The position numbers were made by a program, and so were the translations under genes. Under the pieces are notes generated by a model that saw nothing but the letters and a program-made list of their open reading frames with translations, had not been told where the DNA came from and ran no database searches. A DNA stretch of 64,000 bases from an uncultured Isoptericola sp. (GTDB lineage Bacteria; Actinomycetota; Actinomycetes; Actinomycetales; Cellulomonadaceae), in the NCBI GenBank assembly GCA_947497265.1, contig CANMFP010000001.1, positions 124,001-188,000 of the forward strand, given 5' to 3'. Shown piece by piece: positions 1-64,000 of the stretch (positions are counted from its first letter, which is position 1; each line of letters opens with the position of its first letter).

Positions 1-1
1 A

Positions 2-898
2 CGCTATGGCACCAAGCAGGCCGTCGACGGCCTCGACCTGCGGGTCGACCAGGGAGAGATCTTCGCCGTCCTCGGCCCCAACGGCGCAGGGAAGACGACC
101 ACCGTCGAGATCCTCGAGGGGTTCCGCGACCGCGACTCCGGTGAGGTCACCGTGCTCGGCCAGGACCCCGCGTCCGGCGGTCGCGCCTGGCGCAGCCGCC
201 TCGGCGTCGTCCTGCAGGACTCCCGCGACCAGGTCGAGCTGACCGTCCGCGAGCTCGTACGCCACTTCGCCGGGTTCTACCCGGCCGGGCGAGACCCCGA
301 GGAGGTGATCGACGCCGTCGGCCTCCGGGAGAAGGAGTCGACACGTGCCCGTCACCTCTCCGGCGGGCAGCGCCGCCGGCTCGACGTCGCCCTCGGGATC
401 GTGGGCCGTCCCGAGCTGCTCTTCCTCGACGAGCCGACCACGGGCTTCGACCCTCAGGCCCGTCGCTCGTTCTGGGAGCTCGTGCGCTCGCTGCGCGAGG
501 ACGGCACGACGATCCTGCTGACCACCCACTACCTCGACGAGGCAGCGTTCCTCGCCGACCGCGTCGCGGTGGTGCGCGACGGTCGCGTCGTCGCCCTCGA
601 CACGCCCGACGCGCTCGGCGGACCGCAGGCCCGGCGCCCCGTCGTCCGCTGGACCGGGCCCGACGGCACCACCCACGCCGAACGCACCACGCACCCCGAA
701 CGGTTGGTCGCCGAGCTCACAGCGAACGGCGCCCTCGACGGAGAGGCACCCGGCCTGCAGGTCGAGCACCCGAGCCTCGAGGACGTGTACCTCGAGCTCA
801 TCGGAACGGCCGCACCGACCACCGCAAGCACCACCGCAACCACCACCGCACCCGAAGGGTCCACGCAGGGCCGCTCCACCGAGGAGGTCGCACGATGA
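2..898 (+). CDS. ABC-2 exporter ATP-binding subunit (5' end outside window)
   Basis: This is the ATPase of a two-component ABC exporter. The reading frame is open from the first bases of the window, so the start codon lies upstream; the visible part is about 298 residues. Walker A (GPNGAGKTTT) is encoded near position 80, the ABC signature (LSGGQRRR) near 355 and Walker B (LLFLDEPTTG) near 420, followed by the H-loop (LLTTHYLDEA). The C-terminal tail of about 80 residues has a Thr/Ala-rich end and is typical of DrrA/CcmA-like exporters. The stop overlaps the permease start (ATGA), so the two are translationally coupled. The substrate (drug, lipid or peptide) cannot be read from the sequence. 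Confidence 0.95.
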   Translation, partial: RYGTKQAVDGLDLRVDQGEIFAVLGPNGAGKTTTVEILEGFRDRDSGEVTVLGQDPASGGRAWRSRLGVVLQDSRDQVELTVRELVRHFAGFYPAGRDPEEVIDAVGLREKESTRARHLSGGQRRRLDVALGIVGRPELLFLDEPTTGFDPQARRSFWELVRSLREDGTTILLTTHYLDEAAFLADRVAVVRDGRVVALDTPDALGGPQARRPVVRWTGPDGTTHAERTTHPERLVAELTANGALDGEAPGLQVEHPSLEDVYLELIGTAAPTTASTTATTTAPEGSTQGRSTEEVAR

Positions 899-1752
899 GC
901 GCCACAGCACCCCCGGACGACGCCCGGGCCACAGCAGGCCTGCGGCTGCCGTCCGCCGCGCGGCTCGGGATCGACCGCACGGGGATCGAGCTTCGCGCGT
1001 TCGTCCGCGAGCGCGACGCGGTGATCTTCATCTTCACGTACCCGCTCATCATGATGGTGATCTTCGCGACGGTCTTCAGCGGCCAGGACCAGAGCGCGGA
1101 CGGCTACGGCGTGCCGTTCGCGCAGTACTTCCTGCCGGGGATGGTCGCGACCGGCATCATGCTGACCAGCTTCCAGTCGCTCGCGACCTCCATCGCGGTC
1201 GAGCGCGACGACGGCACGCTCAAGCGCCTGCGCGCCACCCCTCTGCCCGCCGTGAGCTACTTCTACGGCAAGATCGGGCTCATCCTGCTGACGACGATCG
1301 TGCAGACGTCCCTCCTGCTCGTGCTCGCCGCGACGGTGTACGACGTACCGATGCCGGCGGACGTCTCCTCGTGGGCCACGTTCGCGTGGGTGTTCGTGCT
1401 GGGCACCACGACCGGCACGATCTGCGGGGTGGCGTTCTCGTCGCTGCCGCGATCCGGGAAGTCCGCGACCGCCGTCGTGACCCCCGTCGTGCTCGTGCTG
1501 CAGTTCATCTCCGGGGTCTTCTTCGCGTTCTTCGCCCTGCCGTCCTGGATGCAGACGGTCGCCTCGGTCTTCCCGCTCAAGTGGATGGCGCAGGGCATGC
1601 GCTCGGTCTTCCTGCCCCACGACGCGCAGGTGCTCGAGGTGGCCGGCACCTGGCAGCACGGCGCGACGGCTGCTGTACTGGGCGCATGGCTGGTGGTGGG
1701 TCTCGTGGTCGGCATCCGCACGTTCCGCTGGCGGCGTCGTGACGACGGCTGA
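895..1752 (+). CDS. ABC-2 type transporter permease
   Basis: Membrane subunit, 285 residues, partner of the preceding ATPase. It shows the ABC-2 membrane layout: a cytoplasmic N-terminus, a first membrane segment (VIFIFTYPLIMMVIFATVF), an external stretch, then about five more segments. The stretch after the second segment, ERDDGTLKRLRATPL, is the conserved ABC-2 coupling motif. The start ATG at 895 overlaps the ATPase stop by 4 bp, and the last 14 bp overlap the following kinase gene. One operon with a kinase and regulator suggests a self-sensing or stress-induced export module of the kind actinobacteria use for antibiotics or cell-envelope agents; that role is inference. Confidence 0.93.
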   Translation: MSATAPPDDARATAGLRLPSAARLGIDRTGIELRAFVRERDAVIFIFTYPLIMMVIFATVFSGQDQSADGYGVPFAQYFLPGMVATGIMLTSFQSLATSIAVERDDGTLKRLRATPLPAVSYFYGKIGLILLTTIVQTSLLLVLAATVYDVPMPADVSSWATFAWVFVLGTTTGTICGVAFSSLPRSGKSATAVVTPVVLVLQFISGVFFAFFALPSWMQTVASVFPLKWMAQGMRSVFLPHDAQVLEVAGTWQHGATAAVLGAWLVVGLVVGIRTFRWRRRDDG

Positions 1753-2983
1753 CCCGACGGGCGGCCACCTCGACGCCGGGCCGTCCGGCGACCTCGGCGA
1801 CGACTGGGACCGGCAGGTGGTCTGGTGGGACGTCGCCTTCGTCGCGATCGTCCTGCTGACGGCCGTCGCCCTGCCGCTGAGCGGGCAGTCCGGCCGCGAG
1901 CTGTGGGTCGCCTACGGGGCGATGGCAGCCATCCTCGCCGCCTATGCGGCGTGGGGCGCACCGGCGGCCCGGTCGCGGGACCAACGACGCGCAGCCGTCT
2001 ACGTGTCGGTGCTCGTCGTCGCGACCGCTGTCGCGGTCTCCCAGGGCGGCCTGGCGACCTTTCTGCTGTTCGGGGCCTTCACCCAGCTCTGGATGCTGCT
2101 CGACCCTCCCCGCCGGGCCGTCCTCGCCTCCGTGGTCCTGGCCGTGGCGACGACGCTCGGCCTCGCGTTCGAGGCGGGCTTCTCCGCACGAGGGTTCCTC
2201 TCAGCGGCACCGCAGATGGCCGTCGCGCTCGCCTTCGCACTGACGCTCGGGCTCTGGACCGCGACGTGGATGCGACGCTCCGAGGAGCGGGCACAGCTCC
2301 TGCACGAGCTCCGGTCCACGCAGCACCAGCTCGCGCAGACCCACCACGCGGCAGGGGTGGCGGCCGAGCGCGAACGGATGGCACGCGAGATCCACGACAC
2401 CCTCGCCCAGGGGTTCACCAGCGTCGTGACCCAGGTGCAGGCCGCCTCCGCCGCGCTCGACCGCGGCGAGGAGCAGGCGGCACGCGACCGGCTCGCCGTC
2501 GTCGAGGCGACCGCCCGGGACAACCTGGCCGAGGCACGAGGGCTCGTCGCGGCGTTCGCACCGGTCCCGCTGCAGGACACCACGTTCGCCGAAGCGCTCC
2601 GACGCCTCGCGGAACGGTTCACCACCGAGACGGGCACGGTCGTGCGGTTCGACGTCGAGGGCGAGACCGACGCGGCCGACGGCCTCGACCCCGCCGGGGC
2701 GGCGTCCGACGTCGTGCTCCTGCGTGCGGCGCAGGAGGCGCTGACGAACGTCCGCCGGCACGCAGGAGCGTCGGCGGTCGCCGTGCGCCTGACCCGTTCC
2801 GACGCGGCCGTCGAGCTCGAGGTGTCCGACGACGGCCGCGGCCTGCCCGCTCAGTTCGCCGAGGGGTTCGGGCTGTCGGGGATGCGCGAACGGGCCACGG
2901 CGGTCGGCGGGGTGCTCGAGGTCGGCCCCGCCGCCCCGCGAGGCACCCGGGTACAGGTCCGGCTGCCGGTGAGTACGTCGTGA
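1739..2983 (+). CDS. NarL-type sensor histidine kinase
   Basis: Membrane sensor kinase, 414 residues, starting at a GTG inside the permease 3' end. The N-terminal half has about six hydrophobic segments and no obvious extracellular domain, as in intramembrane-sensing DesK/LiaS-like kinases. The HisKA_3 dimerisation box (MAREIHDTLAQGFT) places the phospho-acceptor at about His219. The HATPase_c domain follows, with an N-box (EALTNVRRHA) and a G-box (DDGRG...GFGLSGMRER). It overlaps the downstream regulator by GTGA. It probably phosphorylates that regulator and controls the exporter genes of its own operon. Confidence 0.94.
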   Translation: MTTADPTGGHLDAGPSGDLGDDWDRQVVWWDVAFVAIVLLTAVALPLSGQSGRELWVAYGAMAAILAAYAAWGAPAARSRDQRRAAVYVSVLVVATAVAVSQGGLATFLLFGAFTQLWMLLDPPRRAVLASVVLAVATTLGLAFEAGFSARGFLSAAPQMAVALAFALTLGLWTATWMRRSEERAQLLHELRSTQHQLAQTHHAAGVAAERERMAREIHDTLAQGFTSVVTQVQAASAALDRGEEQAARDRLAVVEATARDNLAEARGLVAAFAPVPLQDTTFAEALRRLAERFTTETGTVVRFDVEGETDAADGLDPAGAASDVVLLRAAQEALTNVRRHAGASAVAVRLTRSDAAVELEVSDDGRGLPAQFAEGFGLSGMRERATAVGGVLEVGPAAPRGTRVQVRLPVSTS

Positions 2984-3603
2984 CGATCCGTGTGCTCGTC
3001 GTCGACGACCACCCCGTCGTCCGCTCCGGCATCGTCGGCATGCTGGCGGGCGAGCCGGACGTGCACATCGTCGGCGAGGCGGCCGACGGCGAACGCGCGG
3101 TGGCCCTGGCCCGCGAGCTCTCCCCCGACGTCGTCCTCATGGACCTGCGGATGCCCGTGCTCGACGGCGTGGGCGCGACGGAGCAGATCGCCCGGGACGT
3201 CGCAGGCGGACCCCGCGTCGTCGTGCTCACCACGTACGACACCGACGCCGACATCCTGCGTGCGGTCGAGGCCGGAGCGACGGGATACCTGCTCAAGGAC
3301 GCACCCCGGGCCACGCTGGTGGCCGGCGTCCATGCCGCGGCCCGCGGCGAGACGGTGCTGGCGCCGTCGGTCGTGACACGGCTGATGACCTCCGTGCGCA
3401 CGGCGGAGGAGCGCCCGACCCCGCGCGAGGCAGAGGTGCTGCGACTGGTCGAGCGCGGGCTGTCGAACGCCGCGATCGGCCGCGAGCTGTTCATCGCCGA
3501 GACGACCGTCAAGACGCACCTCCTGCGCGCGTTCGCCAAGCTCGGCGTGGACGACCGCACCGCGGCGGTCACGGTGGCCCGACGGCGCGGCTGGCTCACG
3601 TAG
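2980..3603 (+). CDS. NarL/LuxR-family response regulator
   Basis: DNA-binding regulator, 207 residues, partner of the kinase at 1739. The receiver domain has the acidic pair DD at residues 9-10, phospho-acceptor Asp55 (VVLMDLRMP), the conserved Thr in VVVLTTYD and a Lys in LLKDAP. The C-terminal LuxR helix-turn-helix reads TPREAEVLRLVERG...ETTVKTHLLRAFAKL. GTG at 2980 is chosen because it forms the GTGA overlap with the kinase stop and gives the standard receiver N-terminus (TIRVLVVDDH). It is probably an activator of the ABC exporter operon; no operator for it is visible in the window. Confidence 0.94.
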   Translation: MTIRVLVVDDHPVVRSGIVGMLAGEPDVHIVGEAADGERAVALARELSPDVVLMDLRMPVLDGVGATEQIARDVAGGPRVVVLTTYDTDADILRAVEAGATGYLLKDAPRATLVAGVHAAARGETVLAPSVVTRLMTSVRTAEERPTPREAEVLRLVERGLSNAAIGRELFIAETTVKTHLLRAFAKLGVDDRTAAVTVARRRGWLT

Positions 3604-3606
3604 TGC

Positions 3607-3612
3607 CAGACT
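3607..3612 (+). promoter_or_regulatory. Candidate leaderless -10 element upstream of the deaminase gene
   Basis: CAGACT (a one-base variant of the -10 pattern TANNNT) ends 6 nt before the GTG at 3619, and no Shine-Dalgarno sequence is present. The same spacing recurs before several other genes in the window, which argues for transcription starting at the start codon. Weak if taken alone. Confidence 0.4.
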
Positions 3613-3618
3613 GTCAGG

Positions 3619-4656
3619 GTGCGCGACCTGGCGAAGCTCCCCAAGGCCCACCTCCACCTGCACTTCACGGGGTCGCTCAGGGTCTCCTCCCTGCGTGAGA
3701 TGTCCGCCGAGCACGGCATCCGGCTGCCGTCCGCGCTCACCGACGGCGTCGCCCTGCGCGTCCCCGCCGACGAGCGCGGCTGGTTCCGTTTCCAGCGGCT
3801 CTACGACGCCGCCCGCCACTGCGTCCGTTCCGAGGCCGACATGCGCCGGCTCGTCGCCGAGGCCGCGGCCGACGACGCCGCCGAGGGGTCCGGTCGGCTC
3901 GAGATCCAGGTGGACCCCACCTCGTACGCCCCGTTCGTCGGGGGCATCACCCCGGCCGTCGAGATCGTCCTGGACGAGGCGCGTGCCGCGAGCGCCGCGC
4001 ACGGGGTGGAGGTCGCCGTCGTCGTCGCCGCCTCTCGCATGCGGCACCCGCTGGACGCGCGGACGCTGGCCCGGCTGGCGGCCCGGTACGCCGGCGACGG
4101 GCCGGGCGAGATCGTCGGGTTCGGGCTGAGCAACGACGAGCGCCGGGGCGACACCTCGGAGTTCGCCGCTGCGTTCCGCATCGCCCGGCGGGCCGGGCTG
4201 GCGTCGGTGCCGCACGGCGGCGAGCTGCTCGGCCCGGCGCACCTGCGCGAGGTCGTGGGGGCGCTGACACCGGACCGGCTCGGTCACGGGGTGCGCGCGG
4301 TGGAGGATCCGGCCCTGCTGGGATCGCTCGTCGAGTCCGGGGTGGCCCTCGAGGTCTGCCCGGCCTCCAACGTGAGCCTGGGCGTGTACGAACGGGACGA
4401 CGATGTCCCTCTGCGCACGCTGGTCGACGCCGGTGCCCAGGTGGCGCTCGGGGCGGACGACCCGCTGCTGTTCGGCTCACGCCTGGTGCAGCAGTACGAG
4501 ACCGCCCGCACCGTGCACGGCTTCAGCGACCCCGAGCTCGCCGACCTCGCCCGGGCTTCCGTCCGGGGCTCACGGGCCTCCGAGACGACGCGCAAGCGTC
4601 TGCTCGCCGGGGTGGACGACTGGCTCTCATCTCCGTCTCATCCGGCCGCGGGATGA
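3619..4656 (+). CDS. Adenosine deaminase family metallohydrolase
   Basis: Zinc amidohydrolase, 345 residues, the usual length for the adenosine/adenine deaminase family. Visible motifs are the HxH metal site (AHLHLHFTGS, residues ~10-19), HGGE (~198), the RLGHG(V/I) segment, a CPASN segment and the terminal GADDPLLF with the metal-binding and catalytic Asp pair. Family members deaminate adenosine, adenine or modified aminopurine nucleosides. The HFTGS variant of the usual HLDGS differs from canonical E. coli Add, so the exact substrate (adenosine versus another 6-aminopurine) is uncertain. The GTG start directly follows a candidate -10. It sits between two signalling operons without an evident functional link. 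Confidence 0.88.
   Translation: MRDLAKLPKAHLHLHFTGSLRVSSLREMSAEHGIRLPSALTDGVALRVPADERGWFRFQRLYDAARHCVRSEADMRRLVAEAAADDAAEGSGRLEIQVDPTSYAPFVGGITPAVEIVLDEARAASAAHGVEVAVVVAASRMRHPLDARTLARLAARYAGDGPGEIVGFGLSNDERRGDTSEFAAAFRIARRAGLASVPHGGELLGPAHLREVVGALTPDRLGHGVRAVEDPALLGSLVESGVALEVCPASNVSLGVYERDDDVPLRTLVDAGAQVALGADDPLLFGSRLVQQYETARTVHGFSDPELADLARASVRGSRASETTRKRLLAGVDDWLSSPSHPAAG
4625..4642 (+). promoter_or_regulatory. TCTCATC direct repeat (candidate OmpR-type response regulator box)
   Basis: TCTCATC at 4625-4631 is repeated at 4636-4642, an 11-bp (one helical turn) spacing typical of tandem OmpR-family binding. It lies inside the 3' end of the deaminase gene, 22 bp before the ATG of the acidic protein that begins the OmpR-type operon. 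That fits autoregulation by the regulator encoded at 6477. Related half-sites occur at 9158-9186 and 7807-7845. Confidence 0.55.
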
Positions 4657-4657
4657 T
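4652..4657 (+). promoter_or_regulatory. Candidate leaderless -10 element for the acidic protein-kinase-regulator operon
   Basis: GATGAT ends 6 nt before the ATG at 4664, and no Shine-Dalgarno sequence is present. With the start of transcription at the ATG, the TCTCATC pair at 4625-4642 would overlap the -35 region, an arrangement compatible with activation by an OmpR-type regulator. Inference from spacing. Confidence 0.4.
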
Positions 4658-4663
4658 CCGCGC

Positions 4664-4978
4664 ATGACTCGCCCGACGCTCCGTCTGCTCACCTGGGCGC
4701 TCGTCGGGCTCCTCCTGGTCGCGGCCGGGGTCGCGGTGGCCGCCGCCGTGTCCGGCGAGCCCGAGGACCGCGACGTCGGGAGCGTCGTCGTCATCACCCC
4801 CTCGCCCGAGCCGTCGCTCCCCGCCGGCCCGACGCCCTCCGATCGTCCGACGCCGTCGGAGCGCCCGGCCCGGGAGGACGGCGAGGTCGCCCCGGTGCCG
4901 CCGGCGGTCGACGACGATGACGACGACGACAGCGATGACGATGACGACGACGATGACGACGACGAGGACGACGACTGA
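4664..4978 (+). CDS. Small membrane protein with Asp-rich C-terminal tail
   Basis: A 104-residue protein of unknown function. Residues ~7-29 form a hydrophobic signal/anchor segment (LLTWALVGLLLVAAGVAVAA), followed by a Pro/Ser-rich linker and a C-terminal tail of about 24 residues that is almost only Asp with one Ser and one Glu. The stop shares one base with the kinase ATG (TGATG), so it is translationally coupled to the sensor kinase and regulator. Topology (anchor first, acidic tail outside) suggests the tail could bind divalent cations or cationic peptides near the kinase sensor domain; this is inference. Similar small proteins lead other actinobacterial OmpR-type operons. No catalytic motif is present. 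Confidence 0.8.
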   Translation: MTRPTLRLLTWALVGLLLVAAGVAVAAAVSGEPEDRDVGSVVVITPSPEPSLPAGPTPSDRPTPSERPAREDGEVAPVPPAVDDDDDDDSDDDDDDDDDDEDDD

Positions 4979-6480
4979 TGGCCCGCGTCACCGACCCGGC
5001 CCGCGGCCTCACCGTTCGCACCCGCATCCTGGCCGCCCTGCTCGCCCTCACCGTGCTCGCCGTCACCCTGGCGGGCGGGACCGCCTACCTCCTCGCCTTC
5101 CGGCAGGTCGACACCCGGATCGATGCCGACCTCGTGCAGGACGTCGACGAGCTGCGGGCGCTCGCGGAGTCCGGCGTCAGCCCCGTGACCGGTGAGCCGT
5201 TCTCCTCCCCGGAGGATGTCGTCGTCACGGCGATCCAGCTCACCGTGCCGAGCCGCAACGAAGGTGTGATCGGTCTGCGTGCCGGGAAGAGCCCGCTGGT
5301 CACGCAGCAGGCGGTGACGGTCCACCTGGAGGACGACGCGGCCTTCGTCGAGGCGGTGACCCCGCTGGTCGACGCCGAGCAGGCCGTGCTCCGGTCGGTG
5401 CAGACCGCATCGACCGACTACCGCGCACTCGTGGTCCCCGTGGCGTCGCTCCCCGGCGCGCAGGCGGACTCCGCGGGCGCCCCGGCCGCGCTCGTGCTCG
5501 CCTACGACCGGGCCGCGGAGCACGCCGTGACCCACGCCGTCTTCCGCGGCTACGCGCTCGTGGCCCTCGTCGCGCTGGTGGTCACCGGCGTCGTGGGCTG
5601 GCTGCTCGCCGGACGGCTGCTCCGGCCGATCCGCCTCCTCGCCCGGACGGCCCAGCAGATCGGCGACACCGACCTGTCGGCGCGCATCCCCGAGACCGGC
5701 AACGACGACCTCACCCAGCTCACCCGAGCCTTCAACGGCATGCTCGGTCGGCTGGAGGAGTCCTTCGAGGCACAGCGACGGCTGCTCGACGACGTCGGGC
5801 ACGAGCTCCGCACACCACTGACGATCGTGCAGGGCCACCTCGAGCTGATGGACCCGCACGACCCGGCCGACGCGGCCGACACCCGCGACCTGGCGCTCGA
5901 CGAGCTGGACCGGATGCGCCGCCTCGTCGACGACCTCGTGACCCTCGCCACCGTCGGGCAGCCGGACTTCGTCCGTCCCGCCCTCGTGGACCTCGGGCGC
6001 CTCACCGACGACGTGCTCGACAAGATCCGTCCCCTCGGCGAGCGGACCTGGCTCGTGGACGACCGCACCGACGCGTTCGCCCTCGCCGACGCCCAGCGAC
6101 TGACCCAGGCCTGGCTGCAGCTCGCGGCGAACGCCGTGAAGTTCTCGGACGACGGCAGCGTGGTCGCGATCGGCTCGCGCATCAGCGACGACGGCTCGCG
6201 GGTCCACCTGTGGGTGCGCGACGAGGGCGTCGGGATCTCGAGCGAGGACGCCACCGCGATCTTCGACCGGTTCGCTCGCGGCGACCACGGCGGAGACCGG
6301 CGGGACGGGTCCGGGCTCGGCCTCGCGATCGTCGCCGCGATCGCCGAGGGTCACGAGGGGACCGTCTCCGTGGACTCCGTCCCCGGTCACGGCGCCACGT
6401 TCACCATCGACCTGCCGGTGATCGCCCGTCCCGCGGCCACGCCGACCGACACCCGACCAGACGGAAGGACCGACCCGTGA
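4978..6480 (+). CDS. HAMP-containing sensor histidine kinase
   Basis: Classical membrane sensor kinase, 500 residues. The first membrane segment is at residues ~16-40 (ILAALLALTVLAVTLAGGTAYLL), an extracellular sensor domain of about 140 residues follows, then a second segment (ALVALVALVVTGVVGWLLAG). A HAMP linker comes next (RPIRLLARTAQQI...), then HisKA with phospho-acceptor about His275 (DDVGHELRTPL), and an HATPase domain with DEGVGIS, FDRFARG and GSGLGLAIV motifs. The preceding gene encodes the acidic-tail protein; the following regulator overlaps by GTGA. The sensed signal is unknown, but the acidic neighbour suggests an envelope-exposed stimulus. Confidence 0.95.
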   Translation: MARVTDPARGLTVRTRILAALLALTVLAVTLAGGTAYLLAFRQVDTRIDADLVQDVDELRALAESGVSPVTGEPFSSPEDVVVTAIQLTVPSRNEGVIGLRAGKSPLVTQQAVTVHLEDDAAFVEAVTPLVDAEQAVLRSVQTASTDYRALVVPVASLPGAQADSAGAPAALVLAYDRAAEHAVTHAVFRGYALVALVALVVTGVVGWLLAGRLLRPIRLLARTAQQIGDTDLSARIPETGNDDLTQLTRAFNGMLGRLEESFEAQRRLLDDVGHELRTPLTIVQGHLELMDPHDPADAADTRDLALDELDRMRRLVDDLVTLATVGQPDFVRPALVDLGRLTDDVLDKIRPLGERTWLVDDRTDAFALADAQRLTQAWLQLAANAVKFSDDGSVVAIGSRISDDGSRVHLWVRDEGVGISSEDATAIFDRFARGDHGGDRRDGSGLGLAIVAAIAEGHEGTVSVDSVPGHGATFTIDLPVIARPAATPTDTRPDGRTDP

Positions 6481-7133
6481 GCCAGATCCTCGTCGCCGAG
6501 GACGAGTCCCGCATCGCCTCGTTCATCGCCAAGGGACTGCGCGCCGCCGGCTACGCCAGCACCACGGTGGGCACGGCCCGCGAGGCGTTCGACCTCGCCG
6601 CCTCCGGCGACTTCGACCTGCTCGTGCTGGACCTCGGGCTGCCCGACCAGGACGGGTTCACCGTGCTGCGCCGGCTCCGCGAGGCGAAGGTCGCTATGCC
6701 CGTGATCATCCTGACGGCACGGACCTCGGTCTCCGACACCGTGGCAGGCCTCGAGGGCGGCGCCGACGACTACATGCCCAAGCCGTTCCGGTTCGAGGAG
6801 CTCCTGGCGCGCATCCGGCTGCGGTTGCGCACCGAGCCCGGCGGCGACGTGACCGTCCTGAGCCACGGCGACCTCAGCCTCGACCTGCGCACCCGGCGGG
6901 CTCGTGCCGGTGACGTCGAGGTGGACCTCTCCGCTCGCGAGTTCGCCCTCGCCGAGGCGTTCCTGCGCAACCCCGGGCAGGTGCTCAGCCGCGAGCAGCT
7001 GCTCTCACGGGTGTGGGGCTACGACTTCGACCCCGGGTCCAACGTGGTGGACGTGTACGTGCGCTACCTGCGCAACAAGCTGGGCGCGGAACGGTTCGTC
7101 ACGGTCCGCGGGATGGGGTACCGGTTGGCGTGA
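6477..7133 (+). CDS. OmpR/PhoB-family response regulator
   Basis: Winged-helix DNA-binding regulator, 218 residues, partner of the kinase at 4978. Receiver domain: acidic pocket AEDE (residues 7-10), phospho-acceptor Asp52 (LLVLDLGLP), TAR at ~82 and KPF at ~101. The C-terminal Trans_reg_C domain includes SAREFALAEAFLRNPGQVLSR and the wing VDVYVRYLRNKL...VRGMGYRL. GTG at 6477 gives the GTGA overlap with the kinase. OmpR-family proteins bind direct repeats about 11 bp apart, and exactly such repeats (TCTCATC) precede its own operon and the phosphotransferase gene, so autoregulation plus local targets is likely. Confidence 0.95.
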   Translation: MSQILVAEDESRIASFIAKGLRAAGYASTTVGTAREAFDLAASGDFDLLVLDLGLPDQDGFTVLRRLREAKVAMPVIILTARTSVSDTVAGLEGGADDYMPKPFRFEELLARIRLRLRTEPGGDVTVLSHGDLSLDLRTRRARAGDVEVDLSAREFALAEAFLRNPGQVLSREQLLSRVWGYDFDPGSNVVDVYVRYLRNKLGAERFVTVRGMGYRLA

Positions 7134-7166
7134 CGGCTCCGTCTCGTTCGCCGGTCGACGACGAAG

Positions 7167-7258
7167 GGTGGGTCGGGGTTCCTCGCGCCGTCGCGCTCAC
7201 GGTCGCTGCGCGACCTGCGCGTCCCGTCTGACGACGGCGCGAGGAACCCCGACCCACC
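7167..7258. repeat. Long intergenic inverted repeat 1 (26-bp arms)
   Basis: Arms 7167-7192 and 7233-7258 are perfect 26-bp complements (left arm begins GGTGGGTCGGGGTTCC), with a 40-nt loop containing a nested hairpin (GGTCGC-TGC-GCGACC). It lies between the convergent regulator (ends 7133) and the small secreted protein gene (ends 7288), so it can act as a bidirectional terminator. It resembles two other long repeats at 12803-12882 and 24886-24979 in size, position at gene 3' ends and parts of the loop. Confidence 0.85.
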
Positions 7259-7287
7259 TTTCTGGATGGCTGCCGGCCGGTCGGGCT

Positions 7288-7722
7288 TCAGTCCGCCGAG
7301 GGGGCGGACGGCGCCGACTGGGCGCTCTGGGCGCTCTGGGCCGACTGGGCGCTCTGGGCCGACTGGGCGCTCTGGGGGGACACCGGGCTGACGGGGCTCG
7401 TCGCCGAGACCGGGCTGACCGGCGAGCCGGGGGTGTCCGTCGTCGGGGCCGTGGTGGCGCTGGCCACCGAACCCGCGGTGACCGTGGTGATCGACGTGCT
7501 GTTCTGCACGGCGGCCGGCGACGGCGAGGCCGACTGGGTGTCCGTCGCGGTGCTGGCCCCCGGGTCGGTCACAGCACCGGTCGTGTCGTCACCGACAGTG
7601 ACGGCCGACGAGACCACCTTGTCCGACGGCGCGTCGAACGTCCCCTGCGCAGCGGCCATCGTGGTACCCAGCGCGACCGCTCCGAGCGCTCCGCTGACGA
7701 TCCAGACGTTGCGTGCCTTCAT
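7288..7722 (-). CDS. Small secreted Ser/Thr/Ala-rich protein with SAQ repeats
   Basis: A 144-residue protein of unknown function. Residues 1-25 form a signal peptide (MKARNVWIVSGALGAVALG...AAAQG). The remainder is low complexity, rich in Thr, Ser, Val and Ala, ending in about six tandem Ser-Ala-Gln triplets that arise from a 9/18-bp DNA repeat at about 7314-7376. A good Shine-Dalgarno (AAGGAG) sits upstream of the ATG at 7722, which supports a real gene. Half-sites of the TCTCA type lie 85-125 bp upstream, so it may belong to the OmpR-type regulon next door. The composition resembles a wall-exposed, possibly glycosylated stalk; that is inference. Confidence 0.7.
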   Translation of the reverse strand: MKARNVWIVSGALGAVALGTTMAAAQGTFDAPSDKVVSSAVTVGDDTTGAVTDPGASTATDTQSASPSPAAVQNSTSITTVTAGSVASATTAPTTDTPGSPVSPVSATSPVSPVSPQSAQSAQSAQSAQSAQSAQSAPSAPSAD

Positions 7723-7806
7723 GAGTTCCAGCTCCTTCGTGGCGAGGACCCTCGGTCCGTCGGTGCAGCCCTCCGGCTGCCTGATGACTCAAGACTCGCG
7801 GCTCCG

Positions 7807-7845
7807 GGTGAGACGTCGAGGAGGTCGAGGTGAGAGGACTCTCAG
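7807..7845. promoter_or_regulatory. Cluster of TCTCA-type half-sites upstream of the SAQ-repeat protein
   Basis: GGTGAGA (minus-strand TCTCACC) occurs at 7807-7813 and again at 7829-7835, 22 bp apart (two helical turns). The second copy is part of TGAGAGGACTCTCA (7831-7844), which is the exact reverse complement of TGAGAGTCCTCTCA found at 9171-9184. It lies upstream of the gene starting at 7722 and overlaps the stop of the phosphotransferase gene. Candidate target of the OmpR-type regulator at 6477. Confidence 0.5.
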
Positions 7846-9125
7846 AAACCTTCGACCGCCGCCACGAACCGCTCGGCGACGTCGATCCAGCCGGACGCGG
7901 TCGCAGCGTCCGGCGCCCCGACGGCGAGCGAGACCACGACGGCGGCCGCCCGGGCCCGCAGCACCACCGGGTCCACCGCGGCACCGAACCCCGCCAGGCA
8001 GCGCTCGACCAGCCCGTCGACGCCGTCGTACGTCCCGGGCGCGAGGCCCGGCAGCACGGCGAGGTGGGCGACGGCGCATGCCAGGTCGTCGACCAGGTGG
8101 CCGGGACCCAGGGTGTCGACGTCGAGGACGCCCGCCGGCCGCGGCGCGGCGCCCGGCCCGGCGTCCCCGAGCACGATGTTCGCGGCGTGGAGGTCGCCGT
8201 GCGTGGTCACGACCGGGCCCAGGTCCCGGCCCCGGACGGCGTCACGCACCCCGGCCGCCAGCCGGTCCAGCCGCGCGGGGTCGATGCCGTGCCCGTCCGC
8301 GAGCGCCGCGGTGTACTGGTCGAGCCGCTCCGCCCAGGGCGCACGGCGCGGCAGCCGGACGCCCTCGGCGGGCAGCGCGGCGGCCAGGCGCAGGAGGTCG
8401 GCGGGGTCGAAAGCGTCGGGCTGCCGGTGCGCGGGCGTGGCCGCCAGATGGTCGGCCAGCGGTCGGCCGACGAGCTCCGCGAGCACCACGACACCGTCGT
8501 CGCCCCAGGTCAGCACCCGCGGTGCGGCGAGCCGGTCCTGGGCGGTGAACAGCTCGTGCCGCTGCACGAGGGCGGCCGCCCGCGCGGGCCGGACCACCTT
8601 GACGTACAGCGTCCCGATCGTGGTGCGGGCTCGCAGCACGGCCCGCCGCATCGGCCGGTAGGTCACGGTCTCCAGCGACAGGACGTCGGCGGCGATGCCG
8701 GCCTCGCGCAGCCGCGCCGTCAGTCGCGCCGGTGTGGTGCCGACCGGCATCCCGGGCAGCGCCGGGTCGTGCGGGTGGCGCCAGACGTGCAGGAGGTGCG
8801 TGCCGTCGTCGAGCCGCACCACGCCGTCGTCCAGGGCCGTGCTGTCGGCGCCGGCGTCCAGGCCCGCCGCGCTCGTGGCGAAGAGGTGCTCGTGCGCGCT
8901 GGTGTCCGCGCCGTCGTCCCGGCGACGCGCGACGACGTCGTAGGCCACCGTCAGCTCCGCGCCCGGGCGTGCCTGCACCTCGCGCACGTGCCAGGTGTCG
9001 AGGCTCGCGCCGTCGGCCCCCAGCGCGGCCGCGAGGACCGCGCCCGCCGACGGACCGGTCAGCAGGTCCCGCCAGACGCGGTGGTCTGCGGGCGAGGTCC
9101 GGGAGGCAGAGGTCTCGACGGTCAT
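7842..9125 (-). CDS. APH/choline-kinase-fold phosphotransferase family protein
   Basis: Kinase-like phosphotransferase, 427 residues counted from ATG 9125. The C-terminal half carries the family's catalytic signature: VVTTHGDLHAANIVL (Brenner-type HGDLHxxN with catalytic Asp and metal-binding Asn) and, about 25 residues on, GVLDVDTLGPGHLVDDLAC (metal-binding Asp). Upstream, TLYVKVVRP supplies the ATP-contacting Lys. Family members phosphorylate aminoglycosides, choline, homoserine or trehalose-type sugars; nothing here identifies the substrate. The frame extends further upstream, but ATG 9125 is preferred because the upstream part overlaps the regulatory palindrome and reads as low-complexity Arg/Pro. 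It is transcribed divergently from the kinase at 9277. Confidence 0.82.
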   Translation of the reverse strand: MTVETSASRTSPADHRVWRDLLTGPSAGAVLAAALGADGASLDTWHVREVQARPGAELTVAYDVVARRRDDGADTSAHEHLFATSAAGLDAGADSTALDDGVVRLDDGTHLLHVWRHPHDPALPGMPVGTTPARLTARLREAGIAADVLSLETVTYRPMRRAVLRARTTIGTLYVKVVRPARAAALVQRHELFTAQDRLAAPRVLTWGDDGVVVLAELVGRPLADHLAATPAHRQPDAFDPADLLRLAAALPAEGVRLPRRAPWAERLDQYTAALADGHGIDPARLDRLAAGVRDAVRGRDLGPVVTTHGDLHAANIVLGDAGPGAAPRPAGVLDVDTLGPGHLVDDLACAVAHLAVLPGLAPGTYDGVDGLVERCLAGFGAAVDPVVLRARAAAVVVSLAVGAPDAATASGWIDVAERFVAAVEGF

Positions 9126-9157
9126 ACGGCCATCCGATCGCACTCGAGCGGGTGGGC

Positions 9158-9189
9158 GGTGAGAGCCGGATGAGAGTCCTCTCATCCGG
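9158..9189. promoter_or_regulatory. Palindromic operator in the divergent phosphotransferase/kinase promoter region
   Basis: Perfect 11-bp arms CCGGATGAGAG (9166-9176) and CTCTCATCCGG (9179-9189) flank a 2-nt centre. On the minus strand TCTCATC (9175-9169) is followed 11 bp later by TCTCACC (9164-9158), the same spacing as the repeat at 4625-4642. The site sits 33-64 bp from the phosphotransferase start and about 90 bp from the kinase start, so it can control both. Probable binding site of the OmpR-type regulator; which regulator binds is inference. Confidence 0.62.
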
Positions 9190-9263
9190 ACCGTCGGGCG
9201 AGCGGTACCCGGGGACGACGGCGGACGGCACCTCAGCGGGACGCGCCCGGGAACCGCTCGGCG

Positions 9264-9269
9264 TACGGT
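9264..9269 (+). promoter_or_regulatory. Candidate leaderless -10 element of the second NarL-type kinase
   Basis: TACGGT ends 7 nt before ATG 9277 with no Shine-Dalgarno sequence between them. This supports ATG 9277 over the in-frame GTG at 9268, which would lie inside the -10. Confidence 0.45.
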
Positions 9270-9276
9270 GCCAGGC

Positions 9277-10503
9277 ATGGACCGGTCCCACACCGGCGAG
9301 GACGCGCGAGGTCCGCTCGACCGGCGGCGGCCGCGCCTGTTCCTCGCGACGGCACTGGCCGTCGTCGTCACGGTCGGCACGCTGGGCGCCTCGCACTGGC
9401 GTCCCGGCGAACGACCGCTGGACGTGCTGGGGCTCGGCCTGGCGCTGGCGTCCCCCGTCGTCGTGGCTGCGCTCGTGCGGCGCCCCGTGGTGGCGGTCCT
9501 GCTCGCCGCGACCGCCGTCGGCAGCTACCTCGCGCTCGGCTACGCGTGGGGTCCCGCGATCGGCGGGTTGCTCGGGGTGCTCGTCACGGTCGCCCTGACC
9601 GGGCCGGCACGGCGAGCACGCGTCGTCGCCTGGTCCGGGGCGGTGGTGGGCTGGGGCGCGATCCTGGCGGCGGCCGCCCTGCGCACCGACGTCCCCCGGC
9701 CCGCCGGCATCCTCGGCGGGATCGCGTGGACGGCCGTCGCGCTGCTCGTGGCGGGTGCGGTCCGCGAACGGTTCGCCCGGGTGGCGGCGCACCGGGCCGC
9801 CCGCCTCGAGCGGGAGCGCACCGCCGTGGCCACCGAACGGCTCCGCATCGCCCGCGAGCTGCACGACGTGCTGGCCCACTCGCTGTCCGCGATCACCGTG
9901 CAGTCCGGCGTGGGGCTGCACCTGCTGGAACGCGACCCGGAGCAGGCCCGCTCCGCGCTCACGTCGATCCGCGCCACCAGCCGTGACGCGCTCGACGAGG
10001 TGCGCGCCGTCCTGGGCGTGGTCCGCGCGGAGGACGGGGACGTCGTCGCCGGCGACCACGTCCCCGCACCCGCCTGGGACCTGGCGACGCTCCCGGCGCT
10101 CGCCGAGCCCCTGCGTGCGCTCGGGACCACCGTGCGATTCGACGCGGAGCCCTTGCCCGAGGTCCCGCCGCACGTCGCCGGGATCGCCTACCGCGTGGTC
10201 CAGGAGGCCCTGACCAACGTGGGCCGGCACGCGCAGGACGCGCGCGCCGTCGTCGTCCGCCTCGACCGCCAGGGTGGGTCGCTCCGCGTACGGGTGAGCG
10301 ACGACGGCCGCCCGGGCGACGGACCGACCCCAGGCCCGTCCGGACACCCGGGGTACGGGTTGCGCGGGATGCGCGAGCGGGTCGAGGGCGCCGGCGGGAC
10401 CCTGTACGCGGGCCCGACCCGCGACGGGTTCGCGGTCGATGCGACGATCCCGTGGGCGAGCCCGCCGCACGACGTGGGCTCCGGGACGCAGGAGGACACA
10501 TGA
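9277..10503 (+). CDS. NarL-type sensor histidine kinase (second pair)
   Basis: Membrane sensor kinase, 408 residues. The N-terminal region contains five or six hydrophobic segments without a soluble sensor domain. HisKA_3: IARELHDVLAHSLSAI with acceptor about His196, followed by VRAVLGVVR. HATPase_c: EALTNVGRHA, DDGRPGDG and GYGLRGMRERV. This is the actinobacterial intramembrane kinase type that usually works with a LuxR-like partner and often with an ABC exporter, but no exporter is adjacent here. It overlaps its regulator by ATGA and is divergent from the phosphotransferase gene, with a shared palindromic operator between. Confidence 0.94.
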   Translation: MDRSHTGEDARGPLDRRRPRLFLATALAVVVTVGTLGASHWRPGERPLDVLGLGLALASPVVVAALVRRPVVAVLLAATAVGSYLALGYAWGPAIGGLLGVLVTVALTGPARRARVVAWSGAVVGWGAILAAAALRTDVPRPAGILGGIAWTAVALLVAGAVRERFARVAAHRAARLERERTAVATERLRIARELHDVLAHSLSAITVQSGVGLHLLERDPEQARSALTSIRATSRDALDEVRAVLGVVRAEDGDVVAGDHVPAPAWDLATLPALAEPLRALGTTVRFDAEPLPEVPPHVAGIAYRVVQEALTNVGRHAQDARAVVVRLDRQGGSLRVRVSDDGRPGDGPTPGPSGHPGYGLRGMRERVEGAGGTLYAGPTRDGFAVDATIPWASPPHDVGSGTQEDT

Positions 10504-11165
10504 TCCGGGTGCTGCTGGCCGACGACCAGGCGTTGGTGCGCGGCGGGTTCCGCGCCCTCCTGACGGCCGAGGACGGCATGACGGTGGTCGGCGAGGCCTC
10601 CACCGGGCACGACGCCGTCCGGCTCGCGCTCGAGCTGCTCCCCGACGTCGTGCTCATGGACGTCCGCATGCCGGGGCTCGACGGCCTGGCGGCCACCCGG
10701 CGGATCGTCGCCGACCGGCGGGCGAGCCACGTGCACGTCGTCGTGGTGACGACCTTCGAGCTCGACGACTACGTGGCCGAGGCCATCCGTGGCGGCGCGA
10801 CCGGGTTCCTCGTCAAGGACACCGAGCCGGCGGACCTGGTCCGGGCGGTGCGCGTGGCCGCCGCCGGCGACGCCCTCCTCTCCCCCGGCGTGACGCGACG
10901 GCTGCTGGCCCGGGTCGCCGCCGCCACCCGGGAGGTGGTGCCGCCGCCCGGGCTGGCCGACCTCACGGACCGCGAGCACCAGGTCCTCGTCGAGGTGGCC
11001 GGCGGGGCGTCCAACGAGGAGATCGCCCGCCACCTGCACCTCTCCGAGTCGACCGTCAAGACCCACGTGTCGCGCGTGATGACCAAGCTCGCGGCGCGCG
11101 ACCGGGCCCAGCTCGTGGTCACCGCCTACGAGGCCGGCGTGGTGCGGCCCGGCTGGTCGGGCTGA
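10500..11165 (+). CDS. NarL/LuxR-family response regulator (second pair)
   Basis: DNA-binding regulator, 221 residues. Receiver: DD at residues 8-9, phospho-acceptor Asp54 (VVLMDVRMP), Thr in VVVVTTFE, Lys in FLVKDTEP. LuxR helix-turn-helix: LTDREHQVLVEVAGGASNEEIA...ESTVKTHVSRVMTKL. Partner of the kinase at 9277 through the ATGA overlap. The next gene is a SHOCT-domain membrane protein on the same strand; it could be a target. Confidence 0.94.
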   Translation: MIRVLLADDQALVRGGFRALLTAEDGMTVVGEASTGHDAVRLALELLPDVVLMDVRMPGLDGLAATRRIVADRRASHVHVVVVTTFELDDYVAEAIRGGATGFLVKDTEPADLVRAVRVAAAGDALLSPGVTRRLLARVAAATREVVPPPGLADLTDREHQVLVEVAGGASNEEIARHLHLSESTVKTHVSRVMTKLAARDRAQLVVTAYEAGVVRPGWSG

Positions 11166-11288
11166 CCGGCCGGGCGGCACCCCGGGACGACGAGGATCGG
11201 CACCCACGGGGGACGACGGCGAGCGCCTCGACCGCGACCGTGGGACCAGGCCCGCACCACGCGCGGCCACGACCCGAAGGAGACCGAC

Positions 11289-11549
11289 ATGCTGACCACC
11301 GTGGCATCCGTCGCCGCCCACCCCGCCTGGACGGGCGGCGGTGGGCCGGGCTGGTGGATCGTCTTGCCGATCCTGTGGTTCCTGCTGCTCGCGGCGGTGG
11401 TGTTCCTCGTCGCCCGGCGCGCCCGGCACGGCTGGGGCCCGTGGGGCCGTGCCGGGTCCCCCGAGTCGGTGCTCGGCGAGCGCTACGCGCGCGGCGAGAT
11501 CGACGAGAGCGAGTACCGGCACCGCCTGGAGGTGCTGCGCGCACGCTGA
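11289..11549 (+). CDS. Small membrane protein with C-terminal SHOCT domain
   Basis: An 86-residue protein. After a short Gly-rich N-terminus, residues ~22-43 form one membrane helix (WWIVLPILWFLLLAAVVFLVA). A basic linker and a SHOCT motif (ESVLGERYARGEIDESEYRHRLEVL) complete it. SHOCT domains are short helical hairpins thought to mediate oligomerisation at the end of membrane or secreted proteins. A Shine-Dalgarno AAGGAG lies 6 nt before the ATG. It is often encoded beside two-component systems in actinobacteria; a regulatory link with the pair at 9277-11165 is plausible. Confidence 0.88.
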   Translation: MLTTVASVAAHPAWTGGGGPGWWIVLPILWFLLLAAVVFLVARRARHGWGPWGRAGSPESVLGERYARGEIDESEYRHRLEVLRAR

Positions 11550-11782
11550 CCCCGGCGAGGCTCCCGCGCATCGATGCCGCCGCGGTGCCGTCTGTCCCGA
11601 TCGACGCCTGCCGTCGTCATGGACGGTGAGATCACCTCACGGTGACGACGTCCAGGTCACGAGACGGTGTCGATCACCGGTCGGACGGCGCCGTGGCTCG
11701 CCAAGCGGTCGCCGACGCGGCACGGTAGAAGTCCGCGGTCGCGAGCCCGGCCCGACGCGGCCGTTCCGGGAAGGTGTGCACG

Positions 11783-12784
11783 ATGACGAGGACCACGACG
11801 ACGAGGCGACGACGGCTCACGGCAGCCGGTATCGGACTCGCACTGTTGCTGGTACCCGGCTGCGCGACACTCACCGGGACCGAGGGGCAGGAGCCCACGT
11901 CGGCAAAGTCGAGCACGGCTGCGACCACGCCGACGGCTGCCCCGCAGGCCTCGCCCGGTTCGGCCGACGCCGTCACGGACCTGCCGTCTCCGGAGGGCCT
12001 CCCGCCCGAGCGCCCCTCGGCGGCCGCGTCGCCGTCGTCGGACGCGGGCGACGCCGAGGCGGACGACGCCGACGACTCGGCGGTGGACGAGGCGAAGCAG
12101 GCCGAGGCGAAGGAGCGCGGCTCTCGGGACAAGAAGGGCAAGGGCTCCGGCAAGAAGGGGGCCGAGGCGAAGGACGAGGCGCCCGACTGGCCCGTCTACG
12201 GGGCGTCCGGCAAGCAGGTGACCGCCCTGCAGCAGCGCCTGGTCGACCTCGGCTACTTCCTGCCGGAGGTCGACGGGCGGTTCGGGCCCGCGACCCAGCA
12301 GGCGGTGTGGGCCCTGCAGAAGGCCGCCGGCCTCGGGCGGGACGGCGTCGTCGGGCCCCAGACGCAGAAGGCGCTCGACTCGGGCGCCCGGCCGTCACCG
12401 CAGTCGTCGTCGGGCAAGCTCGTGGAGATCGACCTGTCCCGACAGCTCCTCATGACGGTCGAGGACGGCCGCGTCACCCGCGTGCTCAACGCGTCGTCCG
12501 GCAACGGCGAGACGTACGAGGCCAGGGGCCGCACGTACACGGCGAGCACCCCGCGGGGATCGTTCGCGGTGTACATGGAGCGCAACTATCTGCACGAGTC
12601 GACGCTGGAGCTGGGTTCGATGTACCGGCCGAAGTACTTCCACGGGTCGTTCGCCGTGCACGGGTCGGGATCGATCCCGCCGTGGCCGGCGTCGCACGGC
12701 TGCGTCCGCGTGTCGAACTCCGCGATGAACTGGCTCTGGGACACCTGGGGCATGTCGAAGGGCACCCCGGTCGTCGTCTACTGA
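11783..12784 (+). CDS. Lipoprotein L,D-transpeptidase with peptidoglycan-binding domain
   Basis: Cell-wall cross-linking enzyme, 333 residues. Signal peptide with lipobox (LLLVPGC, Cys ~30), a charged Glu/Lys/Ala-rich linker with a KKGKG stretch, a PG_binding_1 domain (GKQVTALQQRLVDLGYF...VDGRFGPATQQAV) and a C-terminal YkuD domain. The YkuD catalytic motif is complete: FAVHGS followed by SHGCVRVS, with nucleophile Cys307. L,D-transpeptidases make 3-3 peptide cross-links outside the membrane. ATG 11783 is chosen because GGGAAGG lies 8 nt upstream; an in-frame GTG at 11774 has no ribosome site. The 230 bp upstream show no other gene. Confidence 0.92.
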   Translation: MTRTTTTRRRRLTAAGIGLALLLVPGCATLTGTEGQEPTSAKSSTAATTPTAAPQASPGSADAVTDLPSPEGLPPERPSAAASPSSDAGDAEADDADDSAVDEAKQAEAKERGSRDKKGKGSGKKGAEAKDEAPDWPVYGASGKQVTALQQRLVDLGYFLPEVDGRFGPATQQAVWALQKAAGLGRDGVVGPQTQKALDSGARPSPQSSSGKLVEIDLSRQLLMTVEDGRVTRVLNASSGNGETYEARGRTYTASTPRGSFAVYMERNYLHESTLELGSMYRPKYFHGSFAVHGSGSIPPWPASHGCVRVSNSAMNWLWDTWGMSKGTPVVVY

Positions 12785-12802
12785 CCCCCTCCCGCGCCCG
12801 CA

Positions 12803-12882
12803 CCCCCTCCCGCTGTGGGTGCACGACGCGCCGGCGGGTCGCTCTGCGCACCGGCGTGTCGTGCACCCACAGCGGGAGGGGG
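12803..12882. repeat. Long intergenic inverted repeat 2 (32-bp arms)
   Basis: Arms 12803-12834 and 12851-12882 match at 31 of 32 positions (left arm begins CCCCCTCCCGCTGTGGGTGC) around a 16-nt loop. It fills the gap between the convergent transpeptidase gene (ends 12784) and murB (ends 12892), so it probably terminates both transcripts. Same class as the repeats at 7167-7258 and 24886-24979; no U-tract follows. Confidence 0.88.
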
Positions 12883-12891
12883 GGCGGGGCG

Positions 12892-14118
12892 TCAGAGGGC
12901 GAGGCCGACCAGCACGGGCTCCGGCTCCAGCTCGATGCCGAACTCGTCCCGCACCCCGTCGCGGACCGCGCGGGCCAGCGCCACGAGGTCGTGCGCCGTC
13001 GCGCCGCCCCGGTTCGTCAGGGCCAGCGTGTGCCGCGTCGACAACCGCGCCGGCGAGTGCTCCCCCGCGAGCCCGAAACCCTTGGCGAACCCGGCGTGCT
13101 CGATCAACCAGGCCGCGGACGTCTTGACCAGCGACGGGTCGATCTCTCCCAGCGCCGGACCCGTCGTCGTGGTCGGCGTCGCCGACCGGACCGGGAACCG
13201 CGGCGCGTCGGCCGGCAGCACGTCGGCCGCGTCGACCGGCACCACCGGGTTGGTGAAGAACGAGCCGGCCGACCAGCGGTCATGGTCACCGGGCTGCGCG
13301 TCCGGGCCCACGCCGTCGAGCAGCATCCCCTTGCCGCCCCGCAGCTCGAGGACCGCCTCGCGCACCTCGGCGGACGGCGCCCGCTGCCCCACCTCGACAC
13401 CGAGGCGGCGCGCCAGCTCGCCGTAGCCGACGGGCGCCGAGAGCGAACCGAGGCGCATCTGCAGGTCGACCTGGAGCACCACGTACCGCGGCGTCGGGTA
13501 CCAGAGGTCGGCTCCGCCCGTCGGGGCGACCCGCATCGTCCGCTTGAGCAGGCTCGACCGGTACCCGAACTCGAGCTCCGACAGCGACAGGGACTTGCGC
13601 TGCCCCGTGGCACGGTCCCAGGTCCGCACCGCCGCGACCACGCCCGAGATCTCCTGCCCGTACGCGCCGATGTTCTGCACGGGCGCCGCGCCGACCGTCC
13701 CCGGGATCCCGGACAGCGCCTCGACGCCGACCCACTCGTTCGCCACGGCCTCGGCCACGAACGCGTCCCAGTCCTGCCCCGCCGGGATGCTCAGGCTCGC
13801 CCCGCCGCAGGCACCGTCCGTGCCGCAGGAGTCCTCCAGGTCCGCCTCCAGGCCCTGGCGCACGTCACGCACCACCACGCCGTCGAACCCCTCGTCCGAG
13901 ACGAGCAGGTTGGACCCGCCGCCCACGACGAGCAGCGGCACCCCGGCGTCGTCCGCCCCCCGCACCGCGTCGATCAGCTCGGCCTCCGTGGTGGCCTCGA
14001 CGTAGTGATCGACCGGCCCGCCGACGCGCAGCGTCGTCAGGTCGGCGAGGGTCGGGGCGGCATCCTGCCCGACGGCGGAGGTCGGCTCGGTGGAGGTTCT
14101 CGGCGCGGTCTGGCTCAC
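12892..14118 (-). CDS. murB: UDP-N-acetylmuramate dehydrogenase
   Basis: Flavoenzyme of cytoplasmic peptidoglycan precursor synthesis; it reduces UDP-GlcNAc-enolpyruvate to UDP-MurNAc with NADPH. Length is 408 residues. FAD-binding features: LRVGGPVDHYVEA, LLVVGGGSNLLVSDEGFDGVVV, SGIPGTVGAAPVQNIGAYGQEI. The substrate-binding domain has the YRSSLLK segment and the active-site loop WSAGSFFTNPVV. The GTG start overlaps the stop of the upstream MFS gene (GTGA), so the two are co-transcribed. In many actinobacteria murB lies close to rpmG and the hadAB dehydratase genes; here about 13 kb separates them. Confidence 0.96.
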   Translation of the reverse strand: MSQTAPRTSTEPTSAVGQDAAPTLADLTTLRVGGPVDHYVEATTEAELIDAVRGADDAGVPLLVVGGGSNLLVSDEGFDGVVVRDVRQGLEADLEDSCGTDGACGGASLSIPAGQDWDAFVAEAVANEWVGVEALSGIPGTVGAAPVQNIGAYGQEISGVVAAVRTWDRATGQRKSLSLSELEFGYRSSLLKRTMRVAPTGGADLWYPTPRYVVLQVDLQMRLGSLSAPVGYGELARRLGVEVGQRAPSAEVREAVLELRGGKGMLLDGVGPDAQPGDHDRWSAGSFFTNPVVPVDAADVLPADAPRFPVRSATPTTTTGPALGEIDPSLVKTSAAWLIEHAGFAKGFGLAGEHSPARLSTRHTLALTNRGGATAHDLVALARAVRDGVRDEFGIELEPEPVLVGLAL

Positions 14119-15404
14119 CTCTCCAGGGTAGACGCCTCGACCGCGGGCACCTCGTCCTGCGAAGGCTTCGCCGCGCCGGCCACGAGGATCCCGAGGAGCA
14201 CGGGCGCGGCCAGCACGAGCAGCGCGAGCCGGTAGCCGGTGTGCTCGGCGAGGAACCCGATGAGCGCCGGGCCGAGGAAGAACGCCGAGTAGCCGACGGT
14301 CGAGACGACAGCGACGCGCAGGGCGGCGCGGCGCGGGTCGTCGGACGCCGCGGACATGCCCATCGGGAACCCGAGGCCGGCGCCGGCGCCCCAGAGCGCG
14401 ACGCCGACCAGCGCCGTCGGCAGGTTCGGCACGAGGGCGAAGATCAGCACGCCCACGATGGCGGACGCCCCGCTGCCCCGCAGGACCCACACCCGACCGA
14501 ACCGGTCGATGAGCGCGGTGCCCACCATCCGGGTGACGGTCATCGCGACGAGGAAGATCGCCAGCGCGAACGCTCCGAGGCCGTCCCCGACGCCGAACCC
14601 GTCGACGGTGGCCAGGCCGACCCAGTCGTTCGCGGCGCCCTCGGTGAGCGCCGCGCCGAGCACGATGAGACCGACGAGCAGGGTGCGCGGCTCGCGCCAG
14701 GTCGCCAGCGTGTCCTTGACGGTGTGCCCGTGCGAGGGCTCGACGGCGATCGACGGGTCGGCGATCGTGTCCTGGGCGCCGTCCTGCGAGATGGTGGGAC
14801 CGGCGTCGTGCGCGGGCAGGAAGGCCCGGACGCAGAAGGCCACGGCGACGGAGTCGAGGACGACGATGCTCACCAGGTGCGGCGTGATCGGGACCTGCAG
14901 CCACGCCGCGACCGCGCCGATGCCGGCACCGGCGACGGTGCCGACGCTGAACGCGGCGTGGAACCGCGGCATGATCGCCTTGCGGAGCCGCTGCTCGACC
15001 ACCGCGCCCTCGAGGTTCATGGCCGCGTCCCACACCCCGACGCCGACGCCAGCGAGGAAGAGGCCGACCCGCACCCAGACGTGGTTCCCGGCGTCGACCC
15101 CGAAGCAGGCGACGGCGAACCCGACCGCGGAGGCGATGGCGAAGAACAGCACGGTGCGCGACGCCCCGAGCCGCGAGCTGATCATCCCGGACAGCGGGAG
15201 CGCGCAGATCGACCCGATGGAGGCGGTGAGCAGCAGCAGCCCCATCTGCCCCTCGGAGAACCCGAGACCGTCGCGGACGGCGGGGATCCGGGACGCCCAG
15301 GTGGCCATGCCGAACCCGGCGGTGGCGAAGACGCCGAAGACCGCCCACGTGGCGGAGCGGAGGCGGCGCTCGACGGCGGCCGCGGCGGGGACGGAGGTGT
15401 TCAC
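14115..15404 (-). CDS. MFS transporter (YbjJ-like)
   Basis: Membrane transporter, 429 residues, about 12 hydrophobic segments. The N-terminal pattern (ATWASRIPAVRDGLGFSEGQMGLLLL) and loop 2 (SGMISSRLGASRTV) match the YbjJ-type MFS subfamily. Substrate unknown; it could export a small molecule or sugar derivative. The GTG start at 15404 yields a normal cytoplasmic N-terminus; the upstream frame is unlikely to be coding because it covers the divergent promoter. Divergent from a LacI-type regulator at 15509, which probably controls it. It is coupled to murB by a 4-bp overlap. Confidence 0.9.
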   Translation of the reverse strand: MNTSVPAAAAVERRLRSATWAVFGVFATAGFGMATWASRIPAVRDGLGFSEGQMGLLLLTASIGSICALPLSGMISSRLGASRTVLFFAIASAVGFAVACFGVDAGNHVWVRVGLFLAGVGVGVWDAAMNLEGAVVEQRLRKAIMPRFHAAFSVGTVAGAGIGAVAAWLQVPITPHLVSIVVLDSVAVAFCVRAFLPAHDAGPTISQDGAQDTIADPSIAVEPSHGHTVKDTLATWREPRTLLVGLIVLGAALTEGAANDWVGLATVDGFGVGDGLGAFALAIFLVAMTVTRMVGTALIDRFGRVWVLRGSGASAIVGVLIFALVPNLPTALVGVALWGAGAGLGFPMGMSAASDDPRRAALRVAVVSTVGYSAFFLGPALIGFLAEHTGYRLALLVLAAPVLLGILVAGAAKPSQDEVPAVEASTLER

Positions 15405-15436
15405 AGCATGACGATCCAGCAGCACCCACCGTTCGG

Positions 15437-15450
15437 TCAAATCGTTTCGA
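15437..15450. promoter_or_regulatory. Candidate LacI-family operator
   Basis: TCAAATCGTTTCGA is an imperfect palindrome around a central CG (5 of 7 pairs match), the layout of LacI/GalR operators. It lies in the 104-bp gap between the divergent MFS and LacI-type genes. Confidence 0.45.
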
Positions 15451-15508
15451 GCGGAGTGCCTCGCGCACCGATAGGCTGGCGGCTCGCACCGACGGCAGAA
15501 GGAGCCGC

Positions 15509-16585
15509 ATGGGCCGCACACCGGGCAGCCGCCCGACCCTCGCTCGGGTCGCCGAGCACGCCGGCGTCTCCGTCTCCACGGCCTCGCTCGCCTTCTCCGG
15601 GTCGGGGCCGATCACCGGCGAGACCCGCGACAAGGTGCTCGTCGCGGCCGCGGAGCTCGGGTACACCGGCCCCAACCCGCTCGGACGCCAGCTCCGCCGC
15701 GGGCGGTCCGGCATCATCGGTGTCGTCATCGGCGACTACCCCGGGCGCGCCTTCCGCGACCCGGTCGCCGTGCAGGTGCTGGACGGCCTCGTCGACGTGC
15801 TCGGCACCCAGGGCCTCGGCGTCCTGCTGATCCCCGGCGTCAGCCCCTCCGACGACGGCGTGGACCCCCTGCTCGAGACGGCGGCCATGGACGTCGCGGT
15901 GCTCGTCTGGGGCGTGCTGACGGACGACCCGATCCTCTCCGCGCTGCAACGGCGCAACGTCCCCGTCGTCGTCGGCGAGGGCCGCGCGGTCGACGGCGCG
16001 CCGCTGGTCGCCCTCGACGACCGCGTCGGGATGGCCGAGGCCGCCCGCCACCTCCTCGACCTCGGGCACACTCGCGTCGCGGAGATCGCGCTGCCCTTCG
16101 GCCACGGCGAACGCTCCGGCCCGGTCGACGCCGAGCGGCTGACGAGGGTGGACCGGACGCCCACCGCGAACCGCCTCGCCGGCGTGCGGGACGCCGTCGA
16201 CCCCGTGCTCACCTGGGAGACGCCCGCGTCGCTGGTCGAGCACGGGCGCGACGCCGCGACGGAGATCCTGTCCACCTGGGTCCCGGCGTGGGAACGTCCG
16301 ACGGCGATCGTGGCCCACTCGGACCTGCTGGCGGCGGGGGCCGTCATCGCCGCCCGCGAGCTCGGCCTGTCCGTGCCCGAGGACGTCTCGATCGCCGGCT
16401 TCGACGGCATCGCCCTGCCCTGGCTGTCGCCCGACGTGCTCACGAGCGTGCACCAGCCGCTGCGGGAGAAGGGCGCCGCGCTGGGCCACGCCGTCATCGG
16501 CCTGCTCGCGGGCGAGGAACCGACCACCGTGACGCTGCCGGTGGGGCTGGCGACGGGGACGACGACGGGGCCCGCGCCGCAGTAG
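15509..16585 (+). CDS. LacI-family transcriptional regulator
   Basis: One-component repressor, 358 residues. The N-terminal helix-turn-helix reads TLARVAEHAGVSVSTASLAFSGSGPITGETRDKV, followed by the hinge (NPLGRQLRRGRS) and a periplasmic-binding-protein-like sensor domain (GIIGVVIGDYPG..., TAIVAHSDLLAAGA, PEDVSIAGFDGI). The ligand is unknown. A Shine-Dalgarno AAGGAG precedes the ATG. Divergent position suggests it represses the MFS-murB transcript and itself. The 3' end is only 2 nt from the stop of the convergent acetyltransferase gene, with no terminator between. Confidence 0.93.
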   Translation: MGRTPGSRPTLARVAEHAGVSVSTASLAFSGSGPITGETRDKVLVAAAELGYTGPNPLGRQLRRGRSGIIGVVIGDYPGRAFRDPVAVQVLDGLVDVLGTQGLGVLLIPGVSPSDDGVDPLLETAAMDVAVLVWGVLTDDPILSALQRRNVPVVVGEGRAVDGAPLVALDDRVGMAEAARHLLDLGHTRVAEIALPFGHGERSGPVDAERLTRVDRTPTANRLAGVRDAVDPVLTWETPASLVEHGRDAATEILSTWVPAWERPTAIVAHSDLLAAGAVIAARELGLSVPEDVSIAGFDGIALPWLSPDVLTSVHQPLREKGAALGHAVIGLLAGEEPTTVTLPVGLATGTTTGPAPQ

Positions 16586-16587
16586 TA

Positions 16588-16627
16588 CTACCTCGGCGAG
16601 CGCAGCACTACCTCGGCGAGCGCGCGC
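16588..16627. repeat. 20-bp tandem repeat, two units
   Basis: CTACCTCGGCGAGCGCAGCA (16588-16607) is followed by a near-identical unit (16608-16627). On the minus strand each reads GCGAGGTAG, and the first copy supplies the TAG stop of the acetyltransferase gene. The same core with the same 20-bp period forms a six-unit array at 25000-25119 after thiC. Confidence 0.75.
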
Positions 16628-17181
16628 TCTCGGGTCAGGAACGCCAGCATCGCGTCCTTCGGGCCGTGCGGGGACTCGAAGCGCACCGCACCGGCGAGCT
16701 CGAACCCCATCGCAGCCGTCCGCGCGATCGCCGCACGGTGGCGCACGTCGGGCTCCACCACGATCCGCTCGACGTCGGGCCGCGAGAACGCGAACCCGAC
16801 CAGCGTCGGCCCGAGCACCTCCCAGGCCACCGCCTCGCTGCCGCGGAAGAAGTGGGCACCGACGTCGCCGGGCCGGACGTCGTACGCCGCCGCGACCGGG
16901 TCGTCCTCGGGATGGTAGAGCTGCGCGAGCGCCACCGGGACCTCACCGTCGCGCACCAGGTAGGCGTGGTGCGTGGGCAGCGAGCCCACGAACTCGTACG
17001 TCTCGCGCAGCTCCTCGCGCGTCAGCCGTCCCAGGCCGAAGAACCCGGCGTGCGGCCGTGTCACCCAGTCGTGCAGCACCTCGACGTCGGCGGCCGGGTC
17101 GAGCATCGTCACGCGCAGCCCCGACGTCCCCGCGCACCAGACCTCCTCGCCGGGCGCCCCGTCGTGCAGCCGTGCCGTCAT
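16588..17181 (-). CDS. Siderophore-type GNAT acyltransferase (DesC/IucB-like)
   Basis: GNAT-fold acyltransferase, 197 residues, last gene of the siderophore operon. It shows the AlcB/IucB-type features DWVTRPHAGFFGLG near residue 40 and, toward the end, ERIVVEPDVRHRAAIARTAAMGFEL, the acyl-CoA-binding and helix region of hydroxylamine acylases. The expected reaction is transfer of acetyl, succinyl or another acyl group from CoA to N-hydroxycadaverine. The start overlaps the penicillin-acylase stop by ATGA. The operon already has an acyltransferase-like domain fused to the synthetase, so the two may use different acyl donors; that is inference. Confidence 0.9.
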   Translation of the reverse strand: MTARLHDGAPGEEVWCAGTSGLRVTMLDPAADVEVLHDWVTRPHAGFFGLGRLTREELRETYEFVGSLPTHHAYLVRDGEVPVALAQLYHPEDDPVAAAYDVRPGDVGAHFFRGSEAVAWEVLGPTLVGFAFSRPDVERIVVEPDVRHRAAIARTAAMGFELAGAVRFESPHGPKDAMLAFLTRERALAEVVLRSPR

Positions 17182-19343
17182 GGCGTCTCCCAGGTCTCGG
17201 GGCGCAGCCGCGCCCAGTCCGTCTCGATCTCGTGCGTGCCCGCCGCCGCCCATTCGGGGTGCTGGTCCGCGAGGTGCGGCGACCTCGGGTCGCCGCTCGC
17301 CCCGAACGGCACGCCCCACCGGCTGCGCCGACGGTCCGCGAGGTCCCATACCCAGCGCGCCACGGAACCTCGCCAGGACACGGTCGAGACGCCCGGCACG
17401 GAGCCGGTGCAGCACACGGTGTCGGCGGCCCCGCCGACGGGTGCCCGCAGCGCGTCCGGGACCTGCGGGACGGCGACCGGGTCGAGCCCCGTCACCTCGG
17501 CCAGGGTGTGCAGCGGCACGACCGGGTGCAGCTCTCCCCAGGTCGCCGGGACGCTCGGCACAGCCTCGGCCGGGACAGGTCCACCGGTCCGCCCGGTCAC
17601 CTCCGCCAGCGCGGCCCCGGCCACGGCGGCCGGGTCCAGCGGCGGGTCCCACGTCACGCCCGCACGCAGGAGCGGCTCCAGGGCGCCCGCCACCCGCGCG
17701 GTCACGTCGCACCAGGGATCGAACAACGCCGGCAGCCCGGTCGGCGCGTGGACCGGAGCCAGCGCGGGGTGCGCGGCCACCCGACGGGCCAGCGCGTCCC
17801 GCCAGCGCACGAACGACGCCGCGTCCCGCGAGCCGGCCTCCATCCGTGCGCCGGCCCCCGCCCAGTCGCGCAGGCGTGCCGCGGCCGGGCCGACGCCGGG
17901 CCCCCGCACCCCGTCGAGCAGACCGACCAGGGCCGCCGCACCGCCGTCGGACACGTCGCCGAAGACCCGCGACTGGCCGTCGGGCCGCTCGCCGTCGTCC
18001 GGAGCCGTGGCGAGCAGCGCAGCGATGCGCCCGGCACGGTGCGGGGCGTACGTGTGCCCGAGGCCGGGCACCCGACCAGCGGGGACCGGGCGGTCGTTCG
18101 CGTCGACGGCGAGGTCGCGCACCTCGACGGGGGCCGGCATCGACCGCCACGGCGGAGCCGACCAGCCGGGGCCGACGGCGTGCGGAAGGACGCGCTCGGC
18201 CGGCGAGCGGTCCGGGGCCCGGCCCGCGGTGAGGCTGAGCACCGTGCCGCCCGTGTCGGCCGTGAGCACACGGTTGACCGGGTCGACCCAGCCGGCGAAC
18301 GCTGCCGCCACGTCGCGGGCGCTCCGCGCACGCAGCAGTCGACGCCACGACGCGACGCCGAGGTCCGCCTCGGTGCGGGCGGGCCAGCGCAGGCTGTGCC
18401 GGTCGGTGACCAGCGGCCCGCGCGGCGTCTCGGTCCAGGCGACCTCGACGTCCTCGGCGCCACGCACCGGGACGTTCTCGCGACCGGACACGCCGTCTCC
18501 CGCGGAGCCGTGCAACGTGTCCGCCGTCTCCGTGAACAGCTCGACGTGATGGGCCATCGCGTTGGTGATGCCCCACGCCACCGAGCGGGACGGACCGTCC
18601 GGCGCGCCGCCGTCGGGCACCGTCGCCTGCCCGAAGTGCTGGATACCGGGGACGCCCGGGAACGCCAGCCCCACCACGTCGTACTCGTCGCAGGCGAGGC
18701 GGACCTGCTGGTACACACCCGGCAGCTCGAGCAGCCGGTGCGGGTCGCCGGCCAGCAGCGGGATGCCGCTCGCCGTCCGTCCGCCCGCGAGCGCCCAGGC
18801 GTTGGAGCCGGCCGACGCGCCGGACCCGTCGCCGTCCGCCTCGCCCAGGAGCACGTGGTCCGGGCCGAGCGTCCGGGCGACGTGCTCGCGCCACAGCAGG
18901 TGCGGCCAGCCGCTGAACAGGACGTGGTTGGTCAGGAACACCCCGATCGGCATCCAGTCCGGCCAGGGGGTGTGCGGCGGCAGCTCCCCCGGGACGGCAC
19001 CGGCCAGCACGTCGAGCTCGGGCACGTCGCGGCCGCCCTCGGCCAGGCCGGCGTTCACGCCCGCCGTGTAGGCCGCGAGCCAGGCCCGCTCCGGGGCCGC
19101 GAGCGCGGCGTGGACCCGCCGGGCGGTGTCGACGAGCCGGACCCGCACGGCGAACCGGTCCCATGCCAGACCGCCGGGTCCGATCCGCGCGGCCAGGCGG
19201 CCCTCGGCGCGCCAGCGGTCGGACTCCAGCTGCCAGCCCCGGTCGCGCGCCGTCACGTACCCCTGCCCGTAGGCGAGGTCCGGCTCCGTGCCGGCCCGCA
19301 CGTGCGGCACGCCCCAGGCATCACGGAAGGTCTCGAACCTCAT
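17178..19343 (-). CDS. Penicillin acylase-family Ntn hydrolase
   Basis: Amide hydrolase of the Ntn superfamily, 721 residues, within the penicillin G acylase size range. The N-terminal alpha chain starts with TFRDAWGVPHVRAGTEPDLAYGQGYVTARDR; the maturation site is GSNAWAL, where Ser180 would become the N-terminal nucleophile after self-cleavage. The beta chain contains GDPHRLLELP and GITNAMAHHVELF. No signal peptide is visible, so a cytoplasmic location is likely. In a siderophore operon it could trim or exchange acyl groups; penicillin-amidase genes (desG) occur in some desferrioxamine clusters with aryl variants, and PvdQ deacylates pyoverdine. It overlaps neighbours on both sides by 4 bp. 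Confidence 0.92.
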   Translation of the reverse strand: MRFETFRDAWGVPHVRAGTEPDLAYGQGYVTARDRGWQLESDRWRAEGRLAARIGPGGLAWDRFAVRVRLVDTARRVHAALAAPERAWLAAYTAGVNAGLAEGGRDVPELDVLAGAVPGELPPHTPWPDWMPIGVFLTNHVLFSGWPHLLWREHVARTLGPDHVLLGEADGDGSGASAGSNAWALAGGRTASGIPLLAGDPHRLLELPGVYQQVRLACDEYDVVGLAFPGVPGIQHFGQATVPDGGAPDGPSRSVAWGITNAMAHHVELFTETADTLHGSAGDGVSGRENVPVRGAEDVEVAWTETPRGPLVTDRHSLRWPARTEADLGVASWRRLLRARSARDVAAAFAGWVDPVNRVLTADTGGTVLSLTAGRAPDRSPAERVLPHAVGPGWSAPPWRSMPAPVEVRDLAVDANDRPVPAGRVPGLGHTYAPHRAGRIAALLATAPDDGERPDGQSRVFGDVSDGGAAALVGLLDGVRGPGVGPAAARLRDWAGAGARMEAGSRDAASFVRWRDALARRVAAHPALAPVHAPTGLPALFDPWCDVTARVAGALEPLLRAGVTWDPPLDPAAVAGAALAEVTGRTGGPVPAEAVPSVPATWGELHPVVPLHTLAEVTGLDPVAVPQVPDALRAPVGGAADTVCCTGSVPGVSTVSWRGSVARWVWDLADRRRSRWGVPFGASGDPRSPHLADQHPEWAAAGTHEIETDWARLRPETWETP

Positions 19344-21814
19344 CCGCGCGCCACCGGGTTCGCCAGCGTGCCGGCATAGATCAGCGAGCTCGACTGGTCG
19401 GCCAGGTCCACCATCTGCAGCGTGTTGCGCAGCTGCAGCCGGTTCAGGCACGAGTGCGCGAACCGGTCGGCCCGCAGGTCCACCCCGGACTCGAGGTCCG
19501 GGTGCTCGGCGTGGTGCCGGTCGATGCACTCGCCCACGAGCGCCCAGAAACGGTCCTCGGCGAGCACGCCGTCGACCGCGAGGATGCCCGCGAGATGGCG
19601 CAGCACGCCGTCGAACACGTCGGTGAAGATGGCGAGCGCCTTCTCGGCGTCGTCCACGGGCGTGACGATCCGGGCCACGTCGCCGGGCATCGCGGACGAG
19701 AGGCGGCCGGAGAGCACGGCGACCTCCTCGCCGATGTCCTTCATGAACGCACCCCGCACGACGCCGTCGCGCAGCACGAGCACGAGGTTCTCCCCGTGCG
19801 GCATGAACGCCAGGTCGTGGGCGCGCAGGCAGTGCACCAGCGGGTACAGGTAGGCGTCCAGGTAGGCGCGGACCCAGGCCTCGGCGCCGATGCCGGACGC
19901 CCGGACCAGCGCGGTGGCCAGCGCCGACCCGGCCGCGTCCCGGTGCAGCAGGCTCGCCATCGTGGCCAGCCGCTCGCCCGGAGCGGTCCGGGGCAGCGGC
20001 GACTCGCGCCACAGCGCGGCGAGCATCTTGCGGTGGGCGTTCGGCTGCGGCGTGCGGTGGTAGACGTCACCGGTGTACCCGATCGCCGCCAGCTCGCGCA
20101 GGACGCCGAACCCGGCGCCCGCGAGCGTCGCGTCCTGCGCCACCAGCCCGGCGACCCAGTCGTTGATCGCCGGCGTCGCCCGCATGTAGCCCGGGCTCAG
20201 GCCCCGCAGGAACCCCATGTTCTGGATCGCGAGCGCCACCTTGACGTAGTGGCGCTCCGGCCGGGTGCGGTTGAACATCGTGCGGATGGACTGCTGCGGC
20301 GTGTACTCGTCGGCGCCCGGCCCGAGCGGCACGAGGTCGCCGCGCGCCACGTCGGCGGCGAAGGTGATCGGCAGCCGGTGCTGCGCCTGCCACGGGTGCA
20401 CGGGCAGGTAGAGGTACTCGGCCGGGTCCAGCCCGCGGGCGGTGAGGCGGTCCTCGAAGGCAGCGCGCTCGGCGCCGGAGAGCTCCGCGCCGTACAGCGC
20501 GTCCTGGCGCTGGCCCGCTCCGAGCGCCAGGTGCGTGTGCTCACGGCGCGCGGCGACCCACTGCAGCCGCAGCCGGCCGCCCCGCTCGGGCGCGTAGGCC
20601 GCGTAGTCCTCCAGGGAGAAGCCGATGCGCCCGTTGTTCGCGAGGAAGCCCGGATGGCCCTCGCTCATCGCGCCCTCGACGGCCTGGTAGGCCTCCGCGG
20701 CCCGACGGTTCTCGGCCGCGGCGTCGGCGGCCGGCAGCGTGAGATCCGCGACGAGGCGCGCGACGTCCGGCGTGGCACCGGTCAGCTCCCGGTCCCGCTT
20801 GGCGATCGCCGCGGCGAGCGTGCTCGACAGCTCCTCCAGGTACGTGGCGAGCAGCGCGTCCGGGACCCGCAGCAGCGGCTGCAGCCCGGCGATCAGGTCG
20901 AGCACGTCCACCGGCAGCACGGACCCGTCCGGGGCGGTCCGGGTGATCGATGCGGGGTCCACCACCCAGTGCTCGAGCGCGAACGTGCGGGCCGCGAACG
21001 CGTAGCTCGCGTCCTCGAGGTCGAGCCGGTACGCACCGGTGCCGCCACGGCCGTCCCGGCCGTCCAGGGCCGGGGTGAACAACCGCTCGTGCGCGAGCTC
21101 CGCGAGCGCCTTGGCGGCCAGGTGCCGGTGGGCGACGTCGGCGAGGTCGCTGCGCAGGTGCCCGGCGAACGTGACGCCGTCCCCGAGCGGGGACGCCGCG
21201 AAGTCGGCCCGCGTGCACACGCTCAGCGCGGCCGTCTTCGTGTGGCCGGCGTCGCTGACCCGCACCTCGCGCAGCACCCGGAAGCCTGCGGCGGCGTTCT
21301 TCGCGGCGATCTTCGCGTTGGTGACGTCGGGCTCGACGACGACGCGCGCTCCCCCGCGCCCGCCCACGGCCACGTCCGCGAGGCAGAAGCGCACGACGGC
21401 GCCCATCACGGCGTCCGTCAGGCCCGGCCGTCGGCGGGCCGGGTCGTCCGGCGGCGGCGCGACCAGCAGGTGCATGCCGACGTCGCCCGGCTCCGCGGCG
21501 TGCACCTGGGTGAGCAGCACGCGGGCCGGGTCGTACGTCTCGGTGTACACGACCGGCTCATCGTCGAGCCGGCCGATCCAGCCGTCCTGCGCGTCGTCGG
21601 CGGCGACCGCGGCCAGGTAGCCACGCACCCCGTCCACGTCCAGGTCGGCCATCGCCCACGCCGACGACGCCGGGTGGGCCAGCCACGCCTGCACCGTCGC
21701 GGCGTCACGGACCGGCGACACGGCGGTGAACGTCAGCTCCCCGAGCCGCGTCGCGGCCGAGAACACCGTGCGGTCCGCCGCGGGCACGACGGCGGTGGCA
21801 GTCGTCGCGCTCAT
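19340..21814 (-). CDS. Acyltransferase-NIS siderophore synthetase fusion (DesC-DesD-like)
   Basis: Two-domain enzyme, 824 residues. Residues ~25-215 form a GNAT domain (PASSAWAMADLDVDGVRGYL, VVVEPDVTNAKIAAKNAAAGF) like hydroxylamine acyltransferases. Residues ~240-820 are an IucA/IucC synthetase: the conserved blocks SEGHPGFLANNGRIGFS, LPVHPWQ, YVKVALAIQNMGF and MPHGENLVL are all present. NIS synthetases activate a carboxylate with ATP and join it to an N-hydroxyamine, here probably iterating N-hydroxy-N-succinylcadaverine into a desferrioxamine-like product. In Streptomyces DesC and DesD are separate proteins, so the fusion is notable. Coupled by ATGA overlaps to both neighbours. Confidence 0.94.
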   Translation of the reverse strand: MSATTATAVVPAADRTVFSAATRLGELTFTAVSPVRDAATVQAWLAHPASSAWAMADLDVDGVRGYLAAVAADDAQDGWIGRLDDEPVVYTETYDPARVLLTQVHAAEPGDVGMHLLVAPPPDDPARRRPGLTDAVMGAVVRFCLADVAVGGRGGARVVVEPDVTNAKIAAKNAAAGFRVLREVRVSDAGHTKTAALSVCTRADFAASPLGDGVTFAGHLRSDLADVAHRHLAAKALAELAHERLFTPALDGRDGRGGTGAYRLDLEDASYAFAARTFALEHWVVDPASITRTAPDGSVLPVDVLDLIAGLQPLLRVPDALLATYLEELSSTLAAAIAKRDRELTGATPDVARLVADLTLPAADAAAENRRAAEAYQAVEGAMSEGHPGFLANNGRIGFSLEDYAAYAPERGGRLRLQWVAARREHTHLALGAGQRQDALYGAELSGAERAAFEDRLTARGLDPAEYLYLPVHPWQAQHRLPITFAADVARGDLVPLGPGADEYTPQQSIRTMFNRTRPERHYVKVALAIQNMGFLRGLSPGYMRATPAINDWVAGLVAQDATLAGAGFGVLRELAAIGYTGDVYHRTPQPNAHRKMLAALWRESPLPRTAPGERLATMASLLHRDAAGSALATALVRASGIGAEAWVRAYLDAYLYPLVHCLRAHDLAFMPHGENLVLVLRDGVVRGAFMKDIGEEVAVLSGRLSSAMPGDVARIVTPVDDAEKALAIFTDVFDGVLRHLAGILAVDGVLAEDRFWALVGECIDRHHAEHPDLESGVDLRADRFAHSCLNRLQLRNTLQMVDLADQSSSLIYAGTLANPVARG

Positions 21815-23196
21815 CGGGTCGCCTCCGCCGCCGGTGCCGGCGACGCGGCCGGGGTGCCGCCGTCGGGCAACCCGCCGGGCAGACCGAACTGCTGGAAGGC
21901 GATGCGCCGCTCCACCGGGTACGGCTCACGACCCGTGACCTTCGCGAGGACCACCGAGTTGCGCCACGGACCGAACCCGAGGTCCGGCGCGGTGACACCG
22001 TGCGTGTGCTCCTCGCCGTTGAGGGTGTGGATGCGCCCGTCGGTGCTCACCGCGTAGTCGCGCGTGACGTCGAAGCGGCCGCGGTCGTCCAGCAGGAGCC
22101 GGTCGCGGACCGGCTCGAGGAGCTCCGGCACGCCCGCGCCGTAGCCGGTGGCGGCGACGACCGCCCGGGTCCGGTGCTCCACGGTGCGGCCGAGCTGCGC
22201 GTGCCGCAACGTCAGCACGTGCTCCAGACCGCCGTCGTCGGCGGGCTCCGTGCGCGCGGCGACGACCTCCGTGTCGCTGAGCAGCGTGGTCGGCACCTCC
22301 CGCCCCAGCGCGGTGCGGCGGTAGAGCGTGTCGTAGATGTCGTCGATCAGGTCGCCGCTGATCCCCTTGTAGAGGTTGCGCTGCTCGCGGCCGACCAGGT
22401 CGCGCAGCTCCGGCGTGAGCCCGTGGAAGTGGTCCGTGTACTCCGGCGAGGTCATCTCGAGGGTCAGCTTGGTGTACTCCATGGGGAAGAACCGCGGCGA
22501 ACGCGTCACCCAGTCCAGCCGGAAGGCGCCCGCGTCCTCCAGCAGGTCACGGTACACCTCCGCGGCGGACTGCCCCGACCCCACGACCGTCACCGCGCCG
22601 CTGGCCCGCAGAGCGTCGCGGTGCGGCAGGTAGTCGGCCGTGTGGATCACCGGTCCGGCACCCGGCGTGCGCCCGGCGGACTCCGCCAGACCGGCCAGCG
22701 GAGGCGGCAGCCGGGGCGTCGTGCCCACGCCGAGCACCACGTGGCGGGCCTGGTACCGCTCCCGGCGGATGCCGCCGTCGTCCCCGGCGACCTCCGCCGT
22801 CACCACGTACTCGTCCGCGCTCGCGTCGTGCTCCACGGCGACGACGCGGCGGCCCCAGCGCAACGAGTCGAGCCGCGCGGCCACCCAGCGGCAGTACTGG
22901 TCGTACTCGGCACGGAGCGGGTAGAACGACTCGCGGACGTAGAACGGGTACAGCCGCCCCGTCGCCTTGAGGAACGCCAGGAACGAGAACGGCGAGGTGG
23001 GGTCCGCCATCGTGACCAGGTCCGCGAGGAAGGGCACCTGGATGGTCGCGCCCTCGAGCATCATGCCGGGATGCCAGCGGAACTCGTCCGCCTGGTCCAG
23101 GAACACCGCGTCGACGTCCGCCAACGGGTCGGCGAGCGCGGCGAGCCCCAGGTTGAACGGGCCGATGCCGATGCCGACCACGTCGTAGGTGCTCAT
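21811..23196 (-). CDS. desB: Lysine/cadaverine N-hydroxylase (DesB/IucD-like)
   Basis: FAD- and NADPH-dependent N-monooxygenase, 461 residues, the usual size. Motifs: FAD-binding GIGIGPFNLGLAAL at the N-terminus, substrate loop WHPGMMLEGATIQVPFLADLVTM, NADPH-binding VVGSGQSAAEVYRDL and the C-terminal ATGYG. The family hydroxylates the terminal amine of lysine, ornithine, cadaverine or putrescine. The adjacent decarboxylase implies cadaverine (or another diamine) rather than lysine. Overlaps the decarboxylase stop (ATGA). The symbol follows the Streptomyces desferrioxamine pathway and is an inferred equivalence. Confidence 0.93.
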   Translation of the reverse strand: MSTYDVVGIGIGPFNLGLAALADPLADVDAVFLDQADEFRWHPGMMLEGATIQVPFLADLVTMADPTSPFSFLAFLKATGRLYPFYVRESFYPLRAEYDQYCRWVAARLDSLRWGRRVVAVEHDASADEYVVTAEVAGDDGGIRRERYQARHVVLGVGTTPRLPPPLAGLAESAGRTPGAGPVIHTADYLPHRDALRASGAVTVVGSGQSAAEVYRDLLEDAGAFRLDWVTRSPRFFPMEYTKLTLEMTSPEYTDHFHGLTPELRDLVGREQRNLYKGISGDLIDDIYDTLYRRTALGREVPTTLLSDTEVVAARTEPADDGGLEHVLTLRHAQLGRTVEHRTRAVVAATGYGAGVPELLEPVRDRLLLDDRGRFDVTRDYAVSTDGRIHTLNGEEHTHGVTAPDLGFGPWRNSVVLAKVTGREPYPVERRIAFQQFGLPGGLPDGGTPAASPAPAAEATR

Positions 23197-24770
23197 CGTG
23201 CCGCCTCCGTGGTGTCGTAGCGGTCCAGGTGCGGGTGCACGTCCCGGCACGGGGGCACGTGGTCGTCGGCGAGCGCCTGACCGGCGAGGATGCCGTGCGC
23301 CGCGCCGCGCACCAGTCCCAGCACGTGGCGGACGTCGTCGAGCGTGACCTCCGGGTTGAGCAGGGTGAGCTTGAGGCAGGGACGCCCCTCCACGACCGTC
23401 CTGGCCACGCTCGCACGCCCCGAGTCGAACAGCACCCGCCGCACCCGCGCCACCAGGGCGTCCGCCTGGGCGTCCGTGACCCCGGCGGGCTGGTAGCGGA
23501 ACAGCACCGTGGACAGGTCGGTGCGCCCCACCAGGTGGAGCTCCGGGTCGTCCCTCAGGTCCGCGTGCACCGCGGCAGCCAGGTCGCAGACGGCGTCGAC
23601 CATCTCGCCGATCCCGTCAGCACCCACCGCCCGCAGCGTCGCCCACAGCTTGAGCGCGTCGAACCGGCGCGTGGTCTGCAGCGACCTGTCGACCTGGTTG
23701 ATCTCGACGTCGGCCGCGCCCGCCTCCGGGACCGGGTTGAGGTAGTCGGCGTGCCAGGCGGTCCGCGACAGGTCGGCCGGATCGCGCACCAGCACCGCGC
23801 TGGCGGACACCGGCTGGAAGAACGTCTTGTGGAAGTCGACCGTCACCGAGCGGGCGCGCTCGATGCCGTCGAGGCAGTGACGACGAGCCGCCGAGACGAG
23901 CAGACCGCCGCCGTAGGCCGCGTCGACGTGCAGCCACGCGTCGGTCGCGTCGCACAGGTCCGCGATCGTCGCGATCGGGTCGATGCAGCCACGGTCCGTG
24001 GTGCCCGCCGTGGCGACCACCGCCATGACGACGTCGCCGACCCGCGCCGTCGTCGCGAGCGCCTCCGCGAGCGCACCAGGGTCCATGCGGCCGTCGGCGT
24101 CCGCACCCACCGTGACCACCGCGTCGTCCGACAGCCCCAGGATCATGGCGGACTTCGCGACCGAGAAGTGGCTGCTGGAGGTCGTCAGGATGCGCAGCCG
24201 TTCCTGCAGCCCATGCCGCGCGACACCCCGCAGGCGCGTGCCGTCCGGCCCGGTCAGCGCACTCTCCCGGGCAGCCAGGAGGGCGTGGAGGTTCGACTGC
24301 GTCCCCCCCGAGGTGAACACGCCGTCGCCGCCGGTGAAGCCGATGCGCTCGGTGGTCCACCCGACGAGCCGGCGCTCCATGAGCGTCGCCACGGTGGACT
24401 GGTCGTAGGTGTCCACCGAGGTGTTGATCGCGGCGAGCATCGCCTCGGCACCGACGGCCGGGATCGCCACGGGGCAGTTGAGGTGCGCCGCGTACGCAGG
24501 GTCGTGGAACCACACCGCGTGGGTGGCGTACAGGTCCGCGGTCTCACGCAAGGCGCTGTCGGTGCCGATGGGTGCGTCGAGGTCGACGCCCTCCACGAGG
24601 GCGGCCAGCTCGGTGCGGCTCGCGCCGCTCCAGGGCTGCTCGACGGCGGCGAGGCGGGCGGCGACGTCGTCGACGACCCGGCCGACCGAGCGGGCGTAGG
24701 AGCTCGCCGTGCTGCTGTTCAGGAGAGCGTCGGTGCAGGTCAGCGTCGCGTCGGGCGGAGTGGTGGGCAC
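23193..24770 (-). CDS. desA: PLP-dependent decarboxylase, probable lysine decarboxylase (DesA-like)
   Basis: Group II PLP decarboxylase, 525 residues, first gene of the siderophore operon. The Schiff-base Lys is about residue 315 (SVTVDFHKTFFQPVS); upstream are FTSGGTQSNLHALL, TDRGCIDPI and VDAAYGGGLL, typical of this group. Lysine decarboxylation to cadaverine is the expected first step of desferrioxamine synthesis; an ornithine or diaminobutyrate substrate is not excluded. GTG 24770 is chosen since CGAGGAG lies 9 nt upstream and an iron box lies 45-63 bp upstream. A longer frame to 24974 would run through that box and the inverted repeat and is unlikely to be translated. Confidence 0.92.
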   Translation of the reverse strand: MPTTPPDATLTCTDALLNSSTASSYARSVGRVVDDVAARLAAVEQPWSGASRTELAALVEGVDLDAPIGTDSALRETADLYATHAVWFHDPAYAAHLNCPVAIPAVGAEAMLAAINTSVDTYDQSTVATLMERRLVGWTTERIGFTGGDGVFTSGGTQSNLHALLAARESALTGPDGTRLRGVARHGLQERLRILTTSSSHFSVAKSAMILGLSDDAVVTVGADADGRMDPGALAEALATTARVGDVVMAVVATAGTTDRGCIDPIATIADLCDATDAWLHVDAAYGGGLLVSAARRHCLDGIERARSVTVDFHKTFFQPVSASAVLVRDPADLSRTAWHADYLNPVPEAGAADVEINQVDRSLQTTRRFDALKLWATLRAVGADGIGEMVDAVCDLAAAVHADLRDDPELHLVGRTDLSTVLFRYQPAGVTDAQADALVARVRRVLFDSGRASVARTVVEGRPCLKLTLLNPEVTLDDVRHVLGLVRGAAHGILAGQALADDHVPPCRDVHPHLDRYDTTEAAR

Positions 24771-24804
24771 GTCCGGGGGCTCCTCGCCGAAGGGGATGAG
24801 TTGG

Positions 24805-24833
24805 TCAGGCTCGCCTAACTTAGTCTCACCTAA
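24805..24833 (-). promoter_or_regulatory. Iron box (DtxR/IdeR/DmdR-type operator) of the siderophore operon
   Basis: Read on the minus strand, TTAGGTGAGACTAAGTTAG (24833-24815) matches about 14 of 19 positions of the DtxR-family consensus. A second, overlapping half-match (TTAGGCGAGCCTGA, 24818-24805) follows. It lies 35-63 bp before the decarboxylase GTG. Iron-dependent repression of the whole five-gene operon is expected. Confidence 0.8.
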
Positions 24834-24885
24834 GTCCCAGGTCCAGACGAGCCACCATCTGAGACCGCGTGGGGCTGGCGGTGCC

Positions 24886-24979
24886 GCGGGGTGTCGGGTC
24901 CCGTGCACGGTCGCGTTCACGGGCGCAGGGCGCCCTCCACTTCGGGACTGACGACCGTGCACGGGACCCGACACCCCGC
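24886..24979. repeat. Long intergenic inverted repeat 3 (28-bp arms)
   Basis: Arms 24886-24913 and 24952-24979 are perfect 28-bp complements (left arm begins GCGGGGTGTCGGGTCC), with a 38-nt loop. It separates the end of thiC from the siderophore operon promoter. The loop beginning GTTCACGGGCGCAGGGCGC resembles the loop of repeat 1 (GCTCACGGTCGCTGCGC). A likely terminator of thiC transcription. Confidence 0.85.
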
Positions 24980-24999
24980 TTCGACGCTCCCGCCCGGCG

Positions 25000-27056
<2,057 letters not shown>

Positions 27057-27488
27057 TCAGGCGAGTCGCACGACGGCCTGGGCCCGACCGAGGACCTTGA
27101 CGTCCTCGTGGGTGACGGTGAGATCGACCCGTGCCGTGCCGGCCTCGGGGTCGAGCGCACCGATCGTCGCGACGACGTCGACGACGGCGCTCCCGCGGGC
27201 GGGGACGGGCACCGGCTTGGTGAATCGTGTGCCGTACCGGACGACCGCACCCGGATCGCCGACCCAGTCGGTGACCACGCCGATGACGGAGCCCATCGTG
27301 CACATGCCGTGGGCGATCACCCCGGGGAGCCCGACGTCGGTCGCGAAGCCCTCGTCCCAGTGGATCGCGTTGAAGTCGCCGCTGGCGCCGGCGTAGCGGA
27401 CCAGGGTGGCGCGGTCGAGCTCGAGGGTGCGGGTGGCGACGACGTCACCCACCGCCAGCTCGGCCAGCTCGGGGCGCTGCGTGGTCAT
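27057..27488 (-). CDS. hadB: (3R)-hydroxyacyl-ACP dehydratase subunit, MaoC-like
   Basis: Hotdog-fold hydratase, 143 residues. The hydratase 2 motif is present: YAGASGDFNAIHWDEGFATDVGLPGVIAHGMCTMG with catalytic Asp and His. It pairs with the preceding gene product to dehydrate 3-hydroxyacyl-ACP in fatty-acid elongation, as HadAB does in mycobacteria. The ATG shares one base with the upstream stop (TGATG). The rpmG-hadA-hadB order is conserved in many actinobacteria. Confidence 0.92.
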   Translation of the reverse strand: MTTQRPELAELAVGDVVATRTLELDRATLVRYAGASGDFNAIHWDEGFATDVGLPGVIAHGMCTMGSVIGVVTDWVGDPGAVVRYGTRFTKPVPVPARGSAVVDVVATIGALDPEAGTARVDLTVTHEDVKVLGRAQAVVRLA

Positions 27489-27964
27489 CAGGAGTCCTCC
27501 CCGCGGACGACCAGGCTGGACGTGACCGTGGCGACGTGCTCGCCCGGAGCGGCGTCGTCGGCCCCGGTGGCGAAGATCTCGCACCGGGTGGTGACCATGG
27601 AGATGCTCGCCCGCTGCGTGACGGAGTCGATGTGCAGGACCGTCACCAGCTCGTCGCCGGCGACGATCGGGCGGTGGTGCTCGAACTTCTCGTCCGCGTG
27701 CACGACGCGTGCGAAGTCGATCCCGGCAGCAGGGTCCGCGACGTACTGCGACTCGGCGCGCTGGGCGACCACCACCGCGAAGGTGGGCGGCGCGACGAGG
27801 TCCGGATAGCCGAGACCCCGCGCCGCCACGGTGTCGTGGTGCGCGGGGTGCTGGGCGCCGACGGCGTCGGCGAACTCGCGGATCTTCTCGCGCCCTACCT
27901 GGTACGGCTCGGTGGCCGGGTACTCACGGCCTGCGAAGGCGGTGTCGGGCTGGGTGTTCGCCAC
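27488..27964 (-). CDS. hadA: (3R)-hydroxyacyl-ACP dehydratase subunit, FAS1-type MaoC-like
   Basis: Hotdog-fold partner subunit, 158 residues. It has the N-terminal dehydratase pattern YQVGREKIREFADAVGAQHPAHHD and later FEHHRPIVAGDELVTVLHI. The catalytic Asp-His of the other subunit is not conserved here, as usual for HadA, which forms the substrate channel. Located 30 bp after rpmG and coupled to hadB. The small perfect repeat GTCTCG-CGA-CGAGAC lies in the gap before it. Confidence 0.9.
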   Translation of the reverse strand: MANTQPDTAFAGREYPATEPYQVGREKIREFADAVGAQHPAHHDTVAARGLGYPDLVAPPTFAVVVAQRAESQYVADPAAGIDFARVVHADEKFEHHRPIVAGDELVTVLHIDSVTQRASISMVTTRCEIFATGADDAAPGEHVATVTSSLVVRGEDS

Positions 27965-27994
27965 GTCGGTGTGGAGTCTCGCGACGAGACCGCG

Positions 27995-28165
27995 TCAGCG
28001 GGTCTCGCGGTGAGCGGTGTGCTTGCCGCAACGCGGGCAGAACTTCGCCATCTCCAGGCGGTCCGGGTTGTTGCGACGGTTCTTCTTGGTGATGTAGTTC
28101 CGCTCCTTGCAGTCCACGCAGGCGAGCGTGATCTTCGGGCGGACGTCCGCGCTCTTGGAAGCCAT
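27995..28165 (-). CDS. rpmG: 50S ribosomal protein L33
   Basis: A 56-residue ribosomal protein, too short for many gene callers. The sequence starts [20 protein letters not shown], continues with [23 protein letters not shown] and ends with [10 protein letters not shown], so it is the Cys-containing (zinc-binding CxxC...CxxC) form. Zinc-free paralogues replace it under zinc starvation in actinobacteria; none is in the window. It lies immediately downstream of the tRNA cluster, as in many actinobacterial genomes. Confidence 0.97.
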
Positions 28166-28259
28166 GGTGTGTCACCTCTCGCGCCCCCGGAAGGCGCAAC
28201 GTGCGTCAAGGATCTGGGTGGTTCGACGCCGGCCGTCGAACCGTGTGTTGCCGTGTGGT

Positions 28260-28336
28260 TGGTAGCGAGGGCGGGGCTCGAACCCGCGACCTCACGATTA
28301 TGAGTCGTGCGCTCTGACCAGCTGAGCTACCCCGCC
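28260..28336 (-). tRNA. tRNA-Met (anticodon CAT)
   Basis: A 77-nt cloverleaf on the minus strand starting GGCGGGGTAGCTCAGC and ending in an encoded CCA. The anticodon CAT is at 28302-28300 in loop CTCATAA, and the T-loop is TTCGAGC. The first acceptor pair is a G-U, and the GGCGGGG acceptor fits the elongator type; the initiator would have CGCGGGG. Confidence 0.96.
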
Positions 28337-28401
28337 GCGCGTGACTCAGCGCGAGACCGTCCACCCGTTGTCTCGGGTGGCGGACCCGCGTCGTGTCACA
28401 G

Positions 28402-28474
28402 AGCCCCGAAAGGGAATCGAACCCTTGACCTTCTCCTTACCATGGAGATGCTCTACCGACTGAGCTATCGGGGC
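28402..28474 (-). tRNA. tRNA-Thr (anticodon GGT)
   Basis: A 73-nt cloverleaf on the minus strand, GCCCCGATAGCTCAGTCGG..., with acceptor GCCCCGA/TCGGGGC and discriminator U. The anticodon GGT (28441-28439) sits in loop ATGGTAA. CCA is not encoded. Confidence 0.96.
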
Positions 28475-28591
28475 GCGGAGAGAACATTACACGGCGTGGG
28501 CGGTCCGGACGAAATCCGGCTTCCCCTGCCGCACCTGCACCCTCCCCGGGTGCCGGAACAACCTCACCGAGATGAGAACCGCTCCGTGCGG

Positions 28592-28673
28592 TGGCAGGTG
28601 AGGGATTCGAACCCCCGAAGTCGATGACGGCTGATTTACAGTCAGCTCCCTTTGGCCGCTCGGGCAACCTGCC
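28592..28673 (-). tRNA. tRNA-Tyr (anticodon GTA)
   Basis: An 82-nt class II tRNA on the minus strand with a long variable arm, acceptor GGCAGGT/ACCTGCC and anticodon GTA (28639-28637) in loop CTGTAAA. CCA is not encoded. Together with tRNA-Thr and tRNA-Met it forms a cluster upstream of rpmG. Confidence 0.96.
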
Positions 28674-28767
28674 GAGCAAGGCCGCGGACGACCTTGCGGA
28701 GACAACCATAGCGGCCAGGTGGCCGCTGCGGAAATCCGTCCACCGTGGCACTTGTCACCCCGCGGCA

Positions 28768-28773
28768 TATCCT
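28768..28773 (+). promoter_or_regulatory. Candidate leaderless -10 element of rarD
   Basis: TATCCT ends 6 nt before the GTG at 28780, with no Shine-Dalgarno sequence. Spacing fits transcription starting at the start codon. Confidence 0.5.
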
Positions 28774-28779
28774 GCGCTG

Positions 28780-29724
28780 GTGACCACCACCGCCGCCCCG
28801 CCCGCGCCCCGCTGGGGCCTGCCGCTGGGCCTGGGAGCCTTCCTCCTGTGGGGCGCCATGCCCCTCTACTTCCCGCTCCTCGAGCCCGCCGGCGCGGTCG
28901 AGATCATCGCGCACCGGATCGTGTGGTCGCTCGTGTTCTGCGTGCTGCTGCTCACCGTCACCCGGTCCCTGCGGACCTACACGGTGGTGTTCCGCAACCC
29001 CCGTACCCTGGGCGTGCTCACGGTCGCGGCGATCCTCATCGTCACCAACTGGGTGACGTACGTCTACGCGGTGCTCAGCGAGCACGTCCTGGACGCCGCG
29101 CTGGGCTACTACATCAACCCGCTGGTGACCGTCCTGCTGGGCGTGGTGGCGCTCCGCGAGCGGTTGCGGCCCGCGCAGTGGGTCGCCCTCGGCTTCGGCG
29201 CGGCCGCCGTCGTCGTCATCTCCACGGGGGTCGGCGGCCTGCCGTGGATCTCGCTGGTGCTGGCCTTCTCCTTCGGCAGCTACTCGCTGACGAAGAACCG
29301 CGCGGGGCGCACGGTCGGTGCGCTGCCGAGCCTCGCGGTGGAGACCACGGTGGCCGCTCCGTTCGCCCTGGCCTACCTCGGCTGGCTGACCGCCGCCGGT
29401 GTCTCCACGTTCGGGCAGCAGGGCGTCGGGCACGCCCTGCTGCTGGTCAGCGCCGGCATCGTCACCGGGGTGCCGCTGCTGCTCTTCGGGGCCGCTGCGC
29501 GTCGCCTGCCGCTGTCCGTGCTCGGGATGCTCCAGTACCTGACGCCGACGCTCCAGTTCCTCGTCGGCCTGCTCCTGTTCGGCGAGCACATGTCGCCGTC
29601 ACGGTGGGTCGGGTTCGCTCTCGTGTGGGTCGCGCTCGTCGTCCTCACGGTCGACGGGACCCGGTCGGCACGGGCGACACGACTGGCCGCCGCCGCGAGT
29701 GCGACGGCGGCCGGGCGAGGCTGA
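28780..29724 (+). CDS. rarD: EamA/RarD-family permease
   Basis: Inner-membrane drug/metabolite-type transporter, 314 residues, about ten hydrophobic segments in two EamA repeats. RarD-specific features: GLGAFLLWGAMPLYFPLL near the N-terminus, EIIAHRIVWSL, TNWVTYVYAV and SLGYFINPL-like ALGYYINPLVTVLLG. RarD proteins are linked to chloramphenicol sensitivity and probably export a metabolite; the substrate is not established. GTG 28780 is chosen; the longer frame runs back through the tRNA-Tyr gene. Divergent from the tRNA/rpmG cluster. Confidence 0.93.
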   Translation: MTTTAAPPAPRWGLPLGLGAFLLWGAMPLYFPLLEPAGAVEIIAHRIVWSLVFCVLLLTVTRSLRTYTVVFRNPRTLGVLTVAAILIVTNWVTYVYAVLSEHVLDAALGYYINPLVTVLLGVVALRERLRPAQWVALGFGAAAVVVISTGVGGLPWISLVLAFSFGSYSLTKNRAGRTVGALPSLAVETTVAAPFALAYLGWLTAAGVSTFGQQGVGHALLLVSAGIVTGVPLLLFGAAARRLPLSVLGMLQYLTPTLQFLVGLLLFGEHMSPSRWVGFALVWVALVVLTVDGTRSARATRLAAAASATAAGRG

Positions 29725-29734
29725 GGCGGACCGG

Positions 29735-30406
29735 TCAGCCGGCCGCGCCCTTCCAGTCCCCGTTGAGGTTCAGCGACTGGTCGATGGTGGCCACGAAGTC
29801 CTGGGTGATCACGTCGTTCGCACCGGAGAGCTGCACCAGCGACGGGATCCCGTTGCCGTCGACCAGCGCCCAGACGACGCTCACGTACTGCTCGCCGCCC
29901 GAGGTGTAGGTGTAGGACGTGTTGGCCCGGTCCTCCTCGTCGCGGAGCGTGGTCACCGGCGCGTAGTTCTCGTCGGTGACACCCTGGCCCTCGACCTCGC
30001 CGATGAACCAGTCGATCGACTCCTGGGCGGTCATCTCCGCGCCGCCGGGCATGAACCCGATCCGGCCGGCGACGCCACCGGACTCGTTCGAGAGCTGGTG
30101 GACGTAGGACCAGCCGTCGGCGTCCCCGATCTCCTCCCAGTCGGACGGGATCCGCGCCGCGACGTGCTGGGCGTGGATGGTCGTCAGCTCGGCCGTCGTC
30201 GCCGGCGCCTCGGCCGTCTCCGGCTCCTCGGACGTGTCGGTCCCGGCGTCGGCACCCGTGTCCGCCGCGGCCGACTCCGACGCCCCGGCGTCCTCGCCGA
30301 CAGGCTCGATCTCGCCGACGCTGAAGGAGCACGCGGTCAGGGCCGGAGCGACGACCAGGACGGCGAACGCCGCCTGGAGCCGACGGCGGGTCATGGTGTG
30401 AGTCAT
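29735..30406 (-). CDS. LpqN-like lipoprotein (PsbP/Mog1-type fold)
   Basis: Lipoprotein of 223 residues. Signal peptide with lipobox ALTAC (Cys ~25), an acidic Ala/Asp/Glu-rich linker, then a domain beginning HVAARIPSDWEEIG...YVHQLSNESGG with TAQESIDWFIGEVEGQG, the pattern of the LpqN/DUF1795 (PsbP/Mog1-like) family. An outer-surface anchored role is expected; function unknown. ATG 30406 has GAGGA 6 nt upstream. Last gene of a four-gene set that starts with the WXG100-repeat protein, so it may serve that secreted protein (inference). Confidence 0.8.
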   Translation of the reverse strand: MTHTMTRRRLQAAFAVLVVAPALTACSFSVGEIEPVGEDAGASESAAADTGADAGTDTSEEPETAEAPATTAELTTIHAQHVAARIPSDWEEIGDADGWSYVHQLSNESGGVAGRIGFMPGGAEMTAQESIDWFIGEVEGQGVTDENYAPVTTLRDEEDRANTSYTYTSGGEQYVSVVWALVDGNGIPSLVQLSGANDVITQDFVATIDQSLNLNGDWKGAAG

Positions 30407-30429
30407 GCGAATCCTCGGTGGTGTGGGGG

Positions 30430-31206
30430 CTACTTCTCGAACATCCGGGCGCCGAACCAGTCGAACCGCGGCCGCCAGCCGTGGTTGCGCAGGACGGTGA
30501 AGACCGGAACCTTCGCGTCGGCGGGCCGGATCGACACGACACCCTCCCACGAGGTCCGCGGTCCGGCGGAACCCGACACGGTGACCTGCCCGTCCGCACC
30601 CTCGACGACGGTCATGTTGCTCTGCCCGGCCGTCCGGCCGCGGTGCCAGGTCCAGTTCGCCCGGACGAAGGCGCCACCGGGGCCGATGGCGGCACGAGCG
30701 TCCGCCTTCCCGGAGTACTCGACGAACTTGTAGGTCGACCGGGTCGGGTCCAGGTCGACCTCCATCCGCCAGGCGTAGGCGGTCCGACCCTTGACGAAGA
30801 GGGTCTGCCAGCGCATCTCCTCGACCTTCCAGCGGACCTCGACCTGGACGCCCCGGGGGGTCGGCGCGGCCTCGATCAGGTAGGGCAGGCCCTCGGCGTT
30901 CATGCCGACGAGGTCGGCGACCACCTGGTCGACGCCGGTGGCTCCGCCCGCCGCGGCGACCGGGGCGTCGGGCACCTCGGCGCGCTCGCGCTCGGCCGCG
31001 GCGCGCATGCCGCGCCGCAGCGTCCACATGCCGCGGAGGAAGACCAGGATGCCCGCGACGACGATGAGGCCGATGCCCAGGGCGGTCCGGCCGTTCACGA
31101 GGGCGAGCACGCCGCCGGCGAGCAGCACGATGCCGGCGACGAACACGACCTGTCGGCTGACGACGGCGACCCGCGCCGTCCGGTCCGGGGCCTGCGCGCC
31201 GGTCAC
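30430..31206 (-). CDS. Two-TM membrane protein with cytoplasmic-type C-terminal domain
   Basis: A 258-residue protein of unknown function. Two hydrophobic segments at ~18-36 and ~42-58 (VVFVAGIVLLAGGVLAL, LGIGLIVVAGILVFL) are followed by a basic stretch and a soluble domain of ~170 residues with many Trp residues (EVRWKVEEMRWQTLFV, RANWTWHRGR, RPRFDWFGARMF). The GTG start overlaps the upstream LpqN/DUF1795-like gene by GTGA. Its position beside a WXG100-repeat protein makes immunity, anchoring or chaperone roles possible; none is shown by the sequence. Confidence 0.75.
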   Translation of the reverse strand: MTGAQAPDRTARVAVVSRQVVFVAGIVLLAGGVLALVNGRTALGIGLIVVAGILVFLRGMWTLRRGMRAAAERERAEVPDAPVAAAGGATGVDQVVADLVGMNAEGLPYLIEAAPTPRGVQVEVRWKVEEMRWQTLFVKGRTAYAWRMEVDLDPTRSTYKFVEYSGKADARAAIGPGGAFVRANWTWHRGRTAGQSNMTVVEGADGQVTVSGSAGPRTSWEGVVSIRPADAKVPVFTVLRNHGWRPRFDWFGARMFEK

Positions 31207-31679
31207 CGGCTCACCAGGTCGAAGCTGTCCTGGATCGCCCGGATCGTCGGCCAGACCTCGGTGGCCTGCTGGCCCGCGCAGGTGCCGGTGATCTCGACGA
31301 CGTCCCGCACGCCGTCGTGCTCCACCACGGCGATGCGCAGCGCCTGGGCGATCGTGCCGGTCTGCTCGGTGGTCCAGGCGCCCTCGACGCGAGCGGCCGG
31401 GAAGCCGGCCAGCGTCGTCTCCGTCCGCCCGACCTCCTCGTAGCCCGGCGTGGCCTCGAGCTTGTCGACGGCCTGGCGGACGACGTCCTCGAAGGACTGC
31501 TCGGGCCGCAGGCGCTGCATGACGACGATGACGTTGGGCCGGAACTCGCCCGCAGGCCGTTCCTGGGTGATCGCCAGCTGCGCCGGGGGGACGGAGTGCG
31601 GGGACCAGCCCTCGGGGCAGTCCATGGTGACCTGCGGGAAACCCGGGAAGGTCTCGCTGGGGTAGGAGACGGTAGTCAT
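31203..31679 (-). CDS. DUF1795/LpqN-like small soluble protein
   Basis: A 158-residue protein without signal peptide. Pattern FPQVTMDCPEGWSPHSVPPAQLAITQE...EFRPNVIVVMQRL...TIRAIQDSFDLV matches the PsbP/Mog1-like DUF1795 fold. In other systems DUF1795 (Eag) proteins are chaperones for secreted effectors of type VI systems. Here the gene is 33 bp after a WXG100-repeat protein gene. A chaperone role is therefore a hypothesis. ATG 31679 is chosen over an upstream TTG at 31691. Confidence 0.75.
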   Translation of the reverse strand: MTTVSYPSETFPGFPQVTMDCPEGWSPHSVPPAQLAITQERPAGEFRPNVIVVMQRLRPEQSFEDVVRQAVDKLEATPGYEEVGRTETTLAGFPAARVEGAWTTEQTGTIAQALRIAVVEHDGVRDVVEITGTCAGQQATEVWPTIRAIQDSFDLVSR

Positions 31680-31711
31680 GCTTCCATCCAATCAGTCGAT
31701 GCCATCGACGG

Positions 31712-32917
31712 TCACCACCAGCCGCCGGTGATGCCGTCGACGAAGCCCCCACCCAGGTCGGTGATGGCGTCCACGGTCTCGGCGGGCGACCAGTCGAACG
31801 AGACGTCGAACCCGGCACCGATGCCCAGCGCGGCACCCAGCTCGAGGTCGACGGAGACGTTGTCGAGGCCCACGTTGACGTCGGCGTTCGCCGTGACGCC
31901 GACGCCGGCGTAGGCGGTCGCCCCGGCCTCGGCGGTCACACCTGCAGCAGTGACCGACCCCTCGGCGGAGGCCTCGGCCCCGGCGAAGGCGTCGACGCCG
32001 GCACTGACACCCAGGCCGTCCGGACCCAGGGACACGCCGCCGTTGGCCTCGGCCCGGGCACCGGCGAAGACCTCCGCCGACCCGGAGGCGCCGAGGTGGT
32101 CGCCGTAGCCGACCTCACCGCTCGCGCTCGCGCCGACGCCGGCGTTGGCCCCGACGGAGCCCTCGGCGACCAGGCCGTTCTCCGAGAGGGTCACCGAGCC
32201 GGACGCGTCGTAGCCGGCGCCCGCGGCCACCCCGGCCTCGCCGGAGCCGTGCACACCGTCCTCGGAGCCGAACTCGCCGTCGACGCCGTTCTCGTAGCCG
32301 GCGAACCCGCCTGTCTCGCCCTCGGCGAGCGTGTGATGGACGTTGCCGCGCTCCGCCGCGCTGGCGGCGTTCTCGCCGTCGGCACTCGGCGTGTAGCCGT
32401 CCTCGCCGTACGTGCCGTGCCGCTCGTAGATGTCCTGCGTGCCACGATGCGTGCTCTGGTCCAGCGGGTCGTAGTCCGGGTCGTTGCGGTCGGTCGGCCG
32501 GTCCGTCGGGCTGGAGCCCGGTGTGGGGAGCGGGTTCCCCCCGTCGTCCTCGGAGTCGCCGTCCGCGGCGCCACCGCCGCCACCGCCGCTACCGCCGCCC
32601 GTGCCACCGCCACCCGTGCCCGGTGCGCCACCGCCACCGGTGTAATCGTCCGAGGTGCGTGCCTGGTCCTCGGCGTTCTCCCGGACCTTCGTCGCGACGT
32701 CGCGCAGCAGGTCGGCGGTGTCCCGGAGCCGGACCACGTGGGTGTCGCCCCACTCCGCACGGAAACCGTCGCCGTCCGGTCCGCCCCAACCGTCCTGGCC
32801 GGGGATAGCCGTCTCGACCGTCACCACCACGGAGTCCAGGGCGTCACCGCCCTCCGCGATCTTGTCAGCGAGCAGGCGCAGCGCCTCGACGTCGGCGCCG
32901 TACATCCCTCCGCTCAC
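31712..32917 (-). CDS. WXG100-like N-terminus fused to Gly/Ala-repeat domain (candidate T7SS substrate)
   Basis: A 401-residue protein. Residues 1-95 form a helical hairpin of the WXG100 type (GADVEALRLLADKIAEG..., WGGPDGDGFRAEWGDT), with WGG at the turn. A Gly-rich linker and an Asp/Pro-rich segment follow. The C-terminal ~190 residues consist of an alternating Ala/Gly/Ser/Val pattern (e.g. GVSAGVDAFAGAEASAEG) ending in DLGGGFVDGITGGWW. No catalytic motif is seen; the C-terminal part could be a repetitive beta structure or a pore-like domain. It lies downstream of a WXG100 gene and the EccC operon, so secretion by that system is probable. First of four same-strand genes. Confidence 0.8.
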   Translation of the reverse strand: MSGGMYGADVEALRLLADKIAEGGDALDSVVVTVETAIPGQDGWGGPDGDGFRAEWGDTHVVRLRDTADLLRDVATKVRENAEDQARTSDDYTGGGGAPGTGGGGTGGGSGGGGGGAADGDSEDDGGNPLPTPGSSPTDRPTDRNDPDYDPLDQSTHRGTQDIYERHGTYGEDGYTPSADGENAASAAERGNVHHTLAEGETGGFAGYENGVDGEFGSEDGVHGSGEAGVAAGAGYDASGSVTLSENGLVAEGSVGANAGVGASASGEVGYGDHLGASGSAEVFAGARAEANGGVSLGPDGLGVSAGVDAFAGAEASAEGSVTAAGVTAEAGATAYAGVGVTANADVNVGLDNVSVDLELGAALGIGAGFDVSFDWSPAETVDAITDLGGGFVDGITGGWW

Positions 32918-32986
32918 AGCTCCTCCTCATAGCCCCGCCGCGCACCGCGCCCGGGATCGCCCTCGGTCTGCTTCCGAACCAGCGAC

Positions 32987-33017
32987 CGAGGGGTGCGGCA
33001 CAGCACCGCACCCCTCG
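32987..33017 (-). terminator. Hairpin between the WXG100 gene and the WXG100-repeat gene
   Basis: Stem CGAGGGGTGCGG (32987-32998) with its complement (33006-33017) and a 7-nt loop, 12 perfect pairs, 35 bp after the WXG100 stop. It probably terminates or attenuates the WXG100 transcript before the WXG100-repeat gene. No clear U-tract. Confidence 0.7.
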
Positions 33018-33051
33018 TGTCTCTCCCGCCGAGCGGGAGCTGCCTCGCGCG

Positions 33052-33336
33052 TCAGTACGCGTTCGAGGTGTCCTCCTGCTGCGAGGCGTTGTTGTCCGCC
33101 GTGGTGGCGTAGCCGTCGAGCGCCGCGGCGATCTCGTTCAGCTTCGCGGCGTGCGTGCCGTCCCACTCCTCCTGGAACTGCACGGCGTCGGGGCCGTTCC
33201 ACTCGGTCTGACCCATCTGCGTGGTGATCGTCGTGACGCTCGTGCGGACGACCTCCGCCTGCTCGCGCAGGACGCCGGCCAGGCTCCGGACTGCCTCGAC
33301 ATCAAGACCGAAGACGTTGCCACCCTCTGCGACCAT
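33052..33336 (-). CDS. WXG100-family type VII secretion target (ESAT-6-like)
   Basis: A 94-residue protein with the family's typical length and layout: two helices separated by W-N-G (QTEWNGPDAVQFQEEWDGTH), N-terminal DVEAVRSLAGVLREQAEVV, and no signal peptide. Such proteins are secreted as helical-hairpin dimers by EccC/EssC machines. Strong Shine-Dalgarno (GAAGGAG, 6 nt before ATG). Flanked by hairpins on both sides, so it may be expressed as its own abundant transcript. The C-terminus lacks a clear YxxxD/E motif, though it ends near DTSNAY. Confidence 0.95.
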   Translation of the reverse strand: MVAEGGNVFGLDVEAVRSLAGVLREQAEVVRTSVTTITTQMGQTEWNGPDAVQFQEEWDGTHAAKLNEIAAALDGYATTADNNASQQEDTSNAY

Positions 33337-33428
33337 GTCATGCTCCTTCGTTCAGGGCCGTCCCGTGCAGGACAGCCGACTGTTGGCTTCGACGTCACAC
33401 ACTCAACCAGAGCGCGTGACGGCAGGGA

Positions 33429-33446
33429 ATGGGGAGCGCTCCCCAT
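33429..33446 (-). terminator. Palindrome between eccC and the WXG100 gene
   Basis: ATGGGGAGCGCTCCCCAT is a perfect 18-bp palindrome, with stem extension by flanking GGGA/TCCC. It lies 11-28 bp after the EccC stop on the minus strand. Probable terminator of the 22-kb operon. Confidence 0.65.
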
Positions 33447-33456
33447 CCCCGGGACG

Positions 33457-36400
33457 TCACCCCGGGAGGGCGACGTGGATCTTGGCGGCCCGGCCCGCGG
33501 TGATGAGAAACCCCCGCCCGGGCGGGAAGTCCTTGCGGCGGAGCCGACCCAGCGGGGTGTTCATCAGGACGTCCCCGTCCGTGTCACCCGGGGTGAGCAG
33601 GATGCCGTTGCGGCCGGACTTGAACGGCCCGGCCAGGGTGAAGGCCTTCGACCAGGTCGAGGTCTCCGACTCGCCGACCACGAGCTGCTCCTTGCGGACC
33701 GCGAGCTTGACGAACGCCTCGAGCGGCTTCTCGGCCGGTGTGCCCGTCAGCTCCGTGTAGTTCTCGACCATCACGGTCAGGCCGCCCGCCGGGTAGCGGT
33801 CCTCCTGGAGGTCGGCCGTGAGCTCCTTGAGGATCTCGACGACGTCCTCCGGGTTCGCCGCCTGCCGGTCCCACAGCTCCAGGGCACCGAGGCTGGTCCG
33901 ACGTGACGACAGGTAGACGAGGCGGGTCCGCCCGGCCCTTCGCAGCGTGGTCGCGAGGGTGACGAACGCCGTCGTGCGGCCCGACCCCGGCGGCCCCGCC
34001 AGCATGAAGGGCGACCGTGCCGGGAGCCCCACCGGCGCCATGTCGAGGTCGCGCAGGCCGATCGTCGCCTGGTCCCCGACGAACGGGGGCAGGGCGTCGA
34101 GCCCGAAGCTGTCGGGGAGCCGCGCCACGCCGGGCGCCTGCGCGGCGCCCATCCGTCGCATCGTCTGCTCCAGCCTCGCGAGCTCGCGCGACTGCACCGC
34201 CCCGTTCGACTCCCCACCGAGGACGGCGATCTGGGCCTCCTGGCCGTACATGATCGCCCGACCGGGGGCCGACGCGGGGTTGAGGACGTCGCGGGGGACG
34301 TTCAGCATCAGGTAGTCGTCCTCGCGCGCCAGGCGGTGCACGATGCGCTTCTGCACCGTGGAGTTCAGGGACGGCGGCACCGAGACGGCCCGGTCGCCCG
34401 ACATCACGAGGTGGATCCCCACCGGTCGTCCGTCCGTGGCGAGCTGGGTGAACGCCCCGAAGATCGAGAATCCTCGCACGGAGGACACCTCGTAGGAGTC
34501 GCGGAACGTGCCGATGCCGTCCACCAGCACGATGATCCGCGGCTCCTCGGGCCGGTCCGCGATCCGCCGGTACTCGTCGATGGTGCTGGCCCGCACCTCG
34601 GCGTACCGGGCGGACCGCTCGTCGAGCAGCCCGGTCAGCCGGCGCATCAGGCGGGTGATCCGCTCCTCGTCGTCACCGGAGATGACCGCACCGACATGCG
34701 GGAGGTTCTCCAGCATGGACAGCCCGCCGGACCCGCAGTCGATGCCGTAGACCTGCGTCGGGCCGCCGCGGGCGGTCAGGCCCGCCGAGACGGCGATGGT
34801 GCGCAGCGTCGTGCTCTTGCCCGTGCCGCCCGTGCCGTACACCGCCAGGTTGCCGTCGGTGTCGGGTTCGTAGTGGACCGTCGGCTGCGCCTGGGCGTGC
34901 GGGTCGTCGAGCACGCCCAGCAGCAGCCGGGAGTCGGTGCGGGGGTTGGGCAGGAGGGCCAGGTCGTAGGTCGCGGCCAGCTCCTCCAGCCATGGCTTGC
35001 GCGGCGCCGGCACCCCCGCGCTCGAGGCGGCCTGGCGGATGGTGGCGACCATCCGCGCGATGTCGTTCGGTCCGGGGTCGACGTCGTCCGACGTGTCGAG
35101 CGCGGGCATCTCCCAGCGCCGCCCCGTGCCGAAGTCCATCTCCTCGACCTCGACCTGGGTGTGCTGCGGCTCGTCGCTCGTCCAGCCGCCGGCATAGCCC
35201 GTCTGGAACGTCGTGATGCGGCCCGGCCCGGTCTTCGCCGCACCGCGGCCGGGGATCGACGGCGAGAAGTGCGCCGCCATCTCGTCCCCGAGCACGTCCT
35301 TGGAGTCGGACTCGTCGGCCATGCGCAGCGCGATACGCAGGTTGGTGTTCGCCCGCAGGTTGTCCTTGATGACGCCGGCGGGGCGCTGCGTGGCCAGGAT
35401 GAGGTGCAGCCCGAGCGAGCGCCCCCGCTGGGCGACGTCCACCACGCCGTCGACGAACTCGGGGACCTCTCCCACCAGCGCCGCGAACTCGTCGACCACG
35501 ATGATCAGGCTCGGTGGCGCCTCGGGGTCGCCGGTGCGCTCCAGGGAGGCGAGGTCCTTGGCCTTCTTCCGGTTGAGCAGGTGCTCGCGGTAGTGGAGCT
35601 CGGCACGCAGCGACGACAGCGCGCGCCGCACCAGGTGCGGCGAGAGGTCGGTGACCAGGCCGACCGTGTGCGGCAGGTCGACGCAGTCCGCGAAGGCCGC
35701 CCCGCCCTTGTAGTCGACGAACAGGAACGTCACGCGGTCGGGGCTGTGCGCCGCCGCCATCCCGAGCACCCAGGACTGCAGGAACTCCGACTTGCCGGCA
35801 CCGGTGGTCCCGCCCACGAGGGCGTGCGGCCCTTGGGTGCGCAGGTCGAGGTAGAACTCCTCGACGCCGTTGTGCCCGATGAGTGCACGCAGGTCGGTCG
35901 GGCTCTTGCGGCGTACCGGCGGGGACCCGTCGCGCGGCGTGAGCGACAGGTTCTCCCGCCACCGGTCCACCACCCCGGCCGCGTCCGATCCGAGGTCGGT
36001 CCCCACGAGCGCCAGGTAGGACACCGAGCGGGGCAGGTCGGACTCGTCCTCGACGGGCGCGCCGACGTCGACCACCGGGGACAGGATCCGGGCGACCTCG
36101 TAGGCCGTCGCCAGGTCGGCCGTCTCGTAGGTCACGGGGTAGGTCAGGCGGCCGTAGTGCACCTCGCCGGTCATCCCGCTCTCCTCGCGCGACTGCGGGT
36201 CGAGCAGGACGAAGGTGCGGCAGGCGGCGGGCAGCTGCTCCACCGTCGGGGCGACCCAGACGACGTGCACGTTCGCGGACGGGCCGCGCTCGGCGAGCCG
36301 GACGAGGCGCGACCGGTCGAGCGGTGCGTCGTCCTCGACGAGGACGACGACGGCGGGCAGGACGGGCTTCGGGGACCGCTCCTCGGCGTCCTTCTTCGGG

Positions 36401-37935
36401 TCCCGCTCGCCCTCGAACGGCGGCGGACCGTCGAGCACGACGCCGCGCGCCTCGATCAGTCCTTCGAGGCGGGTGAGGAGCGCCGTCCCCCGACCGGGGT
36501 CCGCGGCCAGGTGGTCGGAGGCGCCCAGAGGGCTGTGGGGCGACCCGGTGTGCGGGACCCACTGCAGCCACTCCCAGTCCTCGCGGGAGCGGTGCGAGGT
36601 GAGCGCGGTGACGACCATCTCCGCGGGCGAGTGCAGCGCCACGAGCTGCAGCAGGGCGGCCCGGGCGACGGACTCGACGACGCCGCTGGGTCCGGCCAGG
36701 CCGACGTTCCCGCCGTAGCGCAGCGCGGCGACGGTCGGGACGTCGTCGATCACCTCGCAGCGCGCCTTGAGGTCCAGCACCTTGTCCCAGTGCTCGGGGA
36801 TCGCCTCGTTCTCCCGAGGCTCGGTGAACTCGGTGCGTGCCGGAGCGCTGCCCGTCCCCAGCCGGAGCGTCAGGAACCCGCGGTGCTCGGGGCGGTGGGT
36901 CCACATCAGCCCGCCGAGCCGGCGCACGGCGTCGATCGCCTCCGTGAGGGAGGGGGCCTCGGCCCGGCGCACGGCCCGCTCGATCGCGTGGGTCCGCACG
37001 ATCCGTTCCCCGGTGGCCTCGACCGCCTCCTCGAACAGCCGTGACGCCTCGGCGAACTGCTTCTTCGCGTTCGTCTTCCGGTCGAGGTACATCGCGATCA
37101 TGATCAGCGGGCTCATGAACATGAAGATGAGCATCCGCGGGTTGTCGAAGATGACGAACATCGCGAGGCCCATGAGGGCCGGGACCATCATCGGCAGCCA
37201 GGGCAGGCGCCGGGGCGGCTCGGGCCGCGGCGGCTTCGGCGCGGCGATGTCGGTCTCGCCGAACCGGGCCACCACCCGTGGGGATCGGTTGAACTCCACC
37301 ACCGGGCTCGTCGGGGCCAGGCTGGTCGACCGGTGCAGGGAGACGACGGAGACGACGCTCCCGCCGACGGTCACGGTGTCGGACGACGTGAGCGCGGAAC
37401 GCGTCATCCGCTGGCCGCCCATCACGAGGCCGTTCGCCGAGTCGAGGTCGTGGACCTCCACCTGCTCGCCGATGATGATGCGCGCGTGCCGCTTGGAGAC
37501 CTGCGGGTCCTGGAGCCGGACGTCCATGTCGCGGTCCCGCCCCAGGTACGACGTGCCGACGGGCAGGTGGAACTCACGACCCGCGTCCGGGCCCTCCAGC
37601 ACGCGCAGCACGGCGACGGCGGCGCCGCGGTCCTGACCGGGGTGGACGAACTGCTCCGAGACGCGGACGATCGACACGGCCGAGCCCGACCGCAGCCCCG
37701 CCTGGACGATGTCGCTGGTCGGGGTGAGCACCCGGCCCGCGGAGACGTTGCGCTGCGCCGAGCCGTCGCCGAGGATCTGCAGCGTGAGGTTGTCCGGTGC
37801 CGGTGCCCCGTTGCGGGTGGGGTCGGCCGTGAACAGCACCTCGGCCACGTCGCGGACGCTCGCGGTGGCGTCCGCGGTGACGGCCACGTTGACGGCCGAC
37901 TCGTCCGGCCGGCTCAGGGTCAGCTTGATGCGCAC
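33457..37935 (-). CDS. eccC: EccC/EssC-type FtsK/SpoIIIE ATPase with ubiquitin-like and FHA N-terminus
   Basis: Motor of a type VII secretion system, 1492 residues. Residues 1-90 (MRIKLTLSRPDESAVNVAV...) resemble the YukD/EsaB ubiquitin-like fold; ~105-195 form an FHA domain (YLGRDRDMDVRLQDPQVSKRHARI...DLDSANG); ~240-282 two membrane helices; then three FtsK-like ATPase domains with P-loops GGTTGAGKSE (~708), GTGGTGKST (~1035) and GPPGSGRTT (~1315). The first ATPase has Walker B-like SLIIVVDEFAAL. An N-terminal FHA is found in EssC of Firmicutes rather than mycobacterial EccC. GTG start. No EccB, EccD, EccE or mycosin gene is in the window. Confidence 0.95.
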   Translation of the reverse strand: MRIKLTLSRPDESAVNVAVTADATASVRDVAEVLFTADPTRNGAPAPDNLTLQILGDGSAQRNVSAGRVLTPTSDIVQAGLRSGSAVSIVRVSEQFVHPGQDRGAAVAVLRVLEGPDAGREFHLPVGTSYLGRDRDMDVRLQDPQVSKRHARIIIGEQVEVHDLDSANGLVMGGQRMTRSALTSSDTVTVGGSVVSVVSLHRSTSLAPTSPVVEFNRSPRVVARFGETDIAAPKPPRPEPPRRLPWLPMMVPALMGLAMFVIFDNPRMLIFMFMSPLIMIAMYLDRKTNAKKQFAEASRLFEEAVEATGERIVRTHAIERAVRRAEAPSLTEAIDAVRRLGGLMWTHRPEHRGFLTLRLGTGSAPARTEFTEPRENEAIPEHWDKVLDLKARCEVIDDVPTVAALRYGGNVGLAGPSGVVESVARAALLQLVALHSPAEMVVTALTSHRSREDWEWLQWVPHTGSPHSPLGASDHLAADPGRGTALLTRLEGLIEARGVVLDGPPPFEGERDPKKDAEERSPKPVLPAVVVLVEDDAPLDRSRLVRLAERGPSANVHVVWVAPTVEQLPAACRTFVLLDPQSREESGMTGEVHYGRLTYPVTYETADLATAYEVARILSPVVDVGAPVEDESDLPRSVSYLALVGTDLGSDAAGVVDRWRENLSLTPRDGSPPVRRKSPTDLRALIGHNGVEEFYLDLRTQGPHALVGGTTGAGKSEFLQSWVLGMAAAHSPDRVTFLFVDYKGGAAFADCVDLPHTVGLVTDLSPHLVRRALSSLRAELHYREHLLNRKKAKDLASLERTGDPEAPPSLIIVVDEFAALVGEVPEFVDGVVDVAQRGRSLGLHLILATQRPAGVIKDNLRANTNLRIALRMADESDSKDVLGDEMAAHFSPSIPGRGAAKTGPGRITTFQTGYAGGWTSDEPQHTQVEVEEMDFGTGRRWEMPALDTSDDVDPGPNDIARMVATIRQAASSAGVPAPRKPWLEELAATYDLALLPNPRTDSRLLLGVLDDPHAQAQPTVHYEPDTDGNLAVYGTGGTGKSTTLRTIAVSAGLTARGGPTQVYGIDCGSGGLSMLENLPHVGAVISGDDEERITRLMRRLTGLLDERSARYAEVRASTIDEYRRIADRPEEPRIIVLVDGIGTFRDSYEVSSVRGFSIFGAFTQLATDGRPVGIHLVMSGDRAVSVPPSLNSTVQKRIVHRLAREDDYLMLNVPRDVLNPASAPGRAIMYGQEAQIAVLGGESNGAVQSRELARLEQTMRRMGAAQAPGVARLPDSFGLDALPPFVGDQATIGLRDLDMAPVGLPARSPFMLAGPPGSGRTTAFVTLATTLRRAGRTRLVYLSSRRTSLGALELWDRQAANPEDVVEILKELTADLQEDRYPAGGLTVMVENYTELTGTPAEKPLEAFVKLAVRKEQLVVGESETSTWSKAFTLAGPFKSGRNGILLTPGDTDGDVLMNTPLGRLRRKDFPPGRGFLITAGRAAKIHVALPG

Positions 37936-37936
37936 G

Positions 37937-38632
37937 TCAGGCGTCGTCCTTCAGGTCGAGGAGGGGGAGGTCGTCAGCGGTCACGAGCCGGGAGGTGACG
38001 GCGTGCTCGACGAGGCGCGCCCGGCGGTTGGTCGCAGCCCCGCCCGGGCCGCCGCGCAGGCCTCGGACGCCGATGCGGTCGAGCTTGTCGCAGACGTTGT
38101 CGAGCTTGCGGTTGAACCGCGTCGTCGCCCAGCCGAGGCGCCGTGCCGCGTCCGCGCTGGACGGGATCTCGCTGAGCCCCGTGCCCTCACGGCGCAGCAT
38201 CGGCTCGGCGAGCGCCACGATGAGCTGCTTCTGGCTGACGGTGAACCGGACGGCGCCGATGGTGGTGGCACCGGTCGAGGACTCCTCGGTGCCGATCTCG
38301 TAGTAGGGAGCGTCCCGCAGGGAGGCGGTCAGCTCGTACGTGGTGGGACCCGCGGTGAAGACCACCGACGTCGTGGGGAACACGACTGGCAGCCGGTTCC
38401 CGGGCGGCAGCCAGGACTGCACGCCGCCCCGCAGGTCGCAGACGGTGGCCGCGACGGCCGAGCCGATGTTGCTCAGCCACCAGATGCCCTCCTCGCTGGT
38501 GAATCGCAGGAACCGACGGTGCAGGTAGAGGTTGTCGTCGATCGCCAGGTCGCCCTCGCGGCCGATGTCGAACGGCTCGCCCGGGTCCGGGTGGAACCAC
38601 TCACCGCAGAACTCGATCGCCAGCTCGCCCAT
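37937..38632 (-). CDS. FHA-like protein with C-terminal helical (HTH-like) domain
   Basis: A 231-residue soluble protein. The N-terminal half has an FHA-like beta pattern (EPFDIGREGDLAIDDNLYLHRRFLRF...GIWWLSNIG) with the GRE and H-R segments of phosphothreonine-binding loops. The C-terminal part (EIPSSADAARRLGWATTRFNRKLDNVCDKL) resembles a winged-helix or HTH. It is encoded 1 nt before eccC and after the kinase. It may report phosphorylation state to the secretion ATPase or to transcription; function not established. Confidence 0.78.
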   Translation of the reverse strand: MGELAIEFCGEWFHPDPGEPFDIGREGDLAIDDNLYLHRRFLRFTSEEGIWWLSNIGSAVAATVCDLRGGVQSWLPPGNRLPVVFPTTSVVFTAGPTTYELTASLRDAPYYEIGTEESSTGATTIGAVRFTVSQKQLIVALAEPMLRREGTGLSEIPSSADAARRLGWATTRFNRKLDNVCDKLDRIGVRGLRGGPGGAATNRRARLVEHAVTSRLVTADDLPLLDLKDDA

Positions 38633-38651
38633 CTGTCCCCCTTCCTGTCGC

Positions 38652-40298
38652 TCAGGCCTCGTCCGCGCACACCTGCGTCACGTCGGACGGCTTGCTGTCC
38701 CGCACCACGACGACCTCGACGCAGACGTTCTGGTCCGGGTCGTCGGGCACCCGCACGGTGGTCTCGTCGGTCTCCTCGTACCGCGACTCGGAGGTCAGGG
38801 AGAGCTGCCGCCAGCCGTAGACGTCACCCTCGTGCGCCTCGCGCGGCGGCTCCCAGGTCACCACGACCTCGTCACCGTCGACCGCGACGTCCAGCTCGCG
38901 GACAGGTGGGACGTAGCCGCCGAGCGGTGCGACCGGGTCCACGGCGGTCGCCTCGGCGCTGGGGCCGGCCTCCGGCGACGTCCCGGAGCCCGAGACCAGC
39001 CACCAGACCACGCCGCCGACGACGAGGAGCCCGGCCGCGCCGCCGACCAGCGGCCACCACGAGGTCGAGCGGGTCGCGGCGCCGTCGTCGGCGTCTTCGC
39101 CGGTGTCCGACGACGGCGCCTGGGTCCGGTGCACCGTCTCGTCGACGGGGACACCGGCCCACTCCTGGCCGGTGCCGACCGTGGGGACGAACCCGGGACC
39201 GGGCGCCCCGGGCCCGTTGCCGGGTGCGCCGACCAGCGGCACGGACGCTCCGCCGGTGGACGGTGCCTGCGGGCTCGCGGCCGATCCCCAGGAGCCGGGG
39301 GACCCCGCCGATGCCGCAGACCCGGCCGACCCGGCCGACGGCAGCCCCTGGCCGGGGTCGATGGCGGTGATGCGGTTCATCCGCGTGCCGTCGGCCGCGT
39401 CGTCCTCCTCCGCGTGCACAGAGCCGGACTCGTCGAGGATGTCGATCGGCGTCATGTCGCGCGCCAGCTCGACCTGGACCTGCTGCAGCGCACGGGCGAA
39501 GGCCAGCGCGGTCGGGTATCGCGAGCCCGGCTGCTTGGCCATCGCGATCCGCAGCACCCGCTCGAGCGAGTCCGGGACGTCCCCACGGCCCGTGCCCGGT
39601 AGCGGCGCGGTCGCGATGCGGCTCATGAGGTCCGCCGAGGCGTTCGACCCGCCGGGCACCTCGAACGGGGTGCGGCCGGCGAGCAGCGTGTAGCAGGTGG
39701 CACCGAGCGCCCAGACGTCGGTGGCGATCCCGCTGACCGGCGGGTCGCCGAACGACTCGGGCGGCGACCACGGGATGGACATGCCCTCCGCGACGGACAC
39801 CGAGTCCACCGTGGAGGAGATGCCGAAGTCGGTCAGCGCGGGGTGGCCGAACTGGGTCACCAGGATGTTGGCCGGCTTGATGTCCCGGTGCAGGATGCCG
39901 AGCCGGTGCGCCGTCTCCACCGCGCCGGCGATCTGGATCGTGGTCCGCATCGCCTCCGCGACGGAGAACCGCTCGGTGCGGTAGCGCGACCCGAGGTTCG
40001 GGCGGGAGCAGTGCTCCATCGCCAGGTAGGGGCGGTTGTCCGGCGTCACCCCCGCCTCGAACATCGTGACGATCGACGGGTGGTTGCCGAGCGTCGCCAT
40101 GAGGTCCGCCTCGGCGTCGAAGGCGGCTCGCTGGGCGTCGCTCGACCACTCCTTGAGGAGCACCTTCACCGCGACCGGGCGCCGGGGCCGGCGCTGCTCG
40201 TACAGGAAGACGTCGGAGAACCCGCCGGAACCGATCAGCTTGCGGAACTCGTACCCGGGGATCTCGGGAGGCGCCGAGGGGGCGCGCTTGCTGCTCAT
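38652..40298 (-). CDS. Transmembrane Ser/Thr protein kinase (PknB-like)
   Basis: Receptor kinase, 548 residues. Kinase domain ~15-275: Gly loop LIGSGGFSDVFLYE, catalytic Lys in AVKVLL, HRDIKPANIL, DFGISS and the P+1 segment SIPWSPPE. A long Ser/Gly/Pro-rich juxtamembrane linker follows, one membrane helix at ~415-437 (WPLVGGAAGLLVVGGVVWWLV) and an extracellular ~100-residue FN3-like domain (PPVRELDVAVDGDEVVVTWEPP). It lacks PASTA repeats, so the signal is not muropeptide of the usual type. Corresponds to the kinase of the PFNA cluster; likely substrates are the FHA proteins around it. Confidence 0.95.
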   Translation of the reverse strand: MSSKRAPSAPPEIPGYEFRKLIGSGGFSDVFLYEQRRPRRPVAVKVLLKEWSSDAQRAAFDAEADLMATLGNHPSIVTMFEAGVTPDNRPYLAMEHCSRPNLGSRYRTERFSVAEAMRTTIQIAGAVETAHRLGILHRDIKPANILVTQFGHPALTDFGISSTVDSVSVAEGMSIPWSPPESFGDPPVSGIATDVWALGATCYTLLAGRTPFEVPGGSNASADLMSRIATAPLPGTGRGDVPDSLERVLRIAMAKQPGSRYPTALAFARALQQVQVELARDMTPIDILDESGSVHAEEDDAADGTRMNRITAIDPGQGLPSAGSAGSAASAGSPGSWGSAASPQAPSTGGASVPLVGAPGNGPGAPGPGFVPTVGTGQEWAGVPVDETVHRTQAPSSDTGEDADDGAATRSTSWWPLVGGAAGLLVVGGVVWWLVSGSGTSPEAGPSAEATAVDPVAPLGGYVPPVRELDVAVDGDEVVVTWEPPREAHEGDVYGWRQLSLTSESRYEETDETTVRVPDDPDQNVCVEVVVVRDSKPSDVTQVCADEA

Positions 40299-40308
40299 GC
40301 GCCCGCCC

Positions 40309-42015
40309 TCACCAGATGCCCTCGAAGGTGAGCGCCACGCCGTCGCCGAGCTCCACGACGTCGCCGTCCGCGATGATCTCCTTCTGGTTCGGGTGCAGGC
40401 GGCGGGGCTCCTGGCCCGGGCGCAGCAGCATGGTGCCGTTGGTGGTCGCGAGGTCCTCCACCAGCACGTGCCACTCCTCGAGCGTGACCTCGACGTGGGA
40501 CCGCGAGATGTCCTGCTGCGGGCTCGCCACGGTCACGAGCCGCGGCATCCGGTCCGCGGAGGTGGTGGACGTCCGGGGCCGGCGCCCCACGACCACGTCG
40601 CGGTCCAGGTCGACCGCCTGGCCGCCGTCGACCTCGTTGACGCCGCCGGTGGCCGTGCCGGACGAGACCAGGATGCGTCCCAGCAGCGGGCGGGGCACCA
40701 GGTGCGGGTCGCCCTCCAGCGCCGCGTTGCAGGTGCGGCAGTGCTCGCGCGTCGGCGGGTTGGGGTGGCGCTGGGAGCAGGTCAGCGCCAGCACGTCCTG
40801 GGCGCCCGCGGGTGCGGGCACGTCGAACTGCGGCACCCCGCCGGCGGCCTCGCGCAGCGCGGCGAGCTCGCCCGACATGATGGTGTGGCCGTCGTGGTCG
40901 TCGAGGACACCGGGCTCCTGGCCCGGCTCGGACGGCGGAGCCTGGTCGGCGCTGATGGCGGCCGCCCGCGAGGCGGCCGCGGGGGTCCCGGCACCGGGGA
41001 CCTCGGCGATCAGCCCACCGGGCTCGGGCAAGGGAGCCGGCACGGGCTCCGGCGCAGGTGCGGGCGCCGGTGGCGTCGTCTCCGACGGTGTCGCGGGCGC
41101 CGGGACGGCGGCGGCAGGCTCGTCCTCGCCCTCGTCGTCCTCCGTGACCCGCACGGCGGCGTCCTCGACGCGGCGGAAGACGGTGTCGCCGAACAGGTGC
41201 TCGTAGCCGTCGCCGTCGTCACCCATGACGGTCTCCTCGGAGACCGGCGAGACGGTCTCGCCGTCGTCGGCGCCGTCGTCGGTCGCTTCCCCGGCAGCGC
41301 CGTCGGTGCGACCGTCGTGGCCGGCGGGTACCGGGCGGGCCGGCGGCGCGGGCGTCGGGGCGGGGCTGTCGACGCTGCCGACGATCGTCTCCTGGCTGGG
41401 GACCGTGACGAACTTCTGCCCCGGCACCGGCCACGCGCTCGGGTCGGCGGGAGCGGGGGCGGCGGGTACGTCGGCGGCAGCCGCAGGCGCCTCGGCCCCG
41501 GACTCGCCGCCCTGCACGAGGTTGCCCTGCACGAGGTCCCCGAGCCGCACCGCGTCCGCACGGATCACGCCTCCGACCAGCGGCCACGCCGCGGCACCCG
41601 GGCTCGCTGCGCCTGCCGTGCGAACGACGACGGAGGTCGCGTCGTCGACCACGCGCTCCGCCCACATGAGGACGTCGGCGCCCGTCACCTCGACGTCTCC
41701 CGACCCCGTCGCCACCACGGCCGACGCCGCGGTCCCCCGCACGGCGACCCGCGCCGTGCCGGTGGTGGCGTCCCAGGTCGCCACCGCGAACGGCGGGATG
41801 TCCGTCAGGGCGCCGGCCACCTGGGCGAGCACGCCGACGACCGCCACGACACCCGCCGGGGCCACCCCGTCGTCGTCGGGGCGACCGCTCGCTTCCGGCA
41901 GCACCGCCCAGAGCCGGGCGACCAGGTCCGCGTCGACCGGTGCGGGCAGCAGCACCACGGTGCCACCTCGCACGATCGCCCGTGCGTCGCCCTCGGTGTA
42001 CTCGGCCCTCGTCAT
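40309..42015 (-). CDS. FHA-domain protein with zinc-ribbon-like motif and long linker
   Basis: A 568-residue protein. The N-terminal ~170 residues form a domain without clear relatives (ADARAIVRGGTVVLLPAPVDADLV...). An Ala/Pro/Glu-rich linker follows; then a C-xn-C-x2-C zinc-binding-like segment (CSQRHPNPPTREHCRTC); then a C-terminal FHA domain with VVVGRRP, SRSHVEV and LATTNGT. It is probably a cytoplasmic phosphothreonine reader of the neighbouring kinase. The ATG overlaps the phosphatase stop by ATGA and it ends 10 bp before the kinase. Confidence 0.85.
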   Translation of the reverse strand: MTRAEYTEGDARAIVRGGTVVLLPAPVDADLVARLWAVLPEASGRPDDDGVAPAGVVAVVGVLAQVAGALTDIPPFAVATWDATTGTARVAVRGTAASAVVATGSGDVEVTGADVLMWAERVVDDATSVVVRTAGAASPGAAAWPLVGGVIRADAVRLGDLVQGNLVQGGESGAEAPAAAADVPAAPAPADPSAWPVPGQKFVTVPSQETIVGSVDSPAPTPAPPARPVPAGHDGRTDGAAGEATDDGADDGETVSPVSEETVMGDDGDGYEHLFGDTVFRRVEDAAVRVTEDDEGEDEPAAAVPAPATPSETTPPAPAPAPEPVPAPLPEPGGLIAEVPGAGTPAAASRAAAISADQAPPSEPGQEPGVLDDHDGHTIMSGELAALREAAGGVPQFDVPAPAGAQDVLALTCSQRHPNPPTREHCRTCNAALEGDPHLVPRPLLGRILVSSGTATGGVNEVDGGQAVDLDRDVVVGRRPRTSTTSADRMPRLVTVASPQQDISRSHVEVTLEEWHVLVEDLATTNGTMLLRPGQEPRRLHPNQKEIIADGDVVELGDGVALTFEGIW

Positions 42016-42857
42016 GCGTCCTCCAGTCCTTGCTCCCGCGCGGGCCACGCCCCGGTCGGCACCGTGTCCTCGTCCGGCGCGAAGGCGCCGCGCGGGGTGG
42101 TCGTCGTCCCTTCCGTGCCGTCCGCGGCGCTCGCGACGTCCACCACGATCACGGTGATGTTGTCGCGTCCGCCGGCCGCGATCGCCTCGTCGACGAGCCT
42201 GCCCGCCGCCTCCTGCGGGTCCGGGTGCTCGAGGAGGAGCTGGGCGATCCGCTCGTCGGTGAGCTCGAGGGTGAGCCCGTCCGAGCACACCAGCAGCCGA
42301 TCATCCACCACGACCGGGACGTACCGGAAGTCAGGGCTCGGCGTGTCGTCGGCTCCGAGCGCCCGGGTCACCACGTTGCGACGCGGGTGCTCGCGCGCCT
42401 CCTCCTCCGTGAGCAGGCCGGCGTCGACGAGCTGCTGGACCTCCGAATGGTCCACGCTCACCTGGTCCAGCGTCCCCGCGGACATCAGGTAGGTCCGCGA
42501 GTCGCCGACGTTGACGAACAGCCAGTAGGGCACGTCGTCCTGGTAGGCGACGACGGCGCCGGTCAGGGTGGTCCCCGCACCCCGTCCGCCCGGACCGGTC
42601 TCGATGCCGCGCACCCGCTCCTGCGCCGCCGCGACCAGGTCGACCACGACGTCCGGGTCGATGCGCGCGACGTCCCGCAGAGGGCTCAGCGCCTCGAGCG
42701 CGAAGGCGCTGGCGACCTCGCCCGCGTCGTGCCCGCCCATGCCGTCCGCCACGAGGAAGACCCCGTCGCCCGCGAGGAACCCGTCCTCGTTGACGCGGCG
42801 TCGGCGGCCCTCGTGAGTCGCCGCTCCCCAGCTCAGCACCAGCTCGGCGGCGCTCAT
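42012..42857 (-). CDS. PP2C-family Ser/Thr protein phosphatase
   Basis: A 281-residue metal-dependent phosphatase. Motifs: RRRVNEDGFL, VADGMGGHDAGE (metal-binding Asp and Gly), AGTTLTGAV, NVGDSRTYL, LLVCSDGLT and GGRDNITVIVVD. Soluble, no membrane segment. It would reverse the action of the kinase at 38652. Overlaps both neighbours by 4 bp (ATGA), which implies balanced synthesis of kinase, reader and phosphatase. Confidence 0.96.
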   Translation of the reverse strand: MSAAELVLSWGAATHEGRRRRVNEDGFLAGDGVFLVADGMGGHDAGEVASAFALEALSPLRDVARIDPDVVVDLVAAAQERVRGIETGPGGRGAGTTLTGAVVAYQDDVPYWLFVNVGDSRTYLMSAGTLDQVSVDHSEVQQLVDAGLLTEEEAREHPRRNVVTRALGADDTPSPDFRYVPVVVDDRLLVCSDGLTLELTDERIAQLLLEHPDPQEAAGRLVDEAIAAGGRDNITVIVVDVASAADGTEGTTTTPRGAFAPDEDTVPTGAWPAREQGLEDA

Positions 42858-44437
42858 GGACGCCGCCCGGGGTGGACCACGATGCGCCGGTCGCCGACAT
42901 GGATCGTCGACCCCGTCGGCACCCGGACCCGTGCACCGGGCTCCGCCACGCGCGGCGGCAGACCCGCCGACGAGATCACCGTGCCGTTGGTCGACCCTCG
43001 ATCGGTGAGCCAGAGCCCTGCGGAGTCGACGCCGAGGTCCGCGTGGTTCTTCGACACCGAACGGGTCGGGTCGTCGACACGGATCAGACGGACGTCCTCC
43101 CCTGCCGTCGCCTCCGGGTTGCGGCCGATCCGGGCGAGCCCGTCGACGGCCTGCCGCTCGCCCGACTCCAGCTCGAGCTCGACGACGGCGACGGGCGCGG
43201 GCGTCAGGGCCTGCTGCTGGACGGGTGCCTGCATCCGCGTGGCACCGAACGACGTGTGCTCCTCCGGGAGGCTCACCGGCTGCTCAGGCTGCTCCGGCTG
43301 CTCGACCGGAGCCGGTTCCGGCGCGGGGGCAGCAGGAGCCGGTTCCGGCGCGGGAGCAGCAGGAGCCGGTTCCTGCGCGGGAGCAGCAGGAGCCGCCTGG
43401 GTGGCGGGCCCGGGGGCGGGGACGTCGTCCGGGCTCTCGGCGGCCACCCCGGGCACGCCGGTGATGAGACCGTCTCCGGCCGCCGGCGCCGGTGCCTGGT
43501 AGGCGGCGTACGGGTCGGGGGCGGCCGACGGCGGGTATCCGGCCGCCGTCGGTGGCTGGGCCGGTGGCGACGGCCGGACCGGCGTCGGCGCCACGGAGCC
43601 CGGGCCGGGCGCGGGTGCCACCGGAGCGGCAGCAGGCACCGACGGCGGGTAGGTCGCGGCCGCCGGTGCGGCCGGCCGGGCAGCAGCCGCGGACGCGGAG
43701 GTGCGCGCGTCGACGACGACGGCCTTCCCGGCCTTGTCGTGCCAGCCCTGCCTGCGACCGGACGCGTCCCACAGCGGGCTGAGCAGCACCACGTACTGGC
43801 CGATGCCGATGACGAGCGAGCCGGCTGCCACGACGAGTGAGCGCAGGAAGGCCCGGCCGACCCCGATCGGCATCCCACCCTCCGCGCTCTGCACCCGCAT
43901 GCCCAGGAGCAGGTGTCCGAGGGTCTTGCCCGACCGGCCCTCCCAGATCAGCTGGCACAGCCCGTACGCGAGCAGGACGGCGAGCGCCAGCACGATCACG
44001 ACCAGCATCTGGCTGAGTGCCGCCGCGAACTCCGGGTCACCCGGGTAGTACGTCCCGGCGGGCAGGTCGACGAACAGGAACCCGAGGCCGTACACGAGCC
44101 CGAAGAGGAGACCGGCGCCGGCACCGTCGATCAGGAAGGCGACGAACCGCTTGCCCACGTGGGCGTAGGAGGGCGCGACCAGGGCGGGCTCGGGCGTCTG
44201 GTGCCATGCCGCCGGGACCTGCGTGGCCGTCATCAGCTCGGGCTCGGTGGTCGTGCTCACCGCGACCGGCTCCCCCGGGTCCCCCCGGCCGAACGACTGC
44301 TGGAACGCGCCGCGCGGCCCCTCCGGGGAGACCTCCACCGGCCTGCCCGTCCGCGGGAACTGGCGCCCGCACACGGCGCAGAACGGTGCGCCCTCCCGCT
44401 GGGTCGAGCCGCAGCCCGCACAGACCACGTCACTCAT
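42854..44437 (-). CDS. Zinc ribbon-RDD membrane-FHA protein
   Basis: A 527-residue multi-domain protein. Residues 5-25 form a CxGC...CxVC zinc ribbon; ~95-255 an RDD domain with about four hydrophobic segments (RFVAFLIDGAGAGLLFGLVYGLGFL..., GRSGKTLGHLLLGMRV); ~260-400 a Pro/Ala linker with 9-residue repeats (APAPEPAPA) from a 27-bp DNA repeat at 43308-43388; ~425-525 an FHA domain (ARIGRNPEA, SKNHADL, DRGSTNGT). It could bring phosphorylated partners to the membrane. Coupled by 4-bp overlap to the phosphatase. Confidence 0.88.
   Translation of the reverse strand: MSDVVCAGCGSTQREGAPFCAVCGRQFPRTGRPVEVSPEGPRGAFQQSFGRGDPGEPVAVSTTTEPELMTATQVPAAWHQTPEPALVAPSYAHVGKRFVAFLIDGAGAGLLFGLVYGLGFLFVDLPAGTYYPGDPEFAAALSQMLVVIVLALAVLLAYGLCQLIWEGRSGKTLGHLLLGMRVQSAEGGMPIGVGRAFLRSLVVAAGSLVIGIGQYVVLLSPLWDASGRRQGWHDKAGKAVVVDARTSASAAAARPAAPAAATYPPSVPAAAPVAPAPGPGSVAPTPVRPSPPAQPPTAAGYPPSAAPDPYAAYQAPAPAAGDGLITGVPGVAAESPDDVPAPGPATQAAPAAPAQEPAPAAPAPEPAPAAPAPEPAPVEQPEQPEQPVSLPEEHTSFGATRMQAPVQQQALTPAPVAVVELELESGERQAVDGLARIGRNPEATAGEDVRLIRVDDPTRSVSKNHADLGVDSAGLWLTDRGSTNGTVISSAGLPPRVAEPGARVRVPTGSTIHVGDRRIVVHPGRRP
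43308..43388 (+). repeat. 27-bp tandem repeat inside the RDD-FHA linker
   Basis: Three copies of a 27-bp unit beginning GGAGCCGGTTCCGGCGCGGG encode the nine-residue motif of the Pro/Ala linker on the minus strand. Copies differ at only a few bases, so the repeat number may vary between strains. Confidence 0.8.
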
Positions 44438-44446
44438 CGATTCTCC

Positions 44447-46837
44447 TTAGCTCCTACGCCAGCGCCTGCGCGCACGGACCGAGCGCAGGGACAACGCTGC
44501 CCGGAGCCGCTGGCCGCGCGGTACGCCCGCCCGCATGCCGCCCACGAGCTCGTCGATCTCCTGCCAGTAGCCCTCGGCCTCCTCGGCGCTGGACCGTCCC
44601 GCCCCGAAGACGCTCGCGTCCGCGCGGTGTGCGACAGCGAGCGTACCGGGTGCCTGGCGTTCGCCGGCGATGAGGTGGGCGCTCTCCCGCCGCGTGGCCG
44701 AGGCCGGCACGGTGCTGCCCAGGTCGGTGGCGACGTCGACGACCTCGTGCCAGCCACCGCTGAACCGCTCGACCGGCTCCTCGGCGAGGCGCCGGCGGTT
44801 CCGCCGTCGAGCCTTGTAGGCCAGGATCGCCACGACGGGTCCTGCCACGAGCAGCAGCGGGATGCCGATGGCGGCCACGATCAGCGCGAAGCGGCCCCAG
44901 TCGAAGGTCTCGTTCTCCGCCTCCTCCTCCTCGTCGTCCTCGACGTTGCCCGCCTTGGCCTGGTCCGGCTCCTCCGGAGGCTCCGGCTCCTGCAGCACAG
45001 GCGGCTTGGGCACCTCCTCCGACTGCGGCTCGGGCTGGATCTGCGGCTTCTGCTCGGGGACCGCCTCGACCGGCACCCAGCCGTGCTCCTCGAACGGCAC
45101 CTCGATCCACGCGCGCACGTCGCTGCCGACCACCGTCCAGGGCTCACCGGGGGTGTAGGCGCTGTCCTCCTCCGGTGCGAAGCCCATGACGACGCGCGCC
45201 GGGATGCCGGACTGGCGGGCCATGAGAGCCAGTGCCACGGCGAACTGCTCGTCGTCGCCGACCATCTTCTCCTGCTGGACGAGGGTGTCGATCCGCTCGG
45301 CCGAGTGCCCGGGGCGCGACGGCGGCTCGCCCTCGAGCCCGCTGGACAGGACTCCCGATGCGGCGAGCGCGTCGCGCAGGAGGAACAGCTTGGTGGCCGG
45401 GTCGATCTCCTCGCCGGTGAACTGCGCCGACTTGGCGGGCAGGCCGGGCGGCACGGCGGTGTCCGGGACGTCGGGCAGGTCGACGTCCATCACGGTGCTC
45501 TGCTGGAGCTCTTCCTCGCTCGGCAGGTCGCTCACGAGGGCGCTCAGCGTGTAGGTGTCCCCGGGCCGCACGCCGTGCGTCGTGATCGCCGTGCGGGTCG
45601 CCGAGTTGTAGTAGGTGCTGCCGTCCTGCGCCGCGGCGTCCGGGCCGGTCCACCGCACGCCCGTCAACGCGCCGACCTCCGGCACCCAGACGCCCGAGTA
45701 GCCGGTGACCTCGACCTCCACCTCGACGGCCTCGCCGGTGGCAGCGGTCGCGATGCTCTCCCCCACGCGACTGTAGACGCCGGTGTCGCCGCCCTCGCCG
45801 GAGGCGTCGTAGACCACGCCGTCGTACCGGTCGAGCGTCGCCAGGCGGACCCGCCCGCCCTCCGGCAGGTCGCTGATGGTGAAGAGCTCGTCCGTGCGCT
45901 GCTCCTTGGCGTAGTTGCGGAACGCGACGAGCGGGCTCGCGTACTGGTGCAGGTCCAGCGGCGGCACGATGGTCTCGCGCAGCACGGTGCGCGGCGAGTC
46001 CGGCATGATCGCCGGCGCGACGAAGGCCGCGGTGACGGCGGCGACGCCCAGGATCGCGGCGCCCGTGCGGACGCGGTACCAGCGCAGGCGACGGATCGCC
46101 GCGCTGCTCGACTCGGTGGCGATCGAGTGCGTCCCGACGCGTGCCTCCATGGCCCGCACCCCGCCCCAGAGCAGTCCCACCAGGGCGATCACCGCCCCCT
46201 GGACCACGGGCAGCGCCTCGTCGAGGGTCCCGAGCAGGATCACGCCGACGAAGCCGACGGTGACCGGGGCGAGCGCCCACACCGCGTGCCGGGCCCGCCA
46301 GGCGATCGTGCCCGCGACCAGCGAGACGATCAGCATCAGCAGATACGGGACGACCGCCAGGTCCGGGAAGGAGCTGAGCGGCGGTGCCGTCGTGACGAAC
46401 CGCTTCCAGCCCTCCACCGCGCCGAGCAGCAGGTCGCGCAGCGTCGTCAGACCCGGCACCACACCACCGATCGCGGTGTGCGGGAGGGCGAAGACACCGC
46501 CGAGCAGCAGGTAGCCCAGCATCGCCAGCGCCGTCACCGTCACCGCGGAGAATCGGCGCCACGCACCGATCCAGGCCACGGCCAGACCGACGACGACACC
46601 GCCCGCCGCGGGCAGCACGTATCCGGCCGAGCCCCAGACGGGGCCGAAGCCGACGACGACCGCACCGAGCATCACCAGCAGCGCCGACAGGTCGACCAGG
46701 CCGGGCACCGTGGTCGCCCGCGGGACCGCGTCCCGGTGCCGCCGGGTCGTGCCGCGCCCGGTCCCGGTGCGGAACTCCTCCCGCGCGCTCGTGTCCTGGG
46801 GGGCGAACTCGCCACCCCGCGTGGTCTCGTGGGTCAT
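44447..46837 (-). CDS. TgpA-like transglutaminase-fold membrane protein lacking the catalytic residues
   Basis: A 796-residue membrane protein of the DUF3488/transglutaminase type. Six or seven N-terminal helices (~48-300), an extracellular domain with the transglutaminase-like core at ~500-600 (ARQSGIPARVVMGFAP), then a C-terminal helix (FALIVAAIGIPLLLVAGPVVAIL) after an acidic DDEEEEAENE segment. In active members the core reads G-x-C-E-x-F and later H-A-W-x-E; here these are GDDEQFA (Asp at residue 529) and VRAWIEV (Arg at ~575), and the third site is Glu. It is therefore probably a pseudo-enzyme. Matches tgm of the PFNA cluster. Confidence 0.88.
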   Translation of the reverse strand: MTHETTRGGEFAPQDTSAREEFRTGTGRGTTRRHRDAVPRATTVPGLVDLSALLVMLGAVVVGFGPVWGSAGYVLPAAGGVVVGLAVAWIGAWRRFSAVTVTALAMLGYLLLGGVFALPHTAIGGVVPGLTTLRDLLLGAVEGWKRFVTTAPPLSSFPDLAVVPYLLMLIVSLVAGTIAWRARHAVWALAPVTVGFVGVILLGTLDEALPVVQGAVIALVGLLWGGVRAMEARVGTHSIATESSSAAIRRLRWYRVRTGAAILGVAAVTAAFVAPAIMPDSPRTVLRETIVPPLDLHQYASPLVAFRNYAKEQRTDELFTISDLPEGGRVRLATLDRYDGVVYDASGEGGDTGVYSRVGESIATAATGEAVEVEVEVTGYSGVWVPEVGALTGVRWTGPDAAAQDGSTYYNSATRTAITTHGVRPGDTYTLSALVSDLPSEEELQQSTVMDVDLPDVPDTAVPPGLPAKSAQFTGEEIDPATKLFLLRDALAASGVLSSGLEGEPPSRPGHSAERIDTLVQQEKMVGDDEQFAVALALMARQSGIPARVVMGFAPEEDSAYTPGEPWTVVGSDVRAWIEVPFEEHGWVPVEAVPEQKPQIQPEPQSEEVPKPPVLQEPEPPEEPDQAKAGNVEDDEEEEAENETFDWGRFALIVAAIGIPLLLVAGPVVAILAYKARRRNRRRLAEEPVERFSGGWHEVVDVATDLGSTVPASATRRESAHLIAGERQAPGTLAVAHRADASVFGAGRSSAEEAEGYWQEIDELVGGMRAGVPRGQRLRAALSLRSVRARRRWRRS

Positions 46838-48120
46838 GCCTCGCTCATCTTCTTCAGGGCGAGCGGCAGGTCGCCGAGCCGACCGAGGGCCAGCACGCCG
46901 ACCTCGCCGATCGAGTGGCGGGACAGGCTGACGCCCGGCACGCACTGGATCGCCATCACCGTCACACCGACGGGCAGCCGCGCGGACGCGACCCGCAGCT
47001 CGGTCGGCGTGACCTTGCTGCCGACGACGAACGCGATCACCGACGCGCTCGCGGAGCTCGACCCGACACCCCGGGCGAGGTCCACCAGCTTGCTGTGGGA
47101 GTGGACGGGTTCGACCCGGGACAGGTCGTCGAGGAGCCGCGTGTGGTGGTCGCCGCGGAGGCTGCCCGTGTGCACGAGCACCGTCACCCCCCGGTCCTCC
47201 TTGATGGCCTGCAGGCCGAGCGACCCGCACACGGAGACCGCGAGCTCGAACTCCTCGTCGTCGGCGTAGTCCTGCGCGCGCGTGGAGAGCAGCACGGCCA
47301 GGTGGGAACGCCGCGTCTCCTCGAACTGGCGGACCATGAGCGTGCCCGTGCGTGCCGTCGTCTTCCAGTGGATGTGGCGCAGGTCGTCGCCCGGCGCGTA
47401 CTCGCGCAGCGCGTGGAACGAGATGTCCGAGTCGGTGAGGTCGGTGGTCGCACGCCCCTCGAGGTCGCGGAGCAGACCGGTCGAGGAGCTCGCGAGGTTC
47501 TTCACCGCCGGGTGCACGTACAGCTCCTGGGAGTCCGTCCAGGTGACCTCACGGCGCAGGAGCCCGAGCGGGTCGGCGCGCACGGACTTCACGGGACCGA
47601 CCGTGATGACGCTGCGGCGCCGGGTCGGGACGCGGAAGATCTCCTCGTGGGTGCCGCCGCCTCGCATGCGGGGCACGGGGAAGGCTGCGGTGCCGCGGCC
47701 GACCGGCAGCTCCATCACCGACGGCAGCAGGGGCCGGGACGCGGCGTTGCGGACGTCGAGGCGGCCGACGGCAGGGTCTCCGACGGTCACCCGCGACTGC
47801 GTCAGGGTCAGGGTGACGTCGTACCGCAGCCGGCCCAGCACGAACACGATCGCCGCCACGAGGGCGACCGTGAGCACGATCGCCACCACCAGCACCTCGA
47901 GCCAGCCGAGCACGAGGCCGGTGACCCAGGCCCCCGCCGCGACGACCAGCGCCGCGATCCCGAAGCTGCTGAACGCGCCCGTCACGGGGGCGCACACCGT
48001 GACCAGCGTGGACCACGCGCCGCGCAGCGACGCGACGGCCGTCACCCACCAGGCTCCGGTGCGCAGTCTCGACGCCGCGATTCGTGAGGGTCGCGCTCGC
48101 CCTGTGCTCGGGGCCGTCAT
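46834..48120 (-). CDS. DUF58 domain-containing protein
   Basis: A 428-residue protein with two N-terminal hydrophobic segments (~45-95), a beta-rich middle (RRSVITVGPVKSVRADPLGLLRRE) and the DUF58 signature SDISFHALREYAPGDDLRHIHWKTTARTGTLMVRQFEE, which resembles a von Willebrand A-type fold. DUF58 proteins almost always accompany MoxR ATPases, as here. It is coupled to MoxR and to the transglutaminase-like gene by 4-bp overlaps. A metal-dependent assembly or chaperone role is inferred from the family. Confidence 0.93.
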   Translation of the reverse strand: MTAPSTGRARPSRIAASRLRTGAWWVTAVASLRGAWSTLVTVCAPVTGAFSSFGIAALVVAAGAWVTGLVLGWLEVLVVAIVLTVALVAAIVFVLGRLRYDVTLTLTQSRVTVGDPAVGRLDVRNAASRPLLPSVMELPVGRGTAAFPVPRMRGGGTHEEIFRVPTRRRSVITVGPVKSVRADPLGLLRREVTWTDSQELYVHPAVKNLASSSTGLLRDLEGRATTDLTDSDISFHALREYAPGDDLRHIHWKTTARTGTLMVRQFEETRRSHLAVLLSTRAQDYADDEEFELAVSVCGSLGLQAIKEDRGVTVLVHTGSLRGDHHTRLLDDLSRVEPVHSHSKLVDLARGVGSSSASASVIAFVVGSKVTPTELRVASARLPVGVTVMAIQCVPGVSLSRHSIGEVGVLALGRLGDLPLALKKMSEA

Positions 48121-49091
48121 ACGCCGGCGCGCTCCTGCGGTGCCGCCACGTCCGCCATGATGCGGGCCAGGACGATGTCTGCGCGGGCACCCGTGAACTC
48201 CGCCTCGGCGTCGAGCACGAACCGGTGCGCCCACACGGGCTGCGCGAGCTGCTTGACGTCGTCGGGCAGCACGTAGTTGCGGCCGTGCGCCGCAGCCCAG
48301 ACCTTGCAGCAGCGCACCAGGGCCAGGGCTCCACGGACCGAGACACCGATCCGCGCCTCGGGGGCGTTGCGGGTCTCCTCCGCCAGGCGGCTGATGTACT
48401 CCAGGACCGCCTGGTCGGTGTGGACCGTGGCGGCGAGGTCGGCCATGTCAGCGACCGCCTTGGTCGTGATGATCGGCTGCAGGGCCGCGCTGCGGTCACG
48501 CGTCGCCGCTCCGGACAGGATCTCCACCGTGGAGGCGTGGTCCGGGTAGCCGACCGACGTCTTCATGAGGAACCGGTCGAGCTGCGCCTCGGGCAGCCGG
48601 TACGTACCGGCCTGCTCGATCGGGTTCTGCGTGGCGATCACCATGAACGGGCGGCCGACGTCGTGGGCGGCGCCGTCGACCGTGACGCGACCCTCCTCCA
48701 TGACCTCCAGAAGCGCCGACTGCGTCTTCGGCGAGGCACGGTTGATCTCGTCCGCGAGGACGATGGACGCGAAGATCGGGCCGGGCCGGAAGTCGAACGT
48801 GCCCGTCTTCTGGTCGTAGATCATCACGCCGGTCACGTCGGAGGGCAGCAGATCCGGGGTGAACTGGATGCGGTTCTGCGTGCCCTGGACCGAGGCGGCG
48901 ATGGCACGGGCCATCGCCGTCTTGCCCGTCCCCGGCGCGTCCTCGAGGAGCAGGTGGCCCTCGGCCAGCATGCAGGTGAGGGCCAGGCGCACCACGGGCG
49001 CCTTGCCCAGCACGGCCAGGCCGACGTTGCCGCTGAGGCGGTCGAACGTCTGGGCGAACCAGGCCGCCTGCTCGGGAGTCATCGTGCTCAT
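48117..49091 (-). CDS. MoxR-family AAA+ ATPase
   Basis: A 324-residue AAA+ chaperone-like ATPase. Walker A EDAPGTGKTAMA, Walker B VLADEINRASPKTQSALLEVMEE, sensor 1 VIATQNPIE and sensor 2 GVSVRGALALVRC are present. MoxR ATPases act with DUF58/VWA partners in maturation of envelope or metal-dependent complexes. It lies 25 bp after the giant FN3 gene and overlaps DUF58 by 4 bp. Equivalent of aaa-atp in the PFNA cluster. Confidence 0.95.
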   Translation of the reverse strand: MSTMTPEQAAWFAQTFDRLSGNVGLAVLGKAPVVRLALTCMLAEGHLLLEDAPGTGKTAMARAIAASVQGTQNRIQFTPDLLPSDVTGVMIYDQKTGTFDFRPGPIFASIVLADEINRASPKTQSALLEVMEEGRVTVDGAAHDVGRPFMVIATQNPIEQAGTYRLPEAQLDRFLMKTSVGYPDHASTVEILSGAATRDRSAALQPIITTKAVADMADLAATVHTDQAVLEYISRLAEETRNAPEARIGVSVRGALALVRCCKVWAAAHGRNYVLPDDVKQLAQPVWAHRFVLDAEAEFTGARADIVLARIMADVAAPQERAGV

Positions 49092-49116
49092 GCGTAGTTC
49101 CTCTTCCGTGACATGC

Positions 49117-52100
49117 CTAGTTGGTCCGCCAGAACGTCTTCTCGTAGTGCTTGCCGTTGATCACGACCCACACGTTGTGCCCGCGGTACTGCGGCGCGGC
49201 CGCGCCGATGTAGCAGAACAGCTCGAACGTGCCGTTCGCCGGGACGTTGACCGAGTAGGACGACGTCCCGTAGAGCTTGTGGGCACCGCCGTCGTCCGTC
49301 CAGCACTCCACCGACTGCCGGCCGGTGTCCTGGAAGTCGTGGGTGGTGACCCGGAACTTCGCACACGTACCGTCGGAGCAGTTGGTGTTGTTGACCGACG
49401 CACCGCGCGAGACGACGGCGCGGGGGTTCGGTGGTGCGTCAGTGGTGTAGCTGGCGCTCCCCCACGCCCCGCACCCGGCCTCGTTGCAGGCCCTGGCACG
49501 CAGCGTGTATGTCGTGCTGAACGCCTTGGGCGTGTCCTTCGTGAAGGACCAGCTCGTCGCCCTGCCGCTGCCCGACGCACCGCGGGTGTACTCCCACTCG
49601 ATGCGCTGGATCGTCCGGCCACCGTTGCTGCTCGGCGCCGAGACGTGGAACCGGCCCTGGTTGTCGGCGAGCTTGCTCGTCGAGATCCCCGGGCTGCCGG
49701 GCGTCGTGTAGGGCGTCACCGAGCCGGAGGCCGTCGACCAGGCCGAGCAGGCGTACTGGTTGCACGCCTGCACCTGGAACGTGTACGCGGTGCCGTTGCT
49801 CAGGCCGGTGAACGCATGGCTGGTCGAGTTCCCGGCGTTCTGCACCGCGCCGCCGCTGGCACGCACCCGGTAGTACGGGCCGGGGCCACGGAAGTCCGCC
49901 GACGCGGACCAGCTCACGTTCGCGCGGCCGCTGGTGTTGCTGCCCAGGCTCGCCGAGACGTTCGAGGGCACCACCGGCGTGCCGTACGGCACCACCGCGT
50001 TCGAGGCCGCGCTCTTCTCCGACGTGCCGGCCTTGTTCTCGGCCGACACGACGAAGGTGTAGGAGGACGTCGGCTTGAGGTTCTGGATCGTCTGCGAGGT
50101 CGTGGTGCCCGCCACCTCGATGGTGCGTGCCGTCGAGCCGTTCTCGATGACGTCGAGTTCGTACGACTTGATGGCGTCACCGTTGGTGTTCGGCTGGTCC
50201 CAGCTCACCGTCGTCTGACCGCCCACAGCGGTGTCCACGCGGGTCGCGGTAGGTGCCCCGGGCTTGAAGGGCGGGCCCGCCGGGGTCTCCGCCGCCGACA
50301 TCTCCGACCAGTCGGAAGGGTCCGGGGCAGCGTTGATCGCCTGCACCCGCACCGTGTAGGCCGTGCCGTTGGTCAGCCCGTCCCACTCGACGGTGGTGGC
50401 CGTGAGGCACGACTTCTGGATCCGCCCGTCGGTGGGTGCCGGGCTGATCTCCAGGTTGACGCACTCGATCGGCGACCGGTCGGTGTACGTGCGGTTCTTC
50501 CACGTGACCGTCAGGGACCCGTCGCCGAACTCCAGGCTCGGCGGCTCCGGCTGGTCCGGCTTCTCGTCCGGCCGAGCCTCCGCCGAGGCCGGCGACTCCT
50601 CCGACTCGCCCACCTCGTTGGTGGCGGCCACGGTGAACGTGTACGTCACGTTGTTCGCCAGGCCGCCGAACGTGCAGGTCGTCGTCGTGCACTCGGTCGA
50701 CTGACCGTCGTTGGTGCGCAGGGTGTAGCCGGTGATCTCCGCACCGTTGTTGTTCGGCTGCTCCCAGCTCAGCACCACCGTCTCGGAGCGCACCTCCTCG
50801 ACCACCGGGGCGCGGGGTGCCTCGGGCCGGCCGAGGACGGTGACCGTCAACGTCCCGTCGACCTGCCGGTCCGGGTCCTCGGTGACGTCCTGCACCGTGT
50901 AGCGCACGGTAAGCACGCCGTGGAAGTTCTCGCCGGGGGTCACGACGACCGCGGAGTCGTCGAACGACACCTCGCCGTCCCCCGTCTCGCCGTAGGCACC
51001 GACGATGGTCAGCGCCTCCTCGGGGAACGGGTTCGTGTCGTTGTCGAGCACCGGGACGCGGACCTGGACACCCTGGTGGGCGTCCGGGACCTCGTCCGGC
51101 GACGTCTGGGCGAGCGGTCTCGTGGAGCCCACGACGGTCACGGCGAGATCCCCGCTCACGGGCGGGTTCTTCCCGTCGGAGACGGTGAACGACAGGCTCG
51201 TCGACGTGCCCTTCGGCACGGACGGCTCGACCTGCGCCGTGACGGTCCCACCGGTGACGGCGGTGGTGATCCCGTCACCGCCGGACACCTCGAAGGTGAG
51301 GGCGTCGCCGTCCGGGTCCTCCACGTACCGGGCCAGGTCGACCGTCGCGTCCTCACCGGCTGCGACCTCGAGCGCCGGTGAGCCGACGATCTCCGGCGGG
51401 AGGTTCTCGGACGGGACGACGTCGATGGGCAGGGTGAGGACCGCCGTCAGTCCGTCCGCGTCGTCCGGCCCGTCGCCGTCCGTCACCTCGAAGCTGACCG
51501 ACGCCGCCCCGGCGTAGTCCTCGGCCGAGGTGTAGACGAACGTGTCGGCGTCCTCGACCGAGACGGTCCCCTGGGCCGTCTGGACCGACTTCTCCTCCGT
51601 GATGCGGGGCTCACGGCCGTCACGCACCACCACGTACTCCGCGAGATCGATCGTCAGCGGCTCACCGCTGGTCGTCTGCACCGGGTCCATGCCCGGCTGG
51701 AGGTACGGCCGCGCCTGGTCGCCGGGCACCCGCACGAAGGCCTTGGCCTGCAGCCCGTCGATGTCGGTGACCGTGTAGGTGATGACGCGAGCGTCCGCGG
51801 CGAGCGCCACGGAGATCTGTCCGTCCTCCGTGACCTCGACCCCCTCGAGTCCTTCGTCCACCGTCACCGTGAGGTCGGCACCGACGCCGTCCGGGTCGAC
51901 GTCGTTGGCCAGCACGTCGACGGTGACCGACGCGGAGCCCTGCACCTGGTCCGCGGTCACGACGTCGTCGGCCGCGACCGGACGCAGCAGGGGTGCTTCG
52001 TCGTCGACGACCAGGCTGATCGCGCCGGTGGCCCGCGCCTTGAAGTCGTCCTGGACCGTGTAATAGAAGGAATAGGTCCCCTCGGCGTCGGGTGCGGACA

Positions 52101-55100
52101 GGACGACGTCCTCGTCCACCGCCTCCGGCTCGATCCCGTCGGGCATCCCCTCGAAGCCGTCCACGACCAAGCCGATCTCGTCGCCGTCGGGGTCGGAGTC
52201 GTTCTGGAGCGCGCGCACCGCCACGGTCCGTCCAGGCCGCACGGTGGTCTCGTCGTCCACCACCTGCGGCGACTGGTTGGTCGACGGCGGGGCGGACACA
52301 CCGATGCGGATCGCCCCTTGCCCGACGGCGCCACGGGTGTCCGTGACCTCGTAGGTCATCGTGTCGAACCCGGTCGCGCCCTTGGCCGCCTGGTAGTCGA
52401 TGTAGCCGTCCACGATCGCGGCCGTGCCCTTGCCGGGCGCCTTCGAGATCGAGCTCAGGACGACGTGGTCACCGTCCGGGTCGGTCCCGTCGAGCGGCAG
52501 CGCGATGCGGACCGTCCGGCCGCTGAGCACCCGGGCCTCGGTGTCCGGGACCTGCGGCGCCGCGTTGTCCTCGTCGCCCTGGATGGTGACGGTCACCTGG
52601 GCGGAGTCCTTCTGGTCGTTGCTGTCGACCACCTCGTACACGAGGTGGGCCGTGCCCGCTTCGGAGCCGGCGCGGAACCGCACCGTGTCCTCGGAGACGA
52701 AGGCCTCGCCGAGGGCGGCGTCCGGCTCCTCCTGGAGCTCGTCGTTGAGCACGAGGTCGAGCCCGTCGGGGTGGCTGTCGTTCTCCAGGACGGGGATCGT
52801 CACCACGTCGCCGGTGTGGACGAGCACCTCGTCCGGTGCGGCCTCCGGCGGACGCAGCACGTCCGGCGCGGGGATCGGGACCACGCGCACCTCCCCCGTC
52901 GTGGAGCCCGAGGCGTTCGCCACCGTGTACTCGAACGTAACCGGCTCGTCGAGCCGCTTGGTCTCGGTCACCTTGAGCACGTGGTGGTTGAGCACGCTGA
53001 CGTCGACCGGGGCGTCGTCGGGGACCTCCACGGAGGGGACGACGAGCACGCCGCCGGCCGGGTCGGTGTCGTTCGCCAGCACGTCGAGCAGCGCGCTGCC
53101 GTTGGTGGGCAGCAGCACCTGGTCGGACACCGCGACCGGTGCCGAGTCCGTGTCCGGCGGGGCGATGACGTCCACCCGCACCAGACCGATGGTCGAGTTC
53201 GGGCCGTCGCTGATCTGGTAGGTGACGTCGTAGGAGCCCGGCTCGTCACCCTGCGCGGTGAAGGTGCCGGCCGCGAGGTTCTGCGTGATCGCGACGCCGT
53301 CCTTCTCGGCGACGTGGACCAGGCGCACCGAGTCGCCGTTCGGGTCGTGATCGTTCGTCAAGGGCGAGACCGTGACCGGCTGTCCGGACAGCACCGTGAC
53401 GTGGTCCTGCACGGCGATGGGCGGCACGTTGGTGGCGACGACGTCGACCAGGAGACGGCCCTCGAACGGGCGTCCGGCCGAGTCGGAGACGGTCACGTCG
53501 ACGATCTTGCGGCCGGTGGCGCCACCGCCGTCGCGGAACTCGACGGTGCCGTCCGGGCGGAACCGGATGTCGTCGTTCGGGTCGGCCGTTCCGGCGTGCG
53601 ACAGGAAGAGGTCGTCCCCGTCCGGGTCCTCGAAGTACGGCAGGATCTTGATCGTGCCGGTACCGCTCTGGCCTACCTGCAGCACGGGCTCACCGGTCTG
53701 CACCGGTGCCTCGTTCTCGGACGTCGGGACCACCCGCACGGTGACGGACGCCGTGTCCGTGCCCTTCGGGCGGCCGTCGTCGACCTGGTAGGTGAACTTG
53801 ACCTTCCCGGTCGCGTCCGCGGGCACGTCCACCTGGAGCGCGGCACCGTCGAGGACCTGGTCGACGGTCAGGTCGCCCTCGGGGGGCGAGTCGACCGACA
53901 CCGTCATCACGTCGCCGTCCGGGTCGACGTCGTTGCGCAGCACGTCGAGCACGGTCGTGCGCCCCGGTCGGACGCCGAACGAGTCGTCGGCCGCGATGGG
54001 CGGCTTGTTCTTCGCCTCGCGGTCCGCGACGAACTGGTCCACCTGCTCGGGGATCGTCTCCTCGGACTCGGCCTCCTCGCCCTCGGCGTCCTCCGGGATG
54101 GTGAGCTCCCAGTCGTCGACCTTCTGGAAGTCCTCGGCCGCCATCCACACCGTGCCGTTGACCATGTCGTTCAGCACGATGACGTCCCGGTTCACCCGAT
54201 AGGCGAGCGCGGTGGTGTCGTCGATGCCCTCGAGCACCATGTCCTCGTCGTGGTCGACTCCCGGGCAGTCACGGATCACCTGGCCCGAGATCGACCACGC
54301 GCCATAGGTGCAGCCACCGAGCTGGACCGGGCGGGCCGGCGTGCCGTTGGCCGACCGGGTGGTGGCGTCACCGCCGTCGAGCGGCTGGTAGACGAGGCCC
54401 CTCGAGGTGGCCAGCACCACGACGTCGGCGTCGGCCGATCCCTGCTGGAGCTGCGCCTCGGCGCCCCCGTCGACCTCGACCGTGTCCCCGCCGGGCAGCA
54501 CGAGGTGGCCGGTGGACCGGTCGAGCACCACGACGTCGTCGCCGACCGTGGTGAGCTGGACCTCTGCCTCGCCGTGGACCGGCAGCCGATCCTCGCTGTG
54601 ACCGGCCGCGGTGCCCTGGGCGGCGGTCTCGATCGTGTACAGGGCGCTGTCGGAGGGGACGGCGACGAACACCGTGCCGTCCTCGGCCACGGTCGCTGCG
54701 CCGCCCGTGCCGACCTCGAGGTCCGGGTCGAGCTCGTTCTCGTCGAACCCGACGCTGCCGTCGAACGGGAGCACCCAGACCCGTCCGTGCTCGGCGTCGT
54801 GGACCACCGTCGTCGAGCCGCCGGTGACGACCTCGGCACCGGCAGGGAACTTCATCGTCCCGCGCAGTGCGAGCTGTGCCGGGTCCACCGGGCTCGCGGA
54901 CGAGTCCCCGTCGCTCTCCAGGAGCACCCGCTGCGCGTTCTGCTGCACGTCGAAGCTGACGGAGTTCGCGAGCAGTGTGCCGTCGAGCGCCTGCGCCTCG
55001 TGGTTGAAGCGGCCGAGCGTCCCCGTGGAGGTCTGCGTGACCCAGACGCCGGAGTCGTTCAGGTCGATGTCCGCCGTCGCCTCACCCTCGTACCAGAGCG

Positions 55101-55191
55101 CGAACCCGGCGAGACCGGCGCCGAAGAGTGCGACGACGCCCGCGGACGCGACGGACCGGCGGTTCTCGAGGACGCGTGAGACGAGGCTCAT
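49117..55191 (-). CDS. Giant Ig-like/FN3 cell-surface protein
   Basis: A 2024-residue envelope protein. One N-terminal membrane helix (~15-35, VASAGVVALFGAGLAGFALWY) acts as an uncleaved anchor. Residues ~45-440 are a beta-propeller-like region (repeated VxVLPFDGS, TVFVAVP, VVVLDRSTG); ~470-1440 contain about ten cadherin/tandem-95-like Ig repeats with NDxDPDGD or DPDGD motifs that bind calcium in other proteins; ~1460-1920 about five FN3 domains; the last ~100 residues hold four Cys and end EKTFWRTN. No LPxTG sorting signal. It begins the 22-kb operon and corresponds to fn3 of the PFNA cluster. Adhesive or scaffold function is likely. Confidence 0.92.
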   Translation of the reverse strand: MSLVSRVLENRRSVASAGVVALFGAGLAGFALWYEGEATADIDLNDSGVWVTQTSTGTLGRFNHEAQALDGTLLANSVSFDVQQNAQRVLLESDGDSSASPVDPAQLALRGTMKFPAGAEVVTGGSTTVVHDAEHGRVWVLPFDGSVGFDENELDPDLEVGTGGAATVAEDGTVFVAVPSDSALYTIETAAQGTAAGHSEDRLPVHGEAEVQLTTVGDDVVVLDRSTGHLVLPGGDTVEVDGGAEAQLQQGSADADVVVLATSRGLVYQPLDGGDATTRSANGTPARPVQLGGCTYGAWSISGQVIRDCPGVDHDEDMVLEGIDDTTALAYRVNRDVIVLNDMVNGTVWMAAEDFQKVDDWELTIPEDAEGEEAESEETIPEQVDQFVADREAKNKPPIAADDSFGVRPGRTTVLDVLRNDVDPDGDVMTVSVDSPPEGDLTVDQVLDGAALQVDVPADATGKVKFTYQVDDGRPKGTDTASVTVRVVPTSENEAPVQTGEPVLQVGQSGTGTIKILPYFEDPDGDDLFLSHAGTADPNDDIRFRPDGTVEFRDGGGATGRKIVDVTVSDSAGRPFEGRLLVDVVATNVPPIAVQDHVTVLSGQPVTVSPLTNDHDPNGDSVRLVHVAEKDGVAITQNLAAGTFTAQGDEPGSYDVTYQISDGPNSTIGLVRVDVIAPPDTDSAPVAVSDQVLLPTNGSALLDVLANDTDPAGGVLVVPSVEVPDDAPVDVSVLNHHVLKVTETKRLDEPVTFEYTVANASGSTTGEVRVVPIPAPDVLRPPEAAPDEVLVHTGDVVTIPVLENDSHPDGLDLVLNDELQEEPDAALGEAFVSEDTVRFRAGSEAGTAHLVYEVVDSNDQKDSAQVTVTIQGDEDNAAPQVPDTEARVLSGRTVRIALPLDGTDPDGDHVVLSSISKAPGKGTAAIVDGYIDYQAAKGATGFDTMTYEVTDTRGAVGQGAIRIGVSAPPSTNQSPQVVDDETTVRPGRTVAVRALQNDSDPDGDEIGLVVDGFEGMPDGIEPEAVDEDVVLSAPDAEGTYSFYYTVQDDFKARATGAISLVVDDEAPLLRPVAADDVVTADQVQGSASVTVDVLANDVDPDGVGADLTVTVDEGLEGVEVTEDGQISVALAADARVITYTVTDIDGLQAKAFVRVPGDQARPYLQPGMDPVQTTSGEPLTIDLAEYVVVRDGREPRITEEKSVQTAQGTVSVEDADTFVYTSAEDYAGAASVSFEVTDGDGPDDADGLTAVLTLPIDVVPSENLPPEIVGSPALEVAAGEDATVDLARYVEDPDGDALTFEVSGGDGITTAVTGGTVTAQVEPSVPKGTSTSLSFTVSDGKNPPVSGDLAVTVVGSTRPLAQTSPDEVPDAHQGVQVRVPVLDNDTNPFPEEALTIVGAYGETGDGEVSFDDSAVVVTPGENFHGVLTVRYTVQDVTEDPDRQVDGTLTVTVLGRPEAPRAPVVEEVRSETVVLSWEQPNNNGAEITGYTLRTNDGQSTECTTTTCTFGGLANNVTYTFTVAATNEVGESEESPASAEARPDEKPDQPEPPSLEFGDGSLTVTWKNRTYTDRSPIECVNLEISPAPTDGRIQKSCLTATTVEWDGLTNGTAYTVRVQAINAAPDPSDWSEMSAAETPAGPPFKPGAPTATRVDTAVGGQTTVSWDQPNTNGDAIKSYELDVIENGSTARTIEVAGTTTSQTIQNLKPTSSYTFVVSAENKAGTSEKSAASNAVVPYGTPVVPSNVSASLGSNTSGRANVSWSASADFRGPGPYYRVRASGGAVQNAGNSTSHAFTGLSNGTAYTFQVQACNQYACSAWSTASGSVTPYTTPGSPGISTSKLADNQGRFHVSAPSSNGGRTIQRIEWEYTRGASGSGRATSWSFTKDTPKAFSTTYTLRARACNEAGCGAWGSASYTTDAPPNPRAVVSRGASVNNTNCSDGTCAKFRVTTHDFQDTGRQSVECWTDDGGAHKLYGTSSYSVNVPANGTFELFCYIGAAAPQYRGHNVWVVINGKHYEKTFWRTN

Positions 55192-55505
55192 GCGAGGACC
55201 CTTCAGTAGTTTCTTCAGCGCTGCTGCGGCTCGTCGCCGGGGGCACCGGGGCGCGCGGACCGGTCCGCGCTGCGCGGAGAAGATCCGGAAGCCCCCTGCG
55301 GACGTCGGCGGCGACGGGCCGACGACTCCGCGACGAACCTTACCGTTGACCGGGCCCGCGGGGACAGAGCGTCCGGTGGATAGAACTACCCATCCGGTTC
55401 GTCCGGAAGGTCCGGATCGAGGGCTCCGCCGCCGGGCGGCCGTACCGACCACGCGGCGCGCCGACTACGGTGGTCACACGTCCCGACACAGCAAGGAGCA
55501 CCGCC
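55192..55505. promoter_or_regulatory. Divergent control region between the surface-protein operon and yajQ
   Basis: A 314-bp gap without a gene. On the operon side, GAAGGG lies 8 nt before the ATG at 55191, and GCGCGGACCGGTCCGCGC (55253-55270) is a perfect 18-bp palindrome that would form a hairpin in the leader. ATCCGG (55392-55397) and CCGGAT (55412-55417) flank repeated GTCCGG units. On the yajQ side, AAGGAG lies 7 nt before ATG 55506. No promoter can be named with confidence. Confidence 0.5.
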
Positions 55506-56000
55506 ATGGCCGACTCGTCGTTCGACATCGTCTCCAAGGTCGACCGCCAGGAGGTCGACAACGCCCTCAACCAGGCCGCCAAGGAGATCAACCAGCGTTA
55601 CGACTTCCGCGGCGTCGGCGCCTCGATCTCCTGGAGCGGCGACGCGATCGTGCTGGTCGCCAACTCCGCGGAGCGGGTGAACGCCGTCCTGGACGTCTTC
55701 CAGACCAAGCTGATCCGACGCGGCGTCTCGCTCAAGGCCATCGACACGGGCGAGGGCGAGCCGCAGGCCTCCGGCAAGGAGTACCGCCTGCCCGCCACGC
55801 TCAAGGAGGGTCTGAGCAGCGAGGACGCCAAGAAGATCACCAAGCTGATCCGCGACGAGGGCCCCAAGGGCGTCAAGACCCAGATCACCGGTGACGAGGT
55901 GCGCGTCAGCTCCAAGAAGCGCGACGACCTGCAGGCCGTCATCGCCCTGCTCAAGGGCGCGGACCTCGACGTGGCGCTGCAGTTCGTCAACTACCGGTGA
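55506..56000 (+). CDS. yajQ: YajQ-family nucleotide-binding protein
   Basis: A 164-residue cytoplasmic protein of the YajQ/UPF0234 family. Starts [20 protein letters not shown], with INQRYDFRG and ends ALQFVNYR, all family hallmarks. YajQ proteins bind cyclic di-GMP in Xanthomonas and act with a transcription factor; in actinobacteria the role is not established. ATG 55506 has AAGGAG at -7. Overlaps the HAD gene by GTGA. Confidence 0.96.
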
Positions 56001-56896
56001 GCACCCCCGGCCGCCTCCCCCGTCTGGTGGCGACCGACCTGGACGGCACGCTCCTGAGCCCGGACGGGACCGTCTCCGACCGCACCCGGTCCGCCCTGCG
56101 AGCCGTCGAGGCGCAGGACATCGAGATCGTGTTCGTCACGGCCCGCCCGCCGCGCTGGCTGCCCGGCCTGGCCCACTGCGTGGGTGGTCACGGTCGCGTC
56201 GTCTGCCTCGGGGGTGCTGCCGTCTGGGACCTCGCGACCGGCACCGCGCTCGAGGTCCGCGGCTTCGCCGACGACGCCCTGCGCGGGCTCGTCACGGACC
56301 TCCGTGCCGCCGTCCCCGAGATCGCGCTCGGGTTCGAGCGGCCCGGCGGCCCCGCCTTCGACCCCTGGTTCCCCCGGGACGAGACCGACCTGCCCGCGAC
56401 GGCGCGGTCCGTGCCGGTCGAGGAGACGCTGCCCGACGGCGGCACCCCGGCAGCGGCCGACGGGCCTGTCGGCAAGCTGCTCGCCGTCCGGCCGGGGGCG
56501 GCGCTGTCCACCCGGCCCGGCGACGTCGGCCACGAGGCGGGCGACCGCGAGCAGGAGGAGTTCTTCGCCGCCGTCCGCTCCGCCGTCGGGCCACGGGCGC
56601 ACCTCGCGTTCTCGGGGGCCGCGGGCCTCGCCGAGCTGCTCGCCCCGGAGGTGACCAAGGACGCCGCGCTCGCCCGCTGGTGCGCTCGGCTGGGCATCGA
56701 GCCCGCCCACGTGTGGGCCTTCGGGGACATGCCCAACGACCTGCCCATGCTGCGCTGGGCCGGGCGCGGCATCGCCGTCGCCAACGCCCACCCGGACGTG
56801 CTCGCCGAGGCCGACGTCGTCGTCGGCCATCATGCCGAGGACGGCGTCGCCGTGGCGCTCGAGGCCATGCTGGCCGGGCACCACCCCGCCCGCTGA
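55997..56896 (+). CDS. HAD-superfamily IIB (Cof-like) phosphatase
   Basis: A 299-residue sugar- or flavin-phosphate-type phosphatase. Motif [12 protein letters not shown] (nucleophile Asp), motif [11 protein letters not shown], motif III Lys in [11 protein letters not shown], motif [13 protein letters not shown]. Substrate unknown; Cof-like enzymes act on sugar phosphates, HMP-PP and FMN. Translationally coupled to yajQ. Convergent with htpX, 19 bp between stops and no clear hairpin there. Confidence 0.92.
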
Positions 56897-56915
56897 CCCC
56901 GGCAGGGGGCGTCGC

Positions 56916-57809
56916 TCAGTAGCGGGAGATGCCGCCGGGACCGAATCCGGTCCCGCCGGCCATCTTCTCCAGGCGGGAGACCCGCTCGCCCATCGGCGGG
57001 TGGGTCGAGAAGAGCTTCGCCATACCGCCGCCGCGGAACGGGTTGGCCAGCATGAGGTGGGAGACGTTCTCCAGGTCCCGCGTCTGGGGCAGCGGCGCCG
57101 CGGCGGTCCCCTGCTCGAGCTTGCGCAGCGCGGAGGCCAGCGCCAGCGGGTCACCGGTCAGCTTGGCGCCGTCCTCGTCCGCGTCGTACTCGCGGGTGCG
57201 CGAGATCGCCATCTGGATGACCATCGCCGCGAACGGCGCGAGGATGGCGAGCGCCAGGCCGGCCAGCATGTTGCCGCCGTCGCGCCGGTCACCCCCGCCG
57301 AAGAACATCAGGAACGACGCGAGGGAGGTGATGACACCGGCCAGCGCCGAGGCCACCGACGAGGTGAGGATGTCCCGGTTGTAGACGTGCATGAGCTCGT
57401 GACCGAGCACGCCCCGCAGCTCGCGCTCGTCGAGGATGCGCAGGATCCCCTCCGTGCAGCACACGGCGGCGTTCTTCGGGTTGCGGCCGGTGGCGAAGGC
57501 GTTGGGCGCCTGCGTCGGGGAGATGTACAGGCGCGGCATCGGTTGCCGGGCGACCGTGGACAGCTCGCGCACGATCCGGTACATCTCCGGCGCCTCGAGC
57601 TCGGTGACGGGGTATGCGTGCATCGCCTTGATGGCGATCTTGTCGGAGTTCCAGTACCCGACGGCGGTGCTGATCAGGCCGAGCGCGGCGAAGACGAACA
57701 GCATGCTCTGGCTGCCGCGGAAGAACACGGCCCAGATGCCGAGCAGCACCGCCCACAGCACCCCGAAGAGCAGCACGGTCTTGAGACCGTTGAAGTGCCG
57801 ATGACCCAC
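56916..57809 (-). CDS. htpX: Membrane zinc metalloprotease HtpX
   Basis: A 297-residue M48 protease for membrane-protein quality control. Two N-terminal helices (~10-50), YISPTQAPNAFATGRNP, the zinc motif HELMH (GVLGHELMHVYNRDI), two further helices and a Glu ligand in SRTREYDADEDGAKL. Cytoplasmic active site facing the membrane. GTG 57809 is chosen because AAGGAG lies 7 nt upstream. Confidence 0.96.
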   Translation of the reverse strand: MGHRHFNGLKTVLLFGVLWAVLLGIWAVFFRGSQSMLFVFAALGLISTAVGYWNSDKIAIKAMHAYPVTELEAPEMYRIVRELSTVARQPMPRLYISPTQAPNAFATGRNPKNAAVCCTEGILRILDERELRGVLGHELMHVYNRDILTSSVASALAGVITSLASFLMFFGGGDRRDGGNMLAGLALAILAPFAAMVIQMAISRTREYDADEDGAKLTGDPLALASALRKLEQGTAAAPLPQTRDLENVSHLMLANPFRGGGMAKLFSTHPPMGERVSRLEKMAGGTGFGPGGISRY

Positions 57810-57844
57810 GTGTGTTCTCCTTCCAGGCGACACCCGTGCAACGC

Positions 57845-57884
57845 ACGAGGCCCGACGGCGGTTCCCACCGCCGTCGGGCCTCGT
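57845..57884 (-). terminator. Terminator hairpin after the ferredoxin-NADP reductase gene
   Basis: A perfect 17-bp stem (ACGAGGCCCGACGGCGG and its complement) with a TTCCCA loop, 13 bp after the reductase stop and before htpX, both on the minus strand. Strong stem-loop without a U-tract, as is common in high-GC actinobacteria. Confidence 0.85.
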
Positions 57885-57896
57885 CGTACGTCAGGG

Positions 57897-59264
57897 TCAG
57901 GCGCGACCCTTCGCGATGTCGATCATCTCCTCGCGGGGGACGACCTTGATGCGCTCGCGCCCGTGGGGCTCGCCCAGCGCGATCTCGTGCGCGTCCAGGA
58001 GGGAGAACTCGTCCCAGGTGACGACGTCGACGCCGCGCTCGGCGAGGAAGTCGACGACCTGCTGCGGGTCGCCGTGCGGAGCCGTGCGGCCGTCGTCGGC
58101 GACGTCCTCGACGAGGTGCCGCACCGTCTCCGAGGCGTCGGACTTCGTGTGCCCGATGAGGCCGACCGGACCACGCTTGATCCAGCCGGTGGCGTACACG
58201 CCGGGCAGGTGCTCGCCCTCGAGGTCGACGACCCGACCCTCCCGGTTGGAGATGACGCCCTTGAGGTGGTCGAAGGGGATCTCCGGCAGTGGCGACCCGA
58301 AGTAGCCGACCGCACGGTAGACCGCCTGGACGGGCCAGTCGTGGAGCTCGCCCGTGCCCTTCACCGTGCCGTCGCCCTGCAGTGCCGTGCGCTCGGTGCG
58401 CAGGCCGACGACCTTCCCGTCCTCGCCGAGGACCTCGGCCGGTGCGTGCAGGAAGTGCAGGTGGATGCGGCGCGACGCGGTCTGCTGCGACGGCTCGACG
58501 AGGGTCCAGTCGGTGAGGGTCTTCACGACCTGCTTGGTCTGGTTGGTCGCCTCGATCGCGGCCATCGAGCCCTCGTCGAAGTCGTAGTCCTCCGGGTAGA
58601 CGACGATGTCGACGTCGGGTACGTGCCCGAGCTCGCGCAGCTCCAGCGGGGAGAACTTCACCTGGGCGGGTCCGCGGCGGGCGAAGACGTGCACGTCGGT
58701 CACCGGCGACGCCTCGAGACCGTCGAGGACGTTGGCCGGGATCTCCGTCGGCAGCAGGTCCTTCGGGTGCTTCGCCAGGATCCGCGCGACGTCGAGCGCG
58801 ACGTTGCCGGCGCCCAGCACCGCGACCTCCTTGGCCTCCAGGGGCCAGGTGCGCGGCACGTCGGGATGGCCGTCGAACCAGGAGACGAAGTCGGCGGCGC
58901 CGTAGGATCCGTCCAGGTCGATGCCGGGGATCGTGAGGTCCGCGTCGCGGATGGCGCCGGTCGAGAAGATGACCGCGTCGTAGAACTCGCGCAGGTCCTC
59001 GAGCTTGAGGTCGACGCCGTAGTTGACGTTGGCGAGCAGCCGCACGTCACCCTTGCTCAGCACCTTGTGCAGGGCTCCGATGATGCCCTTGATGCGCGGG
59101 TGGTCGGGCGCGACGCCGTAGCGCACGAGGCCGAACGGGGCGGGCAGACGCTCGAAGAGGTCGATGCTGACGTCGAGGTCGGTCTTGGACAGGATGTCCG
59201 CGGCGTAGATGCCCGCGGGGCCTGCGCCGACGATCGCGACGCGCAGAGGTCGGGAGCTGCTCAC
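57897..59264 (-). CDS. Ferredoxin/flavodoxin-NADP+ reductase (FprA-like)
   Basis: A 455-residue FAD/NADP enzyme of the adrenodoxin-reductase type. FAD motif VAIVGAGPAGIYAADIL, then PAPFGLVRYGVAPDHP; NADP motif VLGAGNVALDVARIL; GPVGLIGHTKSDA and the C-terminal segment VTWDEFSLLD. It transfers electrons from NADPH to ferredoxin, e.g. for P450 or iron-sulfur reactions, and could reduce ferric siderophore in a cell with the operon at 16.6-24.8 kb. GTG 59264 gives a normal N-terminus. A DtxR-like palindrome lies 56-73 bp upstream. Confidence 0.94.
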   Translation of the reverse strand: MSSSRPLRVAIVGAGPAGIYAADILSKTDLDVSIDLFERLPAPFGLVRYGVAPDHPRIKGIIGALHKVLSKGDVRLLANVNYGVDLKLEDLREFYDAVIFSTGAIRDADLTIPGIDLDGSYGAADFVSWFDGHPDVPRTWPLEAKEVAVLGAGNVALDVARILAKHPKDLLPTEIPANVLDGLEASPVTDVHVFARRGPAQVKFSPLELRELGHVPDVDIVVYPEDYDFDEGSMAAIEATNQTKQVVKTLTDWTLVEPSQQTASRRIHLHFLHAPAEVLGEDGKVVGLRTERTALQGDGTVKGTGELHDWPVQAVYRAVGYFGSPLPEIPFDHLKGVISNREGRVVDLEGEHLPGVYATGWIKRGPVGLIGHTKSDASETVRHLVEDVADDGRTAPHGDPQQVVDFLAERGVDVVTWDEFSLLDAHEIALGEPHGRERIKVVPREEMIDIAKGRA

Positions 59265-59319
59265 TGCGAGGTACGCCTTCCGGTTCGATGCTTGCGTGGC
59301 GTTCAAGTCTACGAGCACT

Positions 59320-59337
59320 GGTGAGGCTCGCCTCACC
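59320..59337 (-). promoter_or_regulatory. Candidate iron box upstream of the ferredoxin-NADP reductase
   Basis: GGTGAGGCTCGCCTCACC is a near-perfect palindrome (8 of 9 pairs) with core TGAGGCTCGCCTCA, close to TTAGGCGAGCCTGA in the siderophore promoter. It lies 56-73 bp before the reductase GTG. Suggests iron-dependent control by the same DtxR-family repressor. Confidence 0.55.
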
Positions 59338-59443
59338 TGCCGCCACTCCAGCATGCGGGCAGGAGTGCCAGGTTCTCACATCTGTCCCGAGAGGTGAACA
59401 CCACGTCTCGCATGACGGGACGCAGGCCGCTGTCGACGCCGGA

Positions 59444-60484
59444 TCAGCGCGCCAGACGCTCGACCACCGCGCCGTACACACGCGGCAGGCGGACCGCCGC
59501 CGGCACGACGCCCCGCCGCAGCGACGACGCCGCGGCCCCCACCAGCCCGGACGTCAGCAGGCGGTAGTCCCGCGTCACGCGCCGCCACGCCCGCTCGTAC
59601 GCGGCGGCGTCGTCCAGGTGCGCGACGGCGGCCCGCGCCTGGGCGAACCCGACCCGCAGCCCCTCGCCCGTCAGGGCGTCCACGTACCCCGACGCGTCCC
59701 CGACCAGCCGCACGCGGCCGGCCGTGCGCGCCGACGTGCGCACCCGCAGCGGGCCCGCGCCCCGCACCGGCCCGTCCGGCACCGCGCGCACCAGTCGCCC
59801 GAGGAGCTCGGGGATCGACTCCAACCCCGCGTCGAAGCCCGCCCCCGGCGGGCCGAGCAGGGCGACACCCACCAGCCCGTCCGCGACCGGTGTGACGTAG
59901 GCCTCCGCACGCGGCCCCCAGTGGACCTCCACCAGGTCCGACCACGGCGCCACCCGGTAGTGCCGGCGCAGCCCGAAGCGCCGACCCGCACCGACCCGGC
60001 CGGGACCACCCTCCGCGGCCCGCTCCAGGCCGACCTCCCGGCGCACCCGCGAGTGCAGCCCGTCGCAGGCCAGCAGCCAGCGGGCCCGCACGCCGCACGC
60101 CGTGACGCCGTCGTCGTCCTGAGCCACCGACGTGACCCGGCCCGGCACGACCACCACGCCGGCCGCGAGCGCCGCCTCGTGCAGCGCGGCGTGCAGGGCG
60201 GTCCTGCGGACTCCGCGGCCGGGCCCCGCACGGAAGCGGTGGTCGGCCACGCGCCCGTCCTGCCGGTAGGAGATCCCCCGGATCTCCCGACCCGGCGGGT
60301 CGGCCCCCAGCCGCCGCGTCGCCGCGAGCGTGCCGGGCATCAGCCCCTCGCCGCACACCTTGTCCACCGGAGCGGCCCGCGGCTCCAGGACGACGACGTC
60401 CAGCCCCGCACGGCGCGCCTCGATCGCGGCGGCGAGCCCGACCGGTCCGCCGCCGGCGACCAGGACGTCGGCGTCGGGACTCAC
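59444..60484 (-). CDS. FAD-dependent oxidoreductase (geranylgeranyl-reductase-like)
   Basis: A 346-residue flavoprotein. N-terminal Rossmann motif DVLVAGGGPVGLAAAIEARRAG, then VCGEGLMPGTL, the GD motif LLACDGLHSRVRR and the second FAD-binding segment RVRLVGDASGYVDALTGEGL. Related to geranylgeranyl reductases and aromatic hydroxylases. The last gene of the type III PKS operon, coupled by GTGA to the methyltransferase gene. It is likely a tailoring enzyme that reduces or hydroxylates the polyketide product. Confidence 0.9.
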   Translation of the reverse strand: MSPDADVLVAGGGPVGLAAAIEARRAGLDVVVLEPRAAPVDKVCGEGLMPGTLAATRRLGADPPGREIRGISYRQDGRVADHRFRAGPGRGVRRTALHAALHEAALAAGVVVVPGRVTSVAQDDDGVTACGVRARWLLACDGLHSRVRREVGLERAAEGGPGRVGAGRRFGLRRHYRVAPWSDLVEVHWGPRAEAYVTPVADGLVGVALLGPPGAGFDAGLESIPELLGRLVRAVPDGPVRGAGPLRVRTSARTAGRVRLVGDASGYVDALTGEGLRVGFAQARAAVAHLDDAAAYERAWRRVTRDYRLLTSGLVGAAASSLRRGVVPAAVRLPRVYGAVVERLAR

Positions 60485-61026
60485 CGGCCGCCGGTGTCCC
60501 GCGCCGGCTCCACCGCGGCTTCGAGGGCACGCTCCTCGGCCGGGATCCGGAACCCCAGGAGCAGCCAGGCGTTCAGCACCGTGAACCCGACGGCCGTGAT
60601 CCACGCCGAGTGCACCAGGGGCAGCGCGATCCCCTCGAGGACCACCGCCACGTAGTTGGGGTGCGGGATCCAGCGGTACGGGCCGCGGCGCACCAGGTCG
60701 AGCCCCGGCACCACGATGACCCGGGTGTTCCACTGCGGGCCGAGCGTGGCGATGCACCACCACCGCAGCCCCTGGCTCGCCAGGACGAGGACGAGCATCG
60801 GCCAACCCAGCCACGGCAGGAACGGCCGGTCCAGCGCGACGACCTCGACGACGCACGCCACCAGCAGCCCCGTGTGCAGCACGACCATGGGCCCGAAGTG
60901 CCCGCGCCCCGACTCGACCCCGCCGCGCGCGAACGACCAGCGGGCGTGCCGGGCCGACACGACGAGCTCGGCGAGGCGTTCCAGCCCCGTCGCCAGCACC
61001 AGGGCCGCGTACAGCATCACGCCCAT
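60481..61026 (-). CDS. Isoprenylcysteine carboxyl methyltransferase (ICMT)-family protein
   Basis: A 181-residue integral membrane methyltransferase-like protein. About four helices; the C-terminal catalytic segment LVRRGPYRWIPHPNYVAVVLEGIALPL matches the R-x-P-Y-x-(x)-HPxY family motif for SAM. The family methylates prenyl-Cys in eukaryotes, but bacterial members beside type III PKS genes are thought to act on lipid phenols. ATG 61026 is used (GGAGG at -4); GTG 61020 and ATG 61017 are possible alternatives. It overlaps both neighbours. Confidence 0.88.
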   Translation of the reverse strand: MGVMLYAALVLATGLERLAELVVSARHARWSFARGGVESGRGHFGPMVVLHTGLLVACVVEVVALDRPFLPWLGWPMLVLVLASQGLRWWCIATLGPQWNTRVIVVPGLDLVRRGPYRWIPHPNYVAVVLEGIALPLVHSAWITAVGFTVLNAWLLLGFRIPAEERALEAAVEPARDTGGR

Positions 61027-62096
61027 CCCGCCTCCCGACCGCTCAGGAGCACCAGCTCCGCGGCGACCCCCGGCCCGAAGGCCATCAGGACCGCCCACTC
61101 CCCCGGCCGTGGTGCGCCGTCGTCCAGCGTCGCGGCGAGGACGTGCAGCACGGACGACGACGACAGGTTCCCCTCGGCCGCGAGCGTCGCCCGGGTGCGC
61201 GCGACGGCGCTCTCCGGCAGCGCGAGGGCGTCGCGGACGGCGTCCACCACCTTCGGGCCACCGGCGTGCACGATCCACGTGCCGACGTCGTCCACCGTGA
61301 GGTCGTGCGGCGCGAGCAGATCCTTGACGTCCCCGGCCAGGTGGGCGCGCAGGAGCTCCGGGAGCTCCGGGGACAGCACGATGCCGAACCCCGAGTCGCG
61401 CACGTCCCAGCCGAGGGCGTCCGCCGTGCCGGGATACAGGTGGCTGCGGCTGCCCATCACCTGCGCCGCCGGTCCTGTCCCGCGGCGCACGGCGTCCCCG
61501 CCGACGACGACCGCCGTCGCGCCGTCGCCGAACAGGCCCGTCGAGACGAGGTTCGCCGTCGAGGTGTCGTCGCGCTGGAACGTCAGCGAGCACAGCTCGA
61601 CCGAGACCAGGAGAGCGACCTGACGAGGGTGGCCGGCCAGGTACTCGTGCAGGTGGGCCAGCCCGGCCGCCCCGCCCGAGCATCCCAGGCCGAAGGACGG
61701 CACCCGCCGGACGTCGGGGCGCAGCCCCAGCCGGTGCACCAGGGCCGCGTCGATCGACGGCGCGCCCAGTCCTGTCACGGACGTGAAGAACACCAGGTCG
61801 ACCTCGTCCGGCTCGACCCCCGCGCCCGCGAGCGCCTCCCGGCCCGCCCGTTCGGCCAGGTCCGTCCCGACCCGCACGAAGTGGGCGTTGGCGTCGCCGA
61901 ACGACGTCAGGCCCGCGTACTCGTCGATGGGGAGCGCCAGGTGGCGCGTGTCCACGCCGGAGGCGGCGTGGACCCGGTGCGCGAGCCTGCGGCGTGCGCC
62001 CTCCGGAGCGAGCAGCGGCACGATCGCCTCCGAGATCTGCTGCTGCGGGTAGACGTCCGGGGGCAGCGCGGGGGCGACGGCCAGCACACGGGACAT
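61017..62096 (-). CDS. Type III polyketide synthase
   Basis: A 359-residue chalcone-synthase-like enzyme. The catalytic triad is complete: Cys139 (GLGCSGG), His277 (IVHAGGP) and Asn310 (EGNLSSSS), with spacing of 138 and 33 residues as in plant CHS. It condenses malonyl units on an acyl-CoA starter. With the ICMT-like and FAD enzymes and a UbiA prenyltransferase nearby, an alkylresorcinol, quinone or prenylated phenol product is likely, but the starter is not identifiable. Candidate -10 CACGAT lies 6 nt before ATG 62096. Confidence 0.96.
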   Translation of the reverse strand: MSRVLAVAPALPPDVYPQQQISEAIVPLLAPEGARRRLAHRVHAASGVDTRHLALPIDEYAGLTSFGDANAHFVRVGTDLAERAGREALAGAGVEPDEVDLVFFTSVTGLGAPSIDAALVHRLGLRPDVRRVPSFGLGCSGGAAGLAHLHEYLAGHPRQVALLVSVELCSLTFQRDDTSTANLVSTGLFGDGATAVVVGGDAVRRGTGPAAQVMGSRSHLYPGTADALGWDVRDSGFGIVLSPELPELLRAHLAGDVKDLLAPHDLTVDDVGTWIVHAGGPKVVDAVRDALALPESAVARTRATLAAEGNLSSSSVLHVLAATLDDGAPRPGEWAVLMAFGPGVAAELVLLSGREAGWA

Positions 62097-62102
62097 GCTG
62101 GC

Positions 62103-62108
62103 ATCGTG
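62103..62108 (-). promoter_or_regulatory. Candidate leaderless -10 element of the type III PKS operon
   Basis: CACGAT on the minus strand ends 6 nt before ATG 62096, with no Shine-Dalgarno sequence. Lies in the 50-bp gap after the cupin gene. Confidence 0.4.
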
Positions 62109-62146
62109 GCACCTCACCGGCCTCGACGCGCGGGGGACGGTGCGGG

Positions 62147-62488
62147 TCAGAGGCGGACGGCTCCGGCCGCGAGCGCGGTGAGCAGGATCGAGGAGTCCTC
62201 GAGAGCCTCCAGGCGGTGCCGTACCGGCGGGATGACGACGAAGTCGCCGACGGTCCCCTCCCACGACTCCTCCCCGGCGACCAGCCGCACCCGCCCCCGG
62301 AGCACCTGCAGGGTGGCCTCGTCGGGCGCGTCGTGCTCGCTCATCTCGCGACCGGCGGTAAGGACGGCCACCACCTGACGCAGCGCGTGGTCGTGGCCGC
62401 CGCGGATGGTGCGGGCACCGCGACCGTTGGTCCGTCGGGCCGACGTCAGGAGCTCGTCGGTGAGGGCGGACAGGGACAGCGACTCCAT
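62147..62488 (-). CDS. Small cupin-domain protein
   Basis: A 113-residue single-domain cupin (GREMSEHDAPDEATLQVLRGRVRLVAG...VGDFVVIPPVRHRLEALEDSS) with the G(X)5HX and G(X)5PxxxH cupin motifs partly kept: HDAP, GD, PP and H. Function unknown; small cupins sense redox or bind small molecules. GGAG lies 5 nt before the ATG. Between the UbiA gene (divergent) and the PKS operon. Confidence 0.85.
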   Translation of the reverse strand: MESLSLSALTDELLTSARRTNGRGARTIRGGHDHALRQVVAVLTAGREMSEHDAPDEATLQVLRGRVRLVAGEESWEGTVGDFVVIPPVRHRLEALEDSSILLTALAAGAVRL

Positions 62489-62569
62489 GGGGGCTCCAGC
62501 CGGTCGTGGGGACGGTCGACCTCATGCTCCCACCCGGCCCGCGGTCCTGCCGACGATCCGCCATGGCGC

Positions 62570-62575
62570 TAGGTT
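62570..62575 (+). promoter_or_regulatory. Candidate leaderless -10 element of the UbiA gene
   Basis: TAGGTT ends 6 nt before ATG 62582, with no Shine-Dalgarno sequence. Fits transcription starting at the ATG. Confidence 0.5.
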
Positions 62576-62581
62576 CGCGTC

Positions 62582-63418
62582 ATGTCCAGGAACGTCGCCC
62601 GCGGGCTGCTGGCCGCCACCCACCCGGCGCCGGCCGCGATGGTCACGCTGTTCGCCCTCGCGCTGGCGCTCGGCGTCGGGGCGGGCCTCGGCCGGGTCGC
62701 GCTGATCACGGCCGCCGTCGGCGCCGGGCAGCTCTCGATCGGCTGGAGCAACGACTGGCTCGACGCCGGCCGCGACCGCCAGGTGGGGCGCACCGACAAG
62801 CCGACCGTCACCGGCGACGTCTCCCCCGGCACCCTGCGTGCCGGCGCGATCGGCACCGCTGCCGTGAGCGTGGTGCTGGGACTCGTCGCAGGACCGGTCG
62901 CGGGGCTGGCGAACCTCGGCGTGGTCGCGGGCGGATGGGTCTACAACCTCTGGTTCAAGCGGACGGCCTGGTCGTGGCTGCCCTACGCCGTCGCGTTCGG
63001 CCTGCTGCCCGCGTTCGTCGTGGCGGCGGCCGGCGGTGGCCGCGTCGTGGCCGGGTGGGCCGTGCTGGCGGGCGCGCTGCTCGGCGTCGGGGCGCACGTG
63101 GCCAACGTGCTGCCCGACCTCGACGACGACCGAGCCACCGGGGTCCGCGGGCTGCCGCACCGGCTCGGGCGACGTGGCGCCGGCGTCGTCGCCCCGGTCG
63201 TGCTGGGCGCAGGCAGCGTCGTGACGCTGATCGGGCCGCCGGGCGGTCCCGCCGGACCGGCCGTGGCACTCACCGTGGTCGCCTGCCTGCTCGCGGCGGC
63301 CGCCGGTGCCCTCGGGATGGTCCGACCGCACAGCAGGGCTCCCTTCCTGCTGAGCATGGCGGTCGCCGCCCTGTGCGTGGTGCAGATCGTGGTGGCGGGC
63401 GACGCGTTGGCGGCCTGA
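62582..63418 (+). CDS. UbiA-family prenyltransferase
   Basis: A 278-residue membrane prenyltransferase, about eight hydrophobic segments. First Asp-rich site SNDWLDAGRDR (NDxxDxxxD) and second site NVLPDLDDDRATG bind the Mg-prenyl diphosphate. It attaches a prenyl chain to an aromatic or other acceptor; beside a type III PKS operon the acceptor could be the polyketide phenol. Divergent from the cupin. Two 13-bp copies of GGCCTGACCGTCC (63412-63437) overlap its stop. Confidence 0.92.
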   Translation: MSRNVARGLLAATHPAPAAMVTLFALALALGVGAGLGRVALITAAVGAGQLSIGWSNDWLDAGRDRQVGRTDKPTVTGDVSPGTLRAGAIGTAAVSVVLGLVAGPVAGLANLGVVAGGWVYNLWFKRTAWSWLPYAVAFGLLPAFVVAAAGGGRVVAGWAVLAGALLGVGAHVANVLPDLDDDRATGVRGLPHRLGRRGAGVVAPVVLGAGSVVTLIGPPGGPAGPAVALTVVACLLAAAAGALGMVRPHSRAPFLLSMAVAALCVVQIVVAGDALAA

Positions 63419-63486
63419 CCGTCCGGCCTGACCGTCCGGCCCGCCCGCACCTGTGGACGGCCCGCCCGCTGCGCGGCAGGCTCCCC

Positions 63487-63492
63487 TACGAT
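63487..63492 (+). promoter_or_regulatory. Candidate leaderless -10 element of the prepilin peptidase gene
   Basis: TACGAT ends 6 nt before GTG 63499, with no Shine-Dalgarno sequence. Confidence 0.5.
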
Positions 63493-63498
63493 CCTCGC

Positions 63499-64000
63499 GT
63501 GCCGACCCTCACCCGACGCGCCGCGCTCGAGACGTCGCCGTACCGGCGTCGCATCGTCGTCGGAGGCACGCTCGCCCTGGTGTGGGCGGTGTGGGCGAGC
63601 GGCCCGGGATGGTCGACGCCGGCGCTCGCCGTGGCGGCGGTCGCGGGCGTCGCGCTCGGGGTCGTCGACGGGGCGACCCACCGCCTGCCGGACGCTCTCA
63701 CCTACCCGACCACCGCCGTCGTCAGCGTGCTGCTGGCGGGGGCCGCGCTCGCCGACGGCACCTGGGACGCCGCGCTGCGTGCGCTGCTCGGCGCGCTCTG
63801 CCTGGGCGGCGGGTACCTGCTGCTGCACCTGATCAGCCCGTCGGGTCTCGGCCTCGGTGACGTCAAGCTGGCGGTGCTGCTCGGGCTGGTCGGCGCCTGG
63901 TACGGCTGGTCGGTGCTGTGGGCCGTGGCCGTGCTGCCGTTCCTGGTCGGCGGCCTGACCGCCCTGGCCCTGATCGTCACCCGGCGAGCCACCCGGCGGA
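63499..64000 (+). CDS. Prepilin peptidase, A24 family (3' end outside window)
   Basis: The frame is open to the end of the window, 167 residues seen. It is the C-terminal peptidase type without an obvious methylase domain. Hydrophobic segments begin at ~18. The aspartyl-protease motifs are present: VVDGATHRLPDALT with first catalytic Asp, and SGLGLGDVKLAVLLG (GxGDxK) with the second. Such peptidases process type IV prepilin-like (Flp/Tad or competence) signal peptides at the cytoplasmic side of the membrane. No pilin gene is in the window. Confidence 0.88.
   Translation, partial: MPTLTRRAALETSPYRRRIVVGGTLALVWAVWASGPGWSTPALAVAAVAGVALGVVDGATHRLPDALTYPTTAVVSVLLAGAALADGTWDAALRALLGALCLGGGYLLLHLISPSGLGLGDVKLAVLLGLVGAWYGWSVLWAVAVLPFLVGGLTALALIVTRRATRR

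Follow-up and report, generated by a model that had tools for sequence, protein, structure and literature searches.

What does a stretch of genome do that places, on a single strand, a Ser/Thr kinase, a PP2C phosphatase and several FHA proteins beside a type VII secretion motor and a very large surface protein? Such a combination lies in the window analysed here, a stretch of 64,000 nucleotides from an uncultured Isoptericola sp. The first-pass annotation had described eleven minus-strand genes at 33052-55191, and Pfam matches and ORF coordinates bear out both the genes and the domains claimed for them. The lower boundary at 33052 had to be rejected, since the ORF coordinates place four further genes on the same strand, down to 29735. 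The flanking genes, which we take to be RarD, YajQ, HtpX and FNR, help to define the extent: RarD and YajQ stand side by side in eight of ten same-genus regions fetched (L148, in which RarD had no match, being scored as not adjacent), and in the window the space between them is occupied by the block. On this basis, and from the window ORFs, the unit comprises 15 genes at 29735-55191 (minus strand, 25.5 kb). In region G021 the block likewise adjoins YajQ; in G042 and G058, two of the eight regions with RarD and YajQ adjacent, no motor of the window clade, FHA-wHTH or SURF (both described below) was found. The close packing first reported for the run holds for most junctions: 4-bp overlaps join MoxR/DUF58, DUF58/TgpA, RDD-FHA/PP2C, PP2C/Zn-FHA and the LpqN/258-aa gene pair, and the others are gaps of 1-35 bp, but 120 bp separate EccC from the WXG gene and about 134 bp the latter from the next gene.

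The motor (33457..37935, minus strand) belongs to the EccC/EssC type and carries FtsK/AAA ATPase domains, as judged from Pfam, NCBIfam, a TM scan, structure models and fold searches. Its layout runs from a modelled ubiquitin-fold domain (residues 1-98) through an FHA domain (106-199) and two TM segments (about 244-284) to the FtsK/AAA domains. The match to TIGR03928 (EssC) has an E value of 6e-157 and 524 bits, below the cut-off of 778, and EccC/YukB structures are matched in the PDB. The FHA domain retains its phosphothreonine-binding residues; with residues 1-205, Foldseek and VIA gave FHA folds among the matches listed. Residues 1-98 were modelled separately from the FHA and then fold-searched; in the ubiquitin-fold match list, the domains from type VII systems rank level with talin, SUMO-like and other proteins. 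Structure model and fold search suggest a ubiquitin fold at the start of the motor, with a GarA-like FHA behind it. A free-standing YukD/EsaB was sought with PF08817, which has no match in the genome at E 1 and matches four controls, one of them above cut-off. The lack of EccB, noted at first pass, is confirmed at the level of the genome: PF05108 has no match there and matches in 20 of 79 genomes of the class. EssB/YukC (PF10140) also has no match in the genome, and the B. subtilis control matches. By eye, the N-termini of several other FHA-EccCs look ubiquitin-like.

Downstream of the motor stands a gene for a 94-aa WXG100-like protein with a WNG motif (33052..33336, minus strand), whose Pfam (5e-4) and NCBIfam (4e-5) matches are both below cut-off; related genes stand downstream of EccC in relatives. 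Together with the Pfam, NCBIfam and PDB matches of the motor, this agrees with the original description of an FHA-bearing EssC/EccC-family motor accompanied by a WXG100 protein. The following gene, WXGL (31712..32917, minus strand), encodes a candidate substrate of 397-401 aa with a WXG100-like N-terminal domain, a Gly-rich linker and a Gly/Ala/Val-rich C-terminal domain. Its Pfam matches are weak (EspA_EspE 0.011, WXG100_2 0.023), and its N-terminal region can be read as another WXG100 domain. Loci L025, L029, L044, L088, L089, L094 and L099 also have, downstream of EccC, longer proteins whose N-terminus is WXG100-like. The unit then continues on the minus strand with a small protein of the LpqN/DcrB family (31203..31679; Pfam Lpp-LpqN 1e-16), the cluster of which has 11 members in 11 loci, window included. 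It ends with a 258-aa protein with two N-terminal TM segments predicted by the TM scan (30430..31206; relatives in L025, L044 and L099) and a putative lipoprotein of 219 aa (29735..30394; ALTAC, by eye; relative in L044). From at least 585 loci the named-genome scan took the best 80, which biases the named loci towards close relatives, and their genes were called by codon composition, which makes the cargo and control-gene counts lower bounds. Within these best 80, at least 51 of the 67 loci with 2.5 kb downstream of eccC have a WXG100-type, small-partner or toxin-type gene there; in 13 of the 67, ligA follows eccC and none of these cargo-type genes lies within 2.5 kb, which shows that cargo is not always adjacent to the motor.

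The control genes lie upstream of the motor, all on the minus strand. The kinase (38652..40298; Pfam Pkinase 7e-38) has one predicted TM segment (417-435), its C-terminus being predicted outside, and its HRD and DFG motifs recur in 50 of 50 relatives. Four PP2C motifs of the phosphatase (42012..42857; Pfam PP2C 1e-9) are retained in 40, 46, 31 and 44 of 46 relatives. FHA domains number three by Pfam (motor, RDD-FHA and Zn-FHA), and a fourth, FHA-like by eye, forms the N-terminus of FHA-wHTH (37937..38632), a 231-aa protein with a winged-helix-like C-terminus, also by eye, and with no match in Pfam or NCBIfam. RDD-FHA (42854..44437) combines a zinc ribbon (by eye), an RDD membrane domain (Pfam 3e-20) and a C-terminal FHA (8e-7). 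In Zn-FHA (40309..42015) an N-terminal domain is followed by a proline-rich, poorly conserved linker, a zinc ribbon (by eye) and a C-terminal FHA. The early claim of a kinase, a PP2C phosphatase and at least three FHA domains in one locus is thus supported, with catalytic-signature motifs and the phosphothreonine-binding residues of the motor FHA kept.

Within the variable Zn-FHA linker, Thr378 (DHDGHT; codon 40882..40884) is the same in all 41 aligned proteins of this position, DHDG being present in 98 %, and Thr278 (HLFGDTV..EDAAVR; codon 41182..41184) is conserved in 83 %; both codons were checked. The pattern [DEH]T[IVM] occurs 44 times in the linkers, compared with 10.6 +/- 3.3 in shuffles, a test that any conserved motif would pass, and the serine control is also raised (27, compared with 13.8 +/- 3.5). 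Thr378 is a good candidate for a phospho-acceptor of the control module, to judge by its conservation. The notion that it singles out the motor as partner was rejected: in a wider pattern check, DHDGxT is found in 7 of 13 regions with a motor, in 11 of 20 without (a set that includes four genomes carrying a motor elsewhere and two whose region has a different kind of EccC) and in 2 of 6 others, one with Ser. Since it is about equally common without the motor, it is not evidence for the motor as reader.

At the upstream end of the unit, again on the minus strand, Pfam confirms a surface protein of about 2000 residues, as annotated at first pass, with MoxR, DUF58 and transglutaminase-like genes next to it. 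The surface protein, SURF (49117..55191, 2024 aa, Big_9/FN3), has an N-terminal membrane anchor (residues 14-32), an N-terminal part of about 480 aa, tandem Big_9/cadherin-like domains and then FN3 domains, and a hydropathy TM scan predicts no C-terminal TM segment. Twelve orthologues align from end to end; over roughly the first 1700 residues the gaps per 100 positions are mostly 0-4 and never exceed 14, and variability peaks in the last 300 residues (mean identity 15-27 %). Of the 150 SURF open frames listed, 116 have 1900-2250 aa, the median among those listed being 2070 aa, and the N-terminal part is found in 139 of the 248 genomes of the order sample defined below. Such a fixed length and variable end would fit a stalk tipped by a recognition part more readily than an adhesin that varies in repeat number. 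MoxR (48117..49091) is an AAA+ ATPase (Pfam AAA_3 8e-62), and the DUF58 protein (46834..48120) has two predicted TM segments. The TgpA-type transglutaminase-like membrane protein (44447..46837; Pfam TgpA_N, Transglut_core) lacks the catalytic Cys, having GDDEQFA at residues 527-533. All 59 such proteins have D, E, S or Q in the corresponding column, and none has Cys; structure 6g49, TgpA of P. aeruginosa, aligns GFC there, and the other transglutaminase-family protein of the genome, serving as an in-genome control, has GYC. In the PFNA-like loci L152, L153 and L156 the position reads GDS. Since the catalytic Cys is missing, cross-linking of proteins should not be assumed for the "transglutaminase" of these loci, the PFNA-like ones included.

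Several known systems share parts of this inventory. T7SSb (EssC/YukB) resembles the locus in the FHA and two TM segments of its motor, in WXG100 and in a ubiquitin-like component, but the window genome has no YukC/EssB match, the motor carries one FHA and a fused, modelled ubiquitin-fold domain, and the kinase keeps its catalytic motifs. With T7SSa (ESX) the locus has in common an EccC-type motor and a predicted ubiquitin-fold domain resembling that of EccD, but EccB is missing from the genome and the window motor bears an FHA. In the T6SS threonine phosphorylation pathway a kinase, a PP2C phosphatase and an FHA reader are encoded next to a secretion machine, the machinery of which is not homologous to the window locus, where substrate and reader are predictions. 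The Bifidobacterium PFNA operon has, in the accessible text of PMC8430577 and PMC6803598, a core of pkb2, fn3, aaa-atp, duf58 and tgm in fixed order within 5-8 genes and no motor or WXG100. Kinase, FN3 protein, MoxR, DUF58, transglutaminase-like protein, PP2C and FHA are common to both, and the PFNA set recognised at first pass stands as to all five core kinds, but the kinase follows the other four instead of preceding them. A 2019 paper, as far as its accessible text goes, did not find PFNA orthologues in other organisms (PMC6803598). Modules homologous to PFNA are present in several other families, and loci of family f4, inferred to be Bifidobacteriaceae, have their genes in the sequence kinase-SURF-MoxR-DUF58-TgpA, as published for the first genes of PFNA.

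Closer still in composition is T7SSd, described from Actinomycetota with an FHA-bearing EssC-like motor, WXG100, a transmembrane kinase and a large Ig-type surface protein (Garrett, Higginson and Palmer 2024; PMC11217815, accessible part). The same part of that paper reports type VII subtypes that carry kinase, phosphatase and FHA, with an Ig-type surface protein in one of them, draws the T6SS analogy and raises, for T7SSd, both control by threonine phosphorylation and the possibility that the surface protein acts as a conduit. Hence the control of a type VII system by T6SS-like threonine phosphorylation, as suggested at first pass, has its kinase, PP2C and FHA parts in the window but is not a new idea. 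The accessible main text of PMC11217815 contains no MoxR, DUF58, transglutaminase, fibronectin or RDD. A literature search that reached few subscription journals gave no paper joining the PFNA operon to the type VII subtypes, none on type VII secretion with MoxR and transglutaminase, and, for T7SS with MoxR and DUF58, one mycobacterial paper that is unrelated to judge by its listing; the word T7SSd turned up in a single paper. We regard the locus as real and conserved and as a putative type VII secretion variant, the logic of which is partly published; the best-supported new points are the separable modules, motor-cargo swapping, the 15-gene unit, the modelled ubiquitin-fold domain of the motor and the Cys-less TgpA-like protein.

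Cellulosimicrobium, Myceligenerans, Arthrobacter, Microbacterium, Herbiconiux, Dietzia, Nocardioides and Actinomyces, among others, share the one-strand order DUF58-TgpA-RDD/FHA-PP2C-ZnFHA-kinase-FHAwHTH-EccC; MoxR and SURF belong to it wherever the sequence extends far enough, and some of the genes are too divergent for clustering. This order is conserved in relatives and thus not due to chance. Among the best 80 of at least 585 loci, 66 have 9.9 kb upstream: at least 43 of these carry TgpA, PP2C, kinase and FHA-wHTH, nine have TgpA but no FHA-wHTH, including a short form SURF-MoxR-DUF58-TgpA-EccC, and ten have none of the four. The order sample was an even draw of 248 genomes, in which the motor clade was delimited at 1154 bits or more, the next lower score being about 850. 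Motors of the window clade occur in 72 of these genomes and FHA-wHTH, the marker of the kinase module, in 97. They co-occur in 60, adjacent in 38, within 25 kb in a further 11, and unlinked or on another contig in 11 (counts that ignore kinship). Twelve of the 72 motor genomes are without FHA-wHTH, and 37 of the 97 marker genomes are without a motor of this clade, which indicates that the kinase/FN3/MoxR block works without it. In 20 FHA-wHTH regions, from 16 of the 37 motor-less and four of the unlinked genomes, the kinase is present in 17 and SURF with MoxR in 15, and no motor of the window clade was found. The possibility, named at first pass as counting against a single system, that eccC is commonly separate from the kinase-FN3-MoxR part is therefore borne out in part: the two are linked in 49 of 60 genomes but unlinked in 11, and 37 of 97 have the marker alone. 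Related blocks are widespread in Actinomycetota; in a draw across the phylum, 8 of 346 genomes have motors scoring at least 1290 bits.

The trees of motor and control module also disagree. Over 45 loci the identity matrix of the motor agrees with that of concatenated TgpA, FHA-wHTH, kinase and PP2C (r 0.92); the clearest exceptions are the seven loci with toxin-type cargo, assigned by rule (L062, L063, L066, L084, L091, L096 and L101). The cargo label requires two changes on the motor tree, against a mean of 6.6 in shuffles, none of 500 of which was as low, and six on the control-module tree, where 159 of 500 shuffles were as low; this count covers all seven of the 45, an earlier six-row toxin group having excluded L062. 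Six of the seven toxin-cargo motors form one group (SH-aLRT 100) with L062 outside, and a single clade of all seven is rejected by the motor data (p-AU 1e-6). Motor data further reject the group of window, L044 and L096 (AU p 8e-63) and a seven-row group of Promicromonosporaceae and Luteimicrobium (AU p 2e-80), and control-module data reject the six toxin-cargo loci as a group (AU p 3e-9); these three values are indicative, because the groups were chosen after the identities had been seen. In Promicromonospora L096, for example, identity to the window amounts to 70 % for the control module and 46 % for the motor. The type of cargo tracks the motor tree and not the control-module tree, and motor plus cargo looks like a swappable plug-in. 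EccCs of another kind are found near FHA-wHTH in G096 (about 4 kb away) and G258 (adjacent).

These observations can be joined into a working scheme for which we see about an even chance. The locus would consist of two modules, an envelope/control module (SURF, MoxR, DUF58, TgpA-like, RDD-FHA, PP2C, Zn-FHA, kinase and FHA-wHTH) and a type VII-like motor-cargo cassette (EccC, WXG100, WXGL and accessories). An envelope or contact signal would activate the membrane kinase, which would phosphorylate threonines in the Zn-FHA linker, Thr378 being the best candidate, and PP2C would remove the mark. The FHA domains, that of the motor included, may read it, so that the motor would be gated or recruited only with the envelope module active. 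MoxR, DUF58 and the Cys-less TgpA-like protein might help in the folding or placement of SURF, itself perhaps a fixed-length Ig/FN3 stalk across the wall with a variable tip that contacts the target. The motor would export the WXG100 pair, a ubiquitin-fold domain fused to it standing in for a free YukD or EccD. Secretion and phospho-gating are thus hypothesised from sequence. Going further, one may tentatively, at somewhat less than even chance, see in the locus a chassis-and-cartridge type VII subtype, with a vertically inherited phospho- and wall-spanning module, an exchangeable motor-cargo part to which the ubiquitin-like component is fused, and PFNA as the cartridge-free form.

The scheme must face the 11 of 60 unlinked genomes and the 37 of 97 motor-less ones, which imply a motor-free role of the kinase module, as well as a window WXG100 score below the family cut-offs and a DHDGxT motif about equally common without a motor. 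The 12 of 72 motor genomes that lack the marker, the 10 of 66 loci with none of the four control genes, the 13 of 67 with ligA after eccC, the position of L062 outside the swapped motor group and the tied ubiquitin-fold matches also count against it. The kinase, phosphatase and FHA proteins could accordingly serve only SURF-MoxR-DUF58-TgpA, in adhesion or wall sensing as proposed for PFNA, with the motor a mere operon neighbour. The motor-less marker genomes, the PFNA-like loci L152, L153 and L156 and the persistence of the acceptor motif without a motor speak for such a restriction, as does the report, in the accessible text of PMC8430577, that Pkb2 of Bifidobacterium phosphorylates the MoxR of its operon. 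We hold it to be rather unlikely, given that motor and marker lie within 25 kb of each other in 49 of 60 genomes, that the motor-module junction is kept although the motors differ, and that the motor itself has an FHA of the phosphothreonine type. Far less probable is a motor that is a DNA translocase or another FtsK-type pump beside an incidental WXG100-like gene. The low WXG100 score and the 13 of 67 relatives (among the best 80 of at least 585) in which ligA follows and the first 2.5 kb hold no WXG100-type gene would fit it, but the NCBIfam ranking puts EssC (524 bits) and then EccC ahead of the DNA translocase FtsK (54 bits), the motor combines two TM segments with FtsK/AAA domains, WXG100 and T7SS_signal cargo occur in relatives of the locus, and the genome has a separate FtsK-domain ORF of 815 aa that is probably FtsK itself.

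Nor is the locus likely to be a T7SSd member with extra genes, a view we consider improbable in spite of the FHA motor, kinase, WXG100 (below cut-off in the window), large Ig-type protein and actinobacterial origin common to both. The accessible text of PMC11217815 gives TsdI as a large Ig protein with a signal peptide and a C-terminal TM segment and TsdH as a small single-TM protein, whereas the only TM segment predicted for SURF is N-terminal, and a TM scan of the 15 genes gave no TsdH-like gene apart from the putative lipoprotein. The window adds MoxR, DUF58, TgpA-like, PP2C, RDD-FHA, Zn-FHA and FHA-wHTH. Locus L154 of family f4 does fit the T7SSd description, with a kinase, a 147-aa single-TM protein like TsdH, a 1798-aa Ig protein, a 1523-aa motor and an FHA protein. 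Its Ig protein, which has a TM segment at either end, does not match SURF significantly in BLASTP (best E 0.36), and tblastn with the window MoxR, DUF58 and TgpA gave no match in 20 kb. The two motors are 32 % identical in a global alignment and fall into separate groups of a quick FastTree tree (local support 100 each), L154 being T7SSd-like and not the reference TsdC. Simple membership was rejected on these grounds: SURF is unlike TsdI, there are extra genes, and the L154 motor sits in another tree group; the window motor probably belongs to a clade other than T7SSd.

The locus connects the new type VII subtypes with the PFNA operon, which has been investigated as a receptor of host signals, and, if its modules act together, would make kinase control of a type VII motor directly testable in harmless soil actinobacteria. 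It also bears on a published puzzle, the lack of a ubiquitin-like protein in T7SSd (PMC11217815, accessible part), for which fusion to the motor is a candidate answer by analogy, modelled for the window clade only. Some minor calls within the window can be set aside. ARAGORN reported a tRNA-Met at 30864 and a tRNA-Arg at 40936, which were rejected as they have 98 and 94 bases and lie inside genes of the opposite strand. A phage-defence reading was also rejected, the PADLOC matches, such as PD-T4-6 and mad8, looking like generic kinase/ATPase matches. A scan of 29000-34000 found no promoter, and a terminator scan of the same interval gave two terminator-like sites, one of them within eccC.

The catalytic Cys of the TgpA-type transglutaminase-like membrane protein encoded at 44447-46837 (minus strand) is absent from all 59 of the 59 aligned cluster members, and in the PFNA-like loci L152, L153 and L156 its position is occupied by Ser. 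The PFNA literature (PMC8430577, PMC6803598) nevertheless calls this protein a transglutaminase.

Two loci, L154 and L155, are T7SSd-like. The small single-TM protein of L154 carries acidic Thr motifs at its C-terminal end (DDDEQQTSLIG); the N-terminus of the L154 motor, judged by eye, also looks ubiquitin-like. At L060, L061 and similar loci the motor is adjoined by toxin-type cargo genes with small helical partner proteins, the L060 cargo having an alpha/beta hydrolase-like C-terminus. Elsewhere in the window's own genome, a solitary strong WXG100 gene (L001, G000:C9:11021-11275; E 5e-18) possibly encodes an extra substrate.

Since further EccC-like matches (L144, L145 and L146; 35-51% identical) lie past HtpX in same-genus genomes, an insertion hot spot is suggested around HtpX/YajQ.

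Within the window, a polyketide-synthase-like ORF adjoining a prenyltransferase-like membrane protein (60481-63418) may form a small biosynthetic cluster, and the genes at 21811-24920 resemble those of siderophore biosynthesis. The tRNAs called by ARAGORN at 30864-30961 and 40936-41029 are probably false, being of odd length and situated within coding genes of the opposite strand.
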